Source of the DNA: Pedobacter segetis
Lineage (GTDB): Bacteria; Bacteroidota; Bacteroidia; Sphingobacteriales; Sphingobacteriaceae
Length of the DNA: 64,000 nucleotides
NCBI RefSeq assembly: GCF_016623585.1
Contig: NZ_JAEHFY010000016.1
Coordinates: 1 to 64,000 of the forward strand
Direction of reading: 5' to 3'
The notes under the pieces are model-generated. The model did no database searches. It saw only the letters and a program-made list of their open reading frames with translations, and had not been told where the DNA came from. Shown here one piece after another: positions 1-64,000 of the stretch. Position 1 is the stretch's first letter. Each line of letters opens with the position of its first letter. The position numbers and the translations under genes are program-made.

Positions 1-6
1 ATACTC

Positions 7-77
7 TGGTCAGTTTCTAACGGAATGACTGGCCAGTTTAAATCGGAATAGGGTGGTCAACTTCATCGGAATCTCCA
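7..77. mobile_element. Terminal repeats of an IS21-like element
   Basis: Three imperfect direct repeats with a period of 23-24 bases fill the left edge. TGGTCA or TGGCCA occurs at 7, 30 and 54, and each is followed 13-14 bases after its start by CGGAAT (21, 43, 67). The last unit ends in CTCCA, with CA at 76-77. Multiple terminal repeats of this TGGTCA...CGGAAT form ending in CA are known to me from IS21-family (istA/istB) tips. No transposase gene is inside the window; it would lie left of base 1. I infer that this is the end of such an element inserted downstream of the RES gene. Confidence 0.6.
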
Positions 78-180
78 CTTATGACAAAACAATTCAACAT
101 CTCCTGCGATATTATTAAGTCTGATATCCCTTTTTATAATATTAAAGAATGGCAGGGTTGGGTCATTACAAATATGTCCT

Positions 181-1065
181 TTACCTAAAATTTTCCGGCT
201 GGTATGTAAGCTCCCAAATAAACGCTGTGTTGTTTTTACCGAGATCCATAGCAGTGTGGGTACTGTCAACCGGCTGGTTGACACCATTAATCCGCTCGAA
301 TTTGAATATGCCAACAGGAGCTTCCAATCGCAATGAACTATCTACAACCTCCGGTAGCAATGCAACGTTCTGCCCAAGATACAATGACCGTACACTCGGA
401 TAGGTAATACCTTTTAAATGCGTATTTTCCCAAACATAGTTGGCATAAGCAGAAGTAATTTTATACTTATAGTCCTCGTCAGGACGTATATGACTATGTG
501 CAAATTCATTGGAAAAGAACCGGCCTTCTTCTTCATATTCCGTAGCCATAGGTAAATTCTGATAGTGTTGCAATTGATGTTCCAGTGACATTTGTGCATA
601 CTTACTTACCTTAAGCGCCTCATCACTGAAAATCATCTCTAAAACCTCTATATCTTCAATTACTCGCCACCTGCTGACCGTAAAAAGTTCGACAACATTA
701 TCATGTTTTTCAAGTTCTTTCAAAATAGGTGAGGTTTCAAAGTAAGCAACTATCCTGGGTTGCTTAATTTCAGGTGATTCAACAGCCCCATAAAATATTG
801 CTTATTTTTCCTTATTGGCTCGGCCATAACCAACGTATTTCTCAATAATCTCCTTATCATGTATGTAACTTACATCCTCTTCTTTGTAAAAAACGTCCGT
901 TATCTGTTTATGTATACGAACGCGGTCAATATAAGCTCCCTTATGTATAACCGCGGTCGGTATGAATTTATCGCGCATATCCGTAATAGCTTGAAAAATT
1001 TGTTTATAGGGCACAAATTCCAGCCTATCTCTTACATCTGTTAAATATTCTAGGGTATTATTCAT
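181..1065 (-). pseudogene. RES-domain protein interrupted by one in-frame TAA
   Basis: Reading down from ATG at 1065 gives 87 codons, then TAA at 802-804, then 206 more open codons in the same frame to TAA at 181. The two halves together match a RES domain (NAD-consuming toxin fold). The first half ends with R-V-R...EEDVSY...GRAN, and the text just after the stop is AIFYGA. The second half holds FFSNEF, a Y-rich helix, then ITYPSVR and NVALLP, the usual C-terminal RES block. The stop therefore sits in the middle of the conserved GRAN-x-x-x-x-IFYGA segment. There is no frameshift. It lies 62 bases behind the TPR/HEPN gene on the same strand, so the two look like one operon. Either it is a nonsense-inactivated gene or the codon is read through. 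Family call is fairly sure; activity is unknown. Confidence 0.65.
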
Positions 1066-1127
1066 TACAAAAATAGTTACGATAAGATTATTGTTAAATA
1101 TCAGCTTAAATAGAAGTCAACTTATGA

Positions 1128-3590
1128 CTAAAGAATATTTTTCAATATCTCTACTGTACTCAGGTAACAAATATTAGCTTTTGACTTATCCAAAGACGAC
1201 TTTAGTTCTTTGCCAGGATGCACAAAATTCCTGTATAATCTGGACAGATTGCTAAGATGGGTAAAATCAGCACCGAATGATTTCGATTGCTCGATAAAAG
1301 TAATAAGATCATTCAGTACGCAATCATAGAGCTTTTTGCTTTTCACATTTCCTTTGGGATCATTCCAGCTAATTGTAGAAAATTTTTTCTTTTAGCAGTA
1401 GTAGATCAGTGCCAGTTCTACTAAAGATCCTGAAAGAACGATAGTAGCTTTTTCGTGCCCGACCAAGTAGTTGTATGTAAGCTCATTAAAATCTCTTTCT
1501 AAAAGGTCACGAAACTTTTTGTTTGCTTTTGCGATTTTATCTATCATAGAAAAATACTCGCAGACATCCAAAGTATCGACTGAAATTTGAACAAAACCAT
1601 CTATCCACCCTTTAGGTATCTTTCTCTTCTGCACCCGTTTGATTTCATCTTCGATAAAAGGGTTTACCGAATAAATCACAACATTATAGTCATGTCTATA
1701 ACCCGTATCTTTTAGATATCCTTTATTCAGCCATTGTGAGATTAATGATTCGGCACGCTGCTTATCTACATTCAGGTACTTTTGAAATTTGTACTTGGCT
1801 AACGGCACTTCCCCGTCTTCAAACCCCTCGTCTTTTTTTACTTCTGCTACGAAGTGCAGCAACTTATCCAATACCCAATCATTTTCCGACTTGAGGTAAT
1901 TGGTAGATGCCAAATGCTCCTGGCGAAGATTTTTTTCCTTATTAATACGTTCTTCTTCATCTTCCTTTTTCTGCACCGCCAGTTTCAGGTTCTTGCTTAA
2001 ATTAACATCTTCAGGTGCAATAAGCAACCCTCGTTTGTAAAGTTGAATAGCTTCTTCGTGTTTACTGTCATTTGCCATCAAAATACCGAGATTGTTCAGT
2101 ACAGCGCTGTTATCACCATGCTCCCTCAGGTATTGATTGTATAACTGCTGCGCCTTTGTGTAATTCTTAATGTGGGCGTAGGAATAGGCGATCTTAAACA
2201 GGAAGTTGCTTTCCTCTAATTTTTCCAGATTCAGGTAGGCTGAAAAGTTAACCACCTTGTCATATAAGGCATGTTCAAATAACATGTTAATTACATTCTC
2301 ACCGTATTTTACCAAAAATCCCCCCACGTCATAAGTATCCAAATCCTTTACGAGTGTGTTATAAAACTTAGTTACATCAGCAATAGATTCGCCACTATTA
2401 AAAAGCAAATCTCTTAATGCCTGAATATGTAAATCATCAAGAAAATCATACTGGTAACTGTTGATGTATTTTCTTGCGTTCACCACTGCTTTATATTGGT
2501 CATTATACTTAGATAGGTTGACTGCCATAAAACCCCTTACCAACCAAATCTTACCGTTTAGATGGTCATTACCGCGGTCGAGCGTAACTTTATTAAACAC
2601 TTTATACAAATCACTCAATTGCTCAAAATGAATGCTATCAGTAGCATGTTGAGATAAGTGTATGGGGCCACCGTTGATGTTACCCATTTCGCTAATAAGC
2701 CCTGCCTTGATTTCAAGATTTATAATGAGTTCATCTAGCTTTGGGCGATTGTTTGTTTGAATATAAATGGAGATTAGGCCAAGAAAACCAAACATCCTGT
2801 CCTGATGATCTTTTTCATCTTTATAAGCTGATAGATAGCAGGCTTCTGACACAGTGAAGTCGCCAGCTTTTTCCGCTGAACAGCCCAACCAGTAATTTAT
2901 AGCAAAATTGTATGCTGAACGATCTGTGTTGTTTGACAAGGCTTTTTAAAAATAATCTCGGGCTACACTAAAATTTCCTTTTTTATAGTAGAATAGCCCC
3001 AAATTGTAAAAAATTGAGGCTGACAGCCAATCATTTTCCAAAGCCCTTTCTAGCGTAGCGAGTTGCAAATCAGACAATCCAAGCTGCTCATAGTGATGTG
3101 AAAGCTTGATGTAAAAATCCGGCATTTCCGGAAATTTGCTGATCCCTAATTCGTAGTTATCAACTCTCTGTTTTCCTTTTAGTTTATAGCCATTTTTAAA
3201 CAGCAAGTCCGCAGGGTAACTTTCGCAGGCTTTAGCTTGTTCATAAAATTGATCTGACTTGTTTCTGTCATAGATATAAATACACTCATCGTCTCCCCAA
3301 CCAGATTCGCCATATATTTCGCCGAGCCAGTAATATATATATCCCGCATTACTACCATTATCTTTTTCCAGTGCAGCTTGAAACTCATCAGCAGACTGCT
3401 GAAACAGCTTTTTTATACGGTGTATATGTCCTAAAAGGTAATTACAACTGGATTTGTCGGAATATTGGCTAATCAACTTTAGACAAATCTGCTGACTTAC
3501 ATCAATGTTATCTTTATGAAACTCATCCCAGGCTTTGTTTATTTCCGATTGGTATGGAGTTTCTTTAATTTTTTGTACATCATCATTCAT
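1128..3590 (-). pseudogene. TPR protein with HEPN-like C-terminus, interrupted by two in-frame TAA codons
   Basis: One reading frame of 821 codons runs from ATG at 3590 to TAG at 1128, broken only by TAA at 2946-2948 and 1392-1394. The first stop falls inside a TPR helix (VARDYF-stop-KALSNN), where such repeats carry E, Q or K. The second falls in a C-terminal helical domain (ELALIYYC-stop-KKKFS). TPR-like repeats fill residues 20-215 and 250-400, with a basic/acidic linker near 530. The tail contains KKLYDCVLNDLI and RLYRNFVHPGKE, the R-x6-H pattern of HEPN-like domains. The piece that follows the first stop can only start with TTG at 2939, which argues that it was part of a single gene. There are no frameshifts over 2.4 kb. 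It probably forms an operon with the downstream RES gene. I do not recognise a named family for the full architecture. Confidence 0.6.
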
Positions 3591-4214
3591 ATCTAAAATC
3601 TAATTTGAAGCCAATTACTTTTCTCTAAGCCAACTTAAAGCTAAAGTTTAATTTCCAGATACAAAATAAACTGGTATTTAAGCATACCTATCTATGCAGT
3701 TCTTCTTTTCTAAAAACTCCCGTGAATATTTGGGTCTTAGTGAAACGAATCGCAATTCCTGGGTATAATCCGTTCATAAAATTTAAAAATAATGAAGGAA
3801 ACAAAAAGAGAAGTAAAGCGGTTACAGCGAGTAATTGCAAAGATCAGGGTGTTTATAACAGCCTGTAGCGATGTTTAAAGTCCCACTATCGGTTTTTCAA
3901 ACCGGCATCACGACGACTGAAAATCAAGGTTCGCGAAGAATTGAAGAACGGATTTGATTAGACGGAAACTAAGATAACGTATATAAGACATTGTTCAGTC
4001 TGATGAAACAGATGCTGAATAATCCGGTTGGTACATTTGGTGGTGTAAGAAATATAAGAAGATTAGGAATGCTCCTTATGAGTTCATCTGTAGAAAGGGT
4101 TAAATATGATTCTTTTTAAAATATAATGCACACGGTATTACACACGTTATTGATTGAATAACCGGAAAAATACTTTTAATAATGAGATCCTTTTGAAGTG
4201 AGTTATATTACTGA
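3591..4214. other. Gene-poor stretch with possible coding debris
   Basis: No frame on either strand gives a convincing gene here. Two short open pieces may be remnants: 28 codons on the plus strand from ATG at 3792, and about 26 codons at 4023-4103 (plus) rich in W, Y, K and R (SGWYIWWCKKYKKI). Neither has a recognisable family. The promoter of the TPR/HEPN gene should lie at the left end of this stretch, but I cannot point to a clear box. Confidence 0.4.
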
Positions 4215-4426
4215 TTAATCCAACTTGAACATCAATAGTTTCTCTGTCATAAACATAACCTCTTTTTCATACAAAGCAGATGAAAGCTCTATCTTTGCCC
4301 CTCTATCGTTTACAAAGGTGTATCTTAGCTTCTGGAGCTTCAACTCTAATTAAAATCTTCTTTGTTCGTCCTTTTTATATGACGTTAAGATAGATAACAC
4401 TAAAATAATTAGAATTGTTTTCTCAT
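4215..4426 (-). pseudogene. Remnant of a small lipoprotein
   Basis: On the minus strand a hydrophobic leader (ILIILVLSILTSYKKD) is followed by TAA at 4350-4352 and then an open tail to TAA at 4215 (TFVNDRGAKIELSSALYEKE). The leader looks like a Bacteroidota lipoprotein signal, LxxSCKKD, except that the lipobox Cys is Tyr (TAT instead of TGT). The only ATG (4424-4426) is one base out of frame with the leader. A frameshift, a lost Cys and a stop codon together indicate a dead gene. Function unknown. Confidence 0.4.
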
Positions 4427-4441
4427 GATTAATTTCTGATA

Positions 4442-4606
4442 TTAGTAGGAAATCTCAGGTTTTGAAATTCTTTTGTTGTGTTCTGCAACGAAAATACGTT
4501 TCCATTCTTTGTAATATTCAGGGTCTCTGTCGATAGGAAGTTTCGCTGATTCTACCTTTTTAAGAGCCTCCGAAAACTCCGCTTTTCCGCCTTTGATAAC
4601 TTTCAT
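4442..4606 (-). CDS. Small ORF, 54 residues, unknown
   Basis: ATG at 4606 opens a 54-codon frame ending in TAA at 4442. The product is highly charged (K, E, R) with no signal peptide or membrane segment, beginning MKVIKGGKAEF and ending KRISKPEISY, with a YYKEWKRIF helix in the middle. Its composition looks like a real soluble protein rather than chance. It sits just upstream of, and divergent from, the toxin/antitoxin pair. It could be a fragment of a longer regulator or an antitoxin-like protein; I do not recognise the family. Confidence 0.4.
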   Translation of the reverse strand: MKVIKGGKAEFSEALKKVESAKLPIDRDPEYYKEWKRIFVAEHNKRISKPEISY

Positions 4607-4736
4607 GTATTAAAATGACCTGTTATTTGCTTAAATTCACGCAATGCAGACCAGTAAAACTCTGTAATTGATCGTTAAAGCAATTGTTGTAAGATTTTAC
4701 GTATTACAATATCAACAGATTTGTTTATATTTGAGT

Positions 4737-5240
4737 GTGATTTGGAAATACGAAAAATATAAAGGGATACATCCCGGAGCAGTATTGGAGCGTGAACTAA
4801 AAAAAAGAGGGCTTTCGCAGCGTTACTTTGCGCTTTCACTTTCTGAACATCCCCAAACCATTAATGCCATTACAAAGGGGAATAGGGATTTAAACATCCC
4901 GTTGGCACTAAAGATTGAAAAAATGCTTGGTCTTGAAGAAGGAACAATGGCATTGCTGCAAACTTTTTACGATATAGAAAAGCAGAAAAAAAAAGAATGC
5001 ACACCCAGCCGTCCTGATCTTTCTATCCTTCGTAAAATACTTTTCTGGGATACTGATATCAACAAGATAGACTGGGATAAAAATTCCGCTTATGTTATAA
5101 ACCGTGTTTTTGAACGTGGTAATGAGCAGGAGAAAAAGGAGATATTCAGGTTTTACAGTGAAGATAAAATAAGGGAAGTAACGGGAAAATCCGACCCATA
5201 TAGTCGAATTCCGGTAATGCAACATTTAAAAGCCAGATAA
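4737..5240 (+). CDS. XRE-family antitoxin with DUF6922-like C-terminus
   Basis: This is the predicted antitoxin and autorepressor of the AbiEii-type pair. Residues 10-65 form a HigA-like helix-turn-helix (HPGAVLEREL, LSQRYFALSLSEHPQTINAI, then LALKIEKMLGL). The C-terminal third (LRKILFWDTDINKIDWDKN, then ANxVFERGNEQEKKEI-like text) matches DUF6922. No ATG precedes the domain in a sensible place. GTG at 4737 (or TTG at 4731) starts right before WKYEKYKGIHPG, the usual beginning of these proteins, so I prefer GTG. A TATATTTG box lies at 4727-4734, but it is too close to serve this start. The stop TAA overlaps the ATG of the toxin by one base (TAATG), so the two are translationally coupled. Confidence 0.75.
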   Translation: MIWKYEKYKGIHPGAVLERELKKRGLSQRYFALSLSEHPQTINAITKGNRDLNIPLALKIEKMLGLEEGTMALLQTFYDIEKQKKKECTPSRPDLSILRKILFWDTDINKIDWDKNSAYVINRVFERGNEQEKKEIFRFYSEDKIREVTGKSDPYSRIPVMQHLKAR

Positions 5241-5884
5241 TGTTGCATTGGGAAACTGTAAACGATTTGTTAAAAGAAAGTCTTCAGTTATTGATGCAGA
5301 CTGAAGAGCTTAAAGATTTTCGCTTGGTTGGCGGTACGGCGTTAAGCTTGCATCTTGGGCATAGGATGTCTATTGATATCGACCTCTTTACTGATGCACC
5401 TTATCAATCTGTTGATTTTGACGCCATAGAAAATCTGCTTATGGCTTCTTTTATGTATGTGTCGGGAGATTTTGGAGGAAATCCGGGTATGGGTAAAACC
5501 TATCTCATTGGTAATGATAAGGACAATGTTGTCAAGCTTGATCTTTTTTATTCTATGGATTCTTTTTTTCAGGAACCTGTAATGGAAGACGGTATAAGAT
5601 TGGCTACTCTTGAAGAAATTATTGCCATGAAAGTAGATGTTGTACAACGGGGTGGCAGGAAAAAGGATTTTTGGGACTTGCATGAGATACTTGAAAATTA
5701 TCAAGTCAATAATATGATTTCGTTGCACTTTCAACGGTTTGAGTGGACACATGATGAGTCTGCAATCCGAAAAAATTTCACCGACTTTTCAAAAGCGGAT
5801 AATGATCCCGATCCGATCTGCTTAAGGGGTAAACATTGGGGATTTATTAAAGAGGATATTGAAGAGGCTGTGAATTTAGAATAA
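5240..5884 (+). CDS. AbiEii/AbiGii-family nucleotidyltransferase toxin
   Basis: The 214-residue protein belongs to the DUF1814 nucleotidyltransferase group (AbiEii, MenT), type IV-like toxins acting in the cytoplasm by transferring nucleotides to an RNA or protein target. The nucleotidyltransferase signature is intact: GGTALSLHLGHR, then S-x-D-I-D-L-F, giving the metal-binding Asp pair, and KLDLFY about 60 residues later. A helical C-terminus includes AMKVDVVQRGGRKKDFWDL, typical of the family. Length is a little short of many members. It is coupled to the antitoxin by the TAATG overlap. Unlike its neighbours in this island, the gene shows no damage. Confidence 0.85.
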   Translation: MLHWETVNDLLKESLQLLMQTEELKDFRLVGGTALSLHLGHRMSIDIDLFTDAPYQSVDFDAIENLLMASFMYVSGDFGGNPGMGKTYLIGNDKDNVVKLDLFYSMDSFFQEPVMEDGIRLATLEEIIAMKVDVVQRGGRKKDFWDLHEILENYQVNNMISLHFQRFEWTHDESAIRKNFTDFSKADNDPDPICLRGKHWGFIKEDIEEAVNLE

Positions 5885-6278
5885 CAGACTTTGATCGGAC
5901 GATGATTTGGCAGGAACTGCAATATCTGGAACTATTAAAATAACGGGACAATAGCACACGGAAATTTGATATATATGCCATTGTAGGCCCGGAACCTGTT
6001 ACTGGGCTTATAAAGGGAAGCACTACAGAAATAGGAGAATATTGGTGGAAATCATTATATTTCCTCTGTTTCTTGATAAAAAATATGCAGGTTATTTTGG
6101 CAGACTATTGGTGGCATCTGCCACCCGATAGAAGCCAGTTCATCTAGAAATAAACCATTTAAATTCAAGTGATTTTTTTGTTTTAAGCCACCATATTTTG
6201 TCAATAAAACCAATAATAAAAATAATATGCCCTTTTCTGGGCCCCATTTTAAAATTACAAATTGGAGTAGATACTCTC
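5885..6278. other. Non-coding stretch after the toxin gene
   Basis: I find no convincing gene in these 394 bases. A minus-strand frame of 78 codons (6055-6291) is rich in Leu and overlaps the tail of the broken recombinase, and its composition does not support translation. There is an 8-bp inverted repeat ATTGGAGT (6261-6268) and ACTCCAAT (6323-6330) spanning into the recombinase tail, of unknown meaning. Confidence 0.4.
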
Positions 6279-6920
6279 CTAAATCTTGCACAATTTCATC
6301 AAATCTTCCAAGAATTGATTCGACTCCAATATGTCTTTGAGTACCCAGCCGGAGTTAATTCTAACTCCGGTTTTTTTATTCCCTAACATTTTGTTGATCT
6401 GATAGATAAGAAGAGCGGCATGGTTCACTTTACCGGGTTCGACCTTTATTCTCATAAATCGTCCATTTATCTAACAAGATCGGTCCGATGATATAGCTTT
6501 TGTCCTCAATATTGCCTTTGAAATATAATTCCGTAAACTTTTTTAGCCTTATTAAATCTTCATTCACAATTTCATTTATATCACTTTTAACACCAGCCAT
6601 GTTTTTAATTCTTTCAGCTGGGCCTCAAGTCTGTCAATTTTATCTTCACATTTTGACTTCATGATTTTATAATCTTCAATATCAATATCATTTGATAGGA
6701 GTAAAGCTCTTATATTGGTTAGCGAATTGTTCTGCCCGGAAATATCGGCAATTAATTTCCTGCGCTTTTCTTCAAAGTTTTTTCTGTCATTTCCGAGCGC
6801 ATCAAATATCACCTGTTTATAAAGTTCTGCCATTCATGTTCTGTTAACAAAGCTTTGCGGTTTTCTTTCAAAGTCTTTATTTGTTTCATCGGCCTTAAAT
6901 TCCTTACAGTTTAGGTTTTT
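6279..6920 (-). pseudogene. 3' remnant of a large serine recombinase
   Basis: Only the C-terminal third of a site-specific serine recombinase remains. From high to low coordinates it shows the zinc-ribbon end (NCKEFKADETN), an in-frame TGA just before 6833, the coiled-coil segment (MAELYKQVIFDALGNDRKN, then LLLSNDIDIEDYKIMK), and the tail normally read as K-x-x-IIG-S-I-F-P-E...RT-x-x-V-N, here SYIIGPILLDK and RTR. An extra base near 6440 breaks the frame before VNHAALLIYQINKMLG. It ends at TAG, 6279-6281. The catalytic domain is missing, and the remnant stops about 130 bases before the glycan-locus promoter. It marks an old integrative element. Confidence 0.65.
6349..6377 (+). terminator. Hairpin with T-tract
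   Basis: CCGGAGTTA (6349-6357), loop ATTC, then TAACTCCGG (6362-6370) form a perfect 9-bp stem followed by seven T. On the plus strand this is a textbook intrinsic terminator and could end the toxin/antitoxin transcript. It lies inside the decayed recombinase tail. Confidence 0.7.
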
Positions 6921-7051
6921 TAATACCTAATTGCAATTGATCGAGATGGTTTATTTAGGAATTAGAGGTTAAAAGATGCGATTTTGGATATACTAGTTAT
7001 AGGAGAACCTAACAGGTGCTTTATATATTACTAAAAATAATAATAAATATA

Positions 7052-7097
7052 TGTGTCCGAACACAAATAAAAAATATTATATTTGTGTTCGGACACA
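7052..7097 (+). promoter_or_regulatory. Paired operator straddling a -7 box
   Basis: TGTGTCCGAACACA (7052-7065) and TGTGTTCGGACACA (7084-7097) face each other as the arms of a large inverted repeat, extended by AAATA and TATTT. Each 14-mer is also nearly palindromic by itself. A TATATTTG box (7078-7085), matching the Bacteroidota TAnnTTTG -7 element, lies between them and touches the second site. A bound LacI-type dimer on each side would block this promoter. Three further copies of the 14-mer stand before other genes of the locus (13023, 22584, 37222). Confidence 0.75.
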
Positions 7098-7123
7098 TTA
7101 ACCAATTTTAAAATTAAACGTTC

Positions 7124-9049
7124 ATGAACACTATCAGATTAAACCTTCTTGAAGAAACAAGGTTTGAAAAATTGCCAGTAAGCATTTACAAAGACGAAAT
7201 GACTGCGTCTATTAAGGTTGCCAACAGGATTGCGGTTGTAATAAAAGAAAAGGATGCTAAAGGCGAGAAAACAGTTTTAGGGCTTGCAACGGGCGCAACA
7301 CCTGTTAATGTTTATAAAGAGTTAATCCGTTTGCACAAAGAAGAAGGCTTGAGTTTTAAAAAAGTTATCACCTTTAACTTGGATGAATATTATCCGATGA
7401 AACCTGATGCTACCCAAAGTTACGTGGCTTTTATGAAAGAAAATTTGTTTGATCATGTAGATATTGATATGATGAATGTTCATATCCCTAATGGTGAGTT
7501 GGCAGAAGAACAAATTTTTGATTTTTGTGCCAATTATGAGAAGAAGATAACCGCACACGGGGGCTTGGATATACAGATTTTAGGAATTGGCCGTACAGGG
7601 CATATTGGTTTTAACGAACCAGGGTCGGCACCAAATTCTGGAACAAGATTAGTAACCCTTAATGATTTAACCCGCAGGGATGCTTCACGCGATTTTGGAG
7701 GTAAAGAAAATGTACCAAAAAAAGCCATAACAATGGGTGTGGGTACAATTTTTAAAGCTAAACAGATCATTTTGATGGCGTGGAACCAGAAAAAAGCTTC
7801 CATTGTTAAAAAAGCGGTTGAGGGCGGTATCTCTGCCGATGTACCTGCAACTTACTTACAACTATCAGATAATGTGGAGTTCATATTGGATATTGACGCA
7901 GCCTCCAATCTTACCCGTTTCGCTACCCCATGGCTAGTTAAAGATTGCGTTTGGAATAGCGCCATGATTAAAAAAGCGGTAATTTGGTTGGCGAAAACTT
8001 TAAATAAACCTATTTTAAAGTTAACCGAATCTGATTATAACAACAACGGTATGGCGCAATTAGCCACAGAAAAAGGTCCGGTTTACGATATCAATATCGA
8101 TATCTTTAACAAGATACAACATACAATAACGGGTTGGCCCGGTGGCAAGCCTAACTCAGATGATTCGCAACGCCCAGAAAGGTCAGAACCGGCAAAAAAA
8201 CAATCCGTAGTATTTTCTCCACACCCAGATGACGATGTGATTTCTATGGGAGGCACATTCATACGTTTGGCAGATCAAGGGCATAATGTCCATGTAGCTT
8301 ATCAAACATCTGGAAACACTGCAGTTTGGGACGAGGATGCTCTACGCTTTATGGAGTTCAATATCGATTTTTCTAAATCCCAAAACCATAATGCCGCAGA
8401 ATTAGAAAAAATCTATAAGGATACTTGTTCTTTTTTGAGAGGTAAAAAACCCAATCAGCCAGATAATTTAGAATTACGTACTGTTAAAGGTTTGATAAGA
8501 AAAGGAGAAGCCACCGCAGCCGCTAGATTTGCAGGTTTGCCAGATCAAAATATCCATTTTATGGACCTCCCTTTTTACGATAGAGGGAAAACTTCTAAAA
8601 AAGTGGATTTTGAAGACGACATCAAGCAAACCATAGCTCTTTTGCAAGAAATAAGGCCTCATCAGATATTTGCTGCGGGTGATTTTGCCGATCCACATGG
8701 TACGCATAAAGTTTGTTTCAATATTATTTTAGAGGCACTCACTCGTTTAAGAAAAACAGACCCATGGACAAAAGATTGTTGGCTGTGGCTTTACAGAGGT
8801 GCCTGGCATGAGTTTGAAATTGATGAAATTGAAATGGCTGTTCCACTCTCTCCTAATGAGGTTATTAGGAAAAGGCAGGCTATTTTTAAACATCAATCAC
8901 AAAAAGACATTCCTGTTTTCCCCGGCGATGATGCCCGTGAGTTTTGGGTAAGGGCAGAGGATAGGACTAGTGAAACAGCCAGAGCTTATAATAATTTAGG
9001 ATTGGCAGAATACGAAGCTATTGAGGCATTTGTGAGATATAAATTTTAA
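7124..9049 (+). CDS. nagB: Hexosamine-6-phosphate deaminase/isomerase fused to PIG-L deacetylase
   Basis: A two-domain cytoplasmic enzyme of 641 residues. Residues about 15-275 are NagB/SIS-like (GLATGATPVNVY, FNLDEYYPM, GIGRTGHIGFNEPGS), the enzyme that turns hexosamine-6-phosphate into ketose-6-phosphate and ammonia. Residues about 365-620 are a PIG-L/LmbE zinc deacetylase (SPHPDDDVISMGG, later FADPHGTH). The fused form is known from Bacteroidota genomes, where it is usually called NagB-like. In E. coli NagB the segment is GNDGHIAFNEP with catalytic Asp141; here the equivalent residue is Thr (RTGH), while His and Glu are kept, so the exact reaction is open. The fusion would carry out deacetylation and deamination in one protein. 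First gene of an operon behind the double operator. Confidence 0.85.
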   Translation: MNTIRLNLLEETRFEKLPVSIYKDEMTASIKVANRIAVVIKEKDAKGEKTVLGLATGATPVNVYKELIRLHKEEGLSFKKVITFNLDEYYPMKPDATQSYVAFMKENLFDHVDIDMMNVHIPNGELAEEQIFDFCANYEKKITAHGGLDIQILGIGRTGHIGFNEPGSAPNSGTRLVTLNDLTRRDASRDFGGKENVPKKAITMGVGTIFKAKQIILMAWNQKKASIVKKAVEGGISADVPATYLQLSDNVEFILDIDAASNLTRFATPWLVKDCVWNSAMIKKAVIWLAKTLNKPILKLTESDYNNNGMAQLATEKGPVYDINIDIFNKIQHTITGWPGGKPNSDDSQRPERSEPAKKQSVVFSPHPDDDVISMGGTFIRLADQGHNVHVAYQTSGNTAVWDEDALRFMEFNIDFSKSQNHNAAELEKIYKDTCSFLRGKKPNQPDNLELRTVKGLIRKGEATAAARFAGLPDQNIHFMDLPFYDRGKTSKKVDFEDDIKQTIALLQEIRPHQIFAAGDFADPHGTHKVCFNIILEALTRLRKTDPWTKDCWLWLYRGAWHEFEIDEIEMAVPLSPNEVIRKRQAIFKHQSQKDIPVFPGDDAREFWVRAEDRTSETARAYNNLGLAEYEAIEAFVRYKF

Positions 9050-9246
9050 CGACGGCCCAAACTCATTCTAATTCCGATTAATGCTTTAGAAATAGAAGTA
9101 GTATTCGGTTGTTTCTTGTATCAAATATGGAACTGCAAAAAATAATACTGTAAAATTCACAAATGAATATTTTGAAACCCTTTTAAACATCAAAATAATA
9201 ATTGTTAAACAATGATTTTATTATTAGTAAGATTAAAATTAACCAA

Positions 9247-10632
9247 ATGACATTAATTAAATCAATTTCCGGTATCAGGGGAACCATAGGTGGAAAATCT
9301 GGAGAAGGATTAACACCCGTTGACATTGTTAAATTTACCGCTGCTTATGGTAAATGGATATTGTCTAAAACAGGTAATAAAAAAATTGTTTTAGGCAGAG
9401 ACGCTAGGATTTCTGGAGAGATGGTAAGGAATTTAGTGGTTGGTACTTTACAAAGTATAGGAATTGATGTGGTAGATTTAGGTCTTTCTACAACGCCTAC
9501 CGTAGAAATTGCCGTTCCAGATCAAAAAGCAGGAGGTGGTATCATCTTAACAGCAAGTCATAACCCTAAAGAATGGAATGCGTTAAAATTATTAAACCAT
9601 AAGGGTGAATTTATTAATGAAGAAGATGGTAAGGAGGTTTTAACTATTGCAGAGGCTGGAGAATTTGATTTTGAGGAAGTAAATAATTTGGGGAATGTTA
9701 GTTTTGATGATAGTTACCTTCAAAAACATATCGATCAAATTTTATTGCTCCCTTTGGTTGATGCTGTTGCTATTAAGAATGCAAACTTTAAAATAGCTAT
9801 TGATTGTGTAAATTCTTCTGGTGGGGTTTTTATACCCGCATTGTTAAAAGCTTTAGGTGTAGAAACTGTTTATGAGCTTTTTTGTGAGCCTAATGGACAT
9901 TTTCCACATAACCCAGAACCTTTGCCAGAGCATTTAACAGCAATTTCTGATACCGTTAAAGAGCATAAAGCAGATCTAGGCATTGTGGTAGATCCAGATG
10001 TTGACCGCCTTTGTTTTGTTTGTGAAGATGGGACGATGTTTGGCGAAGAATATACATTGGTTGCGGTTGCAGATTATGTTTTAAAACATAATCCTGGTAA
10101 TACCGTATCAAATCTATCATCTACAAGAGCTTTAAGAGATGTTACAGAAGCTGCCGATCAAGTTTACAATGCCTCTGCCGTTGGAGAAGTAAACGTAGTA
10201 AACCTGATGAAAAGTACAGGTTCTGTTATAGGTGGGGAAGGAAACGGAGGTGTTATTTATCCAGAATTGCATTACGGGCGAGATGCTTTAGTGGGTATTG
10301 CTCTTTTCTTAACTCATTTGGCCAAATCAGAAAAAAAGATTTCAACGCTTAAAGCGAGCTATCCAATGTACTTTATTTCAAAAAATAAAATCAACCTAAA
10401 AAAAGGGATGGATGTGGATGACATCCTTCAAAAAGTAAAGGATAAACATAAAACCAAGCCACATAGTACCATAGATGGATTAAAGATAGAATTTGAAAAG
10501 CAATGGGTGCATTTGAGAAAATCAAATACCGAACCCATCATCAGGGTCTATTCTGAATCAACATCTGAAGCAGGGGCGAATAAACTAGCAAACAACATCA
10601 TGAACGATATTATCTCTTTTATCCAAAAGTAA
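9247..10632 (+). CDS. glmM: Phosphoglucosamine mutase-type phosphohexosamine mutase
   Basis: This alpha-D-phosphohexomutase interconverts hexosamine-1-phosphate and hexosamine-6-phosphate in the cytoplasm. Starting at ATG 9247 (MTLIKSISGIRGTIGG) gives 461 residues, the usual family length; a TTG at 9202 would add an unlikely tail. The phosphoserine loop is TASHNP (Ser104), the metal loop DPDVDR, and the sugar loop GGEGNGG. In this operon its likely job is catabolic, moving the phosphate put on C1 by the kinase encoded next door to C6 for the NagB/PIG-L fusion, though it could also serve cell-wall synthesis. It lies seven bases before the kinase gene. Confidence 0.85.
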   Translation: MTLIKSISGIRGTIGGKSGEGLTPVDIVKFTAAYGKWILSKTGNKKIVLGRDARISGEMVRNLVVGTLQSIGIDVVDLGLSTTPTVEIAVPDQKAGGGIILTASHNPKEWNALKLLNHKGEFINEEDGKEVLTIAEAGEFDFEEVNNLGNVSFDDSYLQKHIDQILLLPLVDAVAIKNANFKIAIDCVNSSGGVFIPALLKALGVETVYELFCEPNGHFPHNPEPLPEHLTAISDTVKEHKADLGIVVDPDVDRLCFVCEDGTMFGEEYTLVAVADYVLKHNPGNTVSNLSSTRALRDVTEAADQVYNASAVGEVNVVNLMKSTGSVIGGEGNGGVIYPELHYGRDALVGIALFLTHLAKSEKKISTLKASYPMYFISKNKINLKKGMDVDDILQKVKDKHKTKPHSTIDGLKIEFEKQWVHLRKSNTEPIIRVYSESTSEAGANKLANNIMNDIISFIQK

Positions 10633-10639
10633 CATAGAT

Positions 10640-11770
10640 ATGGAAAACACAACATTCCAGAAAAACAAAATTGAACACCTTGCCAAAAAGTTTGCTATTG
10701 AGGGAGATGTTCTAACTACAAAACCTTTTGGTTCGGGGCATATCAATGATACTTTTTTTATTCAAAATATTGATAAAAGTTGCCCAGATTATCTTTTACA
10801 ACGTATTAACCATCATATTTTTAAAGATGTTGAAGGGGTTGTGGTAAATATTTCTAGGGTTTCTGCACATTTAGGGGCTAAGTTAAATGGAGAATTTAAG
10901 ACCGATAAATCTTTTGAACAAGTACTCACACTAATCCCCACAACCGAGGGTGTTTTATTTCTTGAAGATGATGATGGAAATTTTTGGAGAATGTACCAAT
11001 TTATAAAAGATTCTATCAGCTATGATTTAATTACATCTAGCAAGCAGGCCTATGAAGGTGGCGAAGCTTTTGGTCGCTTTCAGCGGATGTTGGCCGATAT
11101 GGATCCGAATTTATTAAAAGAGACACTAAAAGATTTCCATAACATTAAATTTAGATTAGCAAATTTTTATAACGCAGTAACAGAAAATTGCGCCGGGAGG
11201 GTAAATGAAGTTAATGAAGAACTTGCATTGATTGAGCAACATAAAGATTTTATGTGCAGCCTTTATGAAATGGGAGAAAAAGGTTTGTTACCTAAAAGAA
11301 TTACCCATAACGATACAAAATTTAACAACATATTGTTTGATAAGAACGATAAAGTAATCTGTATCATTGATCTAGATACCGTAATGCCTGGTTATGTTGC
11401 TTATGATTTTGGTGATGCCATTAGAACCTTAGCAAATACCGCAGAAGAAGACGAAGCCAATTTGAATAAAATTGATGTGAATATTTCTTTATTTAAAGCT
11501 TATACAGAAGGTTATTTAAAAGAAGCTTTGGTTTTTTTAACAGATGATGAAATAAAATCTTTGTACTTAGCTGTGTTTCTTTTCCCTTTTATGCAAGCAA
11601 TCCGTTTCTTGACAGATTATTTGCAAGGAGATACTTATTATAAAATTGCCTATCCATCCCATAATTTGGTACGCACAAAAGCACAGTTCCAATTGTTCAA
11701 GAAGCTTTATGCAAAAAAAGAAGAATTAGAAAAAATCATTAACGATGCGAAGAATAATGTTTTAGTTTAG
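10640..11770 (+). CDS. NahK-like N-acetylhexosamine 1-kinase (APH fold)
   Basis: A 376-residue phosphotransferase of the aminoglycoside phosphotransferase fold. The N-terminal lobe has PFGSGHINDTFF and LLQRINHHIF. The catalytic loop is ITHNDTKFNNILFD, with Asp as base and Asn for metal, followed by the DFG-like IIDLDTVMPG. These match the NahK/AmgK-type kinases that phosphorylate GlcNAc or GalNAc at C1 with ATP. Together with the mutase and the deacetylase/deaminase fusion it gives a route from free N-acetylhexosamine to the 6-phosphate without NagK or PTS. Substrate choice (GalNAc, GlcNAc or both) cannot be read from the sequence. The gene closes the three-gene operon. Confidence 0.75.
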   Translation: MENTTFQKNKIEHLAKKFAIEGDVLTTKPFGSGHINDTFFIQNIDKSCPDYLLQRINHHIFKDVEGVVVNISRVSAHLGAKLNGEFKTDKSFEQVLTLIPTTEGVLFLEDDDGNFWRMYQFIKDSISYDLITSSKQAYEGGEAFGRFQRMLADMDPNLLKETLKDFHNIKFRLANFYNAVTENCAGRVNEVNEELALIEQHKDFMCSLYEMGEKGLLPKRITHNDTKFNNILFDKNDKVICIIDLDTVMPGYVAYDFGDAIRTLANTAEEDEANLNKIDVNISLFKAYTEGYLKEALVFLTDDEIKSLYLAVFLFPFMQAIRFLTDYLQGDTYYKIAYPSHNLVRTKAQFQLFKKLYAKKEELEKIINDAKNNVLV

Positions 11771-11893
11771 ATAAAATTGTTGCCATTAAAAGATTTTGCC
11801 AGATTATTTGTAGCTTAAACAGGCTTTTATTTAAGTTAGTAAATTAATGTCAATTTTTTTTATTTTCGCTATCCAACCAAATGCGGCTCAACC

Positions 11894-12967
11894 ATGAATG
11901 ATAAAACTATCACTATAAAGGATATCGCTTTAAAAGCTAAGGTAAGTGCGGGCACAGTTGATCGTGTTTTACATAAGAGGGGTAAAGTTGCCCCCAAAGT
12001 AGAGGAAAAAATACTCCGTATCTTAAAAGAAATGGAGTATGAGCCAAATATTATTGCTAGAGCCTTAAGTTCTAAAAAAAAGTATAAAGTTGCGGTTTTA
12101 ATTCCTGATGAATCTTATGACAGTTATTGGTTTGCGCCCAAGGCAGGCATAAAAAAATCTTTAAAAGAACTTAAGCAATTTGGCCTAGAGGTTAAATTTT
12201 ACTTTTTTGATCCCTACACAGCTTCATCTTTTGTAGATAAAGCAAAAGAAGTTAGTTTAGATAACCCCGATGGGATTATTTTAACCCCTATTTTTCATAG
12301 GGAAGTACTTCCATTTTTTGAGAGTTGGAAAAAATCCGAAATCCCATTTGTATTGTTCAATACAGAAATATCAGATTTTGAGCCACTAAGTTATATTGGT
12401 CAAGATTCTTATCAAAGTGGTTATCTAGCCGGTAAGTTGATCCATTATGGCCTATCAGAACCTTGTACAATTCTGTTGGCGCATTTTGACGAAGAAACTT
12501 CAAATGCTGCGCATCTAGAGAAAAAAGAATTGGGTTTCAAAAATTATTTTAGCCAGAACAATTTACAACAATATGATATCTTAAAAGCAGAAATTACGAG
12601 ACCAAATTATGCGTCTTTTGTTGGCCAAATGGATAACATTTTTGAAAACAATCCAAACATAAAAGGTGTTTTCGTAACCACCTCTAAATCTTTTGAAATA
12701 GCCAGTTATTTAAACCAGAAACATATACATGATGTAAATATTATAGGATATGATCTTCTGGCAAAAAATTTACACTACCTAAAAAATAATACCATTAGTT
12801 TTTTAATTAATCAAAACCCTAAAGGACAAGGGTTTTGGAGTTTAAAGCTTTTAACCGATAAGCTTATTTTTAATAAAGAAGTTCCTTTATTAAAATATCT
12901 TCCATTAGATATTATTACCAAAGAAAACGTTAATTACTTTATTGAGGAGGATTTGGAGAGCGCCTAG
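11894..12967 (+). CDS. LacI-family transcriptional regulator
   Basis: A 357-residue LacI/GalR-type repressor. Residues 5-55 are the helix-turn-helix and hinge (TIKDIALKAKVSAGTVDRVLHKRG, then PNIIARALSSKKK), and the rest is a periplasmic-binding-protein fold (VAVLIPD, GIILTPIF, YIGQDSYQSGYLAGKL) that should bind a sugar or sugar phosphate. It lies 124 bases after the kinase gene and upstream of the sigma factor, in the middle of the genes that carry the TGTGTNCGAACACA operators. LacI proteins bind palindromes with a central CG, as seen here, so it is the best candidate for the operator-binding protein. Its own upstream region shows no copy of the site. Confidence 0.85.
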   Translation: MNDKTITIKDIALKAKVSAGTVDRVLHKRGKVAPKVEEKILRILKEMEYEPNIIARALSSKKKYKVAVLIPDESYDSYWFAPKAGIKKSLKELKQFGLEVKFYFFDPYTASSFVDKAKEVSLDNPDGIILTPIFHREVLPFFESWKKSEIPFVLFNTEISDFEPLSYIGQDSYQSGYLAGKLIHYGLSEPCTILLAHFDEETSNAAHLEKKELGFKNYFSQNNLQQYDILKAEITRPNYASFVGQMDNIFENNPNIKGVFVTTSKSFEIASYLNQKHIHDVNIIGYDLLAKNLHYLKNNTISFLINQNPKGQGFWSLKLLTDKLIFNKEVPLLKYLPLDIITKENVNYFIEEDLESA

Positions 12968-13022
12968 GTTAACTAAAATATTCTTTTCTATGATGGATGA
13001 ATAATTTTTTTAAAGAAAAATG

Positions 13023-13036
13023 TGTGTTCGCAAACA
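13023..13036. promoter_or_regulatory. Operator copy upstream of the ECF sigma gene
   Basis: TGTGTTCGCAAACA differs from the consensus TGTGTNCGAACACA in two positions and is followed by the same TTTAT run as other copies. It stands about 140 bases before the sigma factor start. I cannot place a clear TAnnTTTG box next to it. Confidence 0.55.
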
Positions 13037-13178
13037 TTTATTTTTTTTATTCGATTTTTTATCATTAGATTAGTTTTTTATAATACCAATATAAACCAAA
13101 CTTAAAGAGGTTAATAAGAAATTGCAGTAGCATTTTTTTATTAAAATTTATTGTTTATTTCTTAAGAATTGATTTAAT

Positions 13179-13730
13179 ATGCCAATATATCAAGATTTTA
13201 ACGATGCTGAATTGACTGCTTTACTAAAAGAAGGGGATAGGGACGCATTTACAGAAATCTATAATAGATACCATTGGTTATTGCATATTCATACTTATAA
13301 ATGGATTAGAAATAGAGAAGAAGCAAAAGATATTATTCACGAACTTTTCTCTACCATATGGATGAAACATGACCAGCTTTCATTTGGCCCTAACCTTTCT
13401 ACTTATTTATACGCCGCAGTAAGGAACAGAATCTTTAATCTTCTATCGCATAAAAAAATTGAATCGGCATATATTGTTTCTCTGGGTAGTTTTATTGAAA
13501 AAGGAGAGTGTGTAACCGATCACTTAGTTAGAGAAAGCCAATTATCTAAAGTTATTGAAAAGCAAATTGCAGCAATGCCCTTAAAAATGCGCCATGTTTT
13601 TGAACTGAGCAGAAAACAAAATTACAGTCATAAAAAGATAGCTTATGAGCTTGATATTTCTGAACAAACCGTCCGTAAGCATATACAACACGCATTAAAA
13701 GTTTTAAGGTTTAAATTGGGCATTTTTTAG
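13179..13730 (+). CDS. ECF-type RNA polymerase sigma factor
   Basis: A 183-residue sigma-70 family factor of the ECF group that accompanies FecR and SusC in Bacteroidota. Region 2 is at residues 20-90 (FTEIYNRYHWLLHIHTYKW, EEAKDIIHELFSTIW) and region 4 at 125-180 (MPLKMRHVFELSRKQNYSHK, then a helix-turn-helix with ISEQTVRKHIQHAL). It should direct transcription of the SusC/SusD operon when released by the FecR-like anti-sigma factor. An operator copy lies upstream, so its level is probably under the LacI-type regulator as well. Followed after 169 bases by the anti-sigma gene. Confidence 0.9.
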   Translation: MPIYQDFNDAELTALLKEGDRDAFTEIYNRYHWLLHIHTYKWIRNREEAKDIIHELFSTIWMKHDQLSFGPNLSTYLYAAVRNRIFNLLSHKKIESAYIVSLGSFIEKGECVTDHLVRESQLSKVIEKQIAAMPLKMRHVFELSRKQNYSHKKIAYELDISEQTVRKHIQHALKVLRFKLGIF

Positions 13731-13899
13731 TCTTAACTCATTTATAGAAGAAAGCCTTTTAGTTAAATGTGACTTAGATAGGTGCTAAAATTTGCTTTAA
13801 ACCAAATATTAAAATATCGTAAACAAAATATTAAATTTTTTTACCCCCTAAGGCTTAGTTGCCTGTATCTCTTTATATAGGAATATTAATTCTTATAAT

Positions 13900-15036
13900 A
13901 TGATGAAAGAAAACCAGGCTAAACTGCTCATACAAAAATATCTTTCGGGTAATTGTACCGAAACAGAAAAAGCCTTAATTGAAACTTGGTATTTACAACA
14001 GAATTTAGATCATCATTTAGATCTAACCGAAGAAGAGCAACTAAGCGATCTTAAAGAGGTTAGTAGCAGGTTAGAAGAAGAATACCATCCTACAAGAAGA
14101 ATGTTTAAATGGTCTCAAATTGCGGCAGCAATTGTGATTTTTTTTATAGGTGCCGGTTTATATTTTTATAAAAATAACGCCAAAAAACAGGTTAACAATA
14201 TTGAGAAACAATTTGTAAAAGATATAAAACCCGGAGGGAATAAGGCTATTTTAACTTTGGCAAATGGCAAAAAAATAAGTTTGGATGATGCAAAAGATGG
14301 AGAGCTTGCAAAACAATCGGGTATTTTAATCACAAAAACAGCAGACGGGAAATTAGTATATACAATAACAGATCCAAGATCATCAAACACAAACCTTAAT
14401 GCGTATAATATGATCGAGACTCCCAGAGGCGGCCAATATCAAATCAATTTACCAGACGGTACAAAAGTTTGGTTAAATGCAGCATCTTCTTTGCGTTACC
14501 CTACTTGTTTCTTGGGTAGCAAAAGAGAGGTTAGCCTCAAAGGCGAGGCATATTTTGAAGTAGCAAAAGATAAAACAAAACCGTTTAGGGTAATTTCTGA
14601 TCTTCAAACTGTAGAAGTTCTAGGTACTCATTTCAATATAAATGCTTATAACGATGAGGCTTCTACCAAAACAACATTATTAGAAGGTTCTGTAAAGGTA
14701 AAATCTAAAAAAACAGACCGACATTTAATTTTAGAACCGGGTAATCAATCTGTATTGGCCAACAAGAGTCTATTTAAGAAAAATGTGGACGTAGAAGAAG
14801 CCGTTGCTTGGAAAAATGGACAGTTTATGTTTGTGAACGAAAGCCTTGAAAGTATCATGAGAAAATTGGCTAGGTGGTACAACGTTGATGTAAATTATGA
14901 AAGCGGGATTGCTAGTTCAACATTTACGGGTACCATATCTAAATATAAAAATGTTTCAGAAGTACTGGCTACGCTAGAATTAACAAACAGCGTACATTTT
15001 AAGATTAAAGATAAAACAATCACTGTAACAGAATAA
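13900..15036 (+). CDS. FecR-family anti-sigma factor
   Basis: A 378-residue inner-membrane protein. Residues 1-70 are the cytoplasmic sigma-binding part, residues about 73-92 a single membrane helix (IAAAIVIFFIGAGLYFY), and residues 120-270 the periplasmic FecR domain (TPRGGQYQINLPDGTKVWLN, LKGEAYFEVAKD). The last 70 residues form the DUF4974 domain (ESIMRKLARWYNVDVNYE). It holds the ECF sigma inactive until the N-terminal STN domain of the SusC-like receptor reports bound ligand. ATG codons at 13900 and 13903 are both possible. The gene order sigma, FecR, SusC, SusD is standard. Confidence 0.92.
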   Translation: MMKENQAKLLIQKYLSGNCTETEKALIETWYLQQNLDHHLDLTEEEQLSDLKEVSSRLEEEYHPTRRMFKWSQIAAAIVIFFIGAGLYFYKNNAKKQVNNIEKQFVKDIKPGGNKAILTLANGKKISLDDAKDGELAKQSGILITKTADGKLVYTITDPRSSNTNLNAYNMIETPRGGQYQINLPDGTKVWLNAASSLRYPTCFLGSKREVSLKGEAYFEVAKDKTKPFRVISDLQTVEVLGTHFNINAYNDEASTKTTLLEGSVKVKSKKTDRHLILEPGNQSVLANKSLFKKNVDVEEAVAWKNGQFMFVNESLESIMRKLARWYNVDVNYESGIASSTFTGTISKYKNVSEVLATLELTNSVHFKIKDKTITVTE

Positions 15037-15205
15037 TTAAACTAAACTAACCCAAATCATGAAAAAACAAGAAATCGAAGAAAGCCCTTAACCTAGAAAA
15101 TAAAAAAACTGAAATCTTGGCGGCAACCAAAATTCCAGTTAAAACTCAGGTTATCGAAAAAATTTGTCTCAAAAAACTAAATATTTACGAATTAAACCCA
15201 TTCAA

Positions 15206-18200
15206 ATGTATAAAATTTATACGCAAAAAGATTTATGTGTCTATCGTGGCCACATAAAAAAAATCATTTTGGTCATGAAAATTACGATCATCATTCTATT
15301 AAGCTCGCTTATACAAGCGCATGCAGCTGTGAGTTTTGCTCAAAACATTACTTTATCCAAGAAGAACGCACCTCTTGAGAAAGTATTGAAAGAAATCAAA
15401 AGCCAGAGCGGTTATAGTTTTCTTTATAACGACGATGCTTTAAGAACATCTAACAGCGTAACCGTAGATTTTTCTAATCTCACGCTTAAAGATGCTTTAG
15501 ATAAGCTGTTTCTTTCCCAACCATTATCCTATACTATTAAAGATAAAACAGTGGTGATCATGCCTAAGGAAACCCCTTTTGCTGATCATCTAGATAAAAT
15601 ATTTTCTGTGGTTAAAATTGATGGGAAAGTAGTTGATGAAAATGGTCAGCCTTTGCCGGGGGTTGGTATAAAGCTCAAAGGTTCATCAATAGGTACTCTT
15701 TCTAATGTAAACGGTGAGTTTTCTATTACGGTTCCTGATGGGAACGGAACTTTAATTTTCTCTTTTATTGGATACGCAACTCAAGAAGTTCCTTTGGCGG
15801 GAAAAACAAAATTACAGATCAGTCTTAAGCCTATTACAGGTGGCCTTGATGAAGTTGTGGTAATTGGCTATGGTAGCGTTAAAAAAAGAGATTTAACCGG
15901 GGCGGTTTCATCTGTTAAAGCCGAGGATTTGGTAATGTCATCCGGGCCAGAGATTGGGAGCATGTTAAAAGGTAAAGTTGCTGGTTTAACAATCAGGCAA
16001 AATAGCGCACAACCAGGCGGCGGTTTTGATATTTTGGTACGTGGTGCTGGATCGGTACAGGCCAGTAACCAACCCTTATACGTGGTAGATGGCTTTCCCA
16101 TAACTGATATACAGCAACCAGCACTAAATAGCAGGTACCAAACAGGTACGCAAAGTCCTTTAAATTCATTTAACCCAAATGATATTGAATCTATTGAAGT
16201 ATTAAAAGATGCGAGTGCAACATCAATTTATGGTGCAAGGGCCGCTAATGGTGTAATTTTGATCACCACTAAAAAAGGGAAAGAAGGAAAACCAAGTGTT
16301 AACTACTCTAATAACTTTTCGTTCCAAAAATTTAATGAAAACACGTTTGATGTTTTGCCTTTAAATGAATGGATGCAGGTTAGAAATGCTGCAGGACAAG
16401 AACAGTGGGATTTTGAAAACAAAGTTGCCCCTTATGGCTTTAGCACAAGAGATGAAGTAATAGCTAATGGCGTACAACCTTACAGAAACCAGTTTACTCA
16501 AAATGCTATAAATAATGTAGGCAGAGGAACAGATTGGTTAAGCTTAGTGACTAGAAATGGTTCTACTGCTCAACATAATCTTTCAATTTCTGGAGGCTCA
16601 AAAGATACCAAGTATCTAATATCTGGGAATTACTATAATCAAGACGGAGTGGTTAAAAACTCGGGTTTTAAGAGATATTCTATAAGAACCAATATAGATC
16701 AAGACATCAATAAATATATTAAATTAGGGGTTAATTTAACTGCCAGTAGGATTGATAATTTAAACAGTCAGTTAGGGGGCGATCAATATGAAAACTCTGG
16801 TGTAATTAGGGCAGCTATACAACAAGGGCCGCAAATACAAGCCATAGATGAAAATGGAAATTATCCTCTAAACCCTCAATTGGCATTACAGCCCAATCCA
16901 TATTCTTTACTAACCATTTCTGATCAGGGCAGGGTAGATAGGATGTTGTTAAACTCTTATTTAGATATAACCCCAATTAAAGATTTAACTTTTAAATTGA
17001 AAGCAGGTTTGGATAGGGGTGTAACAGATAGAAAAAGTTATATTCCAACAACAACGGTCAACGGTGCTACAGAAAACGGTAGAGCATCAATATCTGATGC
17101 TACAACTGACGATTATTTGTTAGAAGCTACCGGTAATTACAACAAAACATTTGCAGGAGAGCATAATTTTAGTTTTTTAGTGGGTGCATCACAACAGAAA
17201 CTATACAATAGGTTTAATAGTGCAGCAGCTTCGGGTTTTATTACAGATGCTTTTTTATGGAATAATTTAGGTGCAGGTACAAATCAAATTGCGCCTAGCT
17301 CAACAGGGTCTGATAATATTTTTGTATCCTATTTTAGTAGGCTTAACTATAATTATAAGAGCAAATATTTATTTACTGCTACTGTACGTACAGATGGTGC
17401 TAGTGTTTTCGCAAAGAATCATAAATATGGCACTTTTCCATCTGCCGCCATTGCATGGAATGTTGCAGAGGAACCTTTTTTTAATAAAATTAAGAACACT
17501 GTTTCTCAATTGAAACTGCGCTTTAGTTATGGACAAACTGGTAATGCTTCTATTTCTGGAATTGATGGAGGTTCTGGCGCTAATGCTTTTGCCGCCTATG
17601 GTGCTTATAACGCCTATCTTTCTGGTAGTGATGTTCCTACAACGGGTGTTTCACTTACTAGATTAGAAAACCCTGATTTGAAATGGGAAACCACAACAGG
17701 ATCAAACTTTGGTGTTGATTATTCTTTATTCAATGGAAAAGTTGAAGGTTCTTTAGAGATTTATAATAATGTTATATCCGATCTTTTAGATAATAAAATA
17801 CTTAACTCTTACCAACAGATCAATACCGTTATTGCTAATATAGGTAAAACTAGAAGTAGAGGGTTTGAGTTTAGCGTAACCACCAGGAATATCCAGAAAA
17901 AAGATTTTCAATGGAGAACAATGTTCAACATTGCCAGATATAAAGATAATTGGTTAGAAAGAGCACCAGACTTTAAGCCCGCGGTTTATGTAGGTGATAA
18001 AGATCCAATCAGAGCAATATACAGTAGGGTTTCTGACGGTATATTACAAATCGGAGAAGCACCGCCAATATCGCAACCTGCATTAATACCAGGTGATATT
18101 AAAATAAAAGATATTAATGGTTTTGTTAGAGATGCAGCTGGTAACCCTGTAGTGGATGCCAACGGTAGATTCCAAAGAACAGGTGCGCCGGATGGTATTA

Positions 18201-18715
18201 TTGATGATGCGGACACCAAATTGATGGGAACATCAGACCCGAGCTTTATGGCGGGTATGACCAATATATTAGGATATAAGAACTTTAGTCTGAATTTCGA
18301 TTTTAATGGTTTGTTTGGTAGAAGTTTTGCCGATCCTAATTTTGTAACCTATGGTGTTGTTGCAGAGCCAGTATATGTACAAGGATATAATGCATTAAGA
18401 ACCGTAAAAAATAGATGGACACCAACTAATCCCTCTACTACCCAACCTAGTTCTTTCTACGGTAGATCACCTTATGGTAGCGGAGATTTCTTTGTTCAAA
18501 AAGCGTGGTTTATAAGGTTACAAAACGTTTCATTAGGATATAATGTACCAACCAAACTGTTGAAGGGGGTTTTCTCTAATGCTCGGATCCATGCCGATGC
18601 GCAAAACCTTTTTGTAATTACACCTTATACTGGGGTAGATCCAGAAACAGATTCTTATACAGCGGCTTATCCTTATATAAGAACTTTCACTCTTGGATTA
18701 AACTTTACATTTTAA
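15206..18715 (+). CDS. SusC/RagA-type TonB-dependent outer-membrane receptor with STN domain
   Basis: The 1,169-residue importer moves oligosaccharides through the outer membrane with SusD as lid. After a leader (MKITIIILLSSLIQAHAAVS, ending at SFAQ) comes an STN domain (NAPLEKVLKEIKSQSGYSFL), then a carboxypeptidase-regulatory-like domain (VVDENGQPLPGVGIKLKGS), the plug (VVIGYGSVKKRDLTGAVSSV, DASATSIYGARAANGVI) and a 22-strand barrel ending in LGLNFTF. The STN domain fits signalling to FecR and the ECF sigma. I start at ATG 15206, since family members often have a charged stretch before the leader; ATG 15275 or TTG 15164 are alternatives. SusD follows after 23 bases. Confidence 0.92.
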   Translation: MYKIYTQKDLCVYRGHIKKIILVMKITIIILLSSLIQAHAAVSFAQNITLSKKNAPLEKVLKEIKSQSGYSFLYNDDALRTSNSVTVDFSNLTLKDALDKLFLSQPLSYTIKDKTVVIMPKETPFADHLDKIFSVVKIDGKVVDENGQPLPGVGIKLKGSSIGTLSNVNGEFSITVPDGNGTLIFSFIGYATQEVPLAGKTKLQISLKPITGGLDEVVVIGYGSVKKRDLTGAVSSVKAEDLVMSSGPEIGSMLKGKVAGLTIRQNSAQPGGGFDILVRGAGSVQASNQPLYVVDGFPITDIQQPALNSRYQTGTQSPLNSFNPNDIESIEVLKDASATSIYGARAANGVILITTKKGKEGKPSVNYSNNFSFQKFNENTFDVLPLNEWMQVRNAAGQEQWDFENKVAPYGFSTRDEVIANGVQPYRNQFTQNAINNVGRGTDWLSLVTRNGSTAQHNLSISGGSKDTKYLISGNYYNQDGVVKNSGFKRYSIRTNIDQDINKYIKLGVNLTASRIDNLNSQLGGDQYENSGVIRAAIQQGPQIQAIDENGNYPLNPQLALQPNPYSLLTISDQGRVDRMLLNSYLDITPIKDLTFKLKAGLDRGVTDRKSYIPTTTVNGATENGRASISDATTDDYLLEATGNYNKTFAGEHNFSFLVGASQQKLYNRFNSAAASGFITDAFLWNNLGAGTNQIAPSSTGSDNIFVSYFSRLNYNYKSKYLFTATVRTDGASVFAKNHKYGTFPSAAIAWNVAEEPFFNKIKNTVSQLKLRFSYGQTGNASISGIDGGSGANAFAAYGAYNAYLSGSDVPTTGVSLTRLENPDLKWETTTGSNFGVDYSLFNGKVEGSLEIYNNVISDLLDNKILNSYQQINTVIANIGKTRSRGFEFSVTTRNIQKKDFQWRTMFNIARYKDNWLERAPDFKPAVYVGDKDPIRAIYSRVSDGILQIGEAPPISQPALIPGDIKIKDINGFVRDAAGNPVVDANGRFQRTGAPDGIIDDADTKLMGTSDPSFMAGMTNILGYKNFSLNFDFNGLFGRSFADPNFVTYGVVAEPVYVQGYNALRTVKNRWTPTNPSTTQPSSFYGRSPYGSGDFFVQKAWFIRLQNVSLGYNVPTKLLKGVFSNARIHADAQNLFVITPYTGVDPETDSYTAAYPYIRTFTLGLNFTF

Positions 18716-18738
18716 TTTAACATTTAAAAGAAACGAAA

Positions 18739-20205
18739 ATGAAAGTATATAAAATATTAATATTATCTGGCGTGTTTGCATTAGGTAGTTGTACCAAAGA
18801 CTTAAACCCTGTTGATTATGGGGATATCAACACTAGTATTTTTCCTAAATCTGCATCAGATATAGACGCTTTGGTTAATGCAGCTTACTATCCGTTAAGA
18901 GGGGCTTACGGTAACGGTATTTTCTCCACCTCAGAAAAAGGGGTGATGTATTTATCAGATGCAACAACTGAAACACTACATGGTGCTTATGGAGACCAGC
19001 TATTAGCTACCTTACATAATTTTAATCCGCAAGACTTAGGCTTTACCCATTATTACGATGATTATAATAATAAAATCAGTATGATGACTCAAACCATAGA
19101 TCTAATAAATAAGTCATCTGTAAGTGAAGAGGTAAAAAGAAAAGCTATTGCCCAAGTACGTTGTGCAAGGGGTTTATTGGCCTATACTTTATTTGATCTT
19201 TATGGCCCTTTAGTGGTTGCGCCTTTAGATGTATTAAATAATCCATTAGTAGAAGCACCTTTGGCCAGATTAAGTAATGATGACATGGTAAAATTTATTG
19301 AGGATGATCTAACTGCCGCCGATGCAGACCTTCCTTTACCATCAGAAGCAGAGTACGGACGTTTTAGTAAAGGCTTGGCCAAAATGATTTTGATAAGGCT
19401 TAACCTCCATGAAAAAAGGTATGATAAGGTTTTAGCATTGGCTAACGATATTATTGGTTATGGCACTTATCAATTAGATCCAAATTATGTTGGGATGTGG
19501 GATTTAGAAGGGGCAAAAAACAGTAAAGAAGTAATTTGGGCTATCCCCTGTGATTATGCTGGTACTAGTGAAAATCAATGGCAGCTGATGGTTTTGCCAG
19601 CTAACTTCTCTCCAAAAGGAGGTTTTGGAACCATACAAAGTACTTGGTATTTTTATGATTCTTTTGAGCCAACCGATAAAAGAAGAACAATGTTGATTTC
19701 TCAATATACCGGTACAGATGGCATTACCTATAACCGCAGCAGCCCGGGAACTTTTTTGAACTATGGTCCATTACCATTAAAAATTAACCAGGATGCTAAC
19801 CGTACTACTGGTTTAACCACCGTGGATATTATCATGTACCGTTATGCCGATGTATTATTATCAAAAGCAGAAGCTATTGCCAATTTAGCTGGTGCAGGCA
19901 CACAACCCGCATTAGATTTGGTAAACCAAATTAGAGAAAGGGCTGGTTTAGCCGATAAACAATTGGCAAATTATACCTCTCTGGCAGATTTTAATGATCT
20001 GATTTTATTAGAGCGCAGTCATGAGTTTTGGTGCGAGAACGGCCAGTACCGGGCAGATTTAATCAGGATGGGAAAATTTGTTTCTCGTTGCAAGCTGGTA
20101 GAAAACTCTGTTTACACCAACGATTCTAAGAAATTATATCCATTTTCATTAACAGCTGTAAGTGAAGGAAAAGGGAAATTTATCCAAAACCCAGGGTATA
20201 ACTAA
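18739..20205 (+). CDS. SusD/RagB-family glycan-binding lipoprotein
   Basis: A 488-residue surface lipoprotein that caps the SusC barrel and binds the glycan. The signal peptide ends in the lipobox ALGSC, followed by TKDLNP, a usual SusD start. Residues 60-330 show the TPR-like SusD N-domain (ARGLLAYTLFDLYGPLVVA) and the C-terminus carries the RagB block (YRYADVLLSKAEAI, VNQIRERAGL, LLERSHEFWCENGQYRADLIR). Length is typical. It is the partner of the preceding gene and starts the row of surface proteins of the locus. Ligand specificity cannot be read off. Confidence 0.92.
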   Translation: MKVYKILILSGVFALGSCTKDLNPVDYGDINTSIFPKSASDIDALVNAAYYPLRGAYGNGIFSTSEKGVMYLSDATTETLHGAYGDQLLATLHNFNPQDLGFTHYYDDYNNKISMMTQTIDLINKSSVSEEVKRKAIAQVRCARGLLAYTLFDLYGPLVVAPLDVLNNPLVEAPLARLSNDDMVKFIEDDLTAADADLPLPSEAEYGRFSKGLAKMILIRLNLHEKRYDKVLALANDIIGYGTYQLDPNYVGMWDLEGAKNSKEVIWAIPCDYAGTSENQWQLMVLPANFSPKGGFGTIQSTWYFYDSFEPTDKRRTMLISQYTGTDGITYNRSSPGTFLNYGPLPLKINQDANRTTGLTTVDIIMYRYADVLLSKAEAIANLAGAGTQPALDLVNQIRERAGLADKQLANYTSLADFNDLILLERSHEFWCENGQYRADLIRMGKFVSRCKLVENSVYTNDSKKLYPFSLTAVSEGKGKFIQNPGYN

Positions 20206-20244
20206 AAATCAATTTTAATAATTTACCATAAAACAACGGAAACG

Positions 20245-21612
20245 ATGATAAAGAAAAGCATATATAAAATAGTATTTAGTTTGATTTTAGTTACATGCAT
20301 AGTCAGTTGTAAAAAAAATAAGGATCCTGGCTCTGGCGAAGTAAAAGGTACCACCTACCTACAATCTAATGAGATTTTTCCGAATCCAGAAAGAGGCTTT
20401 ATGCACACTTATATCGTTTTTTCTGAAGGTGAATCTTTAAGCTTACCTCTATTACAATCTTTAAGAGCGGCAAACGTATCTATATTTTTAAGGGTTTTCT
20501 ATTTTGATAAGTTTAAAAGTAGCCCATTAAGCGCTTCGGAATTAAAGCTCATCCAAGATGATTTTGATAAAACAAGAGAAGCGGGCCTAAAAATAATTCT
20601 ACGTTTTGCTTATAGCGAAACTGGTGATGATGCCCCATTATCTATTGTTAATCAACATTTAGACCAACTTAAGCCATTATTAGAAGCAAATAAAGATGTA
20701 ATAGCGTTTATGCAAGCAGGTATTATTGGTAATTATGGCGAGTGGCATGATTCATCAAACGGGTTAACTACTCTTGCGAACGAGAAAGCCGTATTGCAGA
20801 AAATTTTGAGCGTATTACCGCCGGATTTGATGGTACAGGTAAGAACACCAGCATTTAAGCAACAAATTTTTGACAATACAAGTCCGGTAACAGAAGCAAA
20901 TGCTTTTTCTGAACAAGGTATTGCCAGGGTAGGGCACCATAACGATTGTTTTTTAACTGGTGGTACAGATTATGGTACTTATACTAATGTTTTGGCCGAC
21001 AAGCAATACATAAGTAATGATGCTAATTATGTGCCTACCGGTGGGGAAACCTGTGTACCAACTAGTGGTTTTTCGCCAACTTGTGAAATTGCTGATGCAG
21101 AAATGAGGTTATTGAAATGGACTTACCTTAATTTAGATTACTATCTGCCAACTATCGCACTTTGGAAAAACAACAACTGCTTTAATACATTCCAAAGAAA
21201 TCTAGGTTATCGTTTAGCATTTTTAAATACCAATCTGCCAGAACAAGCAGTTAACAACGGGTCTTTAAAACTAGATATCACCATGATAAATAGAGGTTAC
21301 GCCCCTTATTACAATAAAAAGAATTCTTACATCATTTTAAAAAACAAAACTACCAGCACTTATTATGAATTCCCTTTAACTGTTGATCTAAGGAAATGTA
21401 AACCAAATGTTAATGTGGTTATAGATGAAAGCATTACCCTAAGTAATGTGCCAGTTGGTACTTACTCTGTTTATTTAAGAATAGCAGATAAAGCCCCAAA
21501 TCTTAAACCATTAATGGAATATGCAATAAGATTGGCAAACCCCGATGTTTGGGTAACAGAAAACGGAGGGATGAATAAATTGGCAAAAGACTTACAAGTA
21601 GTTGCCCAATAA
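20245..21612 (+). CDS. DUF4874/DUF4832 lipoprotein, putative glycoside hydrolase
   Basis: A 455-residue lipoprotein (lipobox CIVSCKK). Residues 40-210 match DUF4874, opened by the motif FPNPERGF and containing LKIILRFAYSE and QAGIIGNYGEWHDS. Residues 215-450 match DUF4832 (RVGHHNDCFLTGG, DYGTYT, GGETC). The (beta/alpha)8-like pattern with acidic residues after predicted strands (FAYSE, YGEW) suggests a retaining-hydrolase fold, but no activity is established that I can name. The position straight after SusD suggests a surface endo-acting or binding role. A second copy is encoded at 25474-26970. Confidence 0.8.
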   Translation: MIKKSIYKIVFSLILVTCIVSCKKNKDPGSGEVKGTTYLQSNEIFPNPERGFMHTYIVFSEGESLSLPLLQSLRAANVSIFLRVFYFDKFKSSPLSASELKLIQDDFDKTREAGLKIILRFAYSETGDDAPLSIVNQHLDQLKPLLEANKDVIAFMQAGIIGNYGEWHDSSNGLTTLANEKAVLQKILSVLPPDLMVQVRTPAFKQQIFDNTSPVTEANAFSEQGIARVGHHNDCFLTGGTDYGTYTNVLADKQYISNDANYVPTGGETCVPTSGFSPTCEIADAEMRLLKWTYLNLDYYLPTIALWKNNNCFNTFQRNLGYRLAFLNTNLPEQAVNNGSLKLDITMINRGYAPYYNKKNSYIILKNKTTSTYYEFPLTVDLRKCKPNVNVVIDESITLSNVPVGTYSVYLRIADKAPNLKPLMEYAIRLANPDVWVTENGGMNKLAKDLQVVAQ

Positions 21613-21649
21613 TTAAGAAATAAAATTTTCAAACGTAAAATAAACAGAC

Positions 21650-22507
21650 ATGAAAAAAAATATCATTTATTTATTCAGCATCACCATGGTAATGCTGTCT
21701 ATTGCTTCTTGTAAAAAAGAAGGTTCTGGGAGTGGTATCCAGGCGGTTTTTAGTTATGTTGCCGATGGTTACAAAGTTAACTTTACAAATTTCTCTAGAA
21801 ACTCTACAGAATACAGTTGGGATTTTGGTGATGGAAGTGGAGAAACATCTGATAAGAAAGCACCTACCCATATTTTTAAAAGTAAAGGAGATTTTTTGGT
21901 ATCCTTAACTACAAAGAACGGTACAGAGAGTAGCACTTTTATAGATACGGTATCTGTTTTAGGTCCAAATATTAAAATTGATGGTGATTTTACCGATTGG
22001 GAATATGTGGATTATACCTATCAAAATCCAGCAGCTACCACTGGTACATTGTTGGCCGTTAAAACTTACGCATCTGCAACAGATATTTATTTTTATGTGG
22101 AAGGCACAAAAGATATGCACATGGCATTAATTGATATGTATTTTGATGCCGACAACAATCCTGCGACTGGTTATTTTGTAGGAGCCTATGCTGATGGTTC
22201 TGGTGCAGATTATTTAGCCGAAGGACCAGCAACTAAAGATACTGGGGGATCTGTTTTTGAACATACGGGTGCTGTTACAGCATTTACTTTTAACCCTGTT
22301 GCAAACATGATAGATGTGATGAAATTTTCTGATATTAAACCGGTAGCTGATAAAAATGTGATAGAGTTTTCCATCAAGAAAAGTTCTATCGGTAACCCTA
22401 AAAACTCTATCAACTTTCTTTTATTTGATGAAAATTCTGGTTATGCTGTACAGGGTGCATTACCTGCAAGTCCTGCCAAAAAATTCATCAATGTTAGTTT
22501 AAAATAA
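21650..22507 (+). CDS. PKD-domain lipoprotein with a DOMON/CBM9-like domain
   Basis: A 285-residue lipoprotein (lipobox SIASCKK) exported to the cell surface. A PKD domain at residues 30-105 (YSWDFGDGSGETSDKKAP type) is followed at 110-285 by a beta-sandwich domain (IDGDFTDWEYVDY, MYFDADNNPATGYF, FSIKKSSIG). The same sandwich domain appears in the next protein. Proteins of this shape and position in SusC/SusD loci are usually surface glycan-binding proteins, so I infer glycan binding. A perfect hairpin follows the gene and probably ends this transcript. Confidence 0.65.
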   Translation: MKKNIIYLFSITMVMLSIASCKKEGSGSGIQAVFSYVADGYKVNFTNFSRNSTEYSWDFGDGSGETSDKKAPTHIFKSKGDFLVSLTTKNGTESSTFIDTVSVLGPNIKIDGDFTDWEYVDYTYQNPAATTGTLLAVKTYASATDIYFYVEGTKDMHMALIDMYFDADNNPATGYFVGAYADGSGADYLAEGPATKDTGGSVFEHTGAVTAFTFNPVANMIDVMKFSDIKPVADKNVIEFSIKKSSIGNPKNSINFLLFDENSGYAVQGALPASPAKKFINVSLK

Positions 22508-22520
22508 TTTAGTGATAAAA

Positions 22521-22564
22521 TTAAGTTTTAGCTCTTGTATAACTAGGTAAGAGCTAAAACTTAA
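22521..22564. terminator. Perfect 16-bp hairpin, likely bidirectional terminator
   Basis: TTAAGTTTTAGCTCTT (22521-22536) and AAGAGCTAAAACTTAA (22549-22564) pair without a mismatch around a 12-base loop. The stem itself supplies A-rich and T-rich flanks on both sides. It separates the SusC-to-PKD transcript from the operator and the next gene. Confidence 0.65.
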
Positions 22565-22583
22565 ATAATATCTTAAATAAAAG

Positions 22584-22597
22584 CGTGTACGAACACA
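22584..22597. promoter_or_regulatory. Operator copy before the T9SS glycan-binding candidate
   Basis: CGTGTACGAACACA matches the consensus TGTGTNCGAACACA in all but the first base and is followed by ATTTAT. It is 30 bases before the start of the next gene and just after a terminator, so a new regulated transcript should begin here. Confidence 0.6.
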
Positions 22598-22626
22598 ATT
22601 TATAAATCAATTTAAAATAAAAAAAC

Positions 22627-23778
22627 ATGAAAAAAATTTACACAACAATTTTAGGATTAGCATTAATGCTTGCACTAAACAATGCAGCAAAAGCTGCTAT
22701 CTCTATTACAATTGACGGAACATTTACAGATTGGGACGGTATCGCATATACCAGTACAGATGGCACAGGAACATTAACAGGCTTAAAAACCTATGCAGAT
22801 GCAGATTACATTTATATTTACATGGAAGGTACAACTGCATGGACTTTAGAAAGATTTGATTTCTTTTTAAATTCTGATAATAATGCCGCTACAGGTTATA
22901 TCCAAGGGTCTTACCCTGGTGGTTCTGGTGCAGATTTACTTTTTCAAGGAAATTTAACAAGTGGTACAGTTTTTAATCAATCGGGTGGAAGTGGTTTTTC
23001 ATGGACCCCATCCGGTGCTACATTTGCAAGTACTATCAACTTTTCTGCACTAACTACGGTTGGTTCTAAAAAGATTATTGAATTTTCAATCAAGAAATCT
23101 GAAATTAGCTTAACAACTGGTACGGTAACATTTTCATTTAATGATAGTAATTCTAGTTATGCAACATTAGGTGCATTACCTGGCACCGCTAGTGCTAACC
23201 CAACTTACGCTACCGTTCCTTTAACAGGTGGCACACTCCCAGTTTCTTTCTTAACCTTTAATGGTAAAGTAGAAAATGCCGGTGTAAAATTAAATTGGTC
23301 AACAGCATCTGAAAAAGATAACGCATATTTTGATGTTGCAAAATCTATAGATGGTAAAAGTTTTTCATCCATTGCTACTGTATCAGGAAGTATAAATTCT
23401 GATAGCCAAAAATTTTATAGCTATGTAGATCAAAATGTAACACCGGGTACTGCTTATTATCAATTATCACAATATGATCTTAATGGAAAATCTACCTTGT
23501 TAAAAACCATCAGCGTTTCTTCAGATTTATCGGGCTTAACCCTTAACGTAACTAAAAGTTATGGTGCAGATGAAATTTCAGTTTCTATTTATTCCCCATC
23601 TAACCAAACATCCACATTTACTTTAACAGATGTTTTGGGCAGAAGATTGGTAACTAAAAAATTGAATCTGGTCTCTGGCAACCAACAATTCAAAATTATG
23701 CTTAACAAAGGCACCGGGTTAAATATTGCAACTTTATTTACTACTGAAAAGGTTTTGAGCCAAAAATATATGTTTTAA
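22627..23778 (+). CDS. Secreted DOMON/CBM9-like protein with T9SS-type C-terminus
   Basis: A 383-residue exported protein with a Sec leader (residues 1-23, ending NNAAKA). Residues 25-195 carry the same sandwich domain as the preceding PKD lipoprotein (SITIDGTFTDWDGIAY, FFLNSDNNAATGYI, FSIKKSEIS). Residues 205-300 resemble the fibronectin-like block often found before sorting domains (LPVSFLTFNGKVENAGVKLN). The last 75 residues look like a weak T9SS type A sorting domain (DVLGRRLVTKK). It has its own operator. I infer a surface or released glycan-binding protein; it has no catalytic motif that I can see. Confidence 0.6.
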   Translation: MKKIYTTILGLALMLALNNAAKAAISITIDGTFTDWDGIAYTSTDGTGTLTGLKTYADADYIYIYMEGTTAWTLERFDFFLNSDNNAATGYIQGSYPGGSGADLLFQGNLTSGTVFNQSGGSGFSWTPSGATFASTINFSALTTVGSKKIIEFSIKKSEISLTTGTVTFSFNDSNSSYATLGALPGTASANPTYATVPLTGGTLPVSFLTFNGKVENAGVKLNWSTASEKDNAYFDVAKSIDGKSFSSIATVSGSINSDSQKFYSYVDQNVTPGTAYYQLSQYDLNGKSTLLKTISVSSDLSGLTLNVTKSYGADEISVSIYSPSNQTSTFTLTDVLGRRLVTKKLNLVSGNQQFKIMLNKGTGLNIATLFTTEKVLSQKYMF

Positions 23779-23866
23779 GCTAAACAACCCGGCATAGCCA
23801 ATTCAATCTAAATAAATGCTCATCATTAAGTAATCAATTAATCATAAACCATAAATAATCATTAAA

Positions 23867-25453
23867 ATGAAAACGAAAATGAGATTTTTAAAAAAAACCA
23901 TTGCGTTGGCTGTAGCGGGTTGCGGATTGTTATCTGCTTGTACTAAAACTAATGTAGAGCCCATTCAAGTCTTATCAGAAAATTCGCAAATGAGCTCAAA
24001 TGCAGTTAATTCTGTATCTTCAATATCTTATTATGTAGCAACAACCGGTAGCGATAGCAATTCAGGTACAATATCCTCACCATTTAAAACCATTCAAAAG
24101 GGGTTAGATGTTGCCGGGCCTGGATCTGATATTTATGTAAGAGGCGGTGTTTATAATGAGCGTTTAAATTGGACAAACTCTGGCACCACAAATAACGATG
24201 TTGTTTTGCGTAATTATGGAAGTGAAGTTGTTTATCTGGATGGTTCAACAGCTTCCGCACAAGATGCGATGATTATAGTGAATGATAAGAGCAACCTTAC
24301 CATTAAAGGGATTAACATCAGAAACAATATCAGGGCTTATGCAAAAGGGATTTACGTTTATGGTTCGGGTGCTAACGTTTCTATACAAGACTGTAAACTT
24401 TATAACATAGGCTGGTCAACAGATAAAACTATTGTTCCTTCCGGGGCCAATCAGGCAAATCCTTTAGTGGTTGTAGGTACTGGTGCAACAGCTTACAGTA
24501 ACATTTACATAGCCGGAACAGAGATTTACGATTGCGTTACCGGATATAGCGAATGTTTAACGCTTAACGGAAACATCAACGGTTTCTTGATTGATAATAA
24601 TAATGTGCATGATAATACCAATATCGGGATTGATGTTGCCGGCCATTATTCCTACACAGGTGCTCCTGCCGCTGTAAACCAAGCCCGTAACGGAACAGTA
24701 AGTAATAATACAGTTTCCAATTGTGTCTCTTTAGTGGCTATATCTGCCGGTATCTATGCTGATGGGGCATTTAATATAGACATTGTACGTAATAAATTAA
24801 CAGGTAATGGTTGCGGTATTTCTTTAGGATGCGAAAACGCGAATAACACTTCTTCTGAGATTGAGGTTAAAGACAATTTCATTTATAACAACCGTACCGC
24901 AGGGATTATTATCGGTGCAAATGCTTTTGGCAGTAAAGTAACCGATGCTGTGGTAACCAACAATACCTTCTTTAAAAACTACGCTGTTGGAGGTTACGGG
25001 GGCGAGATTCATTTCCAAAACGTGGATGGCCTCACTTTTAAAAATAACATTGTTCAATCGGCAAGTAATGTTGCAGTAATTGCCCTCTCTGGTTATACAA
25101 GCACTAACCTTAACATGGATTATAACATGTACTATACGCTTTCCGGCAGCAGTGGTTCCATCACTTTTGATTGGGGAGGAATCAATGGCGGTGGTTATTA
25201 CAGTTTAACCAATTTTATAGCTGGCACAGGTAAAGATACCCACTCTAATTATTATAATCCTCTGTTTGTAAGCAGCACTTTGCCCAATCCAGATTTACAC
25301 CTAACCTCTACATCACCGGCAATAAACTCCGGAGACCCGTCTTTTGCAACAGGTATTGGTGAAAAGGATATTGATAACGGAACAAGGTTACTAAACGGTA
25401 GGGTAGAAAAGGGGGCGGATGAAGTTTCTTCTGCAAATCCTCCAACCATTTAA
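23867..25453 (+). CDS. Right-handed beta-helix lipoprotein (pectate-lyase-like fold)
   Basis: A 528-residue lipoprotein (leader ending GLLSACTK). The mature part opens with YYVATTGSDSNSGTISSPFK, the DUF1565-type start of parallel beta-helix proteins, and then runs through repeated N-rich turns (SNLTIKGINIRNN, NNNVHDNTNIGIDVAG, VKDNFIYNNRTAGIIIG). The C-terminus ends in GDPSFATGIGEKDIDNG and RLLNGRVEKGADE, the standard end of this fold. The fold houses polysaccharide lyases and hydrolases; I cannot assign catalytic residues. A lyase would need a uronic acid, which the other enzymes of the locus do not suggest, so a hydrolase or binding role is more likely. Confidence 0.7.
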   Translation: MKTKMRFLKKTIALAVAGCGLLSACTKTNVEPIQVLSENSQMSSNAVNSVSSISYYVATTGSDSNSGTISSPFKTIQKGLDVAGPGSDIYVRGGVYNERLNWTNSGTTNNDVVLRNYGSEVVYLDGSTASAQDAMIIVNDKSNLTIKGINIRNNIRAYAKGIYVYGSGANVSIQDCKLYNIGWSTDKTIVPSGANQANPLVVVGTGATAYSNIYIAGTEIYDCVTGYSECLTLNGNINGFLIDNNNVHDNTNIGIDVAGHYSYTGAPAAVNQARNGTVSNNTVSNCVSLVAISAGIYADGAFNIDIVRNKLTGNGCGISLGCENANNTSSEIEVKDNFIYNNRTAGIIIGANAFGSKVTDAVVTNNTFFKNYAVGGYGGEIHFQNVDGLTFKNNIVQSASNVAVIALSGYTSTNLNMDYNMYYTLSGSSGSITFDWGGINGGGYYSLTNFIAGTGKDTHSNYYNPLFVSSTLPNPDLHLTSTSPAINSGDPSFATGIGEKDIDNGTRLLNGRVEKGADEVSSANPPTI

Positions 25454-25473
25454 GTTAAAATTTGTGAATTAGG

Positions 25474-26970
25474 ATGTTTGATGACAAAAAAATTAAAAAA
25501 GTATTTTGTTTAGGTTTGGTTTTTCTGTGCTATGGTGTAGCTATTGCCCAAAACAGGGTAATTAGCTACGCCACCAGTTCAGAAGATTTTCCTAACCCCG
25601 AACGCGGCTTTTACTTAGCCTCACACAGTAAACCCGGAGACTTAAAAGAAGATGAGCTCATCAAACTAAGAACCACCAATTCTATTAAAAGCAGTAATGC
25701 AAATTATGCAACCTTTATTACCTTAATTTACAAAGGTTATTTATTGACGGAGTTTAGAGATAAACCTATTATTGATGATTTTTTAAATCAGCTTCAATCA
25801 GATTTTGATATTACCCGCAAAGCCGGACTGAAAATGATTTTACGCTTTGCCTATACCAACACCAGCCATAAAGGCGATTGTCCTGAAGGTCAAATTTGTC
25901 CGCCTTATGGCGATGCGCCAAAAGAAATTGTGCTGAAACACATTGCCCAGCTTAAACCACTTCTACAAAAAAATGCTGATGTAATTGCGGTAATGCAGGA
26001 AGGGTTCATTGGCATTTGGGGCGAAAATTATTATACCGATTATTTTGGCGATGCCTCTAAAAATGATTTAGGCTACATGCCAGATAGCAGCTGGAGAGAT
26101 AGGAACGAAGTATTAAAGGCCTTATTGGATGCTTTGCCTCCCGATAGGATGGTACAGGTTAGAACGCCAAGAATCAAACAGCATTTTGTATATGGTGTGC
26201 ATGCCCCGCTTAAACCTGCAGAAGCCTTCAGCCAGTCTGATAAAGCCCGGATTGCTTTTCATAATGATTGTTTTTTATCCAGCGAGGATGATTATGGCAC
26301 TTTTGCCGATTATGGCAGCTCCACTTCTCCAAAGAAACCTGCCAATAAAATTTTAAGAAATTATTTTGAGCAGGATAGTAAATACGTAGCCGTTGGCGGC
26401 GAAACCTGCGACGATGCTTTTAGTCCGCAAAACGATTGCGGCCCCAAAGGACATGCCGAAGAAGAAATGGCGGCCATGCATTACAGCTTCTTAAATGTAA
26501 GCTATAATAATCTGGTAAATAACGATTGGGAAACCCAGGGCTGCATGACAGCAATTAAGCAGCATTTAGGCTATCGCTTTGTCTTAGAAAAAGCCATCTT
26601 GCCAGTCAATCAGCAAATAACAGATTCTTTAAAAATCGATATTCAAATCAACAATCAGGGTTTTGCCTCCCCTTATAATCCCCGGAAGGCAAACATCATT
26701 TTACGGAATACCTCTTCTAAAGAAATTTATACAATTGCCCTAAAAACAAATGTCCAAAAATGGTTTTCCGGCACAACTCACATCAATGAAAACATTGCTT
26801 TACCCCGGGAAATTAAACCTGGCCAATATGAAATGCTTCTCCATTTACCAGATGTAGCTAAAAGTTTAAATAACCGACCCGAATACAGTATTCGTTTTGC
26901 AAATAATCAGGTTTGGGAATCCCAAACAGGATATAACAGCTTAAACCACCTCTTAAAAATCATTAAATAA
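25474..26970 (+). CDS. Second DUF4874/DUF4832 protein, putative glycoside hydrolase
   Basis: A 498-residue paralogue of the protein at 20245-21612, with a Sec leader ending AIAQ instead of a lipobox, so it is probably periplasmic or released. It has the same landmarks: FPNPERGFYLAS, LKMILRFAYTN, QEGFIGIWGENYY, FHNDCFLSSEDDYGTF, VGGETCDDA. It contains extra Cys residues in a CPEGQICPP loop. The DNA is visibly richer in G+C than the first copy, which speaks against a recent local duplication. The stop overlaps the start of the acetyltransferase gene by one base (TAATG), a tight coupling that suggests the two act on the same substrate. Confidence 0.8.
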   Translation: MFDDKKIKKVFCLGLVFLCYGVAIAQNRVISYATSSEDFPNPERGFYLASHSKPGDLKEDELIKLRTTNSIKSSNANYATFITLIYKGYLLTEFRDKPIIDDFLNQLQSDFDITRKAGLKMILRFAYTNTSHKGDCPEGQICPPYGDAPKEIVLKHIAQLKPLLQKNADVIAVMQEGFIGIWGENYYTDYFGDASKNDLGYMPDSSWRDRNEVLKALLDALPPDRMVQVRTPRIKQHFVYGVHAPLKPAEAFSQSDKARIAFHNDCFLSSEDDYGTFADYGSSTSPKKPANKILRNYFEQDSKYVAVGGETCDDAFSPQNDCGPKGHAEEEMAAMHYSFLNVSYNNLVNNDWETQGCMTAIKQHLGYRFVLEKAILPVNQQITDSLKIDIQINNQGFASPYNPRKANIILRNTSSKEIYTIALKTNVQKWFSGTTHINENIALPREIKPGQYEMLLHLPDVAKSLNNRPEYSIRFANNQVWESQTGYNSLNHLLKIIK

Positions 26971-28088
26971 TGGACCACAAATTAAACGAGCCAATAGATA
27001 ACGGACGCTTACTTTCATTAGATGTGATGCGTGGTTTAATCATGATTTTACTGGCTGGCGAAAGTTGTTTGGTTTATGAATCGCTAAACCATGTAGCGCA
27101 AAACACCATTTTTTCTTACCTAACCATTCAGTTTTTCCATCATCCCTGGCATGGGCTACATTTCTGGGATTTGGTACAGCCTGCCTTTATGATGATGGCC
27201 GGCTCGGCCATGTACCTTTCTTATCATAGTAAATTAAAAAAAGGCATCAGCTGGTCTGAAAACCTCAAACACATTTTAATCAGGAGCCTGAAACTCTTTT
27301 TATTGGGCACCGGCCTGCATTGCGTTTACGCTGACCACCTGGTTTTTGAACTTTGGAATGTGTTAACGCAGTTGGCGTTTACCACCGTCATCGCTTACCT
27401 CATTATCAATAAAAGCTTTACTTTTCAGATTGCTTTCTCCATTGTTCTATTGCTGATTACCGAATTTTTATACCGGTACATTCAGGTTCCGGACTTTAGC
27501 CAGCCCTTTACAGAGTTCCATAATTTTGGGGCTTACGCCGATACTTTGCTCATGGGAAAAATAAATACCGATGGTTGGGTGGCGATAAATATTATCCCCA
27601 CGGCGGCACATACGATATGGGGTGTTTTGGCAGCTAAAGTGCTGATGTCTAAAAATGCTTCGCAGAAACCCATCTCCATTTTATTGATGGCAGGAGTAAT
27701 TTTGTTGGTTTTAGGCTTTAGCCTCGATATCAGCAATATCACCCCCATCATTAAACGCATCAGTACCAGCTCCTTTACCCTGGCATCCGGCGGTTGGGTT
27801 ATCCTTATTTTAGCCGCTCTTTATTGGTTTTGCGACATCAAAAAATATAACCGGTACGCCTGGGTTTTCGTCAGCATCGGCATGAATGCCATTTTTATTT
27901 ACCTATTTTTTGAAACCCTGGGTGCACAATGGTTTAATGATGCCGTCCGCATATTTACCCAGGGATTTTTAGGCTTTTTCAATACGCCAAAATCTATGAT
28001 GGATATTGTAAATGCCTTTGTGGTGCTGTTTTTAGAATGGTATATGTGCTTTTGGCTTTATCAGCGGAAAGCTTTTATTAAAATATAA
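26970..28088 (+). CDS. HGSNAT/NagX-type membrane N-acetyltransferase (DUF5009 family)
   Basis: A 372-residue inner-membrane protein with about ten helices. The N-terminus has LSLDVMRGLIMILL and then the family signature HHPWHGLHFWDLVQPAFMMM with the conserved His pair. HGSNAT, the human member, moves acetyl groups from cytosolic acetyl-CoA through the membrane onto terminal glucosamine; bacterial members (NagX, DUF1624/DUF5009) sit in amino-sugar loci. Here the substrate is probably a galactosamine end in the periplasm. The ATG overlaps the TAA of the preceding DUF4832 gene. The family call is solid; the substrate is inference. Confidence 0.75.
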   Translation: MDHKLNEPIDNGRLLSLDVMRGLIMILLAGESCLVYESLNHVAQNTIFSYLTIQFFHHPWHGLHFWDLVQPAFMMMAGSAMYLSYHSKLKKGISWSENLKHILIRSLKLFLLGTGLHCVYADHLVFELWNVLTQLAFTTVIAYLIINKSFTFQIAFSIVLLLITEFLYRYIQVPDFSQPFTEFHNFGAYADTLLMGKINTDGWVAINIIPTAAHTIWGVLAAKVLMSKNASQKPISILLMAGVILLVLGFSLDISNITPIIKRISTSSFTLASGGWVILILAALYWFCDIKKYNRYAWVFVSIGMNAIFIYLFFETLGAQWFNDAVRIFTQGFLGFFNTPKSMMDIVNAFVVLFLEWYMCFWLYQRKAFIKI

Positions 28089-28199
28089 GGGTTTGATTGT
28101 AAAGCCCGGTAATGCGTCTATTAAACTTCAGGTTGCTGTTATCACCATACCTGACATTGATAAAACACCTGCACCTGGTACGGTGATAAAACCGACCAA

Positions 28200-28984
28200 A
28201 GGGTCAAAATTAAAACTTCATCAACATGAAAACACAAAAATTAAAATTTCAGAAATCAATCTTCTTTCTTCTTGTTTTAAGCTTTCTGTTCACCACAGGC
28301 ATGAAATGTAAAAAAGAAAACAATTTGGACCCGGATGGCTTGCCAAAAGCCACACAAACAGGCGCTAATGTATTTGCATGTAAAGTGAACGGGGAAAATT
28401 GGATTTCTTCGAAAAGTATCTATGATATTGGAGGAAGTATTAGACATGATACATTAGTAGTAAGCGGCTCTAATCCATCGGGAGAAACTTTTTTTGAGAC
28501 ATATATAATTAGGATTAACAAATTCAGTAACAAAAAAAATCAATACCAGCTTATCGATACAATTAATTATGCGGAGTATGCTACCAATAAAAATTGTTTT
28601 AAAATATCTCAAGGCTATGGTGTAGGTTCGGCTAAATCAACGGATGGCCAAATAATTTTCACAAAAGTCGATACCCAGAAGAAAATCTTATCCGGCACCT
28701 TCTGGTTTAATATCCCAACTGATTATTGCGACACGCTACACATTACCGATGGCCGCTTCGATATCAGATATTATTAATGTCAGAAAAACTAAAACTTCAT
28801 CAACATGAAAACACAAAAATTAAAATTTCAGAAATCAATCTTCTTTCTTCTTATTTTAAGCTTTCTGCTTACCACAGGTATGAAATGTAAAAAAGAAAAC
28901 AATTTGGACCCGGATGGCTTGCCAAAAGCCACACAAACAGGTGCTAATGTATTTGCATGTAAAGTGAACGGGGAAAATTGGATA
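28200..28984 (+). repeat. Tandem duplication of lipoprotein gene 5' ends and leader
   Basis: The segment from about 28208 to 28405 recurs at about 28787-28984 with only a few base changes, covering the sequence before the ATG (AAAACTTCATCAAC) and about 60 codons. The 3' flank (TGTCAGAAAAACTAAAAC) recurs once more at 29354-29371, in front of the next gene. This is a direct duplication with the flank carried along. Confidence 0.75.
28226..28777 (+). CDS. Small lipoprotein, first of a tandem pair
   Basis: A 183-residue lipoprotein with the lipobox-like TTGMKCKKEN. It contains ANVFACKVNGENWI, a motif seen in many small Bacteroidota lipoproteins of unknown function, and ends DGRFDIRYY. The first 60 residues are almost identical to those of the next gene, while the middle (residues 62-120) differs strongly and the end is similar again. 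That pattern suggests duplication followed by diversification of the exposed part. No catalytic motif is visible. Confidence 0.6.
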   Translation: MKTQKLKFQKSIFFLLVLSFLFTTGMKCKKENNLDPDGLPKATQTGANVFACKVNGENWISSKSIYDIGGSIRHDTLVVSGSNPSGETFFETYIIRINKFSNKKNQYQLIDTINYAEYATNKNCFKISQGYGVGSAKSTDGQIIFTKVDTQKKILSGTFWFNIPTDYCDTLHITDGRFDIRYY

Positions 28985-29353
28985 GCTGAAAATGACAGCT
29001 ATCACTTAAGTGCTGTTTTCAAACATGATACTTTAAATTTAAAGGGGGCACTAAAGTCAAAGTTTGAAGATTTTTATATTAAAATCTTTAATACCGAAAT
29101 AAAAGAAGGCGTTAAGTATCATCTTGATGATTCACAAAATTCTTATGCTTATTATTTAACAAATCAAAACTGCTTTAGTGACGTTTCTGGTTATGGTGTA
29201 GGCTCCGCTAAATCCTTAGATGGTCAGGTTATTTTCACTAAAGTTGACAACATAAAAAAAATCTTATCCGGCACCTTCTGGTTTAATATACCTACCGACA
29301 AATGTGGGGAATTGAAGATTACCAACGGTCGTTTCGATATCAGATATTATTAA
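28805..29353 (+). CDS. Small lipoprotein, second of a tandem pair
   Basis: A 182-residue paralogue of the preceding protein with the same leader, lipobox (TTGMKCKKEN) and ANVFACKVNGENWI block. The centre has diverged (YHLSAVFKHDTLNLKGALKS), while the C-terminal half again runs parallel (GYGVGSAKSLDGQVIFTKVD, ILSGTFWFNIPTDKC, RFDIRYY). It lies 27 bases after the first copy and 26 before the T9SS hydrolase gene. Surface location is expected; function unknown. Confidence 0.6.
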   Translation: MKTQKLKFQKSIFFLLILSFLLTTGMKCKKENNLDPDGLPKATQTGANVFACKVNGENWIAENDSYHLSAVFKHDTLNLKGALKSKFEDFYIKIFNTEIKEGVKYHLDDSQNSYAYYLTNQNCFSDVSGYGVGSAKSLDGQVIFTKVDNIKKILSGTFWFNIPTDKCGELKITNGRFDIRYY

Positions 29354-29379
29354 TGTCAGAAAAACTAAAACCTCACATC

Positions 29380-32300
29380 ATGAAAAAAATTTACTTATTG
29401 CTTGCAGGTCTATTGCTGTTTTCATCAACGCTGAGAGCGCAAGACACTACTTCCTATTATGGGAAAATGAATTACATCTATGCCCATATAGATAAAAACC
29501 AAATCAGCTCTGGCATCCTCCGCGATTATGGGATTGATTTTTTAAACCTCGATAATTTTGCAGGAACAACGCTTAACGACAGCAACTATGTCTCTCTGGA
29601 TGAGTGGCGCATGTTGTATGCCAGTTTATATAGTGCGCAAATAAATACGGCCAGTATGCTGTATCTGGACACTTTGAACAACTTATTAAAAAACAACAGC
29701 TACAGCAATCAGCCCATTGCATTTACAGCTTTGTATTACCAATACCAAAGCTTAAAAGACAATGCTTTAACCGCCAATTTGTTCACGGTAAGTAACGACC
29801 AATTGTATGATGTGCCGGGCCGCACCCAAAGCCCTTATCAGGATAATGACCTATTTGCGGTAGCTCCAATAAGGCAGGGGATGCTTACGGGTAATAACCA
29901 GCTTATTTTTAAGCCCGAACTTATTTTTGGCAATACCGGCAAAACCATCAGTGCCATTGCAGTAGATATTGACAGTAGCGGGAACTGGCAAAATGTGACT
30001 TTAAACAGCCCTTTTAATATAAGCTTCAGTACCGAGGGTTTTTATCCCATAGCCATCCGTTTCACTTTTACAGATAACAGCATAAAATATGCGCATACCA
30101 AAATAGCAGTTTATCCAAATCCCGAGGCCTTAGATACGCTTAATAGCGGTGGACTGCAAACCAATAGTTTTAGCCCATACAGAACCTTAAGCAATGAGGA
30201 TATAACTGCCGATAAAAGTTATCTGGGCGTGGCCGGGCAGGGAGATATTACGATACAATTGGCACTTAACAACAGCACCGGGCAAATACGAAAACCATTG
30301 ATTGTGGCAGAAGGTTTTGACCCGGATAATGGATATAGTTTTGATTCATATGTCAGAAGTATTACTGTAAATGATAATACAAATAGTCAAATTACCCTAA
30401 ACCAAGGCTTAGACGACATTAATGATTATGACCTGATATTTTTGAATTATAAAAATGGTGCAGATTACATACAACGCAATGCTTTTTTATTAGAAAAAGC
30501 CATAGCCATAGTAAACTCACGCAAAACAACTTATAATGGCGTAAGGCAAAGTAATGTAGTTATGGGTTTAAGTATGGGCGGTTTGGTAGCCCGCTATGCT
30601 TTAAGAGATATGGAAATCAATAATGTAGCCCATGAAACCCGGTTGTTCATCAGCCATGATACGCCTTATTGGGGGGCAAATGTTCCGGTGGGGGCGCAAA
30701 TTGCAGTCCAACATCTTTCTCCTTTTAAAATTGTTAATACAGATGGTAATTTTCCATACATTAAATGGGTAGATTTATTTCAGGGTACTGCTGAAAGTTT
30801 AGCAACCTTTAACACACCGGCCGCCAAGCAATTGTTGATTCAAAGATACCTGCTTAATCCAGCCAATTACACCTTAACGTCTGATAATACTGTACATGAC
30901 GCTTTTATGAACGAACTCAACACCATGGGATGGCCAGCAAACTGCAAAAACATAACCATCAGCAACGGAAGTTGTGATGGCACCCCTATTTACCCTAATA
31001 ACAGCAGGATATTTGAATTAATTGGAGGCAAATCAATAAAATACTTAGATAATCTTTGGCTTTCCGCAGCATTTACAATTGGTGCCCCATTTTCTCCTAT
31101 TGTTATATTTGGAGGAAATACCAATCCTTTAGCATTTTTGGTTCAATTACCCTTGGGGTTGTTATCCACTAAATCTTCGATAAATCTGGATTTTAGAATC
31201 AATTCTGTTCCTCAGAGCGGAACAGCCGAATTGTATAGAGGCGATATATACAGCAAAAGAAAAATCTTAGGTATAATTAACGTAAACACCTATTTCATAA
31301 AAACCCATATAAATTCTACTAGCGGTATGCTTCCTTTAGACAACGCCCCGGGAGGTGTTTATGATATTAACGAATTTGGGTTTGATGCAAACGTCATCCA
31401 GAATAGCTTGCCTGACTTTTTCAATGGCATTCAGGCCACAGTTTTACAACCACGCTTTTGCTTTGTGCCTACCGTAAGTTCTTTAGCTTTGAGTAATCCC
31501 CAGCAGAGCCTTTTTGCAAATATTTGCAATAATATAAATTGTATTAAGCCTTCTATAATTTCTGCTTCTTATGTACCCCAACAAAATCAGTTACACATTT
31601 CCTACACGCAAGAGAGTAGTAACTTTCTTTTAGAATGGCAAAATGCTAATTACAACTGTGCTCAAGTTTGTAGTTCTAACTTATCAATCCAGGGCTTTCC
31701 CCAAATCTGTAATGCTTCAGAAACCTACACCGTCCCAGGATTACCAGCTGGCGTAACCGTAAATTGGAGCATCAGTCCAACAAGCGGCGTGGCAAGTTTG
31801 AGTACTTCGGGCAATACCGCAACTCTAACAAAAACAGGAAACGGCACAGTTTCGTTAACTGCAAATATTGTTACTCCCTGTGCAACATTCAGTAAGTATA
31901 GAATAATTCAATCAGGCACAAGTAGCTTTGATCTGGGCTTTGCGTTATCGGGTGCAACAATAATCAACAATACCGATCCCTATTTTATTGACCTTAAAGC
32001 AAGTGGTGCTCTACAAATGACTTTTAACGCCCACAATATCTCGGTTCAGCTCCTGGCAATAGGTTCAATAGTTCCTCATGCCAGCGGAAACGCATTTACA
32101 TGGCTTTATCCAAATACTCCTTCTTATGATGGGGTAACGGTACGGGTGCAGTACAATTCCTTATCATGCGGTACACCAATTACTCGTTATTTCAGATTCT
32201 TTAATTCCAACTATGTTAACCGCTTTGCGATATATCCTAACCCAGCTGATACACAACTCACTATAGTAGATGGGCAGTTTGATGCTAAAGCATTAAAAGA

Positions 32301-32493
32301 AGAAAAACTGAGCACTTCCTCAAAAGAGATTTTTTTATACAACGAAAAAGGCGAAGTGCTCAAATCTGCTTTTATTAAAAATAATGAAGGAGAAGCAGTC
32401 CTGGATGTAAAAGATGTCCCTAATGGCACCTATTATCTCCATATAAAGAATGATAAAGACATTATTAAAAAGCAAGTTATCATCAAGCATTAA
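29380..32493 (+). CDS. T9SS-secreted alpha/beta hydrolase (lipase/esterase-like)
   Basis: A 1,037-residue protein starting at ATG 29380 with a leader ending TLRAQD. A hydrolase domain lies around residues 290-480: the nucleophile elbow is VVMGLSMGGLVARYA (G-x-S-x-G), preceded by IVAEGFDPDNGYSFDSY and followed by ISHDTPYWGANVP, as in PGAP1-like lipases. Residues 770-880 form an Ig-like/PKD-like stretch. The end (RFAIYPNPADTQLTIVDG to KKQVIIKH) is a full T9SS type A sorting domain. In this locus it might remove acetyl or other esters from the polymer, but that is a guess. It is followed by the GH36-like gene after four bases. Confidence 0.7.
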   Translation: MKKIYLLLAGLLLFSSTLRAQDTTSYYGKMNYIYAHIDKNQISSGILRDYGIDFLNLDNFAGTTLNDSNYVSLDEWRMLYASLYSAQINTASMLYLDTLNNLLKNNSYSNQPIAFTALYYQYQSLKDNALTANLFTVSNDQLYDVPGRTQSPYQDNDLFAVAPIRQGMLTGNNQLIFKPELIFGNTGKTISAIAVDIDSSGNWQNVTLNSPFNISFSTEGFYPIAIRFTFTDNSIKYAHTKIAVYPNPEALDTLNSGGLQTNSFSPYRTLSNEDITADKSYLGVAGQGDITIQLALNNSTGQIRKPLIVAEGFDPDNGYSFDSYVRSITVNDNTNSQITLNQGLDDINDYDLIFLNYKNGADYIQRNAFLLEKAIAIVNSRKTTYNGVRQSNVVMGLSMGGLVARYALRDMEINNVAHETRLFISHDTPYWGANVPVGAQIAVQHLSPFKIVNTDGNFPYIKWVDLFQGTAESLATFNTPAAKQLLIQRYLLNPANYTLTSDNTVHDAFMNELNTMGWPANCKNITISNGSCDGTPIYPNNSRIFELIGGKSIKYLDNLWLSAAFTIGAPFSPIVIFGGNTNPLAFLVQLPLGLLSTKSSINLDFRINSVPQSGTAELYRGDIYSKRKILGIINVNTYFIKTHINSTSGMLPLDNAPGGVYDINEFGFDANVIQNSLPDFFNGIQATVLQPRFCFVPTVSSLALSNPQQSLFANICNNINCIKPSIISASYVPQQNQLHISYTQESSNFLLEWQNANYNCAQVCSSNLSIQGFPQICNASETYTVPGLPAGVTVNWSISPTSGVASLSTSGNTATLTKTGNGTVSLTANIVTPCATFSKYRIIQSGTSSFDLGFALSGATIINNTDPYFIDLKASGALQMTFNAHNISVQLLAIGSIVPHASGNAFTWLYPNTPSYDGVTVRVQYNSLSCGTPITRYFRFFNSNYVNRFAIYPNPADTQLTIVDGQFDAKALKEEKLSTSSKEIFLYNEKGEVLKSAFIKNNEGEAVLDVKDVPNGTYYLHIKNDKDIIKKQVIIKH

Positions 32494-32497
32494 AACT

Positions 32498-34522
32498 ATG
32501 AAAAGAACAACCCTTTTATTTTCCATCATCTTCACTCTCCTAGCAAACCTAAATAGCTCCGCTCAAGTTTTTCTAGCGGGTAAAAACCCAGGAATTGCAA
32601 GTATTAATATCAAAAAAAGTGACAAGCTTATCCAATTAAAAAACAAAACTTTACAGGCAGATTTTACCATTATCAATGGAACCTTAGCTGCTCTGGATTT
32701 TAAAAATAAAGAGCAATCGTCCTCAAAAATTGATTTTAAAGATCAAGCCTTGTTCGAGTTTGTTTTAAAGGATAAGAGCAGAATAAAATCTACTACGTTT
32801 AAAGTACAAGGAGAGCCTATTATTAAAGATATTTCTGCAGATCCTGCTGCCCAAAAACTAGCTGATAGGTTTGCAGGAAAGAGCATCACTTTAAATTTAA
32901 TAGAAGAGAAAGCAAACATTAGCGTAAAATGGACGGTGAGTTTGCGTGATAATGCAAATTATATACGTCAGAATTTTAGCATCAACAGCCCAAATCCGGT
33001 AATGGCAAAAAGGGTAATATTGCTCAATTTACCCGCAAACCCAAATATTAAAGAAACAAGCAGGGTAGATGGTTCTCCACTGGCGGGGGAACAACTGTTT
33101 TTCGCTATCGAGCATCCGATGAGCCAGATAGATAGTGCCGCAAAAAACATTTCTTGTTTTTTACCAAGATTAGAAGCTTTAAACAACGGGGTTTTAGATG
33201 TTTCTGTAGCTTGGGGTGTTTACCCCAAAGACCAAGAACGCCGAGCTTATCTATATTATATAGAAAGAGAGAGGGCAGCACCTTATCATCAGCTGTTGCA
33301 CTACAATTCTTGGTACGATTTATCGTGGAGCGATAGAAAAATGGAAGAAGGTAGTTCTTTAGACCGCATCCAAACTTATGCAGATAGCTTAATTACCAAA
33401 AGAAATACGCCAATGGATGCTTTTCTTTTTGATGATGGCTGGGACGATAACCAAAGCTTATGGAAATTTAATAAGAATTTCCCTCAAGGGTTTGATAACT
33501 TGGCAAAGTTAGCTGCCAAATACAATGCACACCTGGGCGTGTGGATGTCGCCCTGGGGTGGTTATGACGAGGCAAAAGTGCAACGTTTAAAATACGGGAT
33601 GGCGCAAAACCCACCTTTTAAAACCAACGAAAACGGTTTCTCTTTAACCGGAAAAAGTTATTACGAAAGGTTTAAAGCCGTTACCAGCGAGTTTGTTACT
33701 AAAAACGGCATCAAGATTTTTAAGTTTGATGGGGTTGGTGCAGGCAACGGAGCAGATGGAGCGAGCTTAAAATATCAAGCTGATATTGAAGCTTTTGTAA
33801 AATTGATAGAATCATTAAGAAAGCTAGATCCTAAGCTATACATCAGCATGACGGTGGGCACTTGGCCTTCGCCTTATTGGTTAAAGATTGGTGACAACAT
33901 TTGGAGAGCCGGCGATGATACCGGATTGGATGGCGAAGGAACGGTTCGTCAAAAATTGATCAACTATCGTGATGCGCAAATCCATAAGAACATTGTGGTT
34001 AGGGCACCGCTATATCCTTTAAATGCGCTCATGAGCCATGGCATTTGTATCGCTAACAATGGCATACCGGGTACGGTAAAAAATAACGATAAAGAGATTG
34101 CAGATGAAATCTGGTCGTTTTTTGGTAGCGGCACCAGTTTACAAGAACTTTATGTTAACCCACATTTGTTAAACAGTAATAATTGGGATCAACTGGCAAA
34201 AGCAATTGCTTGGTCCAGAAAAAATGCTACTGTTTTGGCTGATGTACATTGGGTAGGTGGCAACCCTGCAAAACAAGAAGTTTATGGCTTTGCATCTTGG
34301 AACCCTCAAAAAGCTACTTTAAGTTTAAGAAACCCGTCAGATCAAACGCAAACCTTTAAGGTAAATGTTCGTGATGTTTTGCAGATACCCACAAAGTTTA
34401 AAAGCAATTACATTTTTAAAGATGCCAAAGAAAATGGCGATAAGGTAGCAAATGGCGAAGAATTTACCATAACACTTGCCCCATTTGAAGTAAAAGTAAT
34501 GGATGGATATTTAACTAAGTAA
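32498..34522 (+). CDS. GH36-like (clan GH-D) exo-glycosidase
   Basis: A 674-residue exported enzyme (start at ATG 32498, leader ending NSSAQ). The N-terminal 250 residues form a beta-sandwich. The barrel contains FLFDDGWDD, HLGVWMSPWGGY and the nucleophile segment IFKFDGVG (Asp411), with the likely acid/base in WRAGDDTG (Asp473/474). This is the layout of clan GH-D, which holds alpha-galactosidases and alpha-N-acetylgalactosaminidases. With GH109 and GH114 next to it, an alpha-galactosidase or alpha-GalNAc-ase acting on a mixed galactose/galactosamine polymer is the natural reading. Exact specificity cannot be decided here. Confidence 0.7.
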   Translation: MKRTTLLFSIIFTLLANLNSSAQVFLAGKNPGIASINIKKSDKLIQLKNKTLQADFTIINGTLAALDFKNKEQSSSKIDFKDQALFEFVLKDKSRIKSTTFKVQGEPIIKDISADPAAQKLADRFAGKSITLNLIEEKANISVKWTVSLRDNANYIRQNFSINSPNPVMAKRVILLNLPANPNIKETSRVDGSPLAGEQLFFAIEHPMSQIDSAAKNISCFLPRLEALNNGVLDVSVAWGVYPKDQERRAYLYYIERERAAPYHQLLHYNSWYDLSWSDRKMEEGSSLDRIQTYADSLITKRNTPMDAFLFDDGWDDNQSLWKFNKNFPQGFDNLAKLAAKYNAHLGVWMSPWGGYDEAKVQRLKYGMAQNPPFKTNENGFSLTGKSYYERFKAVTSEFVTKNGIKIFKFDGVGAGNGADGASLKYQADIEAFVKLIESLRKLDPKLYISMTVGTWPSPYWLKIGDNIWRAGDDTGLDGEGTVRQKLINYRDAQIHKNIVVRAPLYPLNALMSHGICIANNGIPGTVKNNDKEIADEIWSFFGSGTSLQELYVNPHLLNSNNWDQLAKAIAWSRKNATVLADVHWVGGNPAKQEVYGFASWNPQKATLSLRNPSDQTQTFKVNVRDVLQIPTKFKSNYIFKDAKENGDKVANGEEFTITLAPFEVKVMDGYLTK

Positions 34523-34637
34523 TCATTATCCCGTCTCATGCCGATGATAGGAGACATCTCATCAAAACAAGTATATCGCAACTGCAAATGAGATTCCTCT
34601 TACCTCGAAATGACGATAAACAAAAACTGAAATAAAA
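34523..34637. repeat. Interspersed repeat-like element between genes
   Basis: The 115-base gap has ends that pair imperfectly (CGTCTCATGCCGA on the left, TCGAAATGACG on the right) and internal GATAGGAGACATCTCATC and GAGATTCCTC pieces. Text of this kind is scattered through many Bacteroidota genomes as small inverted-repeat elements. Confirmation needs other copies in the genome. Confidence 0.4.
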
Positions 34638-35984
34638 ATGAGAAGAAGAGAATTTATAGGCACAGGACTAACTGCTGCTGCAATAAGCATGTTACCTACA
34701 GAAAATTTATTTGCATTGGTTAGCGAGAAAGTAAAAGTAGCCATTATAGGGGTAGGGCTAAGGGGGCAAAACCATTTAAACCTACTTTTAAAAAGAGACG
34801 ATGTTGATTTAGTGGCTATTTGTGATGTGGACGATCGTATGCTAGAAATGGCAAAAGCAGATATCAACAAAGCAGGTAAACCAATGCCCAGAATTTTTAA
34901 AGGTAGCAACCAAGCTTGGAAAGATATGTTGAATACCAAAGGTTTACAAGCGGTAATTATCGCCACACCTTGGGAATGGCATAAACCCATGATTATTGGT
35001 TCTTTAGAAGCCGGACTTAGGTATGTAGGTACAGAGGTAATATTGGGTATATCCCTTCAAGATCATTGGGATGTAGTTAAAGCAGCAGAGAAGTACAACG
35101 CAAATGTGATGATGCTAGAAAATGTTTGCTATCGCCGTGATGTAATGGCGGTTTTGAACATGACTAGGCAAAATGTTTTTGGTGAGCTTACACATTTACA
35201 AGGCGGCTATCAGCATGATTTGAGGGAAGTAAAGTTTAACGATGGCGTACATCCTTATGGGCATGGTGTAGAATTTGGGCCAAAAGCTTTTTCTGAAGCC
35301 CGTTGGCGTACCAACCATTCTGTACACCGCAATGGCGATCTATATCCTACACATGGTGTTGGTCCAATTGCACATTATATAAACATCAACAGAGGGAACA
35401 GATTCACAAAACTCAACTCATTTTCTACAAAGTCGCGTAGTTTACATAAGTACATTGTAGATCAGGCCGGCGAAGATCATCCTAATGCAAAAGTAAAATT
35501 TGCTTTGGGCGATATTGTGACCACTTCTATTGCCTGTGCCAATGGCGAAACCATTATTTTACAACATGATACCAATTCGCCTCGCCCTTATTCTTTGGGT
35601 TTTAGGGTGCAGGGTACAAACGGACTTTGGATGGATGTTAACAACAGTATTTATGTAGATGGCAAAAGCAGCCCTGATGCTTGGGATAGCGCAGATGAAT
35701 GGTTAACTAAATATGATCATCCTCTCTGGAAAAAATATGCCGAAGATGCCGAAGGTGCCGGCCACGGTGGGATGGATTTCTTTGTGGTACATGCTTTTAT
35801 TGAAGCTGCCAAACGAGGCGAAAAAACACCAATGGACGTTTATGATGCCGCAACATGGAGTGCCATTACGCCCTTAAGTGAACAATCGGTAGAGCTTGGC
35901 TTTGCCACTGTTGACTTCCCTGATTTTACAGGAGGCGCATGGATGAACCGCAAACCAATTTTTGCTTTAAATGATGATTATTGA
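34638..35984 (+). CDS. GH109 alpha-N-acetylgalactosaminidase
   Basis: A 448-residue NAD-dependent glycosidase of the Gfo/Idh/MocA fold, GH109, which cleaves terminal alpha-GalNAc. A Tat-type leader (MRRREFIGTGLTAAAISML) fits export of a folded, cofactor-loaded protein. The Rossmann start is VAIIGVGLRGQNH, followed by ICDVDDRM, TPWEWH and the family-typical YPTHGVGPIAHYININRGNR, then EDAEGAGHGGMDFF and WSAITPLSEQSV near the end. These match the Elizabethkingia blood-group A enzyme group well. It would remove N-acetylated GalN ends in the periplasm and needs the acetyl group, which connects it to the acetyltransferase of this locus. Confidence 0.88.
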   Translation: MRRREFIGTGLTAAAISMLPTENLFALVSEKVKVAIIGVGLRGQNHLNLLLKRDDVDLVAICDVDDRMLEMAKADINKAGKPMPRIFKGSNQAWKDMLNTKGLQAVIIATPWEWHKPMIIGSLEAGLRYVGTEVILGISLQDHWDVVKAAEKYNANVMMLENVCYRRDVMAVLNMTRQNVFGELTHLQGGYQHDLREVKFNDGVHPYGHGVEFGPKAFSEARWRTNHSVHRNGDLYPTHGVGPIAHYININRGNRFTKLNSFSTKSRSLHKYIVDQAGEDHPNAKVKFALGDIVTTSIACANGETIILQHDTNSPRPYSLGFRVQGTNGLWMDVNNSIYVDGKSSPDAWDSADEWLTKYDHPLWKKYAEDAEGAGHGGMDFFVVHAFIEAAKRGEKTPMDVYDAATWSAITPLSEQSVELGFATVDFPDFTGGAWMNRKPIFALNDDY

Positions 35985-35994
35985 TTGGAAAGAT

Positions 35995-36110
35995 AATTAG
36001 GGGCTTCCCCCGCAGAAAAAGCGGGGTCGGGCTTTTCACTGTACACCGTTTGCCTGCCTTGGGGCTGGCAATCCGGGGTGCCGTTACAATCCCTAATCCA
36101 AAACTCATCA
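35995..36110. repeat. GC-rich interspersed element with hairpins
   Basis: The gap after the GH109 gene is clearly richer in G+C than its surroundings. CCCCGC (36008-36013) and GCGGGG (36021-36026) form a hairpin, followed by GTCGGGCTTTTCACTGTACA and by TGCC...GGCA and CCGGGG pieces. The text resembles the repeated extragenic elements of Pedobacter-like genomes. Other copies would prove it. Confidence 0.45.
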
Positions 36111-36150
36111 TTGTTAAACAACAAATTTTAAAATAATAAAACCATAGGTT

Positions 36151-37149
36151 ATGAAAAATTATACCTTAATGCTCATCATATTTCTGCTTTCTGTTTCTTG
36201 TAAAAACGGAGATAGTGCCAAGCTAAACCTAATGAATAACCCACCACCGACAGGCAGAGATTTTAAACAAGATATGAGGGATTTTGTGATCGGTATCAGC
36301 AAATATGCTAAAGCAGAAAATAAAAATTTCGCAATTGTGCCTCAAAATGGGATAGAATTAGTTACAGCAAACGGAGACAGTCAAGCACCTCCGTCAACTA
36401 CTTATTTAGACGCAATTGACGCTAACGGCCAAGAAGATTTATTATATGGTTATGATAATGATGACCAAGCCACACCAACAGCAACGGTTACTTACCTCAA
36501 AAGTTTGTTAAATATTTCTAAAAATGCAGGTAAAAAAATCTTCGTGACAGATTATTGCTCCGCAGTTTCTAAAATGAGCAATTCTTATGCAAAAAACAAA
36601 GAAGCGGGCTATATCTCTTTCGCCGCAAACCAAAGGGACCTTAACAATATCCCAAGCTTTCCAAACCCAATTTATCAGGCAAACGGCAATAACATCAGTA
36701 ATATTAATGAAGCTCAAAACTTTTTATACCTCATCAATCCTGATAAGTTTAGCTCAAAATCACAATTTATAGATGCTGTAAAAGCTACCAATTACGATTT
36801 GATTATTATGGATCTGTTTTTTAACGATAAAGCGTTTACCTCAGCAGAAATTGCCCAATTAAAAACCAAAGCCAACGGCGGTAAAAGACTGGTAATTTCC
36901 TATATGTCCATCGGCGAAGCAGAAGATTACCGATACTATTGGAAAACTGACTGGAAAAAAAACAAGCCCCTTTGGCTTGATTCAGAAAACCCCAATTGGA
37001 AAGGAAATTATAAAGTACACTATTGGGAAAACGATTGGCAGAAAATTATTTATGGAAACAGCACTTCTTACCTACAAAAAATATTGGATGCCAATTTTGA
37101 CGGCGTTTATTTAGATATTATAGATGGGTTTGAATATTATGAACATTAA
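36151..37149 (+). CDS. GH114 endo-alpha-1,4-polygalactosaminidase-type lipoprotein
   Basis: A 332-residue lipoprotein (lipobox SVSCKNG). It shows the GH114/TM1410 barrel: FVIGISKYAKAENKNF, LLYGYDNDD, KIFVTDYC, YDLIIMDLFF, RLVISYMSIGEAEDYRYYW and, at the end, FDGVYLDIIDGFEYY. GH114 enzymes cut alpha-1,4-linked galactosamine polymers, fungal galactosaminogalactan being the known example. The full core is present with the acidic residues after strands. It is the strongest pointer to the substrate of this locus. It stands after a repeat element and before an operator, so it may be the last gene of the preceding transcript. Confidence 0.85.
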   Translation: MKNYTLMLIIFLLSVSCKNGDSAKLNLMNNPPPTGRDFKQDMRDFVIGISKYAKAENKNFAIVPQNGIELVTANGDSQAPPSTTYLDAIDANGQEDLLYGYDNDDQATPTATVTYLKSLLNISKNAGKKIFVTDYCSAVSKMSNSYAKNKEAGYISFAANQRDLNNIPSFPNPIYQANGNNISNINEAQNFLYLINPDKFSSKSQFIDAVKATNYDLIIMDLFFNDKAFTSAEIAQLKTKANGGKRLVISYMSIGEAEDYRYYWKTDWKKNKPLWLDSENPNWKGNYKVHYWENDWQKIIYGNSTSYLQKILDANFDGVYLDIIDGFEYYEH

Positions 37150-37221
37150 ACTAAGCCTTAATTTAATAAAATGTGATCAGCAAACATTTTACTGTTATTA
37201 TAGAATTATTTTCTAAATTAG

Positions 37222-37235
37222 TGTTTCCGAACACA
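37222..37235. promoter_or_regulatory. Operator copy before the CBM9-like/MFS pair
   Basis: TGTTTCCGAACACA has one change from TGTGTNCGAACACA and is followed by TTTAT. A TAAATTAG box (37214-37221), seven of eight to TAnnTTTG counting free positions, abuts it on the left, the same arrangement as at 7078-7097. The downstream gene begins 48 bases later. Confidence 0.6.
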
Positions 37236-37283
37236 TTTATTAAATTGAAAGAATAATTAGACCTTTTGCCCTAGAAATATTAA

Positions 37284-37913
37284 ATGAATAAGCCCATTTT
37301 AATACCCTATATTTTGCCAAACAGCTTCACTGATAAAAAAGTAGAGGCCAACATTTCATATGCTATAAACAGCAATGCTTGGGATTATAAATTTGCCGGA
37401 AAAGCCAATTTTGAAATAGCCTATACAGACGATGCCTTGTTGGTAAAATTTGACGTAATAGAAGAAAACATACTTGCAATATATAACCAACCAAATGATC
37501 CGGTATATAAAGATTCTTGTGTAGAATTATTTATAGCATTAGATAACGATCAAGCATACTATAACTTCGAGTTTAATTGCAAGGGCACCTGCTTGGCGGG
37601 TTTTGGCGAATCTAAAGAAAACAGAAAATTGTTGGATGCAAAAAATATCAGAAATATTAGAGCAAACTCTAGCTTTAAATCTGTGATTTTTGAAGATAAA
37701 AAAATGATCAAATGGGAGTTACAGTTAGAGATCCCTAAATCTGTTTTTCAGTTTCATCAAATAGAATCATTTAAAAGAAGGGCAGCAAGACTTAATTTAT
37801 ATAAGTGTGGCGATGATTTACCAGAGCCTCATTTTTTAAGTTGGAGACCCATTAAATCAGAGACACCTAATTTCCATTTGCCAGAGTTTTTTGGTAACGC
37901 CGTTTTCGAATAA
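37284..37913 (+). CDS. CBM9-like carbohydrate-binding protein
   Basis: A 209-residue protein without a clear leader, so probably cytoplasmic unless the start lies elsewhere. It matches the CBM9/DOMON-like sugar-binding family: NAWDYKFAGKANFEIAYTD, LLVKFDV, VYKDSCVELFIALDN, YYNFEFNCKG and LSWRPIKSETPNFHLPEFFG near the end. Proteins of this kind are frequent next to sugar transporters in Bacteroidota. It is the first gene behind an operator copy, followed after 28 bases by the transporter. Role unknown; binding of an amino sugar or oligosaccharide is plausible. Confidence 0.7.
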   Translation: MNKPILIPYILPNSFTDKKVEANISYAINSNAWDYKFAGKANFEIAYTDDALLVKFDVIEENILAIYNQPNDPVYKDSCVELFIALDNDQAYYNFEFNCKGTCLAGFGESKENRKLLDAKNIRNIRANSSFKSVIFEDKKMIKWELQLEIPKSVFQFHQIESFKRRAARLNLYKCGDDLPEPHFLSWRPIKSETPNFHLPEFFGNAVFE

Positions 37914-37941
37914 ATAATTGTAAAAAACCAATCCTAAATAT

Positions 37942-39222
37942 ATGTCAAATTCAAACTCTTTATCTGCCTCAATGCAAAAAAAAGGCATAAACCCAGTAAT
38001 CATTATTGGTGCACTCTTCTTTGTTTTTGGTTTTGTAACGTGGCTTAACGGTACATTAATCCCTTTTTTACAGTTAGCTTGCGAGTTAAGCACATCCCAG
38101 GCCTTACTGGTAACTTTTGCATTTTACATGGCCTACTTTTTTCTTGCCATCCCTTCATCATACATCTTAAAACTAACAGGATTTAAAAACGGGATGTCTT
38201 TGGGTTTATTTGTGATGGCAATTGGCGCATTGATATTTATACCAGCCGCAAATATGAGGACCTTTCCGTTATTTCTGTTAGGCTTATTTATACAAGGTAT
38301 GGGTTTGGCCTTATTGCAAACGGCTTCAAACCCCTATATCACCATTGTTGGGCCAATAGAAAGTGCCGCTAAACGCATCAGCATTATGGGTATCTGCAAT
38401 AAATTGGCAGGTGCTTTAAGCCCAATTATATTAAGTGCGCTGGTGTTAAAAGGCGCACAAGCTATAGAGGATCAAGCAAAAATCATTACCGATTCCGTAA
38501 AAAAAGAAGCTTTGTTGAATGCTTTGGCGCAAAGGGTAATAACGCCCTACATTATTATAGCCTTGGTGTTAACCATATTGGCTTTGGTAATAAAATACTC
38601 TTCTTTACCAGAAATTGATACCGATAAAGACCATGTTGGGGATGATGGAAATGTGGTAGCACCAAAATCTAGTGTGTTCAAATATAGCAACCTAAATTTA
38701 GGCGTAATCTGTCTTTTTTTATACGTGGGCGTAGAGGTAATGGCGGGCGATGTGATCGGTACTTATGGCAAATCTTTGGGGATGAGCCTAGATCAGACAA
38801 AAATTTTCACATCCTATACCCTGGTATCCATGGTAATCGGCTATATCATTGGCATCATCTGTATCCCAAAATACATCAAACAAGAAAAAGCATTAATGCT
38901 ATCGGCAATAGTGGGTGTTTTATTTACGGTCGGTGCATTTTTAACAACGGGTTATATCAGCGTAATGTTTATCGCACTCTTAGGTTTGGCAAACTCTTTA
39001 ATGTGGCCGGCAATATTCCCTTTAGCTATCAAGGGCTTAGGGAAATACACCAAATTTGGATCCGCATTATTAGTTATGGGAATAGCCGGGGGAGCAGTAT
39101 TACCGCAGATTTACGCAGCCCTGGCCATTAACATAGGTTCACAAACAGCATTTTTATGTAGTATGGTTCCTTGCTATCTATACATATTGTTTTACGCGGT
39201 TAAAGGTCACAAAACAAATTAG
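37942..39222 (+). CDS. Sugar MFS transporter of the FucP/GluP/NagP group
   Basis: A 426-residue permease with twelve predicted helices. The N-terminus (ALFFVFGFVTWLNGTLIPFL) and LLQTASNPYITIVGP are signatures of the fucose/glucose/N-acetylglucosamine proton symporters, and VGVEVMAGDVIGTYG opens the second half. It should carry the free N-acetylhexosamine released in the periplasm into the cell, where the kinase encoded at 10640-11770 acts. It shares a transcript with the CBM9-like gene under an operator copy, and a hairpin follows at 39235. Confidence 0.88.
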   Translation: MSNSNSLSASMQKKGINPVIIIGALFFVFGFVTWLNGTLIPFLQLACELSTSQALLVTFAFYMAYFFLAIPSSYILKLTGFKNGMSLGLFVMAIGALIFIPAANMRTFPLFLLGLFIQGMGLALLQTASNPYITIVGPIESAAKRISIMGICNKLAGALSPIILSALVLKGAQAIEDQAKIITDSVKKEALLNALAQRVITPYIIIALVLTILALVIKYSSLPEIDTDKDHVGDDGNVVAPKSSVFKYSNLNLGVICLFLYVGVEVMAGDVIGTYGKSLGMSLDQTKIFTSYTLVSMVIGYIIGIICIPKYIKQEKALMLSAIVGVLFTVGAFLTTGYISVMFIALLGLANSLMWPAIFPLAIKGLGKYTKFGSALLVMGIAGGAVLPQIYAALAINIGSQTAFLCSMVPCYLYILFYAVKGHKTN

Positions 39223-39234
39223 AGGAATAATAAT

Positions 39235-39266
39235 GGCTAACATAATTTCGCAAAATTGTGTTAGCC
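39235..39266. terminator. Hairpin between convergent transcripts
   Basis: GGCTAACATAATTT (39235-39248), loop CGCA, AAATTGTGTTAGCC (39253-39266) form a 14-bp stem with a single T-G pair. It lies between the transporter gene and the oppositely oriented exopolysaccharide cluster, where a shared terminator is expected, although no long T-run follows. Confidence 0.55.
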
Positions 39267-39394
39267 TATTTAATGGTTTATTCAGAATATCGTATTTAAA
39301 AAAGCAAAGATTATTTAAAAGATAGCTTGATTTTTTTATTAACTATTTATAAAATTGGTATGCTCCTAAACCATCTGTGGATAATATCGGCTTA

Positions 39395-40342
39395 TCATTT
39401 AATCTTATCTGCCAATTCCTCAGAGAATTTCTTGGCTCCAGTATCATTCAAATGAAATTCATCGGCGAAAAGCTTATAATGGTTGTTATATGTTGCATCT
39501 GAAGAATAATCTAAAAAAGTAACGTTAGGATATTCTTCGGCAATAATTTTTAATAATATTTTCTCTTTTGTTTTTGGTTCTTTTAAGATGGTAGGCGAGA
39601 TGATGACATAAGTCTTAATTTTTAAATCTTCACATCGCTGTAAAAAAGCCCGATAATAATCAACGGCGTTCATATCGATTTTTATTTTTTGCTTGGCTCT
39701 TTTCTCGTTATAAATGCGCTGTTGTTCTCTGTAATGCTCAAACTGCTGTTTTGGGATGGTTCTTACTAGCGGAAAATAACCTCTATCATCAGAAGGGAGC
39801 TTATTGGAGAAAAGATGGTCATAAGCAGAAATAAGCAGTGTGGAGTTATAAGGATAAGTCTTGCTTATAAATTTGATGTTTTCATAATCGCTGATCTCTG
39901 CGGTGTATTTTTTAAGGATTGGGTGTTCGCTCACGTATGGCAACAAACTAGCAAGTTTTATATATTTTGAATCATTTGGCCCTAACTCCCAGATATTTAC
40001 ATCTAAAATTATGATTTTTGGTATTTTCCGTTGTAAGATAACTTCTTGTGCGGCACAATAATAAGGTAAGAATTGCCCATCGCTGCCCGCGTTATAGATG
40101 CTCTTATGCAGCTTATCAGATAAAATAGATGAGGAGTAATGGTGCAAAGCCCTAGAACTACCAAAAACCAATATATCTGGCGCAGCCTTATCTAAAGTAT
40201 AGGTTGTTTGTGCAAATTGCCCGGCTTTTAAACTGAAGTATGCTTTTTCTAAAGCATACCCAATTATCCTATCAGCGGCAACCAATAGTGCGGTAAATAT
40301 CAAAAGGTTTTTAAAGAATCTTTTTAAGTTTATCTTCTCCAT
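39395..40342 (-). CDS. SGNH-hydrolase-like membrane-anchored protein, partner of MBOAT
   Basis: A 315-residue protein with an N-terminal membrane anchor (FFKNLLIFTALLVAADRIIGY) and a periplasmic domain that begins ILVFGSSRALHHY, the GxS block of SGNH-type esterase/acyltransferases, with SDGQF and a late DEFHLNDTGAKKF carrying the D-x-x-H pair. Such proteins work with MBOAT proteins, as AlgJ/AlgX or PatB do, placing acyl groups on an exported polysaccharide. It lies two bases after the MBOAT gene at the end of the cluster. Confidence 0.75.
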   Translation of the reverse strand: MEKINLKRFFKNLLIFTALLVAADRIIGYALEKAYFSLKAGQFAQTTYTLDKAAPDILVFGSSRALHHYSSSILSDKLHKSIYNAGSDGQFLPYYCAAQEVILQRKIPKIIILDVNIWELGPNDSKYIKLASLLPYVSEHPILKKYTAEISDYENIKFISKTYPYNSTLLISAYDHLFSNKLPSDDRGYFPLVRTIPKQQFEHYREQQRIYNEKRAKQKIKIDMNAVDYYRAFLQRCEDLKIKTYVIISPTILKEPKTKEKILLKIIAEEYPNVTFLDYSSDATYNNHYKLFADEFHLNDTGAKKFSEELADKIK

Positions 40343-40344
40343 CG

Positions 40345-41772
40345 TTAAAACTGAAAATAAATAAACTGGCCGCCGTTAAAAACACCGAATATTAGGATAA
40401 TAAAAAGTAAACCTAAAACAGATGCGTATCTAACGGCTATATATTTATTATCCATAAGTTTAATCTCTGGTTTAAACTCCATAAAATATTCTATGATAAA
40501 CAGCAAGGTAATGGCAATAAAACAATGCCCCAATTGATTGACCCCATTCCCCAAAAATGGCATTTGCCCCAATGTTTTTAAGTTCTTGATCATCAAATAG
40601 GCATCTGAAAGGTTATTGGCCCTAAAGAAAATCCAAGCGAAGGTTACAATGATGAATATAAAAACACCTTTAAATAGATTAAATGTTTTAGCACCTAGTT
40701 TGGGTAGTTTACCTTCAAAAGCAGAAACAAAAGGCTTGATCAACAACCCAATTATTTGATAAATGCCATGCAAAGCACCCCAAATGATAAAATTATAACT
40801 TGCGCCATGCCACAAACCACTCACTATAAAAACTATGAAAAGATTTAAAAACCTTCTTGATACTTTTACCCTGTTGCCCCCCAAAGGGATGTATAGATAA
40901 TCCCTAAACCAAGTAGAGAGTGAAATATGCCATCGCCCCCAAAATTCTGATATAGATTTAGCAAAGTACGGACGCTTAAAGTTGGTCATCAAATCAAAAC
41001 CCATGGTTCTGGCTGCACCTATGGCAATATCAGAATAACCAGAAAAATCACAATAGATTTGTATGGCAAAGAATATAGAGCTTAAGGCTACGGTTGATCC
41101 ATTATGTAGCTCTGGATTGGGATAAACGGTATCTACATAAATAGAGAGCCGATCGGCAACTACCAGTTTTTTAAAAAATCCCCAAGCCATTTGTTTCAAA
41201 CCTTCGGCCATGTTTGCATAACTAAATTGATGCTTAATGTGCATTTGAGGTAAGATATTTTGTGGCCTTTCTATTGGGCCTGCAACCAGCTGGGGGTAAA
41301 ACATCACATAAAGACTATAAATACCAAAGTGTTTTTCTGCTTTTTGCTTACCACGATAAACCTCTATCGTATAACTCATAGCCTGAAAAGTGTGAAAAGA
41401 CAAACCAATGGGCAACAGCATATTTAGGTAGGGAATGTTGTTCTTTAGGTGGATACTGGTGGCCAAGAATGAAATATTATCGTTAATGAAATTATAATAT
41501 TTAAAAACCGCCAAAATACCAATGTTGGCCACCAAGCTACAGATCAATAATAGTTTTCTTTTTTTTCCGATTGATTTTTCTATATAAATACCCGCCAGAT
41601 AATCAACTATGATGGTAAAACCCAGAATTAAAATGTAGATGGGTACAAATGCCATGTAGAAATAGCAACTGGCGGCCAGCAATAAAAACCATCTGCTTTT
41701 AAACGGTAAAACGTAATAAAGAAACGTTACTATTACAAAGAAAAATACAAAATCGAGCGAGTTAAATAACAT
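40345..41772 (-). CDS. MBOAT-family O-acyltransferase (AlgI/PatA-like)
   Basis: A 475-residue polytopic membrane protein. It contains FVAGPIERPQ-like VAGPIERPQNILPQM, YCDFSGYSDIAIGAARTMGF, FWGRWHISLSTWFRDYLYIP and the catalytic-His block VSGLWHGASYNFIIWGALHG. These are the AlgI landmarks. The family passes acetyl or other acyl groups across the inner membrane to a periplasmic partner, here most likely the SGNH protein encoded directly downstream. The product of the cluster is therefore probably an O-acylated polysaccharide. Confidence 0.9.
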   Translation of the reverse strand: MLFNSLDFVFFFVIVTFLYYVLPFKSRWFLLLAASCYFYMAFVPIYILILGFTIIVDYLAGIYIEKSIGKKRKLLLICSLVANIGILAVFKYYNFINDNISFLATSIHLKNNIPYLNMLLPIGLSFHTFQAMSYTIEVYRGKQKAEKHFGIYSLYVMFYPQLVAGPIERPQNILPQMHIKHQFSYANMAEGLKQMAWGFFKKLVVADRLSIYVDTVYPNPELHNGSTVALSSIFFAIQIYCDFSGYSDIAIGAARTMGFDLMTNFKRPYFAKSISEFWGRWHISLSTWFRDYLYIPLGGNRVKVSRRFLNLFIVFIVSGLWHGASYNFIIWGALHGIYQIIGLLIKPFVSAFEGKLPKLGAKTFNLFKGVFIFIIVTFAWIFFRANNLSDAYLMIKNLKTLGQMPFLGNGVNQLGHCFIAITLLFIIEYFMEFKPEIKLMDNKYIAVRYASVLGLLFIILIFGVFNGGQFIYFQF

Positions 41773-41775
41773 AAA

Positions 41776-42876
41776 CTAGGCAAGTGTTTTATATAATGCT
41801 AAGGTTTTATCCATAGATTTTTGCAACGGGAAATCAGCTAATCTTTTCTCGCCCTTTTTTACCAATTCTTCTCTCAATTTGCTATCGTTGATGAGTTTAT
41901 CTATTTGAAAAATCAAATCATCTAAAGAATAAGGACTAAAAAAAGCCGTAGAGTTTTGTGCAATTTCTTCAAAACAATCTGTTTGGCTCAATAAAACAGG
42001 GCATTTTGCTTTAAAGGCTTCTAAAATTGGCAATCCAAAACCTTCATACAAAGATGGGTAGATAAAAATCAGAGCATTTTGGTATAGATAATTCAATTGC
42101 CCATCGCTCACGTTAAAATGTTTTACCCTATCGTTCAGCTTTAAACGGTTGATGGTCTCAATATCCACACCTTCTAAATTTCCCCCGCCGGCTAAAACCA
42201 ATTCTATATCTGGGTTTTTTTTAGATATTTCTGCAAAAGCATCTAACAGCAAATAAAAATTTTTATAACCACCTCTATCGCCTATAAATAACAAATAATT
42301 TTTAGGTAAACCTATAATTTCTTCAAAAACCAAAGGGGTTTCTAGATCTATCCCGTGGTAAATAACCTCTATTTTACTTTCATCAACGGGTAAATAAGTC
42401 AACAAATCATTTTTGGTAGTATTGGATATGGCAATAATTTTATCGGCCCTATTGGCATTTATTCTTTTATATTGGGTAAGGGGATCCTTAACCCAAAAAT
42501 ATTGTGGAAGGCGTTCATGCGTCATATCATGGATGGTGGTAACCATCGGTTTTTTGAGGTCTTTTATAAAATAAGGCTCGTAATAGGTGGGATGAAAAAC
42601 ATCGAAATTGTTCTGTTTGAGCAAGTATTTACAATAAAGTTCGTTCAATTTAAACTTTCTAAAACCATATTCAGATTGCAGTAAAAAATCGGCGAAAGCA
42701 TTATTTAAAAATTGCTTTTCTTCTTTTATATAATAGTTGTTAGAATTTGCAACACCTAGCGAATACCCAAAATCTGGCTCTTGTTTAATGGTATGGATGA
42801 TATTTGCAAAATACCTGCTGATGCCTCCGAATTTTTGGGTGGTAAATTTTTGATGATCAAAAAAGATTTTAGGCAT
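41776..42876 (-). CDS. Glycosyltransferase family 4
   Basis: A 366-residue cytoplasmic GT-B enzyme. The start (QKFGGISRYFANIIH) and the C-terminal E-x7-E region (FIYPSLYEGFGLPILEAFKA) are typical GT4, with LLFIGDRGGYKNFYLLLDAF as the hinge. It should add a sugar to the lipid-linked repeat unit of the exopolysaccharide. Donor and acceptor cannot be predicted. It sits between the MBOAT gene and another transferase with gaps of three and two bases, a tight operon. Confidence 0.88.
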   Translation of the reverse strand: MPKIFFDHQKFTTQKFGGISRYFANIIHTIKQEPDFGYSLGVANSNNYYIKEEKQFLNNAFADFLLQSEYGFRKFKLNELYCKYLLKQNNFDVFHPTYYEPYFIKDLKKPMVTTIHDMTHERLPQYFWVKDPLTQYKRINANRADKIIAISNTTKNDLLTYLPVDESKIEVIYHGIDLETPLVFEEIIGLPKNYLLFIGDRGGYKNFYLLLDAFAEISKKNPDIELVLAGGGNLEGVDIETINRLKLNDRVKHFNVSDGQLNYLYQNALIFIYPSLYEGFGLPILEAFKAKCPVLLSQTDCFEEIAQNSTAFFSPYSLDDLIFQIDKLINDSKLREELVKKGEKRLADFPLQKSMDKTLALYKTLA

Positions 42877-42878
42877 AG

Positions 42879-44087
42879 CTAATTATACTTATTGTCTAAA
42901 TGTTTTTGCAAGATGCAAGAAAACTCATGTAATCTTTTATCCCAAGTATTGTCTTTTGCCGCTTTTAACCTTAGTTTACGTTTTTCATCGTTATCGTTAG
43001 TTAAAGCATTGTTAATGGCATTAGAGAACTCTTCTGCGGTTTTACAAAAAGGAACAGCACCTTGCGTAAATTCTTCTAAATCTATATTAAAATCTGTAGA
43101 AACAACAGGTTTGCCGCTCCCTAGATACTCAAAAAGTTTAAGTGGAAATATGGTATGGCTCACTTCGTCTTTTTTAAATGGGATAATGGCCACATCAAAT
43201 CCTTTTAAAACACCAGGCATTTCTTTGTAAGGTACTTGCTCTATCAAATAAAGATTAGGCGTTTCTTTTTTTATTTTTTTGAGGTATTCTGCTTCAATTG
43301 GGCCAACAAAAACAAAGCTTTTATCAAGGTTCATTTTCATTGCCTTGGCCAACATTCTATAATCTATCCTTCTTTCGATGTTGCCAAAATAACCGATTAT
43401 TGGTTTTTTGATACCTAAAATTTTTGGGTGGATTGCCGTGTTTTCTAAAACTGCTTTTTTGCTGTGCTCAAAATCGGCCGCATTTGGTATAAAATAGGTG
43501 TACGGATGCTGCTCTGATTTATTTCTGTACAATTCTTTGCTGGTACATATTACTAAATCACTGTCTTTTAGGATAATCTCTTCTGATGTGTGCCCATGTT
43601 TGGCATCATAATCTTCAATAATTGGATCTACGCAATGGTAAACGTTAAGTTTGGCATTTAACAATTTGCCAATATTTGGATAATGGATATTAAAGGAATT
43701 GATGAAGATAAAGTCTTGTATCTTAAATTTTTTGATGATTTTCTGAATCCTTTTGACTATTACGTTTTCGTTGTAGCTTAAAATTTTTCTGTAAAACGCA
43801 CCTTCTGGGATAAAGTTAATGGATAGTAGGAGCGGGGTAATCAAAATATGGAGGTTGGGCGTTTCTGTTGCCAACAATCCATCGGAAGATTTTGAGAAAA
43901 GATCTTTCTTTTTTTTAAACTCTGGAGACGTTTTTAATTGATAGTAATCTTTGATCGTTGCCGGGTACTCTATGTAAAAAACAGTATTATCTTTTGATAA
44001 ATGCTTTGCAACGGTAAAACCGGTAGATTCTATCGGGGCATCGTATTTTGCGTTGCTTAAGATAAATACAAAAGCGTTTTTAAGCAT
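42879..44087 (-). CDS. Glycosyltransferase, GT4-like (TuaH-type)
   Basis: A 402-residue GT-B enzyme with a variant N-terminus (ILSNAKYDAPIESTGFTVAKHL) and a C-terminal donor region PIIGYFGNIERRIDYRMLAKAM, then IPFKKDEVSHTIFPLKLFEY and GSGKPVVSTDF. This layout resembles TuaH-type transferases of polysaccharide clusters. It should extend the repeat unit in the cytoplasm. Gap to the next transferase gene is two bases; on the other side 77 bases separate it from the polymerase-like gene. Confidence 0.8.
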   Translation of the reverse strand: MLKNAFVFILSNAKYDAPIESTGFTVAKHLSKDNTVFYIEYPATIKDYYQLKTSPEFKKKKDLFSKSSDGLLATETPNLHILITPLLLSINFIPEGAFYRKILSYNENVIVKRIQKIIKKFKIQDFIFINSFNIHYPNIGKLLNAKLNVYHCVDPIIEDYDAKHGHTSEEIILKDSDLVICTSKELYRNKSEQHPYTYFIPNAADFEHSKKAVLENTAIHPKILGIKKPIIGYFGNIERRIDYRMLAKAMKMNLDKSFVFVGPIEAEYLKKIKKETPNLYLIEQVPYKEMPGVLKGFDVAIIPFKKDEVSHTIFPLKLFEYLGSGKPVVSTDFNIDLEEFTQGAVPFCKTAEEFSNAINNALTNDNDEKRKLRLKAAKDNTWDKRLHEFSCILQKHLDNKYN

Positions 44088-44164
44088 GGGGCAATTTTAT
44101 GTTTCTAGATCCAACAAATATCCACCAAAATAAACATTTAAGTATCAATTAAAAACATTGAATT

Positions 44165-45655
44165 TTATACAACTCTGTAATCAACCAATTTTTTCTTCTT
44201 TTCTAAATTGCTTACCATGTTGCCTTGCTTTTTATCGTCAAATACTTTTGTTAAGGTGATTATTGCCAAAACCAGGTAAAAGTAGATACTTAAGGGATAT
44301 TGCACAATTGCCTCTTGTGGGTAATTTGCCAAAGAGAATGCAAATACAATCAATATCATTGATAAACAAATTGCCCTTAGTTCTGGATCTTTGATGGTAA
44401 AGAAGTTTTTGATACCAACGTAAAGTGCAGTAAACATAATGCTGCAGATCAACAATAGACCAACCCAACCTAATTCTAGCGCAACCCTAACGTAGCCACT
44501 ATCTGGTGGAAATTGTGCCAAGAAAGAATTAGGGGCAAAACGTACCCCCCAAATGCCCGATCCGCCCAAACCGCCTCCAAAAGGATGTGTCTGTATAAAA
44601 GGCTGCACCCTTTTCTGATTTAGTTTACGCACATTGTAAGAGGCATCTTCATTTGGCCTAAAAGCACTTTGGAAACGCGTTAAGGTTATGTTAGATGTGG
44701 GTACATTTATCAATATCAAAAATGCGAGGCTAATGGGGATGGTTATAGCGATCAAAAATCTGTTAAGTTTTAAAACCACAAACATTAAAAATGCGGCAGG
44801 CACTAAAATATAGGCCGATCTTGTGCCAGAATAAGTCATCACGGTAAGAAACAAAACAGCCATTGAGCCCAATAGAACCTTATATTTTGTTTTATAAGGA
44901 CCTGTCATTAAACCTAAACATAAGAGAGCGGCAGCAGCCATGTTGTAAGAGAACGAAACGGGATCAGAGAATATCGAATTTTTTCTCCATCGTCCGTCAA
45001 TAAAGTTCAAATTGATATAGAGTTGATCGTAATGGTTTTTTTCCTCGAAACCGAAAAAACCAAAATACTCTTGTTTGATTGCCCATAGTGCGGCGAAAAC
45101 GCACAAGCCCAACCACAACATTAAAATGGTTCTTAAAAACTTAACGTTATCTATGTAATAAGTGAATATATAGTAAGAAAGCATTACCAAGGCCACACTT
45201 CTAATGGTGTAAAGCCAAGCCAGCCTAGATGCGGCAGCCGGATTAAAAAACTGTAATATATTATAAGAAATCCAGATCACCAGTATGTAAGAAATAGGGT
45301 TCTTAAAGATCCAGTAATTACGGTTATACTTTTGCTTTATAAAAAATGCCAAGGTTAAAATGGCCAACATCCCATCCATTAAGGTGCCCAAAGGGAAGGT
45401 TGTTGTAACCAAAGTGATTAAAAATATAATAAAATAAGAACCTAGCATCAAGGCTATTACTGCAAATTTAGGTTCTTTTATCACTATATATATAAATACC
45501 GCTGCAAATGAAATTGCCAAGGGCAATAAACCGTATTTATAACCATAATTGGTAAAAATAAATGCACTTATCAATGATAGTAATACCAATACTACCAATG
45601 AAATAGACAGCACTTTTTTATTGATGTCTTCTTTTTGCAATTCTAGATTTTCCAT
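44165..45655 (-). CDS. O-antigen ligase/polymerase-like membrane protein (Wzy/WaaL)
   Basis: A 496-residue protein with eleven to twelve membrane helices and the large periplasmic loop of the PF04932 type (FQSAFRPNEDASYNVRKLN, HPFGGGLGGSGIWGVRF, FPPDSGYVRVALELGWVGLL). Such proteins join repeat units (Wzy) or ligate chains (WaaL). In a cluster with a Wzz-like protein and several transferases, a polymerase is the likelier role. No flippase (Wzx) gene is visible in the cluster. Its ATG overlaps the TAA of the small membrane protein gene by one base. Confidence 0.82.
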   Translation of the reverse strand: MENLELQKEDINKKVLSISLVVLVLLSLISAFIFTNYGYKYGLLPLAISFAAVFIYIVIKEPKFAVIALMLGSYFIIFLITLVTTTFPLGTLMDGMLAILTLAFFIKQKYNRNYWIFKNPISYILVIWISYNILQFFNPAAASRLAWLYTIRSVALVMLSYYIFTYYIDNVKFLRTILMLWLGLCVFAALWAIKQEYFGFFGFEEKNHYDQLYINLNFIDGRWRKNSIFSDPVSFSYNMAAAALLCLGLMTGPYKTKYKVLLGSMAVLFLTVMTYSGTRSAYILVPAAFLMFVVLKLNRFLIAITIPISLAFLILINVPTSNITLTRFQSAFRPNEDASYNVRKLNQKRVQPFIQTHPFGGGLGGSGIWGVRFAPNSFLAQFPPDSGYVRVALELGWVGLLLICSIMFTALYVGIKNFFTIKDPELRAICLSMILIVFAFSLANYPQEAIVQYPLSIYFYLVLAIITLTKVFDDKKQGNMVSNLEKKKKLVDYRVV

Positions 45656-45786
45656 TAAAAGAATACAATTTTAAAAACGAAAAAATAAACCAAAACAGCA
45701 CAGATAACAATGGCCAATGCTCTTTTAAACCTGATCAAATTAGCTTCATTCCTTTCTTTTACCGTTCCTTTAGGGTCTATTCTCAT
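45655..45786 (-). CDS. Small membrane protein, 43 residues, in the exopolysaccharide operon
   Basis: ATG at 45786 opens a 43-codon frame that ends in TAA overlapping the ATG of the polymerase-like gene (TAATG at 45657-45653 on the minus strand). The product has a charged N-terminus (MRIDPKGTVKERNEAN), a basic RFKR and one hydrophobic helix (ALAIVICAVLVYFFVFKIVFF). The tight overlap, the clean positive-inside layout and the location, ten bases after the GT2 gene, support a real gene. No family is known to me. It could be an accessory subunit of the polymerase. Confidence 0.6.
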   Translation of the reverse strand: MRIDPKGTVKERNEANLIRFKRALAIVICAVLVYFFVFKIVFF

Positions 45787-45796
45787 CTTAATTTAA

Positions 45797-46966
45797 TTAA
45801 TCTATTGTTTTTTGGTGTTTGGTTGCCACCGATATTTTATTTGCCGATTTAATTCTTGTTAATGATAATACTTGGTAAAACATAAATTTGGGTATCCCTA
45901 TTAATGCGCTATAAATTCTTTTATCGGTATTGCTTTTTGCCAAGGCCAAAAAAAAGCTTAACACAAAAAACAGAAGCCCTAAAAGCCAAACCAAATAATT
46001 AAGCCCCAATATTATATTTATTGCTATTGCCATCACAGATAATAATAAAAACATAAAAAGGGGAGGCCTAAGCAGCACAAGCCCAAATAAAAACTGGTTC
46101 AATGATTTGTTTTTTATCCCTTGTGATATTAAACCAAAACCATAAGAAAAATATTTGAACCAAGTATTTATCCACCTAGATCTTTGTTTTACCAATTGAT
46201 CTTTGTGTGATGTTTTTTGATCATAAACGATCGCTTGTTTATTAAACGCTATTTGTATGTCTTGTTTTACCAACCAATTTTGTAAAACCTTATCAAATCC
46301 CGCCCCGCTCACTTTATTCTGGGTTAAGAAACTAGCATACAAATCTGATCTAAATGCCATACCAGATCCTGCCAAAGTTGCTGAAGACCCGCTCTTGAAC
46401 AATACCTCTCCATCAAAAAAATGGTAGTAAATATCTCTTGCGGCATCTAAACAAGCATAATTGGTATCCAAGTTTTTAGCTTCCCTTACACCTTGTACCG
46501 CTTTAAACCCATAGTTAAAATCTAAATTAAGTACTGATAGATAGCTTTTATCCAGTATGTTATCGCTATCCATGATGGTTATTATATCATGATTGCGGAT
46601 AAAGTGTTCTACTGCATATTGGTGCGACCCGGTATTGCTACCTATTACCCTTTCTGGTCTCAGTACAATTATCCTTTCATCATCAAAAATTAGAGACGAT
46701 ATATCACAATCATCGGCAACCAAATAAACGATAAAATGCTGGTAACTTTGATTTAAAATAGAAGCAACCGCATTTTGTAGTTGAAAGGTTTCTTGGTATG
46801 CTGTTAAAATTATTGCGTAATCTAAATTTGCTAGACCTAAATTTGCCCGAGGTTTTGCTTGCCCGCCAATTTTACTAAAACAAAACAAAGCAATAGGGAA
46901 AAATAGGTGGAACCCGATGAGGATTTGAATAACCAACCAACTGATCTCTATTGCTTCTTTTACCAT
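45797..46966 (-). CDS. Membrane-bound glycosyltransferase family 2
   Basis: A 389-residue enzyme with one N-terminal and three to four C-terminal membrane helices around a GT-A domain. It has YAIILTAYQETFQL, the metal motif DSDN, SGSSATLAGSGMAFR and a QRSRW motif (Q-x-x-R-W) typical of processive GT2 enzymes such as cellulose or hyaluronan synthases. That motif and the membrane anchors could mean a chain-building or an initiating transferase. It is directly downstream of the Wzz/Wzc-like gene with no gap. Confidence 0.82.
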   Translation of the reverse strand: MVKEAIEISWLVIQILIGFHLFFPIALFCFSKIGGQAKPRANLGLANLDYAIILTAYQETFQLQNAVASILNQSYQHFIVYLVADDCDISSLIFDDERIIVLRPERVIGSNTGSHQYAVEHFIRNHDIITIMDSDNILDKSYLSVLNLDFNYGFKAVQGVREAKNLDTNYACLDAARDIYYHFFDGEVLFKSGSSATLAGSGMAFRSDLYASFLTQNKVSGAGFDKVLQNWLVKQDIQIAFNKQAIVYDQKTSHKDQLVKQRSRWINTWFKYFSYGFGLISQGIKNKSLNQFLFGLVLLRPPLFMFLLLSVMAIAINIILGLNYLVWLLGLLFFVLSFFLALAKSNTDKRIYSALIGIPKFMFYQVLSLTRIKSANKISVATKHQKTID

Positions 46967-49165
46967 TTATTCTATAAAGTTAGCATTAAAATTACTTTCT
47001 GTTTTGATATTAGTTTCTGCCGATACCTTGTTGATAACCCAGCCTATAAACTGCCCGTTTAAAGATTTTAAGTAATTGATATGTTGTTTTTTACCCGTGG
47101 TTAAACTTTGGTTTGCTTCAAATACGCCCATTACCCTATCAGAAATGGAATTCCATTCTTTTGCTTTACTCAATGTTTCTAAAGAAGGTGTCTCTACTAA
47201 GATTAGATCAAACTCAGATCTTAGCTGATCAAAACGCTGTTTAACGGTTTCTTCATCTGCAATCTCGAATAATGATTTATCCTCTCCTTTATTTCCCATA
47301 ACCATTATCCCTGCGCTAAACTCGGCAGATCCCAAATTCCCGCTCTTTAAATAGTCTTCGATAAAAAATTTAGAATTAGAGTTTTCCGTAATACTAGGAT
47401 GGTCGAAATTGCCATCAATTAAAAGTACTTTTTTGCTGATTACCACATAAGAATAAGCAATACAAGCCACCAATAAGGTTTTACCTTCAGAGTTGTTCAT
47501 ACTTGTGATATTTAAAACCTGCCCCTTGGTGTTTACCTTTGGTACCATTTCCCTGCTAATCTCATACCTGGCAGATCTTAACTGTTTTTTGAGTTCTTGC
47601 ATTTCTGGGTTAGAGTGCAGATTGCTCCATATCTCTTTTAAAGCCAAACTTGTAGAATTTACACGGTTTATTTTACCCAAAACCGGTATTTCTGTAATTT
47701 GTGCAAGCTCTCTTGGCGTACCGATCTTATTATCAAAATAAAAGATGATAAAGAAAACCAATAAGCAAAAAACAAAACTGATGATGCCGCTTAAAATGAT
47801 CAACAGCATTTTTTTGGATGGTAGTTCTACCCCGGGGTTTGCCACTTGCACCTGCCTCAATCTTGATGTTAGGCTTGCCTCTAAACTGGCATCGTTGTAT
47901 TTATCCAAAATATCAAGGTATTCCTTACTTGAGATATCGATTTTACGCTCTAAAGATTGTATCACTGCTTCATGGGGAACCAATTTATCAAATCGGTTAT
48001 TCATATCCGCCAATTCTCTTTTCAAAAGCCCTAAACTATACCTGGCAATATCATACTCTACCTGAAGGCCTAATTTTTTGGTTATTAGATCCCTTTTTTG
48101 GTTCAAAGGATTATCTATGTATTTATCGGATGCCGTAAGTATCTGCTTGTTCATGATATCCATCAAAGAGTCTATCGATGTTTTGTAAGATTCATCAAAG
48201 CCACTTTGCACATACTTCTCTGTAACAATGCCCAACTCTTTTTTGGTTTGTACCAAGGCTTGGTTTATTTTGGTTAGAGATGCTTCAAAATACCTTCTTT
48301 GGTTGGGGTCAAATTGTTTGTCTATGTTTGATATGGTACTTTTTAAAGAGATGATATCTTTTTCTGCCTCTTGTTCTCTTCTTTCGTACTCGGCAGAAAG
48401 CTCGTACATCTTTCTAGATTGCTCTTGCAGATTGATGATCCTGTTCTTTATCTTGTACTGTTTTAATGCCTGTACGTTTTTGTTAAGGGTATCACTTTTT
48501 TGCTGAGCCTTTTGCGACAAGAATTTTACCGCTTTTGTTTGGTTCTCTTTTAAGATAGATGTATAATAGGTTACAAACTCTGTACATTCTGTATTTACAA
48601 CAAAAGCAGATAGTTCTGGCGTTTCTGAAGTATATTTTACAGAAATGAAATCGCTATTCTCTAATCTGTCTGCACTTAAATTATCCAGAATATCCTCAGA
48701 GGTATAATTCATAGATTTCAAAACGTCATAGAGATTTTTGTTGTCATCATTAAACCTATTGATCGGTTCCCTTAAAGAGAATTTTCTTTTAAAACTGTTT
48801 AAAAGCTTTCTCCTATCAACCTCAGATAAATCTTTGATCTTTCCGCTCCATTCTCTAAAAGGCTTATCAGAAGTTAGGTCATGGATGATCAACTGATAGG
48901 AAACCATGTTTACTATCTTTTGCAACTTCATAATCTCTATCAAGTTACTAAACTCTCTAATTACGCTGCCTTCCTGCTTATCGGCAGTATTTGATAAAAC
49001 CTGTGTTTCATCTACTATGCCTGTTGCAATTTGCCCCTCTGCCACATATTGATCTTCTAGGTTGCGCACTAGAAAAAAAGCAATAATGATGGTGATGATC
49101 GGGACCGATACGATTACAAACCTATACTTGTACAGTAGCTTATAAAACTTTTTTAATTCTTCCAT
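46967..49165 (-). CDS. Wzz/Wzc-like chain-length protein with degenerate kinase domain
   Basis: A 732-residue inner-membrane protein. A first helix at 15-32 and a second near 455-478 (LLIILSGIISFVFCLLVFFI) enclose a long periplasmic coiled coil (residues about 220-430). The C-terminal cytoplasmic domain resembles CpsD/Wzc BY-kinases, with VLNITSMNNSEGKTLLVA in the place of Walker A and KVLLIDGNFDHPS for Walker A-prime. The usual SxxPGEGKS loop has lost Pro-Gly, and the C-terminal Tyr cluster is absent (ending NFNANFIE). It probably controls chain length and export without autophosphorylation. Start overlaps the stop of the TolC-like gene. Confidence 0.8.
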   Translation of the reverse strand: MEELKKFYKLLYKYRFVIVSVPIITIIIAFFLVRNLEDQYVAEGQIATGIVDETQVLSNTADKQEGSVIREFSNLIEIMKLQKIVNMVSYQLIIHDLTSDKPFREWSGKIKDLSEVDRRKLLNSFKRKFSLREPINRFNDDNKNLYDVLKSMNYTSEDILDNLSADRLENSDFISVKYTSETPELSAFVVNTECTEFVTYYTSILKENQTKAVKFLSQKAQQKSDTLNKNVQALKQYKIKNRIINLQEQSRKMYELSAEYERREQEAEKDIISLKSTISNIDKQFDPNQRRYFEASLTKINQALVQTKKELGIVTEKYVQSGFDESYKTSIDSLMDIMNKQILTASDKYIDNPLNQKRDLITKKLGLQVEYDIARYSLGLLKRELADMNNRFDKLVPHEAVIQSLERKIDISSKEYLDILDKYNDASLEASLTSRLRQVQVANPGVELPSKKMLLIILSGIISFVFCLLVFFIIFYFDNKIGTPRELAQITEIPVLGKINRVNSTSLALKEIWSNLHSNPEMQELKKQLRSARYEISREMVPKVNTKGQVLNITSMNNSEGKTLLVACIAYSYVVISKKVLLIDGNFDHPSITENSNSKFFIEDYLKSGNLGSAEFSAGIMVMGNKGEDKSLFEIADEETVKQRFDQLRSEFDLILVETPSLETLSKAKEWNSISDRVMGVFEANQSLTTGKKQHINYLKSLNGQFIGWVINKVSAETNIKTESNFNANFIE

Positions 49166-49857
49166 TATTTGATGTCTTCTAGTTTGGTTATGGTTAATTC
49201 TTCTATAGAAGCTTTTGCGGTAAGGTAATTTGCCTCTGCCTCTAGTTTTTGTTTACTGATACTGCTAAAGTTTACCAATGCTTCGCTATAAACCCTAAAC
49301 TCTACTTCACCTCTTTCATACTTTACCCTCAAATCATTCAAAAGCCCTTCCGCATCTTGCACACTTTTAGAAAAAAGTTTAACCGTATTAAGCTCTTGTA
49401 TATAAAGAAAGTATCTTTTCTTAACCTCTATCTCTAAGGTTTGTGCATATTGGCTTTCATTGGCCTCTGTTAACAGAAGTTGTTGCTTTGCAATTTTTAT
49501 CTTGTTTGGTTTCTGTAATATATCTGCCACGTTAATGTTAACACCAAATTGGTAGCCAGTAAAAAATCTGGGATCTACAAAATTGATGGTGTTATTGGGT
49601 GATGATAAATAAGAAAAGTTAAGCGGGGAAAACCAATTTAGTTTTTGGCCCTTAATGTTAAGGTTATCGATGTTTTTTTGAATCTCATATTGTTTTACGA
49701 TAGGGTAATTCTGCCTGGCGGTTGCCAACAGCTTTTCTAAAAAAAGATAATTAACATCTTGCACCATACTTTGCTGCGCTTTTACCTTAGGCGTAAATAC
49801 CACAAAAGCCAAAACAATCAGTAACAAACAATTAATTTTTTTAAGAGAGCAATTCAT
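49165..49857 (-). CDS. Short TolC-family outer-membrane protein
   Basis: A 230-residue exported protein (leader LLLIVLAFVVFTPKVKAQ) with the long helices of TolC/OEP proteins: FLEKLLATARQNYPIVKQYE and the C-terminal coiled region (KRYFLYIQELNTVKLFSKSV, LRVKYERGEVEFRVYSEALV). Normal TolC proteins have two such repeats and about 420-480 residues; this one has a single repeat. It is the first gene of the cluster and may form the outer-membrane part of the exporter as a higher oligomer, replacing Wza, which is absent. Confidence 0.7.
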   Translation of the reverse strand: MNCSLKKINCLLLIVLAFVVFTPKVKAQQSMVQDVNYLFLEKLLATARQNYPIVKQYEIQKNIDNLNIKGQKLNWFSPLNFSYLSSPNNTINFVDPRFFTGYQFGVNINVADILQKPNKIKIAKQQLLLTEANESQYAQTLEIEVKKRYFLYIQELNTVKLFSKSVQDAEGLLNDLRVKYERGEVEFRVYSEALVNFSSISKQKLEAEANYLTAKASIEELTITKLEDIK

Positions 49858-50267
49858 GTTATTTCGTTTACGTTTAGAAGCTAAAAAAAAGCTTATGCCT
49901 TTTAACGCTTTATCCCCAACTTAATACAATATAATGCCAACTTTGCCTCTTAACATAAAATCTAAAAGGTAGTGGGCTTTGAAGATAACCAAGCCTACTT
50001 TAAGGTTATGGATGGTTTTTATCCAAGAAATACGCTACTGGGATAGAAGTTGATTATCGGGGAATTTTATACCTAATTGTGGAAATTAATTCTTTAAGAA
50101 TTTTATAGAGCAACTTTTTTTACCATCGCAAAAAAAGAATAAATATTAGCATATAATGCACAGGGATGGCTATGGATAAAACATCTCAAAAAACTGGTTT
50201 AGTGGTTTGATATTTGGTTATATGATAACGCAATTGTAAAATTGTACTCAACTAAACAACGCTCAGT
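49858..50267. other. Divergent intergenic region
   Basis: These 410 bases separate the minus-strand exopolysaccharide cluster from the plus-strand lectin gene and must hold both promoters. No open frame looks coding. I see no clean TAnnTTTG box on either strand and no copy of the TGTGTNCGAACACA operator, so the exopolysaccharide cluster is not obviously in that regulon. Confidence 0.4.
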
Positions 50268-52808
50268 ATGAAAATTAAATCTTTACCAAGTCTTATCTTG
50301 ACTATGGTATTTGTGCTAACGAGTTTATTAACAAAAGCACAGTTACCCTATTTCCAAAGTTTTAAAGAGACAACTGCAAACAATATCCAATTTGGGGGTT
50401 CGCCAACTGCAGTTTTAACTGCAGCCGCAGGTATAGATGCGCCAGGGGCAGGGTACTTAAGGTTAACAAACGGTTTGCTTAACCAAAAAGGATACGTTTA
50501 CGGAACAGATAATTTTTCTACCAACCAAGGTTTAAGTATTTCTTTTGAGTATTTCACTTACGGAGGTAGCGGTGCCGATGGGATCTGTTTCTTTTTATTT
50601 GATGCAACCGCCAGCCCGTTTAATATTGGCGGTTTTGGCGGTTCTTTGGGTTATGCCCAATTTAATCTTACCGATCCGGTTTCGCCAGGGGTTAGTAAGG
50701 GTTATATAGGTGTTGCATTAGATGAATTTGGAAACTTTCCTAACCCAAGGGAAGGTAGGCAAGGTGGGATCGTTGGCCCAGGCTTATACGGTATATCATC
50801 CAAATCTGTTGTACTAAGGGGCAAAGGTAATGGTGCCGCACAAACCCCAGATAATTATAGATACCTAACCTCTGTAAGCGCAAGTGATAAAGGGGTAGAT
50901 TTGGTTGATGATGGTGCAGCAACCATGCGTTCGCCGGATAGCACACAATTGGGCTACAGAAAAGCTTACATAGATTTACAACCAAACGTTAACGGTGGTT
51001 ACAATGTTTCTGTTAGGATAAAGGTAGGGGGCACACCTACAAAAACTACTACGGTTATAGATAATTATTATTATCCCGATGCTGCACCAGCATTGGTAAG
51101 ATATGGTATCGCATCATCCACAGGTGATCTAACCAATTTCCACGAGATCAGAAATGTTAGGATTGATATTTATCAGCGTCCGTTTACCAGCCCAATAGCG
51201 CTGAACGATCAAATTACCGAGTGCGCAGGAAAAACAAGTACTATTAATGTTGCAGGTAATGATGCCTCTACAAACCCGGGCGGCAATATCGATCTAAATT
51301 CTATAGATCTAGATCCTTTTGTCTCTGGCGAACAAAAAAGCTTTTTAGTTGCAGGCAAAGGTGTGTTTACCGCCAATAATGACGGTACGGTTACTTTTAC
51401 CCCTTTAAACAGCAGCGTAACCGGAACTGTTACTGTTAAATATACCATTTCAGATAACTTTGGTTATAAATCTGCTCCAGCAACCATTACCATTGCAGAA
51501 CCTGTAACAACCATCATGGCAAATGCGGGTATAGACCAGCTGATAAACATTGGTTCACCAACAGGTACTACTACCATCACGGGTAACTCGCCTGCAAACT
51601 CTACCAGTAAATGGGTGCAAAAATCAGGTCCTAATGGTGCGGTAATAAATTCTCCTAACGCTGCATCCACAGCCATAACAGGGCCAAACGGAACGTATGT
51701 TTTCACTTATACGCTAACAGCCCAAAGCCAGTGTCCGGTTACAGATGATATTCAGGTTATTATCAATGCTATCCCAGTTGCTGTTAATGATATTGTAAAC
51801 GGGAATGTAAATTCGCCAACACAAATAAATGTTATTAATAACGATACGGATAGAGACGGAAACGCAACAATTGATAATACTAGCGTAGTGATCAAAACGC
51901 AGCCAACTAACGGAACGCTAACGGTTAACCCAACAACAGGTGTAGTTACTTATACCCCAAATGCGGGTTACTCTGGGCCAGATAGCTTTACTTATACCGT
52001 TAAGGATAATAGAGGAGCAGAATCTAACCCTGCAACAGTTACTATTGCAGTGCCGGCACCCCCTAAAATAGGTTTGGCAAAATCTCTTTTAAGTATCGAT
52101 AATCAAGCAGATGGTTCTTTTAATGTGAAGTTCCAATTCAATATTAAAAATTATGGGAATGTGGTGTTACAAGATATATCTCTTAAAGATGATTTGGCCG
52201 CTGCTTTTCCCGGCACAACCATCAGGGTTATAACTCTAGCTTCTACCGGAGCAAACAATTTAAACACCAATAACGCTTTTAACGGAACTTCTATAACAGA
52301 ACTATTAACGGGAAACAATCAATTACCTAGTGGCGCAACGGCACAAGTAGAGCTTTTAGTTAATATTCTTATCCCTGGTAACAACTTTAGTTTTACTAAC
52401 ACTTCATTTGTAGAAGGAGCATCCGTTACCGATGGGACAAAAACCACGGATCAATCTACAGACGGCGTTACTCCAGATCCAATAACACCTGGCGATGTAA
52501 CCCCAGCCGTTCCAACACCTGTTAAATTTATTGTAGATAAGATATTTATTCCGGGCGGGTTCTCTCCAAACGGAGATGGCACCAATGATAAATTTGTGAT
52601 TCCTAACGCGGGCTTAACCCCCGTAGATCTTGAGGTTTACAACCGTTGGGGAAACATAGTTTACAAATCTGCAGATTATTTAAATACTTGGAACGGAACC
52701 TCTAATAAGGGTTTATTGATTGGCCAGGATTTACCCGTAGGCACTTACTATTACATAGTGGTTTACAACGGTAAAAAATACAATGGATACCTAACTCTAA
52801 ACAGATAA
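50268..52808 (+). CDS. T9SS type B secreted lectin-like adhesin
   Basis: An 846-residue surface protein with a Sec leader ending LLTKAQ. Residues 25-300 form an L-type-lectin-like domain (FQSFKETTANNIQFGG, GADGICFFLFDATASPFN, YIGVALDEFGNFPNP). Then come cadherin/Ig-like repeats (PVAVNDIVNGNVNSPTQINV, VVTYTPNAGYSGPDSFTYTV) and a DUF11-like block near 600-700. The last 85 residues are a CHU_C sorting domain (GFSPNGDGTNDKFVI, YNRWGNIVY). The gene stands directly before a PorP/SprF gene, as is usual for type B substrates that depend on such a partner. Likely role: adhesion or matrix binding. Confidence 0.82.
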   Translation: MKIKSLPSLILTMVFVLTSLLTKAQLPYFQSFKETTANNIQFGGSPTAVLTAAAGIDAPGAGYLRLTNGLLNQKGYVYGTDNFSTNQGLSISFEYFTYGGSGADGICFFLFDATASPFNIGGFGGSLGYAQFNLTDPVSPGVSKGYIGVALDEFGNFPNPREGRQGGIVGPGLYGISSKSVVLRGKGNGAAQTPDNYRYLTSVSASDKGVDLVDDGAATMRSPDSTQLGYRKAYIDLQPNVNGGYNVSVRIKVGGTPTKTTTVIDNYYYPDAAPALVRYGIASSTGDLTNFHEIRNVRIDIYQRPFTSPIALNDQITECAGKTSTINVAGNDASTNPGGNIDLNSIDLDPFVSGEQKSFLVAGKGVFTANNDGTVTFTPLNSSVTGTVTVKYTISDNFGYKSAPATITIAEPVTTIMANAGIDQLINIGSPTGTTTITGNSPANSTSKWVQKSGPNGAVINSPNAASTAITGPNGTYVFTYTLTAQSQCPVTDDIQVIINAIPVAVNDIVNGNVNSPTQINVINNDTDRDGNATIDNTSVVIKTQPTNGTLTVNPTTGVVTYTPNAGYSGPDSFTYTVKDNRGAESNPATVTIAVPAPPKIGLAKSLLSIDNQADGSFNVKFQFNIKNYGNVVLQDISLKDDLAAAFPGTTIRVITLASTGANNLNTNNAFNGTSITELLTGNNQLPSGATAQVELLVNILIPGNNFSFTNTSFVEGASVTDGTKTTDQSTDGVTPDPITPGDVTPAVPTPVKFIVDKIFIPGGFSPNGDGTNDKFVIPNAGLTPVDLEVYNRWGNIVYKSADYLNTWNGTSNKGLLIGQDLPVGTYYYIVVYNGKKYNGYLTLNR

Positions 52809-52813
52809 ACATC

Positions 52814-53743
52814 ATGAAAAAAATTATATATAAGAGCATTTTCTTTTTGTTGCTGATAGGTTTTGCCAAACAATCCGAAGCACAACAAGATGCCATGTAC
52901 ACACAGTACATGTTTAATACCTTGGCCATCAACCCTGCCTATGCAGGTAGTAGAAATGTAGTTTCTGCAACCGCTTTATATCGCAACCAATGGACAGGTT
53001 ATGACGGTGCGCCAAAAACTAGCACTTTCTCAATAGATGCCCCCGTTAACGATAAAAAGATTGGGTTGGGCTTACAGATTTTTAACGATAGGTTGGGTAT
53101 TACCAATACAACCGGTCTGGTTTTATCATCTGCTTATAGGATAAGAATGGAAAAAGGGACATTGTCTTTTGGCTTACAAGGCAGCTTGAACATTAGAAAA
53201 GCCGATTATACCCAAGTAAAACTAGATCCCACGGGCACTTCTATAGACCCAGCTTTTCAAGAATTTGTTAAAAGAACAAACTTCAATATCGGGAGTGGTA
53301 TATATTATAATTCGGATAAGTTTTATTTGGGATTATCGGCTCCAGAGCTTTTAGCAACTTTATACGGTGCACAATCTTCATCTGGGCTTTCTACACAGCA
53401 GATACATCTCTTTTTGGCTGCCGGTTTTGTTGCCTCTTTATCAGATGATTTAAAGCTTAAACCTTCTGTTTTGATAAAACAAGTAAAAGGCGCACCAATT
53501 GAAGGTGATCTAAATGCTGTTTTTTGGATTAAAGATATACTTGGTATTGGAGGGCAATACCGTACCAATGCAGATATTTCTGGTTTGTTAGAATTACAAG
53601 TAACGCCACAAATAAGAATTGGTTATTCTTATGATCACAGTACCACAAAATTACAGAGTTTTAACAGCGGCAGTCATGAGATTATGTTGCGTTATGAGTT
53701 TGGTTTTGAGAAAGATAAATTTATTTCACCTAGATTCTTTTAA
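52814..53743 (+). CDS. PorP/SprF-family type IX secretion membrane protein
   Basis: A 309-residue outer-membrane beta-barrel protein with a leader ending QSEAQ. The family start QDAMYTQYMFNTLAINPAYAGS is exact, and the barrel closes with MLRYEFGFEKDKFISPRFF. PorP/SprF proteins help T9SS type B substrates reach and stay on the surface. It follows the lectin-like adhesin gene after five bases and precedes the OmpA gene after five, a standard three-gene unit. Confidence 0.93.
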   Translation: MKKIIYKSIFFLLLIGFAKQSEAQQDAMYTQYMFNTLAINPAYAGSRNVVSATALYRNQWTGYDGAPKTSTFSIDAPVNDKKIGLGLQIFNDRLGITNTTGLVLSSAYRIRMEKGTLSFGLQGSLNIRKADYTQVKLDPTGTSIDPAFQEFVKRTNFNIGSGIYYNSDKFYLGLSAPELLATLYGAQSSSGLSTQQIHLFLAAGFVASLSDDLKLKPSVLIKQVKGAPIEGDLNAVFWIKDILGIGGQYRTNADISGLLELQVTPQIRIGYSYDHSTTKLQSFNSGSHEIMLRYEFGFEKDKFISPRFF

Positions 53744-53748
53744 CGATA

Positions 53749-55854
53749 TTGAAAATGAAAAAATTATATAAAAAATTAGGCTTTTTTATTTTAATGTTAA
53801 TGGTTGGGCATTTAAGTATGGCTCAATCTAAAGAAGCTAAAATGGTTGCTGCAACCAATTCATACAATAATTTAAAATACAGTGATGCAATTTTACAATT
53901 GCTGCCAATAGTTGCCAAAGACAGTTCTAATACTAATGCTGTAGAAATGTTGGCAAATAGCTATCGTTTAACAAAGCAATATCCACAAGCTTTAAAATGG
54001 TATGAAAACCTAAGTAAAAAGAGCGATTTAAAAGCAGAATGGGTTTTAAGATATGCAGAAGCCTTGGCAACCGATAAAGAATATGAAAAATCTGAACTTT
54101 GGTACAGAAGGTATTTGAGCATGGTGCCAAGCGATAGGAGGGCAGCCTCATTTTCAAAAGCGGATATAAATTCTTTTGGGAAAGAATCTAGCTGGACTAT
54201 AAACTATCTAAATTTTAATACCTCGGCATCAGAATACAGCCCAATGCTTTATAAAAACGGGCTTGTGTTTACCAGCAACAGGTATTACAGCAAACCGGTA
54301 AAATATGTTTTTGCTTGGAACAACACACCCTTCTCCGATCTTTATTATATAAAAGACAGAAATTCCATTAAAGAATCTCAACCTAGTTCTGGCGATAGTA
54401 CCATTACATCCAAAACTACACAGGGTATCTATAATGATGATAATACTGCACCAACAGCTAACGATACAAAGATCGTAGGTGTTTATGATAGAAAAGTTTA
54501 TACTTCTATTGCCGTAAATGCAACAGATGAGATAGTACCACTAACTGATAGGATCAACACTAAGTTTCACGAAGGCCCATCGGCAGTGGTGCCAGAAGGA
54601 ATCATCTTTACTCGTAATAATTATTATAGATCCAGCAAATCAACCAGCAAAGATGGCAAGGTAAAACTAAAAATGTTTACCGCAAAGGGAGAGAACCTTT
54701 CAGAAATAGTTCCCTTCCCATACAACAACGATCAATATTCTGTTGGGCACCCAACGGTAAGTAAAGATGGTAAAATATTGATTTTCGCCTCTGATATGCC
54801 CGGTGGTTCTGGTGGTGTAGATCTATATTATTCTGTAAGATTGAACGAAAAAAGTGAATGGGGCCGTCCCGTTAATTTGGGAAGAAAAATAAATACAGAA
54901 GGTGATGAAGAATTTCCTTTTTTAGATGATGATAACACCCTTTATTTTTCTTCTAACGGTTTAGCGGGTTTGGGCGGTTTAGATGTTTTTTCTATCAAAC
55001 TAAAAGATTTACAACCAGTTGGGTTACCAAAAAATTTAGGTGCACCGTTTAATTCTCCTTATGATGATTTTGGAGTGGCCAAAACAGGTAAATTAACGGG
55101 CTATATGAGCTCTAACCGCTTGGGCGATGATAATATCTATTCTTTTGTAAAGAAAGAATTTGGGATTATCCTTAAAGGAAAAGTTACCGATGCCAATACG
55201 GGCAAACCCTTAATGTTGGCAAAAGTTACTTTACGTAATGGCGATGATGAAGAAATATTGCCATTAAACGAAAATGGAGAGTTTGAAAAACCCTTGGCGA
55301 AAGACCAAGGTTATGAACTACGTGGAGTACTTAAAGATTATCTACCAGAGAGAAGATATATCGGGACCGATGGCATTACAAAAGACACCATCATTTATAT
55401 CCCTATAAAACTTAAAGGGGTTAACGATCTGCAAAAGTTTGTAATTGATCATTGCGATTCTCTTAAAAAGGTATTTAACGTAGATAATATTTATTATGAT
55501 TTGGATAAATACTACATCAGGCCAGATGCAGAATATAATCTAAATAAGGTGGTAGATTTAATGACTAAATACCCTGATATAAAGGTAATTACCAGAAGCC
55601 ATTGTGATAGCAGGGCTTCAGAAGCCTATAACAGGGTGTTGTCTTACAACAGGGGAGAATCTGCCAAAGCTTACTTGGTAAAAAAAGGAATAGCCGCCAA
55701 CAGGATAAGTGTAGAATATTACGGAAAAAGCAGATTGGTAAATGGCTGCACAGATGGTGTACCATGCTCAGAGGCCCAACAGCAAATGAACAGAAGAACC
55801 GAGTTCGAGATTGTTTATAACGGTATCAACCTAGCTTTGATAGATTGTAAATAG
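53749..55854 (+). CDS. OmpA-family protein with TPR, PD40 and CNA-like domains (PorE-like)
   Basis: A 701-residue outer-membrane-associated protein. After a leader (ending HLSMAQS) come TPR repeats (residues 25-130), PD40/WD40-like blades (HPTVSKDGKILIFASDMPGG, EEFPFLDDDNTLYFSSNG), a carboxypeptidase-regulatory domain (ILKGKVTDANTGKPLMLAKV) and an OmpA C-terminal peptidoglycan-binding domain (YYDLDKYYIRPDAEYNLNKV, NRRTEFEIVY). It is the third gene of the adhesin/PorP unit and probably anchors that system to the cell wall. An intrinsic terminator follows. Confidence 0.9.
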   Translation: MKMKKLYKKLGFFILMLMVGHLSMAQSKEAKMVAATNSYNNLKYSDAILQLLPIVAKDSSNTNAVEMLANSYRLTKQYPQALKWYENLSKKSDLKAEWVLRYAEALATDKEYEKSELWYRRYLSMVPSDRRAASFSKADINSFGKESSWTINYLNFNTSASEYSPMLYKNGLVFTSNRYYSKPVKYVFAWNNTPFSDLYYIKDRNSIKESQPSSGDSTITSKTTQGIYNDDNTAPTANDTKIVGVYDRKVYTSIAVNATDEIVPLTDRINTKFHEGPSAVVPEGIIFTRNNYYRSSKSTSKDGKVKLKMFTAKGENLSEIVPFPYNNDQYSVGHPTVSKDGKILIFASDMPGGSGGVDLYYSVRLNEKSEWGRPVNLGRKINTEGDEEFPFLDDDNTLYFSSNGLAGLGGLDVFSIKLKDLQPVGLPKNLGAPFNSPYDDFGVAKTGKLTGYMSSNRLGDDNIYSFVKKEFGIILKGKVTDANTGKPLMLAKVTLRNGDDEEILPLNENGEFEKPLAKDQGYELRGVLKDYLPERRYIGTDGITKDTIIYIPIKLKGVNDLQKFVIDHCDSLKKVFNVDNIYYDLDKYYIRPDAEYNLNKVVDLMTKYPDIKVITRSHCDSRASEAYNRVLSYNRGESAKAYLVKKGIAANRISVEYYGKSRLVNGCTDGVPCSEAQQQMNRRTEFEIVYNGINLALIDCK

Positions 55855-55870
55855 AACAATAATCATTTTA

Positions 55871-55905
55871 AATAGCGTCTTTCTTACCGATGACGCTATT
55901 TTTTT
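55871..55905 (+). terminator. Intrinsic terminator after the OmpA gene
   Basis: AATAGCGTC (55871-55879) and GACGCTATT (55892-55900) pair perfectly around a 12-base loop and are followed by five further T. It ends the adhesin/PorP/OmpA transcript. Confidence 0.8.
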
Positions 55906-55919
55906 GTGCTAATATTACC

Positions 55920-55927
55920 TACTTTTG
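55920..55927 (+). promoter_or_regulatory. -7 box of the CDGSH gene
   Basis: TACTTTTG matches the Bacteroidota TAnnTTTG element and lies 17 bases before the ATG at 55945, directly after the terminator. I cannot place a well-spaced -33 box. Confidence 0.4.
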
Positions 55928-55944
55928 AAACCAAAACGATAAAG

Positions 55945-56169
55945 ATGTCTAAAACAAAACTTACGGTAAACAGTAATGGATCGCTAAAAGTACATGGCGA
56001 TTTTGAAATAGTTGATAAAGATGGGAACGAATATAATTTACAGGGTAGAGATATAGTTTCTATCTGCAGGTGTGGATTATCCGCCAACAAACCATTTTGT
56101 GATGGTTCTCATAAAGGGAACTTTGATCATGAGGCCATAGCCTTTGATCTGCCCCCAAAAAAAGTTTAA
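55945..56169 (+). CDS. CDGSH iron-sulfur domain protein
   Basis: A 74-residue protein starting at ATG 55945 (MSKTKLTVNSNGSLKVHGDF). The CDGSH motif is complete: C-R-C-G-L-S, then KPFCDGSHK, giving the three Cys and one His ligands of a 2Fe-2S cluster as in mitoNEET. It has no leader, so it is cytoplasmic. Function is probably redox sensing or cluster transfer. The upstream TTG at 55906 would lie before the promoter and is not the start. It ends two bases before the convergent FUSC gene. Confidence 0.88.
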   Translation: MSKTKLTVNSNGSLKVHGDFEIVDKDGNEYNLQGRDIVSICRCGLSANKPFCDGSHKGNFDHEAIAFDLPPKKV

Positions 56170-56171
56170 GA

Positions 56172-58307
56172 TTATAGCTTTTCGCTTATTTTATTCAAAT
56201 CTGCGGAAAGCTTGTTTATTGATTGCAATTGTTCTGTAACTTCTTGATCGGCTTTATTTTCTGATAAATGGATGTGCAATTTGTTCTTGGTTGTTCCTTT
56301 CATTCGGTCATTTACCTTTTCAATGGCCTCTTCTAAATAAAACCTGCTTTTTCTTATCAATTTTAATTGTTCTGAGTTAATGGCAGATTTATTATCTAAA
56401 AACATGGCAGATAAATTAGCCAAATAAGAAGAGAGTATATGGTTTAAAACCACAAACTTATGGATTTCATTTACATGGTTTTGCCTGCTTTTAGGCTCTT
56501 TGATCATCCTTTGAAAAGCAGCGGCCAAGTTTGCCGTATTTACATAAACCTCTTTTCTTGCTAGTTTATATTCTGTTTCTGAAACCGGCATTAAAGATTG
56601 CCTTAAAATGATATGCTCAAAATAATTGAGGTTTGCTTTTAAGATATTCCCCAAATAAGATTTAAACTGTAAAGATTCCCATCCCGGTAAAAAGAAGTAA
56701 CTAAACAAAATTGCCAATAAAGAACCCAATAAAGTATCCAAGATTCTTTCGCTGGCTAAAATGGCAGTGTTATTTGTGGTGTTTATAAAATTGAACAATA
56801 TCAGAACAAAAGGAGTCATGGCGATAACAGATACAATGTACCTTACCCGTATAAAGCTGTAAGTAATAAGCATGGCTACTAATAAAATGATAAACTTTAA
56901 GGTTTGGCTAACAACAAACGTTAAAATTAAAGCACCTAAAATCCCACCAATAATTGTCCCTATTACCCTTTCAAAATTTCTTTGCTTAGTATTGCTAAAA
57001 CCCGGTTTTAAGATCACCAAGATGGTAAGTATGATCCAATAACTATGGTGCCCAAAAGAAAACAGTTTCCCGATCATAAAACCCAAAAGGCAAACCACCG
57101 CAAGCCTTAAAGAAAACCTAAAAACAGATGAATTTAGGTTTAGGTTATTCTTAAAAAGTTTCCAATCAAAACTTTGATGGTTCACAAAACGAGATAACTC
57201 GGCAGGGGTAGAGCTGCTCTTTAATTCTTGGGTCTCCTTGCCAAAATAATTCTGGATCGCCAACGTCCTTTTATAAATGTTCCTCAGGTTGATCAATATC
57301 TTTTTAAGTATCAAAACATTTTCGCCAGATTTCTCTAACAAATCGATTTTATATTTAAGATGATCTAAATCTTTGATGGTTACCGTTTTATTATTGGGCT
57401 TTTCTTGGTGAACTAAGCAAAAACCAATGTAATTCACTTCTTTAGAGAGTTTTAAGATCAACTCATTAAAATGAATTAAAACATCTTTGCCCTCATATTT
57501 TCTTCTGATCGTATCATAATCATTGTTGGTAGCCATGGTTTGCTCAAAAAGATCTACCATATCCACAAATATTTTTACCATTAACCTGCCAGCATTGGTA
57601 GAGTCGTTTAATAGCTTTCGTGTTTTAAATAAAGCCTCCCTTACATTATCTAAATGATTATTTACCTTAATTTGCTGGTTTACCAAATCCTTAAAATTAT
57701 CCTCAACAGAAATCTCTGGCGTATAAAACCTTGCCCTTAGTTTTAAATAATCAGCAATTTCGCTAATACATTCTCCCAAAGTTTGTTGGGCATACCTGTA
57801 AGGTCTTATTTTAGAAAAAGCAATGCTCAATAAAAAGTACCATCCCCCGCCCAATATTACGTAAATAGCGTGTTCAAATAGTTTTAAGCTGCTTTTACCG
57901 GGTATAATATTTAAAACCATAACCAGTAAGGCGGCAGTACCAACAGCCGCAGCCCGCTCGCCATAAATATTAAACATCGCAAAAACGAAACAGAAAGAAA
58001 ATATCTCTTGGCTCAATAAATAAACATTGGTATTTACCAAAGCTGTAACAAATGATGTTAAAGAAATAAACAAAATTGTAAAAAGCATCCCATTTTTTCT
58101 GTGTATCCAAGGGCCGGGGCTATCGGCAATGCTTACACATAATGCGCCTAATGAAATAGTGATGCCTATTTCTAACAGATTAAACTGAAAGAAAATAAGC
58201 GAGGGCAACATAACCCCGATCGTGATTTTTATCCCATCAGAAAAATATTGGGTATAAAGAAAATCCTTAAAATCTTTTAATGGCTTTATCATGATGTTGG
58301 GATACAA
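56172..58307 (-). CDS. FUSC-family inner-membrane protein (YccS/YhfK-like)
   Basis: A 711-residue membrane protein made of two FUSC-type helical bundles (residues about 25-180 and 385-530; SYWIILTILVILKPGFSNTK and RVIGTIIGGILGALIL belong to the second) separated by a soluble helical region. The length and layout match the YccS/YhfK group, related to the aromatic-acid exporter AaeB and to plant ALMT channels. Substrate unknown. It is convergent with the CDGSH gene and divergent from the helicase gene. Confidence 0.85.
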   Translation of the reverse strand: MYPNIMIKPLKDFKDFLYTQYFSDGIKITIGVMLPSLIFFQFNLLEIGITISLGALCVSIADSPGPWIHRKNGMLFTILFISLTSFVTALVNTNVYLLSQEIFSFCFVFAMFNIYGERAAAVGTAALLVMVLNIIPGKSSLKLFEHAIYVILGGGWYFLLSIAFSKIRPYRYAQQTLGECISEIADYLKLRARFYTPEISVEDNFKDLVNQQIKVNNHLDNVREALFKTRKLLNDSTNAGRLMVKIFVDMVDLFEQTMATNNDYDTIRRKYEGKDVLIHFNELILKLSKEVNYIGFCLVHQEKPNNKTVTIKDLDHLKYKIDLLEKSGENVLILKKILINLRNIYKRTLAIQNYFGKETQELKSSSTPAELSRFVNHQSFDWKLFKNNLNLNSSVFRFSLRLAVVCLLGFMIGKLFSFGHHSYWIILTILVILKPGFSNTKQRNFERVIGTIIGGILGALILTFVVSQTLKFIILLVAMLITYSFIRVRYIVSVIAMTPFVLILFNFINTTNNTAILASERILDTLLGSLLAILFSYFFLPGWESLQFKSYLGNILKANLNYFEHIILRQSLMPVSETEYKLARKEVYVNTANLAAAFQRMIKEPKSRQNHVNEIHKFVVLNHILSSYLANLSAMFLDNKSAINSEQLKLIRKSRFYLEEAIEKVNDRMKGTTKNKLHIHLSENKADQEVTEQLQSINKLSADLNKISEKL

Positions 58308-58372
58308 AAGTAAAGTTTAGAAATTTGTTTTCATTAAAACCTTACCTTTATGCTTTATTAAAAATCATTATT

Positions 58373-59500
58373 TTGGATACATTTCAAGAATTAGGCATCT
58401 CTGAGCAATTTATACAGGCATTAGAAGAGAACAATATTTTAACACCAACAGAAATACAGAAAAAGGCCATCCCGTTTTTACTAAAGAACGGAACAGATTT
58501 TATTGGCCAAGCGCAAACAGGTACTGGTAAAACGGCATCTTATGGTTTACCTATTTTACATCGCGTAGATCCAGAGATTAAGCAGATACAAGCTTTGGTG
58601 GTTTGCCCTACCAGAGAATTAGCACAACAGATTGCTAAACAACTGTTCAAATTCACAAAATACGCCAATTTTAAGGTCTTTACAGAAGCCGTTTACGGCG
58701 GAGAAAAAATAGACCTACAAATTGGGCGATTAAAAAGACCGACACATATCGTAGTTTCTACGCCAGGCAGATTGATCGATCTTTTAGAAAGAAACATCAT
58801 CAACCTAGAAAAAGTTGCAACGGTAGTTTTGGATGAGGCCGATGAGATGTTGAGCATGGGCTTTAAACCCGATATTGATAAGATCTTAAACTACACCAAT
58901 AAGAAAGCGAACACTTGGCTTTTTTCTGCAACCATCCCTCAAACCTTAAAGCAAATTATTGATGATTTTATGGCAGATGATGCCTTTAGGATCGAAGTGG
59001 AAAAGAAAGATATCATCAATCAATCTATAACCCATCAATATATAATTGCAGATATAAAAGATAAAGTAAACGTTTTAGGTCAGTTTTTAAAATTGAAGCA
59101 AAACGATAGGGGCATTATTTTTTGTAGAACTAAAGCATCAGCGCAAACATTAGAGAAACAGTTGGTTGCCAAAAACATTTCGGCGCAAGCTATACATGGC
59201 GATTTAGGACAAAGAGACCGTGAAAAAGTGATGCGTTTATTCAAAAGCAATAGACTGCAAATTCTAATAGCAACCGATATTTCTGCCAGAGGTATTGATG
59301 TAGATAGCTTATCTTATGTGCTTCATTATCAATTGCCAGATCAAATAGAATATTATACTCACCGGAGCGGAAGAACTGCCAGAGCTGGCAAAAAAGGTTA
59401 TTCCATCGCTTTTGTGGCACCATCTGAATTAGATAGAATAACAGAGCTAGAAAAAGAGCTACACGTAAACTTTGAAAAAATTGATAGCTTAAAAGGGTAG
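58373..59500 (+). CDS. DEAD-box RNA helicase
   Basis: A compact ATP-dependent RNA helicase of about 375 residues. It has the Q-motif (LTPTEIQKKAIPFLL), motif I (AQTGTGKT), Ia (PTRELA), Ib (TPGR), II (DEAD), III (SAT), IV (IIFCRTK), V (ATDISARGIDVD) and VI (HRSGRTAR). There is no C-terminal extension. I start at TTG 58373 (DTFQELGISEQF follows), the usual beginning of the family. A TTG at 58325 would add a hydrophobic tail without a counterpart. Likely role: RNA remodelling or ribosome assembly, useful in the cold next to the cold-shock-domain gene. Confidence 0.88.
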   Translation: MDTFQELGISEQFIQALEENNILTPTEIQKKAIPFLLKNGTDFIGQAQTGTGKTASYGLPILHRVDPEIKQIQALVVCPTRELAQQIAKQLFKFTKYANFKVFTEAVYGGEKIDLQIGRLKRPTHIVVSTPGRLIDLLERNIINLEKVATVVLDEADEMLSMGFKPDIDKILNYTNKKANTWLFSATIPQTLKQIIDDFMADDAFRIEVEKKDIINQSITHQYIIADIKDKVNVLGQFLKLKQNDRGIIFCRTKASAQTLEKQLVAKNISAQAIHGDLGQRDREKVMRLFKSNRLQILIATDISARGIDVDSLSYVLHYQLPDQIEYYTHRSGRTARAGKKGYSIAFVAPSELDRITELEKELHVNFEKIDSLKG

Positions 59501-59877
59501 GGCAAACTGATATTTTAGCTGCTTACCTGGCTGGTACAGTCTGGTTAAAGCTTTGCTTAATTGTCTTTGGTGTCATTACGCTAAGAAAAATAAGGCTTAA
59601 CGCCGATAAATGATACTATTTAATAAGGCAAACATAAATATTAGGCCGATATTTATTATATTTGCTCAAATACTTTCATATCAGATTTCCTTAAAGCGGC
59701 GTTTAACCAAGCAAATAATTGCATATCCCTTAAATTTTCATCCATCGCTAGTATTAAAGGTTTATCTTACTTAAAAGATGTTTTCATCCTTTAAACCAAA
59801 CAGTTAATGGATTTTATAAGTAAAGCTAAAAATGAAAGTATTTGATAAAAAAGGTAATTAACAATTAAATATAACGA
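59501..59877. other. Long leader region of the cold-shock-domain gene
   Basis: No gene is visible in these 377 bases. A TATATTTG box at 59657-59664 is a good -7 element and would give a leader of about 200 bases before the ATG at 59878. Inside the leader TTAAAAGATG (59771-59780) and CATCCTTTAA (59785-59794) form a hairpin with one mismatch around TTTT. Long structured leaders are typical of cold-shock genes. Confidence 0.45.
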
Positions 59878-60327
59878 ATGGGCAGATCACAGGAAACCTT
59901 TAGTAAAAAGGAGAATGAAAAAAAACGATTAAAGAAAAGACAGGAAAAGCAACAGAAAAAAGAAGAACGCAAAGAAAATTCTACCGATGGAAGCTTAGAA
60001 AGCATGATGGCTTATGTAGATGAATACGGGAACATTACAACTACGCCACCAGATCCAACTCGAAAGAAAAAAGAGATAGATGCAAGTTCAATAGAAATTG
60101 GAGTTTCTAAACAAGAAGAAGAAGATCTAACATTACCTAAAAAAGGTAAAGTCGATTTTTTTAACGATGCCAAAGGTTTTGGTTTTATAAAAGAAATTGG
60201 TACGCAAGAAAAATATTTTGTACACGTAAACGGATTGATCGATGATATACGTGAAGGCGATAGCGTAACTTTTGAATTAGAAAAAGGAATGAAAGGTTTA
60301 AATGCGGTAAAAGTTAAACGAGTTTAA
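59878..60327 (+). CDS. Cold-shock-domain protein with basic N-terminal extension
   Basis: A 149-residue nucleic-acid-binding protein. Residues 1-35 are strongly charged (KKENEKKRLKKRQEKQQKKE), residues 40-80 a linker, and residues 85-149 a cold-shock domain with both RNA-binding patches: KVDFFNDAKGFGFI (RNP1) and KYFVHVNGL (RNP2). This extended form is common in Bacteroidota. It should act as an RNA chaperone. It is followed by a strong terminator at 60371. Confidence 0.88.
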   Translation: MGRSQETFSKKENEKKRLKKRQEKQQKKEERKENSTDGSLESMMAYVDEYGNITTTPPDPTRKKKEIDASSIEIGVSKQEEEDLTLPKKGKVDFFNDAKGFGFIKEIGTQEKYFVHVNGLIDDIREGDSVTFELEKGMKGLNAVKVKRV

Positions 60328-60370
60328 ATATTTGTTTTACAACAAATTATCTTACCTTACATAAATTAAA

Positions 60371-60400
60371 ATATCAAGCCTTAGGGCTTGATATTTTTTT
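60371..60400 (+). terminator. Intrinsic terminator after the cold-shock-domain gene
   Basis: ATATCAAGCC (60371-60380), loop TTAG, GGCTTGATAT (60385-60394), then six T. The stem is perfect. It lies between convergent genes and its A-rich left flank may let it work in both directions. Confidence 0.85.
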
Positions 60401-60475
60401 ACCTTATATTTGTCCTATAATCTATATTATGTTAAGTAGAATAAATAACAAACAGCGTATAAAGACCATAGTTAA

Positions 60476-61669
60476 CTAAATCCCTCTTCTCTTCATCTCT
60501 GAAGAGATCAATTTTAGTTCCCTTCCCATTTGTCCGGCGATGGCTGTATTCTCTTCTGCTCTTCTAAACAAATATGGCAAAACAGCTTTAACAGGGCCAT
60601 AAGGAACATACTTTGCAACATTATAATTCGCATCAGCTAAATTAAAGCTCAAATTATCGCTCATGCCTAATAATTGCGAGAAATATACAGCTGGATAATC
60701 ATTTTCGATTCCCTTAAACTCCATCTTTTCTATCAACACTTCGCAGCTGTGCTGGTTATGTGTTCCCAAAACAAAATTTACGTCATTCAAATTATCCAAA
60801 CAAAAAGATAAAGCCAAATTGTAATCCCTATCAGTTGCTGCTTTATCGGTTTGTATCGGCGAGGCATAACCCATTTCTAAAGCCCTTTTTCTCTCTTTTT
60901 CCATATACGCACCACGTACCAACTTAGCTCCTAAAACAAAACCCTCTGCTTGTGCAATGGTTAAATCGGTAATTAAACACGATAGCTTATCATGCCTGTA
61001 CAATTGATAGGTATTATAAATAATGGCTTTCTCTTTATTATATATCCGCATTAAATCTAAAGCCAAACTATCGATTGCGTCTTGTATCCAACTTTCTTCG
61101 GCATCGATCATAATGGGTTTCTGAAAACTATGGGCTGTTTTGGCGATATTTTCTAGTCTTAACATCGCTTTTTGCCATTCAAAAGATTCTAGCTTCGTCA
61201 ATTCCTTTTTATCGTTAATTTTCTCTAAAAGCTGGTACCTGGCGATCCCCGTAATTTTAAACACACAGAACGGGATAGCTTGTGGCATCTCTACCGCTTT
61301 TTTAATGGTATTAATTACTTCGGTAGCCGTTTTTTCAAAAATCTTTTCTTCCTCCTCCCCTTCAACAGAGTAATCTAAAATTGTACCTACTCCTGCTTTA
61401 GCTAATTTATTAATGGTTGCTGTACATTCTTCAATAGTTTCGCCGCCACAAAATTGTTTGAAAATGGTTCTTTTGATGATTTTTGAAATAGGTAGTTTGA
61501 TCGCCATGGCAATTTTTGTGATAAACGGACCTACATTTACCAATATATTATTGCTGATGGCCTTAAACAACCAGTAAGATTTTTTCAATTCCTTATCACT
61601 TTGGTGCTTAAAAGCAATTTCGGTATCATCAAAAGATAAACTTTGTGGTTCAATTGGATTAGTGTTCAT
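60476..61669 (-). CDS. Proline dehydrogenase
   Basis: A 397-residue FAD enzyme oxidising proline to pyrroline-5-carboxylate. It shows the PutA-type barrel: GVGTILDYSVEGEE, KPIMIDAEESWIQDAID, YQLYRHDKL, GAKLVRGAYMEKER, VLGTHNQHS and, at the end, VAKYVPYGPVKAVLPYLFRR-type text with paired Arg (RRAEENTA). Length is normal for the Bacteroidota monofunctional form. It is a single gene, convergent with the cold-shock-domain gene and divergent from the S4/aroB pair. Confidence 0.92.
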   Translation of the reverse strand: MNTNPIEPQSLSFDDTEIAFKHQSDKELKKSYWLFKAISNNILVNVGPFITKIAMAIKLPISKIIKRTIFKQFCGGETIEECTATINKLAKAGVGTILDYSVEGEEEEKIFEKTATEVINTIKKAVEMPQAIPFCVFKITGIARYQLLEKINDKKELTKLESFEWQKAMLRLENIAKTAHSFQKPIMIDAEESWIQDAIDSLALDLMRIYNKEKAIIYNTYQLYRHDKLSCLITDLTIAQAEGFVLGAKLVRGAYMEKERKRALEMGYASPIQTDKAATDRDYNLALSFCLDNLNDVNFVLGTHNQHSCEVLIEKMEFKGIENDYPAVYFSQLLGMSDNLSFNLADANYNVAKYVPYGPVKAVLPYLFRRAEENTAIAGQMGRELKLISSEMKRRGI

Positions 61670-61754
61670 TTTAAAAAGGATATAAGAAGCAAAATTATAA
61701 AATGATTAAATATTATTGATATACAACAAGGGCTATTTTTGTAAGTTTGCCGTT

Positions 61755-61961
61755 ATGTTAGAATTTACGTTAAAAGGAGAATATATACAGTTGGTACAAC
61801 TCTTAAAAATAACAGACCTGGTATCTTCTGGCGGAGAGGCACAAATGGTTATAACCGATGGTTTAGTGAGTTATAACGGAGAAATAGATTATCGAAAACG
61901 CCTAAAAGTGAAAAAGGGAGACGTGGTTAAATTTAACGGGAATACAATAAATATAATATGA
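61755..61961 (+). CDS. S4-domain RNA-binding protein (YaaA/RlbA-like)
   Basis: A 68-residue protein consisting of one S4 RNA-binding domain (FTLKGEYIQLVQLLKITDLV, SGGEAQMVITDGLVSYNGEI, RLKVKKGDVVKFNG). I start at ATG 61755 because the domain begins there; ATG 61716 would add a tail without homology. Its stop overlaps the aroB start (ATGA), so translation of the two is coupled. Confidence 0.85.
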   Translation: MLEFTLKGEYIQLVQLLKITDLVSSGGEAQMVITDGLVSYNGEIDYRKRLKVKKGDVVKFNGNTINII

Positions 61962-63019
61962 AACCAATAAAAAATGATAGCTATCAGGTATTTTTTGATG
62001 ATAGTTTAAATACTTTAACGGCAGCACTCGCCAAAAAAAGATATTCTAAAATTTTTATCTTGGTTGATGAGCAAACAAGCGAACATTGTTTACCTGTTTT
62101 ACAAGAAAAGCTACCTGCTTTAACAGATTTTGATATCATTGAGGTGCCTAACGGCGAGGAAAATAAAAACATAGATTTCTGTATCGGTATTTGGAGAATG
62201 CTGTTAGATTTCGGGGCAGACAGGAATGCTTTATTGATCAATTTAGGTGGGGGTGTTGTGACCGATATGGGAGGATTTGCCGCCTCTACATTTAAACGCG
62301 GCATCGATTTTTTAAACATACCCACTACCCTACTTTCACAGGTTGATGCTTCTGTTGGGGGCAAAACAGGTATTGATATGGATAACGTGAAAAACATCAT
62401 CGGTACTTTTTCACAGCCACAAGCGGTAATTATCTGTACAGATTTCTTAAAAACCTTATCTTTTAGAGAACTCACATCAGGCTTTGCCGAAGTTATAAAA
62501 CATGGTATCATCGCCGATGCAGCTTTTTTTGATGATTTAGTGCTTTTAAACGATGCTAAAGATATTACAGCAGAACAAATCTATCGTTCTGTAGAGATAA
62601 AGAATAGAGTTGTTTTAGCAGATCCCTTTGAAAAAAACATACGCAAGACCTTAAACTATGGCCATACCATAGGCCATGCCATAGAATCTTGGTCTTTGGT
62701 TAACGAGAAAAACCCCCTTTTACATGGCGAGGCGATCGCCATCGGAATGATCTGCGAAGCTTATCTCGCCAAAGAAATTAATGGATTATCTGAAGAAGGC
62801 CTAGAGAAAATAACTACTGCTTTTGTTAGGTTTTTTGGCAGGTACAAAATAAGGGAAGGCATAAACAATGCTTTAATAGACATCATGAAGCAAGATAAAA
62901 AGAACCTCGATGGTAAAATAAGTTTCTCATTACCTAACAAGATTGGCTCTTGTAGTTTTGATAGCTTTGTTGAAGAAGGGTTGATTTTAGAAAGTTTAAG
63001 ATATTACCAGTCTGTTTAG
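61958..63019 (+). CDS. aroB: 3-dehydroquinate synthase
   Basis: A 353-residue NAD- and metal-dependent enzyme of the shikimate pathway that converts DAHP to 3-dehydroquinate. Family landmarks are all present: the NAD loop NLGGGVVTDMGGFAASTFKRG, NIPTTLLSQVDASVGGKTGI, the metal ligands in ELTSGFAEVIKHGI, TLNYGHTIGHAIE and LLHGEAIAIGM, and KQDKKN. Start ATG 61958 overlaps the S4 gene stop. It ends tail-to-tail with the PIN remnant, the two stops sharing bases. Confidence 0.96.
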   Translation: MKPIKNDSYQVFFDDSLNTLTAALAKKRYSKIFILVDEQTSEHCLPVLQEKLPALTDFDIIEVPNGEENKNIDFCIGIWRMLLDFGADRNALLINLGGGVVTDMGGFAASTFKRGIDFLNIPTTLLSQVDASVGGKTGIDMDNVKNIIGTFSQPQAVIICTDFLKTLSFRELTSGFAEVIKHGIIADAAFFDDLVLLNDAKDITAEQIYRSVEIKNRVVLADPFEKNIRKTLNYGHTIGHAIESWSLVNEKNPLLHGEAIAIGMICEAYLAKEINGLSEEGLEKITTAFVRFFGRYKIREGINNALIDIMKQDKKNLDGKISFSLPNKIGSCSFDSFVEEGLILESLRYYQSV

Positions 63020-63207
63020 ATTAGCGTTGACGAAAACTCACCTGCACTCATTATAGGCACCAGAGATTTTTTGAAATCTTTAGAATTTCTTGTAATGATT
63101 ATTTCACAGTTGGATTGTATTGCGCTAAAATATTGCAAAGCATCTTCAAAATCGTTAAAAGACGAGTATAAAATTATATATTTAAACGTATTATCCAAAT
63201 TTGTCAA
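63016..63207 (-). pseudogene. C-terminal remnant of a PIN-domain toxin
   Basis: About 60 codons on the minus strand read SSFNDFEDALQYFSA and EIIITRNSKDFKKS, followed by VPIMSAGEFSS. This is the C-terminal half of a VapC-like PIN domain with the conserved D-x-x-D and TRN-x-x-DF blocks. The N-terminal half with the first catalytic Asp (normally DTNIILD) and any antitoxin gene are missing upstream. The stop TAA (63016-63018) lies within the last bases of aroB. A dead fragment. Confidence 0.6.
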
Positions 63208-63301
63208 CCAAAATCAATATTCTAAAATAACCGATCGCACAAACATCTTAAATTAATAATTTAGCAACGTTAAATAAACATTTATTTAATCATACCCTAA
63301 A

Positions 63302-64000
63302 ATGCTGTTTGAAAATTCGAGGAGTTTATCTGTAGTTATTTTGTTCTCAATGGTCATCATTTTATCCATTGTAGAAATGTATTACAGCTACTCAAAAGAT
63401 TTAAAATTATATCAAAAAAAAGATACCCTTACCAATATTTATTTAATGGTTGCGGCTTTTTTAGTGAATTTGGCCACCCAAGGGGCTTCTTTGTTTGTTT
63501 TAGATTTTTTTTATCGATTCCGTTTTTTTGAGATAGAAAACATCGTTTTATATTATCTGCTATTATTTGTAGCCCAAGACTTTTTATACTGGGCGTTGCA
63601 TGCTTTAGGCCATTTTAGCAGGTTTTTTTGGGCAATTCACGTAACGCACCATTCATCAAATCATTTTAACATAACCACGGGTTTTAGATCAACTGTTTTT
63701 GAGCCTCTTTATAGGATGATTTTTTATATCCCGCTCCCGCTGATGGGTTTCCAAGTTGTAGATGTGCTTTTTATATATCTTTTAACCCAGATGTACGGTA
63801 ACATCATCCATACACAAACGGTTATTAAATTCCCTAATTGGTTCGAGTACTTGTTTGTTACCCCTTCCCACCATCGTGTGCACCATGCTTCTAACATCAA
63901 ATATCTAGATAAAAACATGGGCATGGTATTAATTATCTGGGATAGATGGTTTGGTACCTTTCAAAAAGAAATGCCAGAAGAAAAGGTGATCTTCGGGATA
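63302..64000 (+). CDS. Sterol desaturase/fatty acid hydroxylase family protein, cut by window edge
   Basis: ATG at 63302 opens a frame of 233 codons that runs to the last base of the window. It is a polytopic membrane di-iron protein: helices at residues 10-27 and 45-70, then the His boxes HALGH, HVTHHSSN and the later SHHRVHHASN. These match the sterol desaturase/fatty acid hydroxylase family (C-4 sterol oxidase, carotenoid and alkylglycerol hydroxylases). Substrate cannot be told. The text IWDRWFGTFQKE at the edge is the usual position about 50-150 residues before the end. Confidence 0.88.
   Translation, partial: MLFENSRSLSVVILFSMVIILSIVEMYYSYSKDLKLYQKKDTLTNIYLMVAAFLVNLATQGASLFVLDFFYRFRFFEIENIVLYYLLLFVAQDFLYWALHALGHFSRFFWAIHVTHHSSNHFNITTGFRSTVFEPLYRMIFYIPLPLMGFQVVDVLFIYLLTQMYGNIIHTQTVIKFPNWFEYLFVTPSHHRVHHASNIKYLDKNMGMVLIIWDRWFGTFQKEMPEEKVIFGI

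Follow-up and report, generated by a model that had tools for sequence, protein, structure and literature searches.

In Pseudomonas, streptococci and Aspergillus, the polymers Pel and galactosaminogalactan act as the glue of biofilms. Enzymes of family GH109 are known chiefly for their action on terminal alpha-GalNAc, and the bifidobacterial pathway for GalNAc salvage consists of NahK, GalT and GalE. Endo-galactosaminidases are reported to be scarce, with at most two characterised members per family (PMC12054363). Among them, Env-GH191 cleaves Pel and favours GalN-rich stretches, while TmGH191 (TM1410) was described as inactive on galactosaminogalactan oligomers (PMC12054363). SIR_1591 of Streptococcus, a TIM barrel carrying a DUF4832 domain, broke Pel-dependent aggregates, as PelA did, and beta-amylases were given as its best structural match; the activity was shown there by aggregate disruption (PMC12345266). 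DUF4832 genes are also described next to gram-positive pel genes (PMC7112168). The transacetylase NagX has been implicated in glucosamine use by fitness data from five bacteria and is often contained in chitin operons (PMC9007349). In the literature searched, which was limited in scope, no utilisation locus for Pel- or galactosaminogalactan-type polymers was found, in agreement with a preceding sequence-only reading that knew of no described polysaccharide utilisation locus (PUL) with the gene set analysed here.

We analysed a window of 64,000 nucleotides from Pedobacter segetis (contig NZ_JAEHFY010000016.1), and all coordinates refer to its forward strand. With moderate confidence, we consider the locus at 7124–39222 to be a PUL for an alpha-linked GalNAc/GalN glycan, possibly also containing galactose, of a Pel-like or galactosaminogalactan-like kind.

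Organization of the locus

The gene set named in the sequence-only reading (a SusC/SusD pair, ECF/FecR control, enzymes, a permease, a kinase, a mutase and a deacetylase/deaminase) is present in full with every gene on the plus strand, and its identities were confirmed by Pfam, NCBIfam, PDB and fold matches. For comparison, 80 related loci were fetched, of which the 74 with a clustered GH36-like ORF are the denominator for neighbour counts. Pfam matches define a LacI-family regulator (11894–12967; present in 12 of the 74 loci), an ECF sigma factor (13179–13730) and a FecR-type anti-sigma factor (13900–15036), followed by a SusC-type TonB-dependent receptor with an STN domain (15164–18715) and the adjacent gene of a SusD-type glycan-binding protein (18739–20205). 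As in other PULs, these genes share one block with carbohydrate-active enzymes, here GH109, GH191-type and GH36-fold proteins. The SusC protein has homologues of 70% identity across 0.9 of its length in three related loci (L086, L087 and L105), and SusD is matched over its full length at 69% identity in locus L071.

Two proteins appear CBM9-like on reading of their sequences. The one at 21650–22507, a proposed glycan-binding lipoprotein, also has a PKD domain by Pfam and a homologue in 12/74 loci; the one at 22627–23778, predicted to be secreted, gave no Pfam match, and its C-terminus weakly resembles a type IX sorting tail (Por_Secre_tail, under cut-off). The right-handed beta-helix protein (23867–25453; Pfam) has a homologue in just two of the 80 loci. 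A block at 28226–32493 separates the NagX-like gene from the GH36-like gene; by Pfam it encodes two DUF6252 proteins (28226–28777 and 28805–29353) and a 1063-residue protein with a type IX sorting tail and a weak PGAP1-like match (29302–32493). Locus L071 has no such block between the two genes.

A hairpin scan placed a terminator-like hairpin of 14 pairs on the plus strand at 39235–39266, ending exactly at the locus end proposed previously (39266). Seven terminator-like sites were observed in 36000–40400, compared with 3.8 (sd 2.3) in shuffled sequences, and the remaining six have 5–7 pairs each. Beyond the hairpin lies a convergent cluster (39395–49857), and its immediate vicinity raises the idea that the locus recycles the strain's own exopolysaccharide, made by that cluster. 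However, by Pfam the cluster is of the Wzy type, with an MBOAT protein and no Pel-like gene; we regard such recycling as highly improbable.

GH36-like and GH109 enzymes

The ORF at 32450–34522 encodes a predicted GH36-like exo-alpha-glycosidase, for which alpha-Gal, alpha-GalNAc or alpha-GalN would be the substrate. The GH36-like assignment made earlier for this enzyme stands, but the start given for it, 32498, is an internal Met. The AF2 model (pLDDT 93.3) has the GH36 structure 2xn0 as its top Foldseek match (E = 2.3e-27, TMq 0.62). At the sequence level the protein lies outside the GH36 profile: Pfam returned no GH36 match and one GH31 barrel match below cut-off (E = 0.0093), and GH36 sequences of the PDB were matched weakly (E = 0.15–0.61). 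In a numbering that starts at window position 32513, D307, G309, W310, K404, D406, W464, R465 and D469 are invariant in 45 sequences, and D308 is nearly so. The conserved DDGW and KxD motifs among these residues were assigned by reading of the sequence. The predicted fold and both motifs are shared with GH36 alpha-galactosidases and with the Flavonifractor alpha-galactosaminidase (PMC11762096), whereas the missing Pfam match and an identity of 9–14% to GH36 structures, among the matches listed, set the window protein apart.

The next gene (34638–35984) encodes a GH109 alpha-N-acetylgalactosaminidase. It matches PF21252 (E = 3.8e-89) and, essentially over its whole length (residues 22–448), the solved alpha-N-acetylgalactosaminidase 2ixa_A (E = 4e-155).

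DUF4874/DUF4832 proteins

Two DUF4874/DUF4832 proteins, copy a (20245–21612) and copy b (25474–26970), are 35% identical and match PF16116 (DUF4832) with E-values of 6e-63 and 2e-52, respectively. Acidic residues are invariant in the family alignment, E184 and E310 of copy b being present in 15/15 sequences. Copy b was modeled as a TIM-like barrel with a beta-sandwich (AF2, pLDDT 82.4), and its top Foldseek matches are GH14 beta-amylases. This arrangement of DUF4832 on a TIM barrel is that of the Pel-active hydrolases, and both copies are proposed to be endo-acting hydrolases. Compared by domains and structural matches, copy b and the reported SIR_1591 of S. intermedius share the barrel and the beta-amylase-like matches; SIR_1591, encoded in a pel cluster, adjoins polymer synthesis genes, whereas the two window copies lie inside a SusC/SusD locus (PMC12345266). 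A DUF4874-DUF4832-dockerin protein is listed among the cellulosomal proteins of a rumen lignocellulose consortium (PMC7480376), and therefore the domain pair need not mean galactosamine. A Klebsiella capsule-type cluster is likewise reported to contain a DUF4832 gene (PMC6258164).

These occurrences are consistent with a different role, in which the locus would serve glycoconjugates capped by alpha-GalNAc or alpha-Gal (O-glycans, glycolipids, blood-group-like structures or capsular repeats) or some other glycan, and DUF4832 would act on another chain. The usual target of GH109 and the window match to 2ixa fit such a role, as do the GH123, GH20, GH84-type and GH31 genes that adjoin the GH36-like gene in some relatives. 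However, no protein of the window locus was matched by Pfam to a fucosidase, sialidase, sulfatase or beta-galactosidase family, three of these proteins being familyless or below cut-off; NagX would presuppose a sugar with its amino group free; and the DUF4832 enzyme described as tested acts on Pel-dependent aggregates (PMC12345266). We consider a glycoconjugate substrate rather unlikely.

Circularly permuted GH191-type protein

The sequence-only reading had relied on a GH114 enzyme at 36151 as its key diagnostic gene. The protein (36151–37149), with an N-terminus that reads as lipoprotein-like, matches PF03537 ('GH114') at 58.6 bits (cut-off 27) and TIGR01370 at 178.6, slightly under the cut-off of 181.25. 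Its halves align to Env-GH191 as two blocks in reversed order, departing from the GH114/GH191 order along the chain, and rotation of the sequence yields a single collinear match. As judged by alignment, it is a circularly permuted barrel of the TM1410/Env-GH191 type and a predicted endo-alpha-1,4-galactosaminidase. Both catalytic residues, the nucleophile D322 and the acid/base E95, are retained; they align with Asp156 and Glu225 of TmGH191, as named in PMC12054363, and are invariant in 16/16 aligned permuted proteins. The protein thus resembles TmGH191 and Env-GH191 in a match across most of the barrel, in catalytic residues and in expected substrate family, but differs in that the acid/base half comes first and the nucleophile half last; its activity is predicted only.

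The permuted form is conserved within the phylum. It occurs in none of the 80 related loci, many of which end at contig ends, and is therefore not a diagnostic part of the locus. Half-profile matches to PF03537 revealed it in 3/251 family genomes, and a later search added a fourth (G180); among the 251, the genome of the window alone has both it and DUF4874. Unpermuted full-length PF03537 proteins occur in four of the 251 genomes, three of them also with DUF4874, which is then either on a different contig or over 150 kb distant.

There is an appreciable possibility, compatible with the other readings, that the permuted gene is here by chance and serves remodelling or dispersal of the cell's own matrix outside the utilisation locus. 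It is an orphan in all four genomic contexts read, besides being absent from the related loci. However, its expected activity fits the locus, and its neighbours, which share its strand, are the GH109 gene on one side and, on the other, those of a CBM9_2 family protein (37284–37913; PF16011, E = 1.3e-57) and the MFS permease. Since homologues of these two occur in 11/74 and 5/80 related loci, respectively (three of the five permease homologues meeting the locus edge), the permuted gene sits inside the locus.

NagX-like acetyltransferase and salvage genes

The gene at 26970–28088 encodes a predicted NagX-like (HGSNAT-related) transmembrane amino-sugar N-acetyltransferase. It gave no Pfam match at E 0.01 and scored 120 bits against NCBIfam NF046061, below the equivalog cut-off of 480. 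His57, invariant in 9/9 aligned sequences, is a candidate for the histidine that carries the acetyl group, as the putative counterpart, by motif, of Shewanella His72. The reported NagX glucosamine transacetylase, human HGSNAT and the window protein belong to the same transmembrane acetyltransferase family and probably share an invariant His in H-x-x-W-x-G (PMC9007349); the window protein differs in its score, and its neighbours indicate galactosamine.

The permease (37942–39222) is of the NagP/FucP-type MFS class, with 421.6 bits for NF046060 (NagP; equivalog cut-off 625) and 340.6 for TIGR01272 (cut-off 202.55). At the other end of the locus, a 641-residue protein (7124–9049; NF002557, 1029 bits; Glucosamine_iso and PIG-L) fuses a NagB-like deaminase to a PIG-L-type de-N-acetylase and is proposed to act as both GlcNAc-6-P deacetylase and GlcN-6-P deaminase; no NagA exceeded the cut-off in a profile search of the genome. 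It is followed by a GlmM-type phosphohexosamine mutase (9202–10632; TIGR03990, 520.8 bits, cut-off 439; Pfam PGM/PMM) and a NahK-type N-acetylhexosamine 1-kinase (10640–11770; Pfam APH-type), which matches solved NahK (4wh1/4ocj) over its whole length (residues 13–370, E = 1.8e-72). GalT- and GalE-type genes are present elsewhere in the genome. The bifidobacterial system shares the related kinase, and GalE lies near the kinase in some relatives of the locus; unlike that system, the window kinase is accompanied by the mutase, the fusion protein and a SusC/SusD pair.

NahK, NagX, NagP, NagB and GlmM types also serve GlcNAc and GlcN, which weighs against the galactosamine reading. On this basis, the locus could be directed at a GlcNAc/GlcN glycan, chitosan- or peptidoglycan-like, with accessory alpha-galacto enzymes; all but NahK are named after GlcNAc/GlcN, and NagX is described as frequent in chitin operons (PMC9007349). 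However, none of the window locus proteins was assigned by Pfam to a chitinase, chitosanase, GH20 or lysozyme-type family, and the GH109 enzyme and GH36 fold, like the GalE and GH31 alpha-galactosidase of relatives, are galacto-configured. This alternative appears improbable.

Recurrence in related loci

The search for the same gene set in related genomes, suggested earlier, found its core in Mucilaginibacter and relatives, so the set is not unique to this strain. Neighbours of the GH36-like gene in the 74 loci include NahK (20, within 5 kb), NagX (14), DUF4832 (12), NagB/PIG-L (11), GlmM (10), GalE (10) and GH31 (8). In Mucilaginibacter sp. UR6-11 (L094) the order is LacI-CBM9-NagX-DUF4832-GalE-GH36-NahK-NagB/PIG-L-GlmM-NahK-SusC-SusD. 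From these sequence comparisons, the conserved core is SusC/D, DUF4874/DUF4832, CBM9-like, NagX-like, GH36-like, NahK, GlmM and NagB/PIG-L, to which some relatives add GalE, a GH31 alpha-galactosidase or GH109. Its recurrence in other genera is beyond chance. In a second draw of 251 family genomes, DUF4874 was found in 34; 12 had a GH36-like match of at least 46% identity, and in nine of these, the window's included, a DUF4874 gene shared the contig at a distance of up to about 18 kb.

One representative of the GalE proteins best matches UDP-glucose 4-epimerases (E = 1.4e-98), which points to a galacto-configured sugar, and one of the recurrent GH31 proteins is nearest to solved GH31 alpha-galactosidases (669 bits).

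Substrate and proposed pathway

The Pel-active DUF4832 enzyme, the NahK, GalE, GlmM, NagB/PIG-L and GH31 neighbours in relatives and the GH109 match support an alpha-linked galacto amino sugar as the substrate class. Of the earlier proposal of a GalN/GalNAc/Gal polymer, this class is retained, mainly on evidence other than GH114; the exact polymer cannot be told.

We infer the following steps, their order and the enzyme locations. SusC/SusD and the CBM9-like proteins would bind and import fragments, and both DUF4874/DUF4832 barrels, in this strain together with the permuted GH191 protein, would cut the chain internally. The NagX-like protein may N-acetylate terminal or free galactosamine in the periplasm from cytoplasmic acetyl-CoA, by which deacetylated residues would become removable by GH109; leftover terminal alpha-galacto residues would be removed by the GH36-like enzyme. 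After entry through the MFS permease, GalNAc would receive a phosphate at C1 from the NahK-type kinase. Conversion from galacto to gluco may proceed via UDP-sugars with the GalT/GalE-type enzymes encoded elsewhere, or with GalE of the locus in some relatives, and the GlmM-type mutase, followed by the PIG-L/NagB fusion, would take GlcNAc-1-P on to fructose-6-P.

More tentatively, the locus may represent a system, widespread among Bacteroidota, that handles cationic galactosamine polymers much as lysosomes break down heparan sulfate. A NagX/HGSNAT-type enzyme would cap galactosamine ends for GH109, DUF4874/DUF4832 would be a new endo-alpha-galactosaminidase family in uptake loci, and the permuted GH191 would have been recruited in some strains. 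If the proposed substrate and pathway are right, this Bacteroidota group would hold whole pathways and new enzymes (DUF4832, GH36-like and permuted GH191), the acetyl-capping step would tie NagX to polymer breakdown, and the natural fate of galactosamine polymers would become testable.

Other related loci vary in content. Planctomycetes-titled loci with the GH36-like gene had no other window homologues in the DNA compared, and some related loci carry GH20, GH84-type NAGidase, GH123, GH43 or GH92 genes. In two Acidobacteria-titled loci, a nucleotidyltransferase-type gene (Pfam test in L149 only) lies between the GH36-like and NahK genes.

Organization of the locus

All of the elements named in the sequence-only reading were found; they span 7124–39222 of the window (C7:1–64000; genome of 3.84 Mb in 72 contigs) and all lie on the + strand. 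The NahK-type kinase (10640–11770) matches solved NahK with an E-value of 1.8e-72, the GH109 protein (34638–35984) matches the alpha-N-acetylgalactosaminidase 2ixa (E 4e-155), and the GlmM-type mutase (9202–10632) and NagB/PIG-L fusion (7124–9049) score above the profile cut-offs. Matches of the NagX-like (26970–28088) and NagP-type (MFS, 37942–39222) proteins fall below equivalog cut-offs, and no NagA over the cut-off was found in the window's genome. This genome has a GalT-type gene and, on another contig, a GalE copy 66% identical to that of the relatives, one representative of which matches UDP-glucose 4-epimerases at E 1.4e-98. A terminator-like hairpin (39235–39266) directly follows the locus. 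No RNA family reached the gathering score in 6000–40400, and no tRNA gene lies within the 64-kb window.

The structure predicted for the GH36-like protein (32450–34522; pLDDT 93.3) is closest to GH36 alpha-galactosidases (E 2.3e-27); the Flavonifractor alpha-galactosaminidase comes at ranks 21–23. Its DDGW and KxD motifs are conserved and resemble residues given for the latter enzyme in the part of PMC11762096 covered. The model predicts a galacto-type exo-enzyme fold. The model of the second DUF4874/DUF4832 protein (copy b, 25474–26970; pLDDT 82.4) best matches beta-amylases (E 8.9e-9), and a PDB sequence search with this protein gave no match up to E 10.

In the window, NagX and the GH36-like gene are split by a block (28226–32493) of two tandem similar DUF6252 genes and a gene for a 1063-aa protein with a type IX sorting tail; the rest of the locus is conserved around it.

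A circularly permuted GH191-type protein

The protein encoded at 36151–37149 (hereafter 36151) had been called GH114. This call was rejected, because its best solved matches are GH191 structures, in permuted order. TM1410 and Env-GH191 (9ep5) were each matched in two non-collinear blocks: residues 206–328 of 36151 align with 49–161 of 9ep5 (i-Evalue 1.2e-9), and residues 36–159 with 173–284 (2.3e-8); for TM1410 (2aam), the second block taken alone is weak (4.5). When the sequence was rotated with its C-terminal half first, a single stretch (26–281) aligned with 49–284 of 9ep5, and the E-value improved from 2.9e-21 to 1.3e-24; that for TM1410 (2aam_A) improved from 2e-27 to 8.7e-33. Since rotation merges two reversed blocks into one better-scoring stretch, the alignments show 36151 to be a circular permutation of a GH191-type barrel. 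Asp322 aligns with Asp156 of TmGH191, its putative nucleophile, and Glu95 with Glu225, its putative acid/base, as assigned in the part of PMC12054363 covered; Asp322 and Glu95 are both invariant in all 16 permuted proteins aligned, a selection from those found. A word search of that part of the family paper, which cites Naumoff and Stepuschenko 2011, returned no "permut".

A frameshift or truncation behind the half Pfam match of 36151 was rejected, because the permuted form recurs, collinear and nearly full length, in other genomes: 6 of 350 in the order-level draw and 23 of 345 in the phylum-level draw. Of three further genomes with a match in the order draw, one has the gene split into two adjacent frames (loci L164/L167; G180:C1:4483128–4483987) and two have fragments. 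Five further genomes of the phylum draw hold partial matches, one of them (G421) strong but confined to residues 207–330.

Conservation in related genomes

The same gene set was sought in related genomes, as had been suggested from the sequence, and a core set repeats among the 80 loci that were kept of 143 relatives found with the GH36-like query. These were searched with 22 window proteins, and 926 ORFs were clustered. Around the GH36-like gene in the 74 loci with a clustered GH36-like ORF (six dropped; 32 Bacteroidota by title), the neighbours were NahK (20), NagX (14), DUF4832, LacI and PKD/CBM9-like (12 each), NagB/PIG-L and CBM9_2 (11 each), GlmM and GalE (10 each), GH31 (8), GH109-like (5), GH123 (4) and permuted GH191 (0). 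These counts are not independent events, because the loci are related to each other. At the score of the window-protein search, GH109-like proteins occur in 4 of the 80 loci, three of them 55–56% identical.

A locus from Pararcticibacter amylolyticus FJ4-8 (L071) reads SusC-SusD-DUF4832a-PKD/CBM9-DUF4832b-NagX-GH36 and has no further called ORF among these genes, and one from Mucilaginibacter sp. UR6-11 (L094) reads LacI-CBM9-NagX-DUF4832-GalE-GH36-NahK-NagB/PIG-L-GlmM-NahK-SusC-SusD. The GH36-like gene also has NahK within 5 kb in two loci with Verrucomicrobia titles (L113 and L131) and in two with Acidobacteria titles (L145 and L149), and it has NagX within this distance in L115–L117 (Pedosphaera, Verrucomicrobiia, unclassified). 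A second draw, which may share genomes with the first set, gave a concordant result. Twelve of its family genomes match the GH36-like protein at 46% identity or more; nine of these (the window's included) carry DUF4874 on that contig, no more than about 18 kb away, G220 has it on another contig, and G089 and G233 lack it. Neither DUF4874 nor the GH36-like gene was found in the 17 other same-genus genomes of the family draw, so that the locus was either gained here or lost in the others.

The permuted gene was rejected as a hallmark of the locus, because it occurs in none of the 80 loci, many of which end at contig ends. Its surroundings in four genomes (L011, L012, L169 and L170) are unrelated genes. 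DUF4874 occurs in 34 of 251 family genomes and the half-profile match marking the permuted form in three (a fourth, G180, came from the order-draw search); both occur together only in the window's genome. An unpermuted full-length PF03537 protein is present in 4 of the 251 (G082, G101, G170 and G200); G082, G170 and G200 carry DUF4874 as well, though on a different contig or at a distance of over 150 kb. In G188, DUF4874 is accompanied by a below-cut-off PF03537 match on a different contig. In the window, the permuted gene lies between GH109 and CBM9_2 (37284–37913)/MFS, the latter two recurrent in related loci; from this position, we read it as probably recruited into the locus.

Substrate of the locus

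Several lines of evidence bear on the substrate. In Streptococcus intermedius, SIR_1591, which combines a TIM barrel with DUF4832 and is encoded beside pel genes, breaks up Pel-dependent aggregates, as does PelA, and their polymer was judged GalNAc-rich (PMC12345266, in part). DUF4832 genes are also found next to pel genes in streptococci and clostridia (PMC7112168, in part). One representative of the relatives' GH31 matches a solved GH31 alpha-galactosidase with a score of 669 bits. The DUF4832/Pel evidence, GH109, the predicted galacto-type fold, the alpha-galactosidase neighbours and GalE together favor an alpha-linked GalNAc/GalN(/Gal) glycan as the probable substrate.

Fitness data led to the proposal that NagX proteins use acetyl-CoA from the cytoplasm to N-acetylate glucosamine in the periplasm (PMC9007349, in part). 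If this role is extended, the NagX-like protein would act on galactosamine. GalNAc-1-P may be converted to UDP-GalNAc and then to UDP-GlcNAc, a route of bifidobacteria.

Other observations count against the galactosamine reading. The catabolic genes common to these loci serve GlcNAc use as well. Chitin or chitosan is not favored as the substrate of the locus. Some relatives' loci carry GH20, GH84-type, GH123, GH43 or GH92 genes (among the families listed, the best 25 of 112 by frequency; 69 other same-strand neighbours scanned). In a lignocellulose consortium, the proteins listed as cellulosomal include a DUF4874-DUF4832-dockerin protein (PMC7480376, in part), a Klebsiella capsule-type cluster includes a DUF4832 protein (PMC6258164, in part), Planctomycetes-titled loci have the GH36-like gene without its locus partners, and TmGH191 did not act on galactosaminogalactan in the part of PMC12054363 covered. 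Because of these points, the identity of the polymer is unproven.

No description of such a locus was found in the parts covered of the literature on DUF4874/DUF4832, GH191/TM1410 and GH114 galactosaminidases, among the matches listed for polygalactosaminidase, in titles and abstract openings on galactosaminogalactan and Pel/galactosamine utilisation, or in the GH31/alpha-galactosidase/Pseudopedobacter literature. The earlier statement that no described locus is known to have this set agrees with these sources. Besides the family paper, the GH191 literature included one bacterial genome paper with a single mention.

Variants and neighbouring genes

In L145 (11604–12809) and L149 (5616–6527), a nucleotidyltransferase-type gene (Pfam-tested in L149) lies between the GH36-like gene and NahK, which suggests possible salvage of HexNAc-1-P to UDP-HexNAc. 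In four Mucilaginibacter loci (L077, L078, L079 and L081), a two-domain SGNH/GDSL esterase gene directly follows the GH36-like gene, with a GH123-cluster gene further along in three; these genes hint at an O-acetylated substrate variant. Three loci with Bacteroidales titles (L099, 4117–8138; L098; L101) have a pair of large proteins between PKD/CBM9 and GH31/GH36-like, one of 687 aa without a Pfam match in L099 and one of about 650 aa with a weak GHL10 match.

Just upstream of the locus, a type IV toxin-antitoxin-like pair (4668–5884) comprises an HTH/DUF6922 protein and an AbiEii nucleotidyltransferase. Beyond the hairpin, a convergent minus-strand exopolysaccharide synthesis cluster (39395–49857) encodes DUF1574-like, MBOAT, two GT4, O-antigen-ligase/Wzy-type and GT2 proteins, a 732-aa protein and an outer-membrane efflux-type protein. 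It is followed by a type IX secretion-related set (50268–55854) of a large Big_9/cadherin-type protein with a CHU_C sorting domain, PorP/SprF and an OmpA/PD40 protein.
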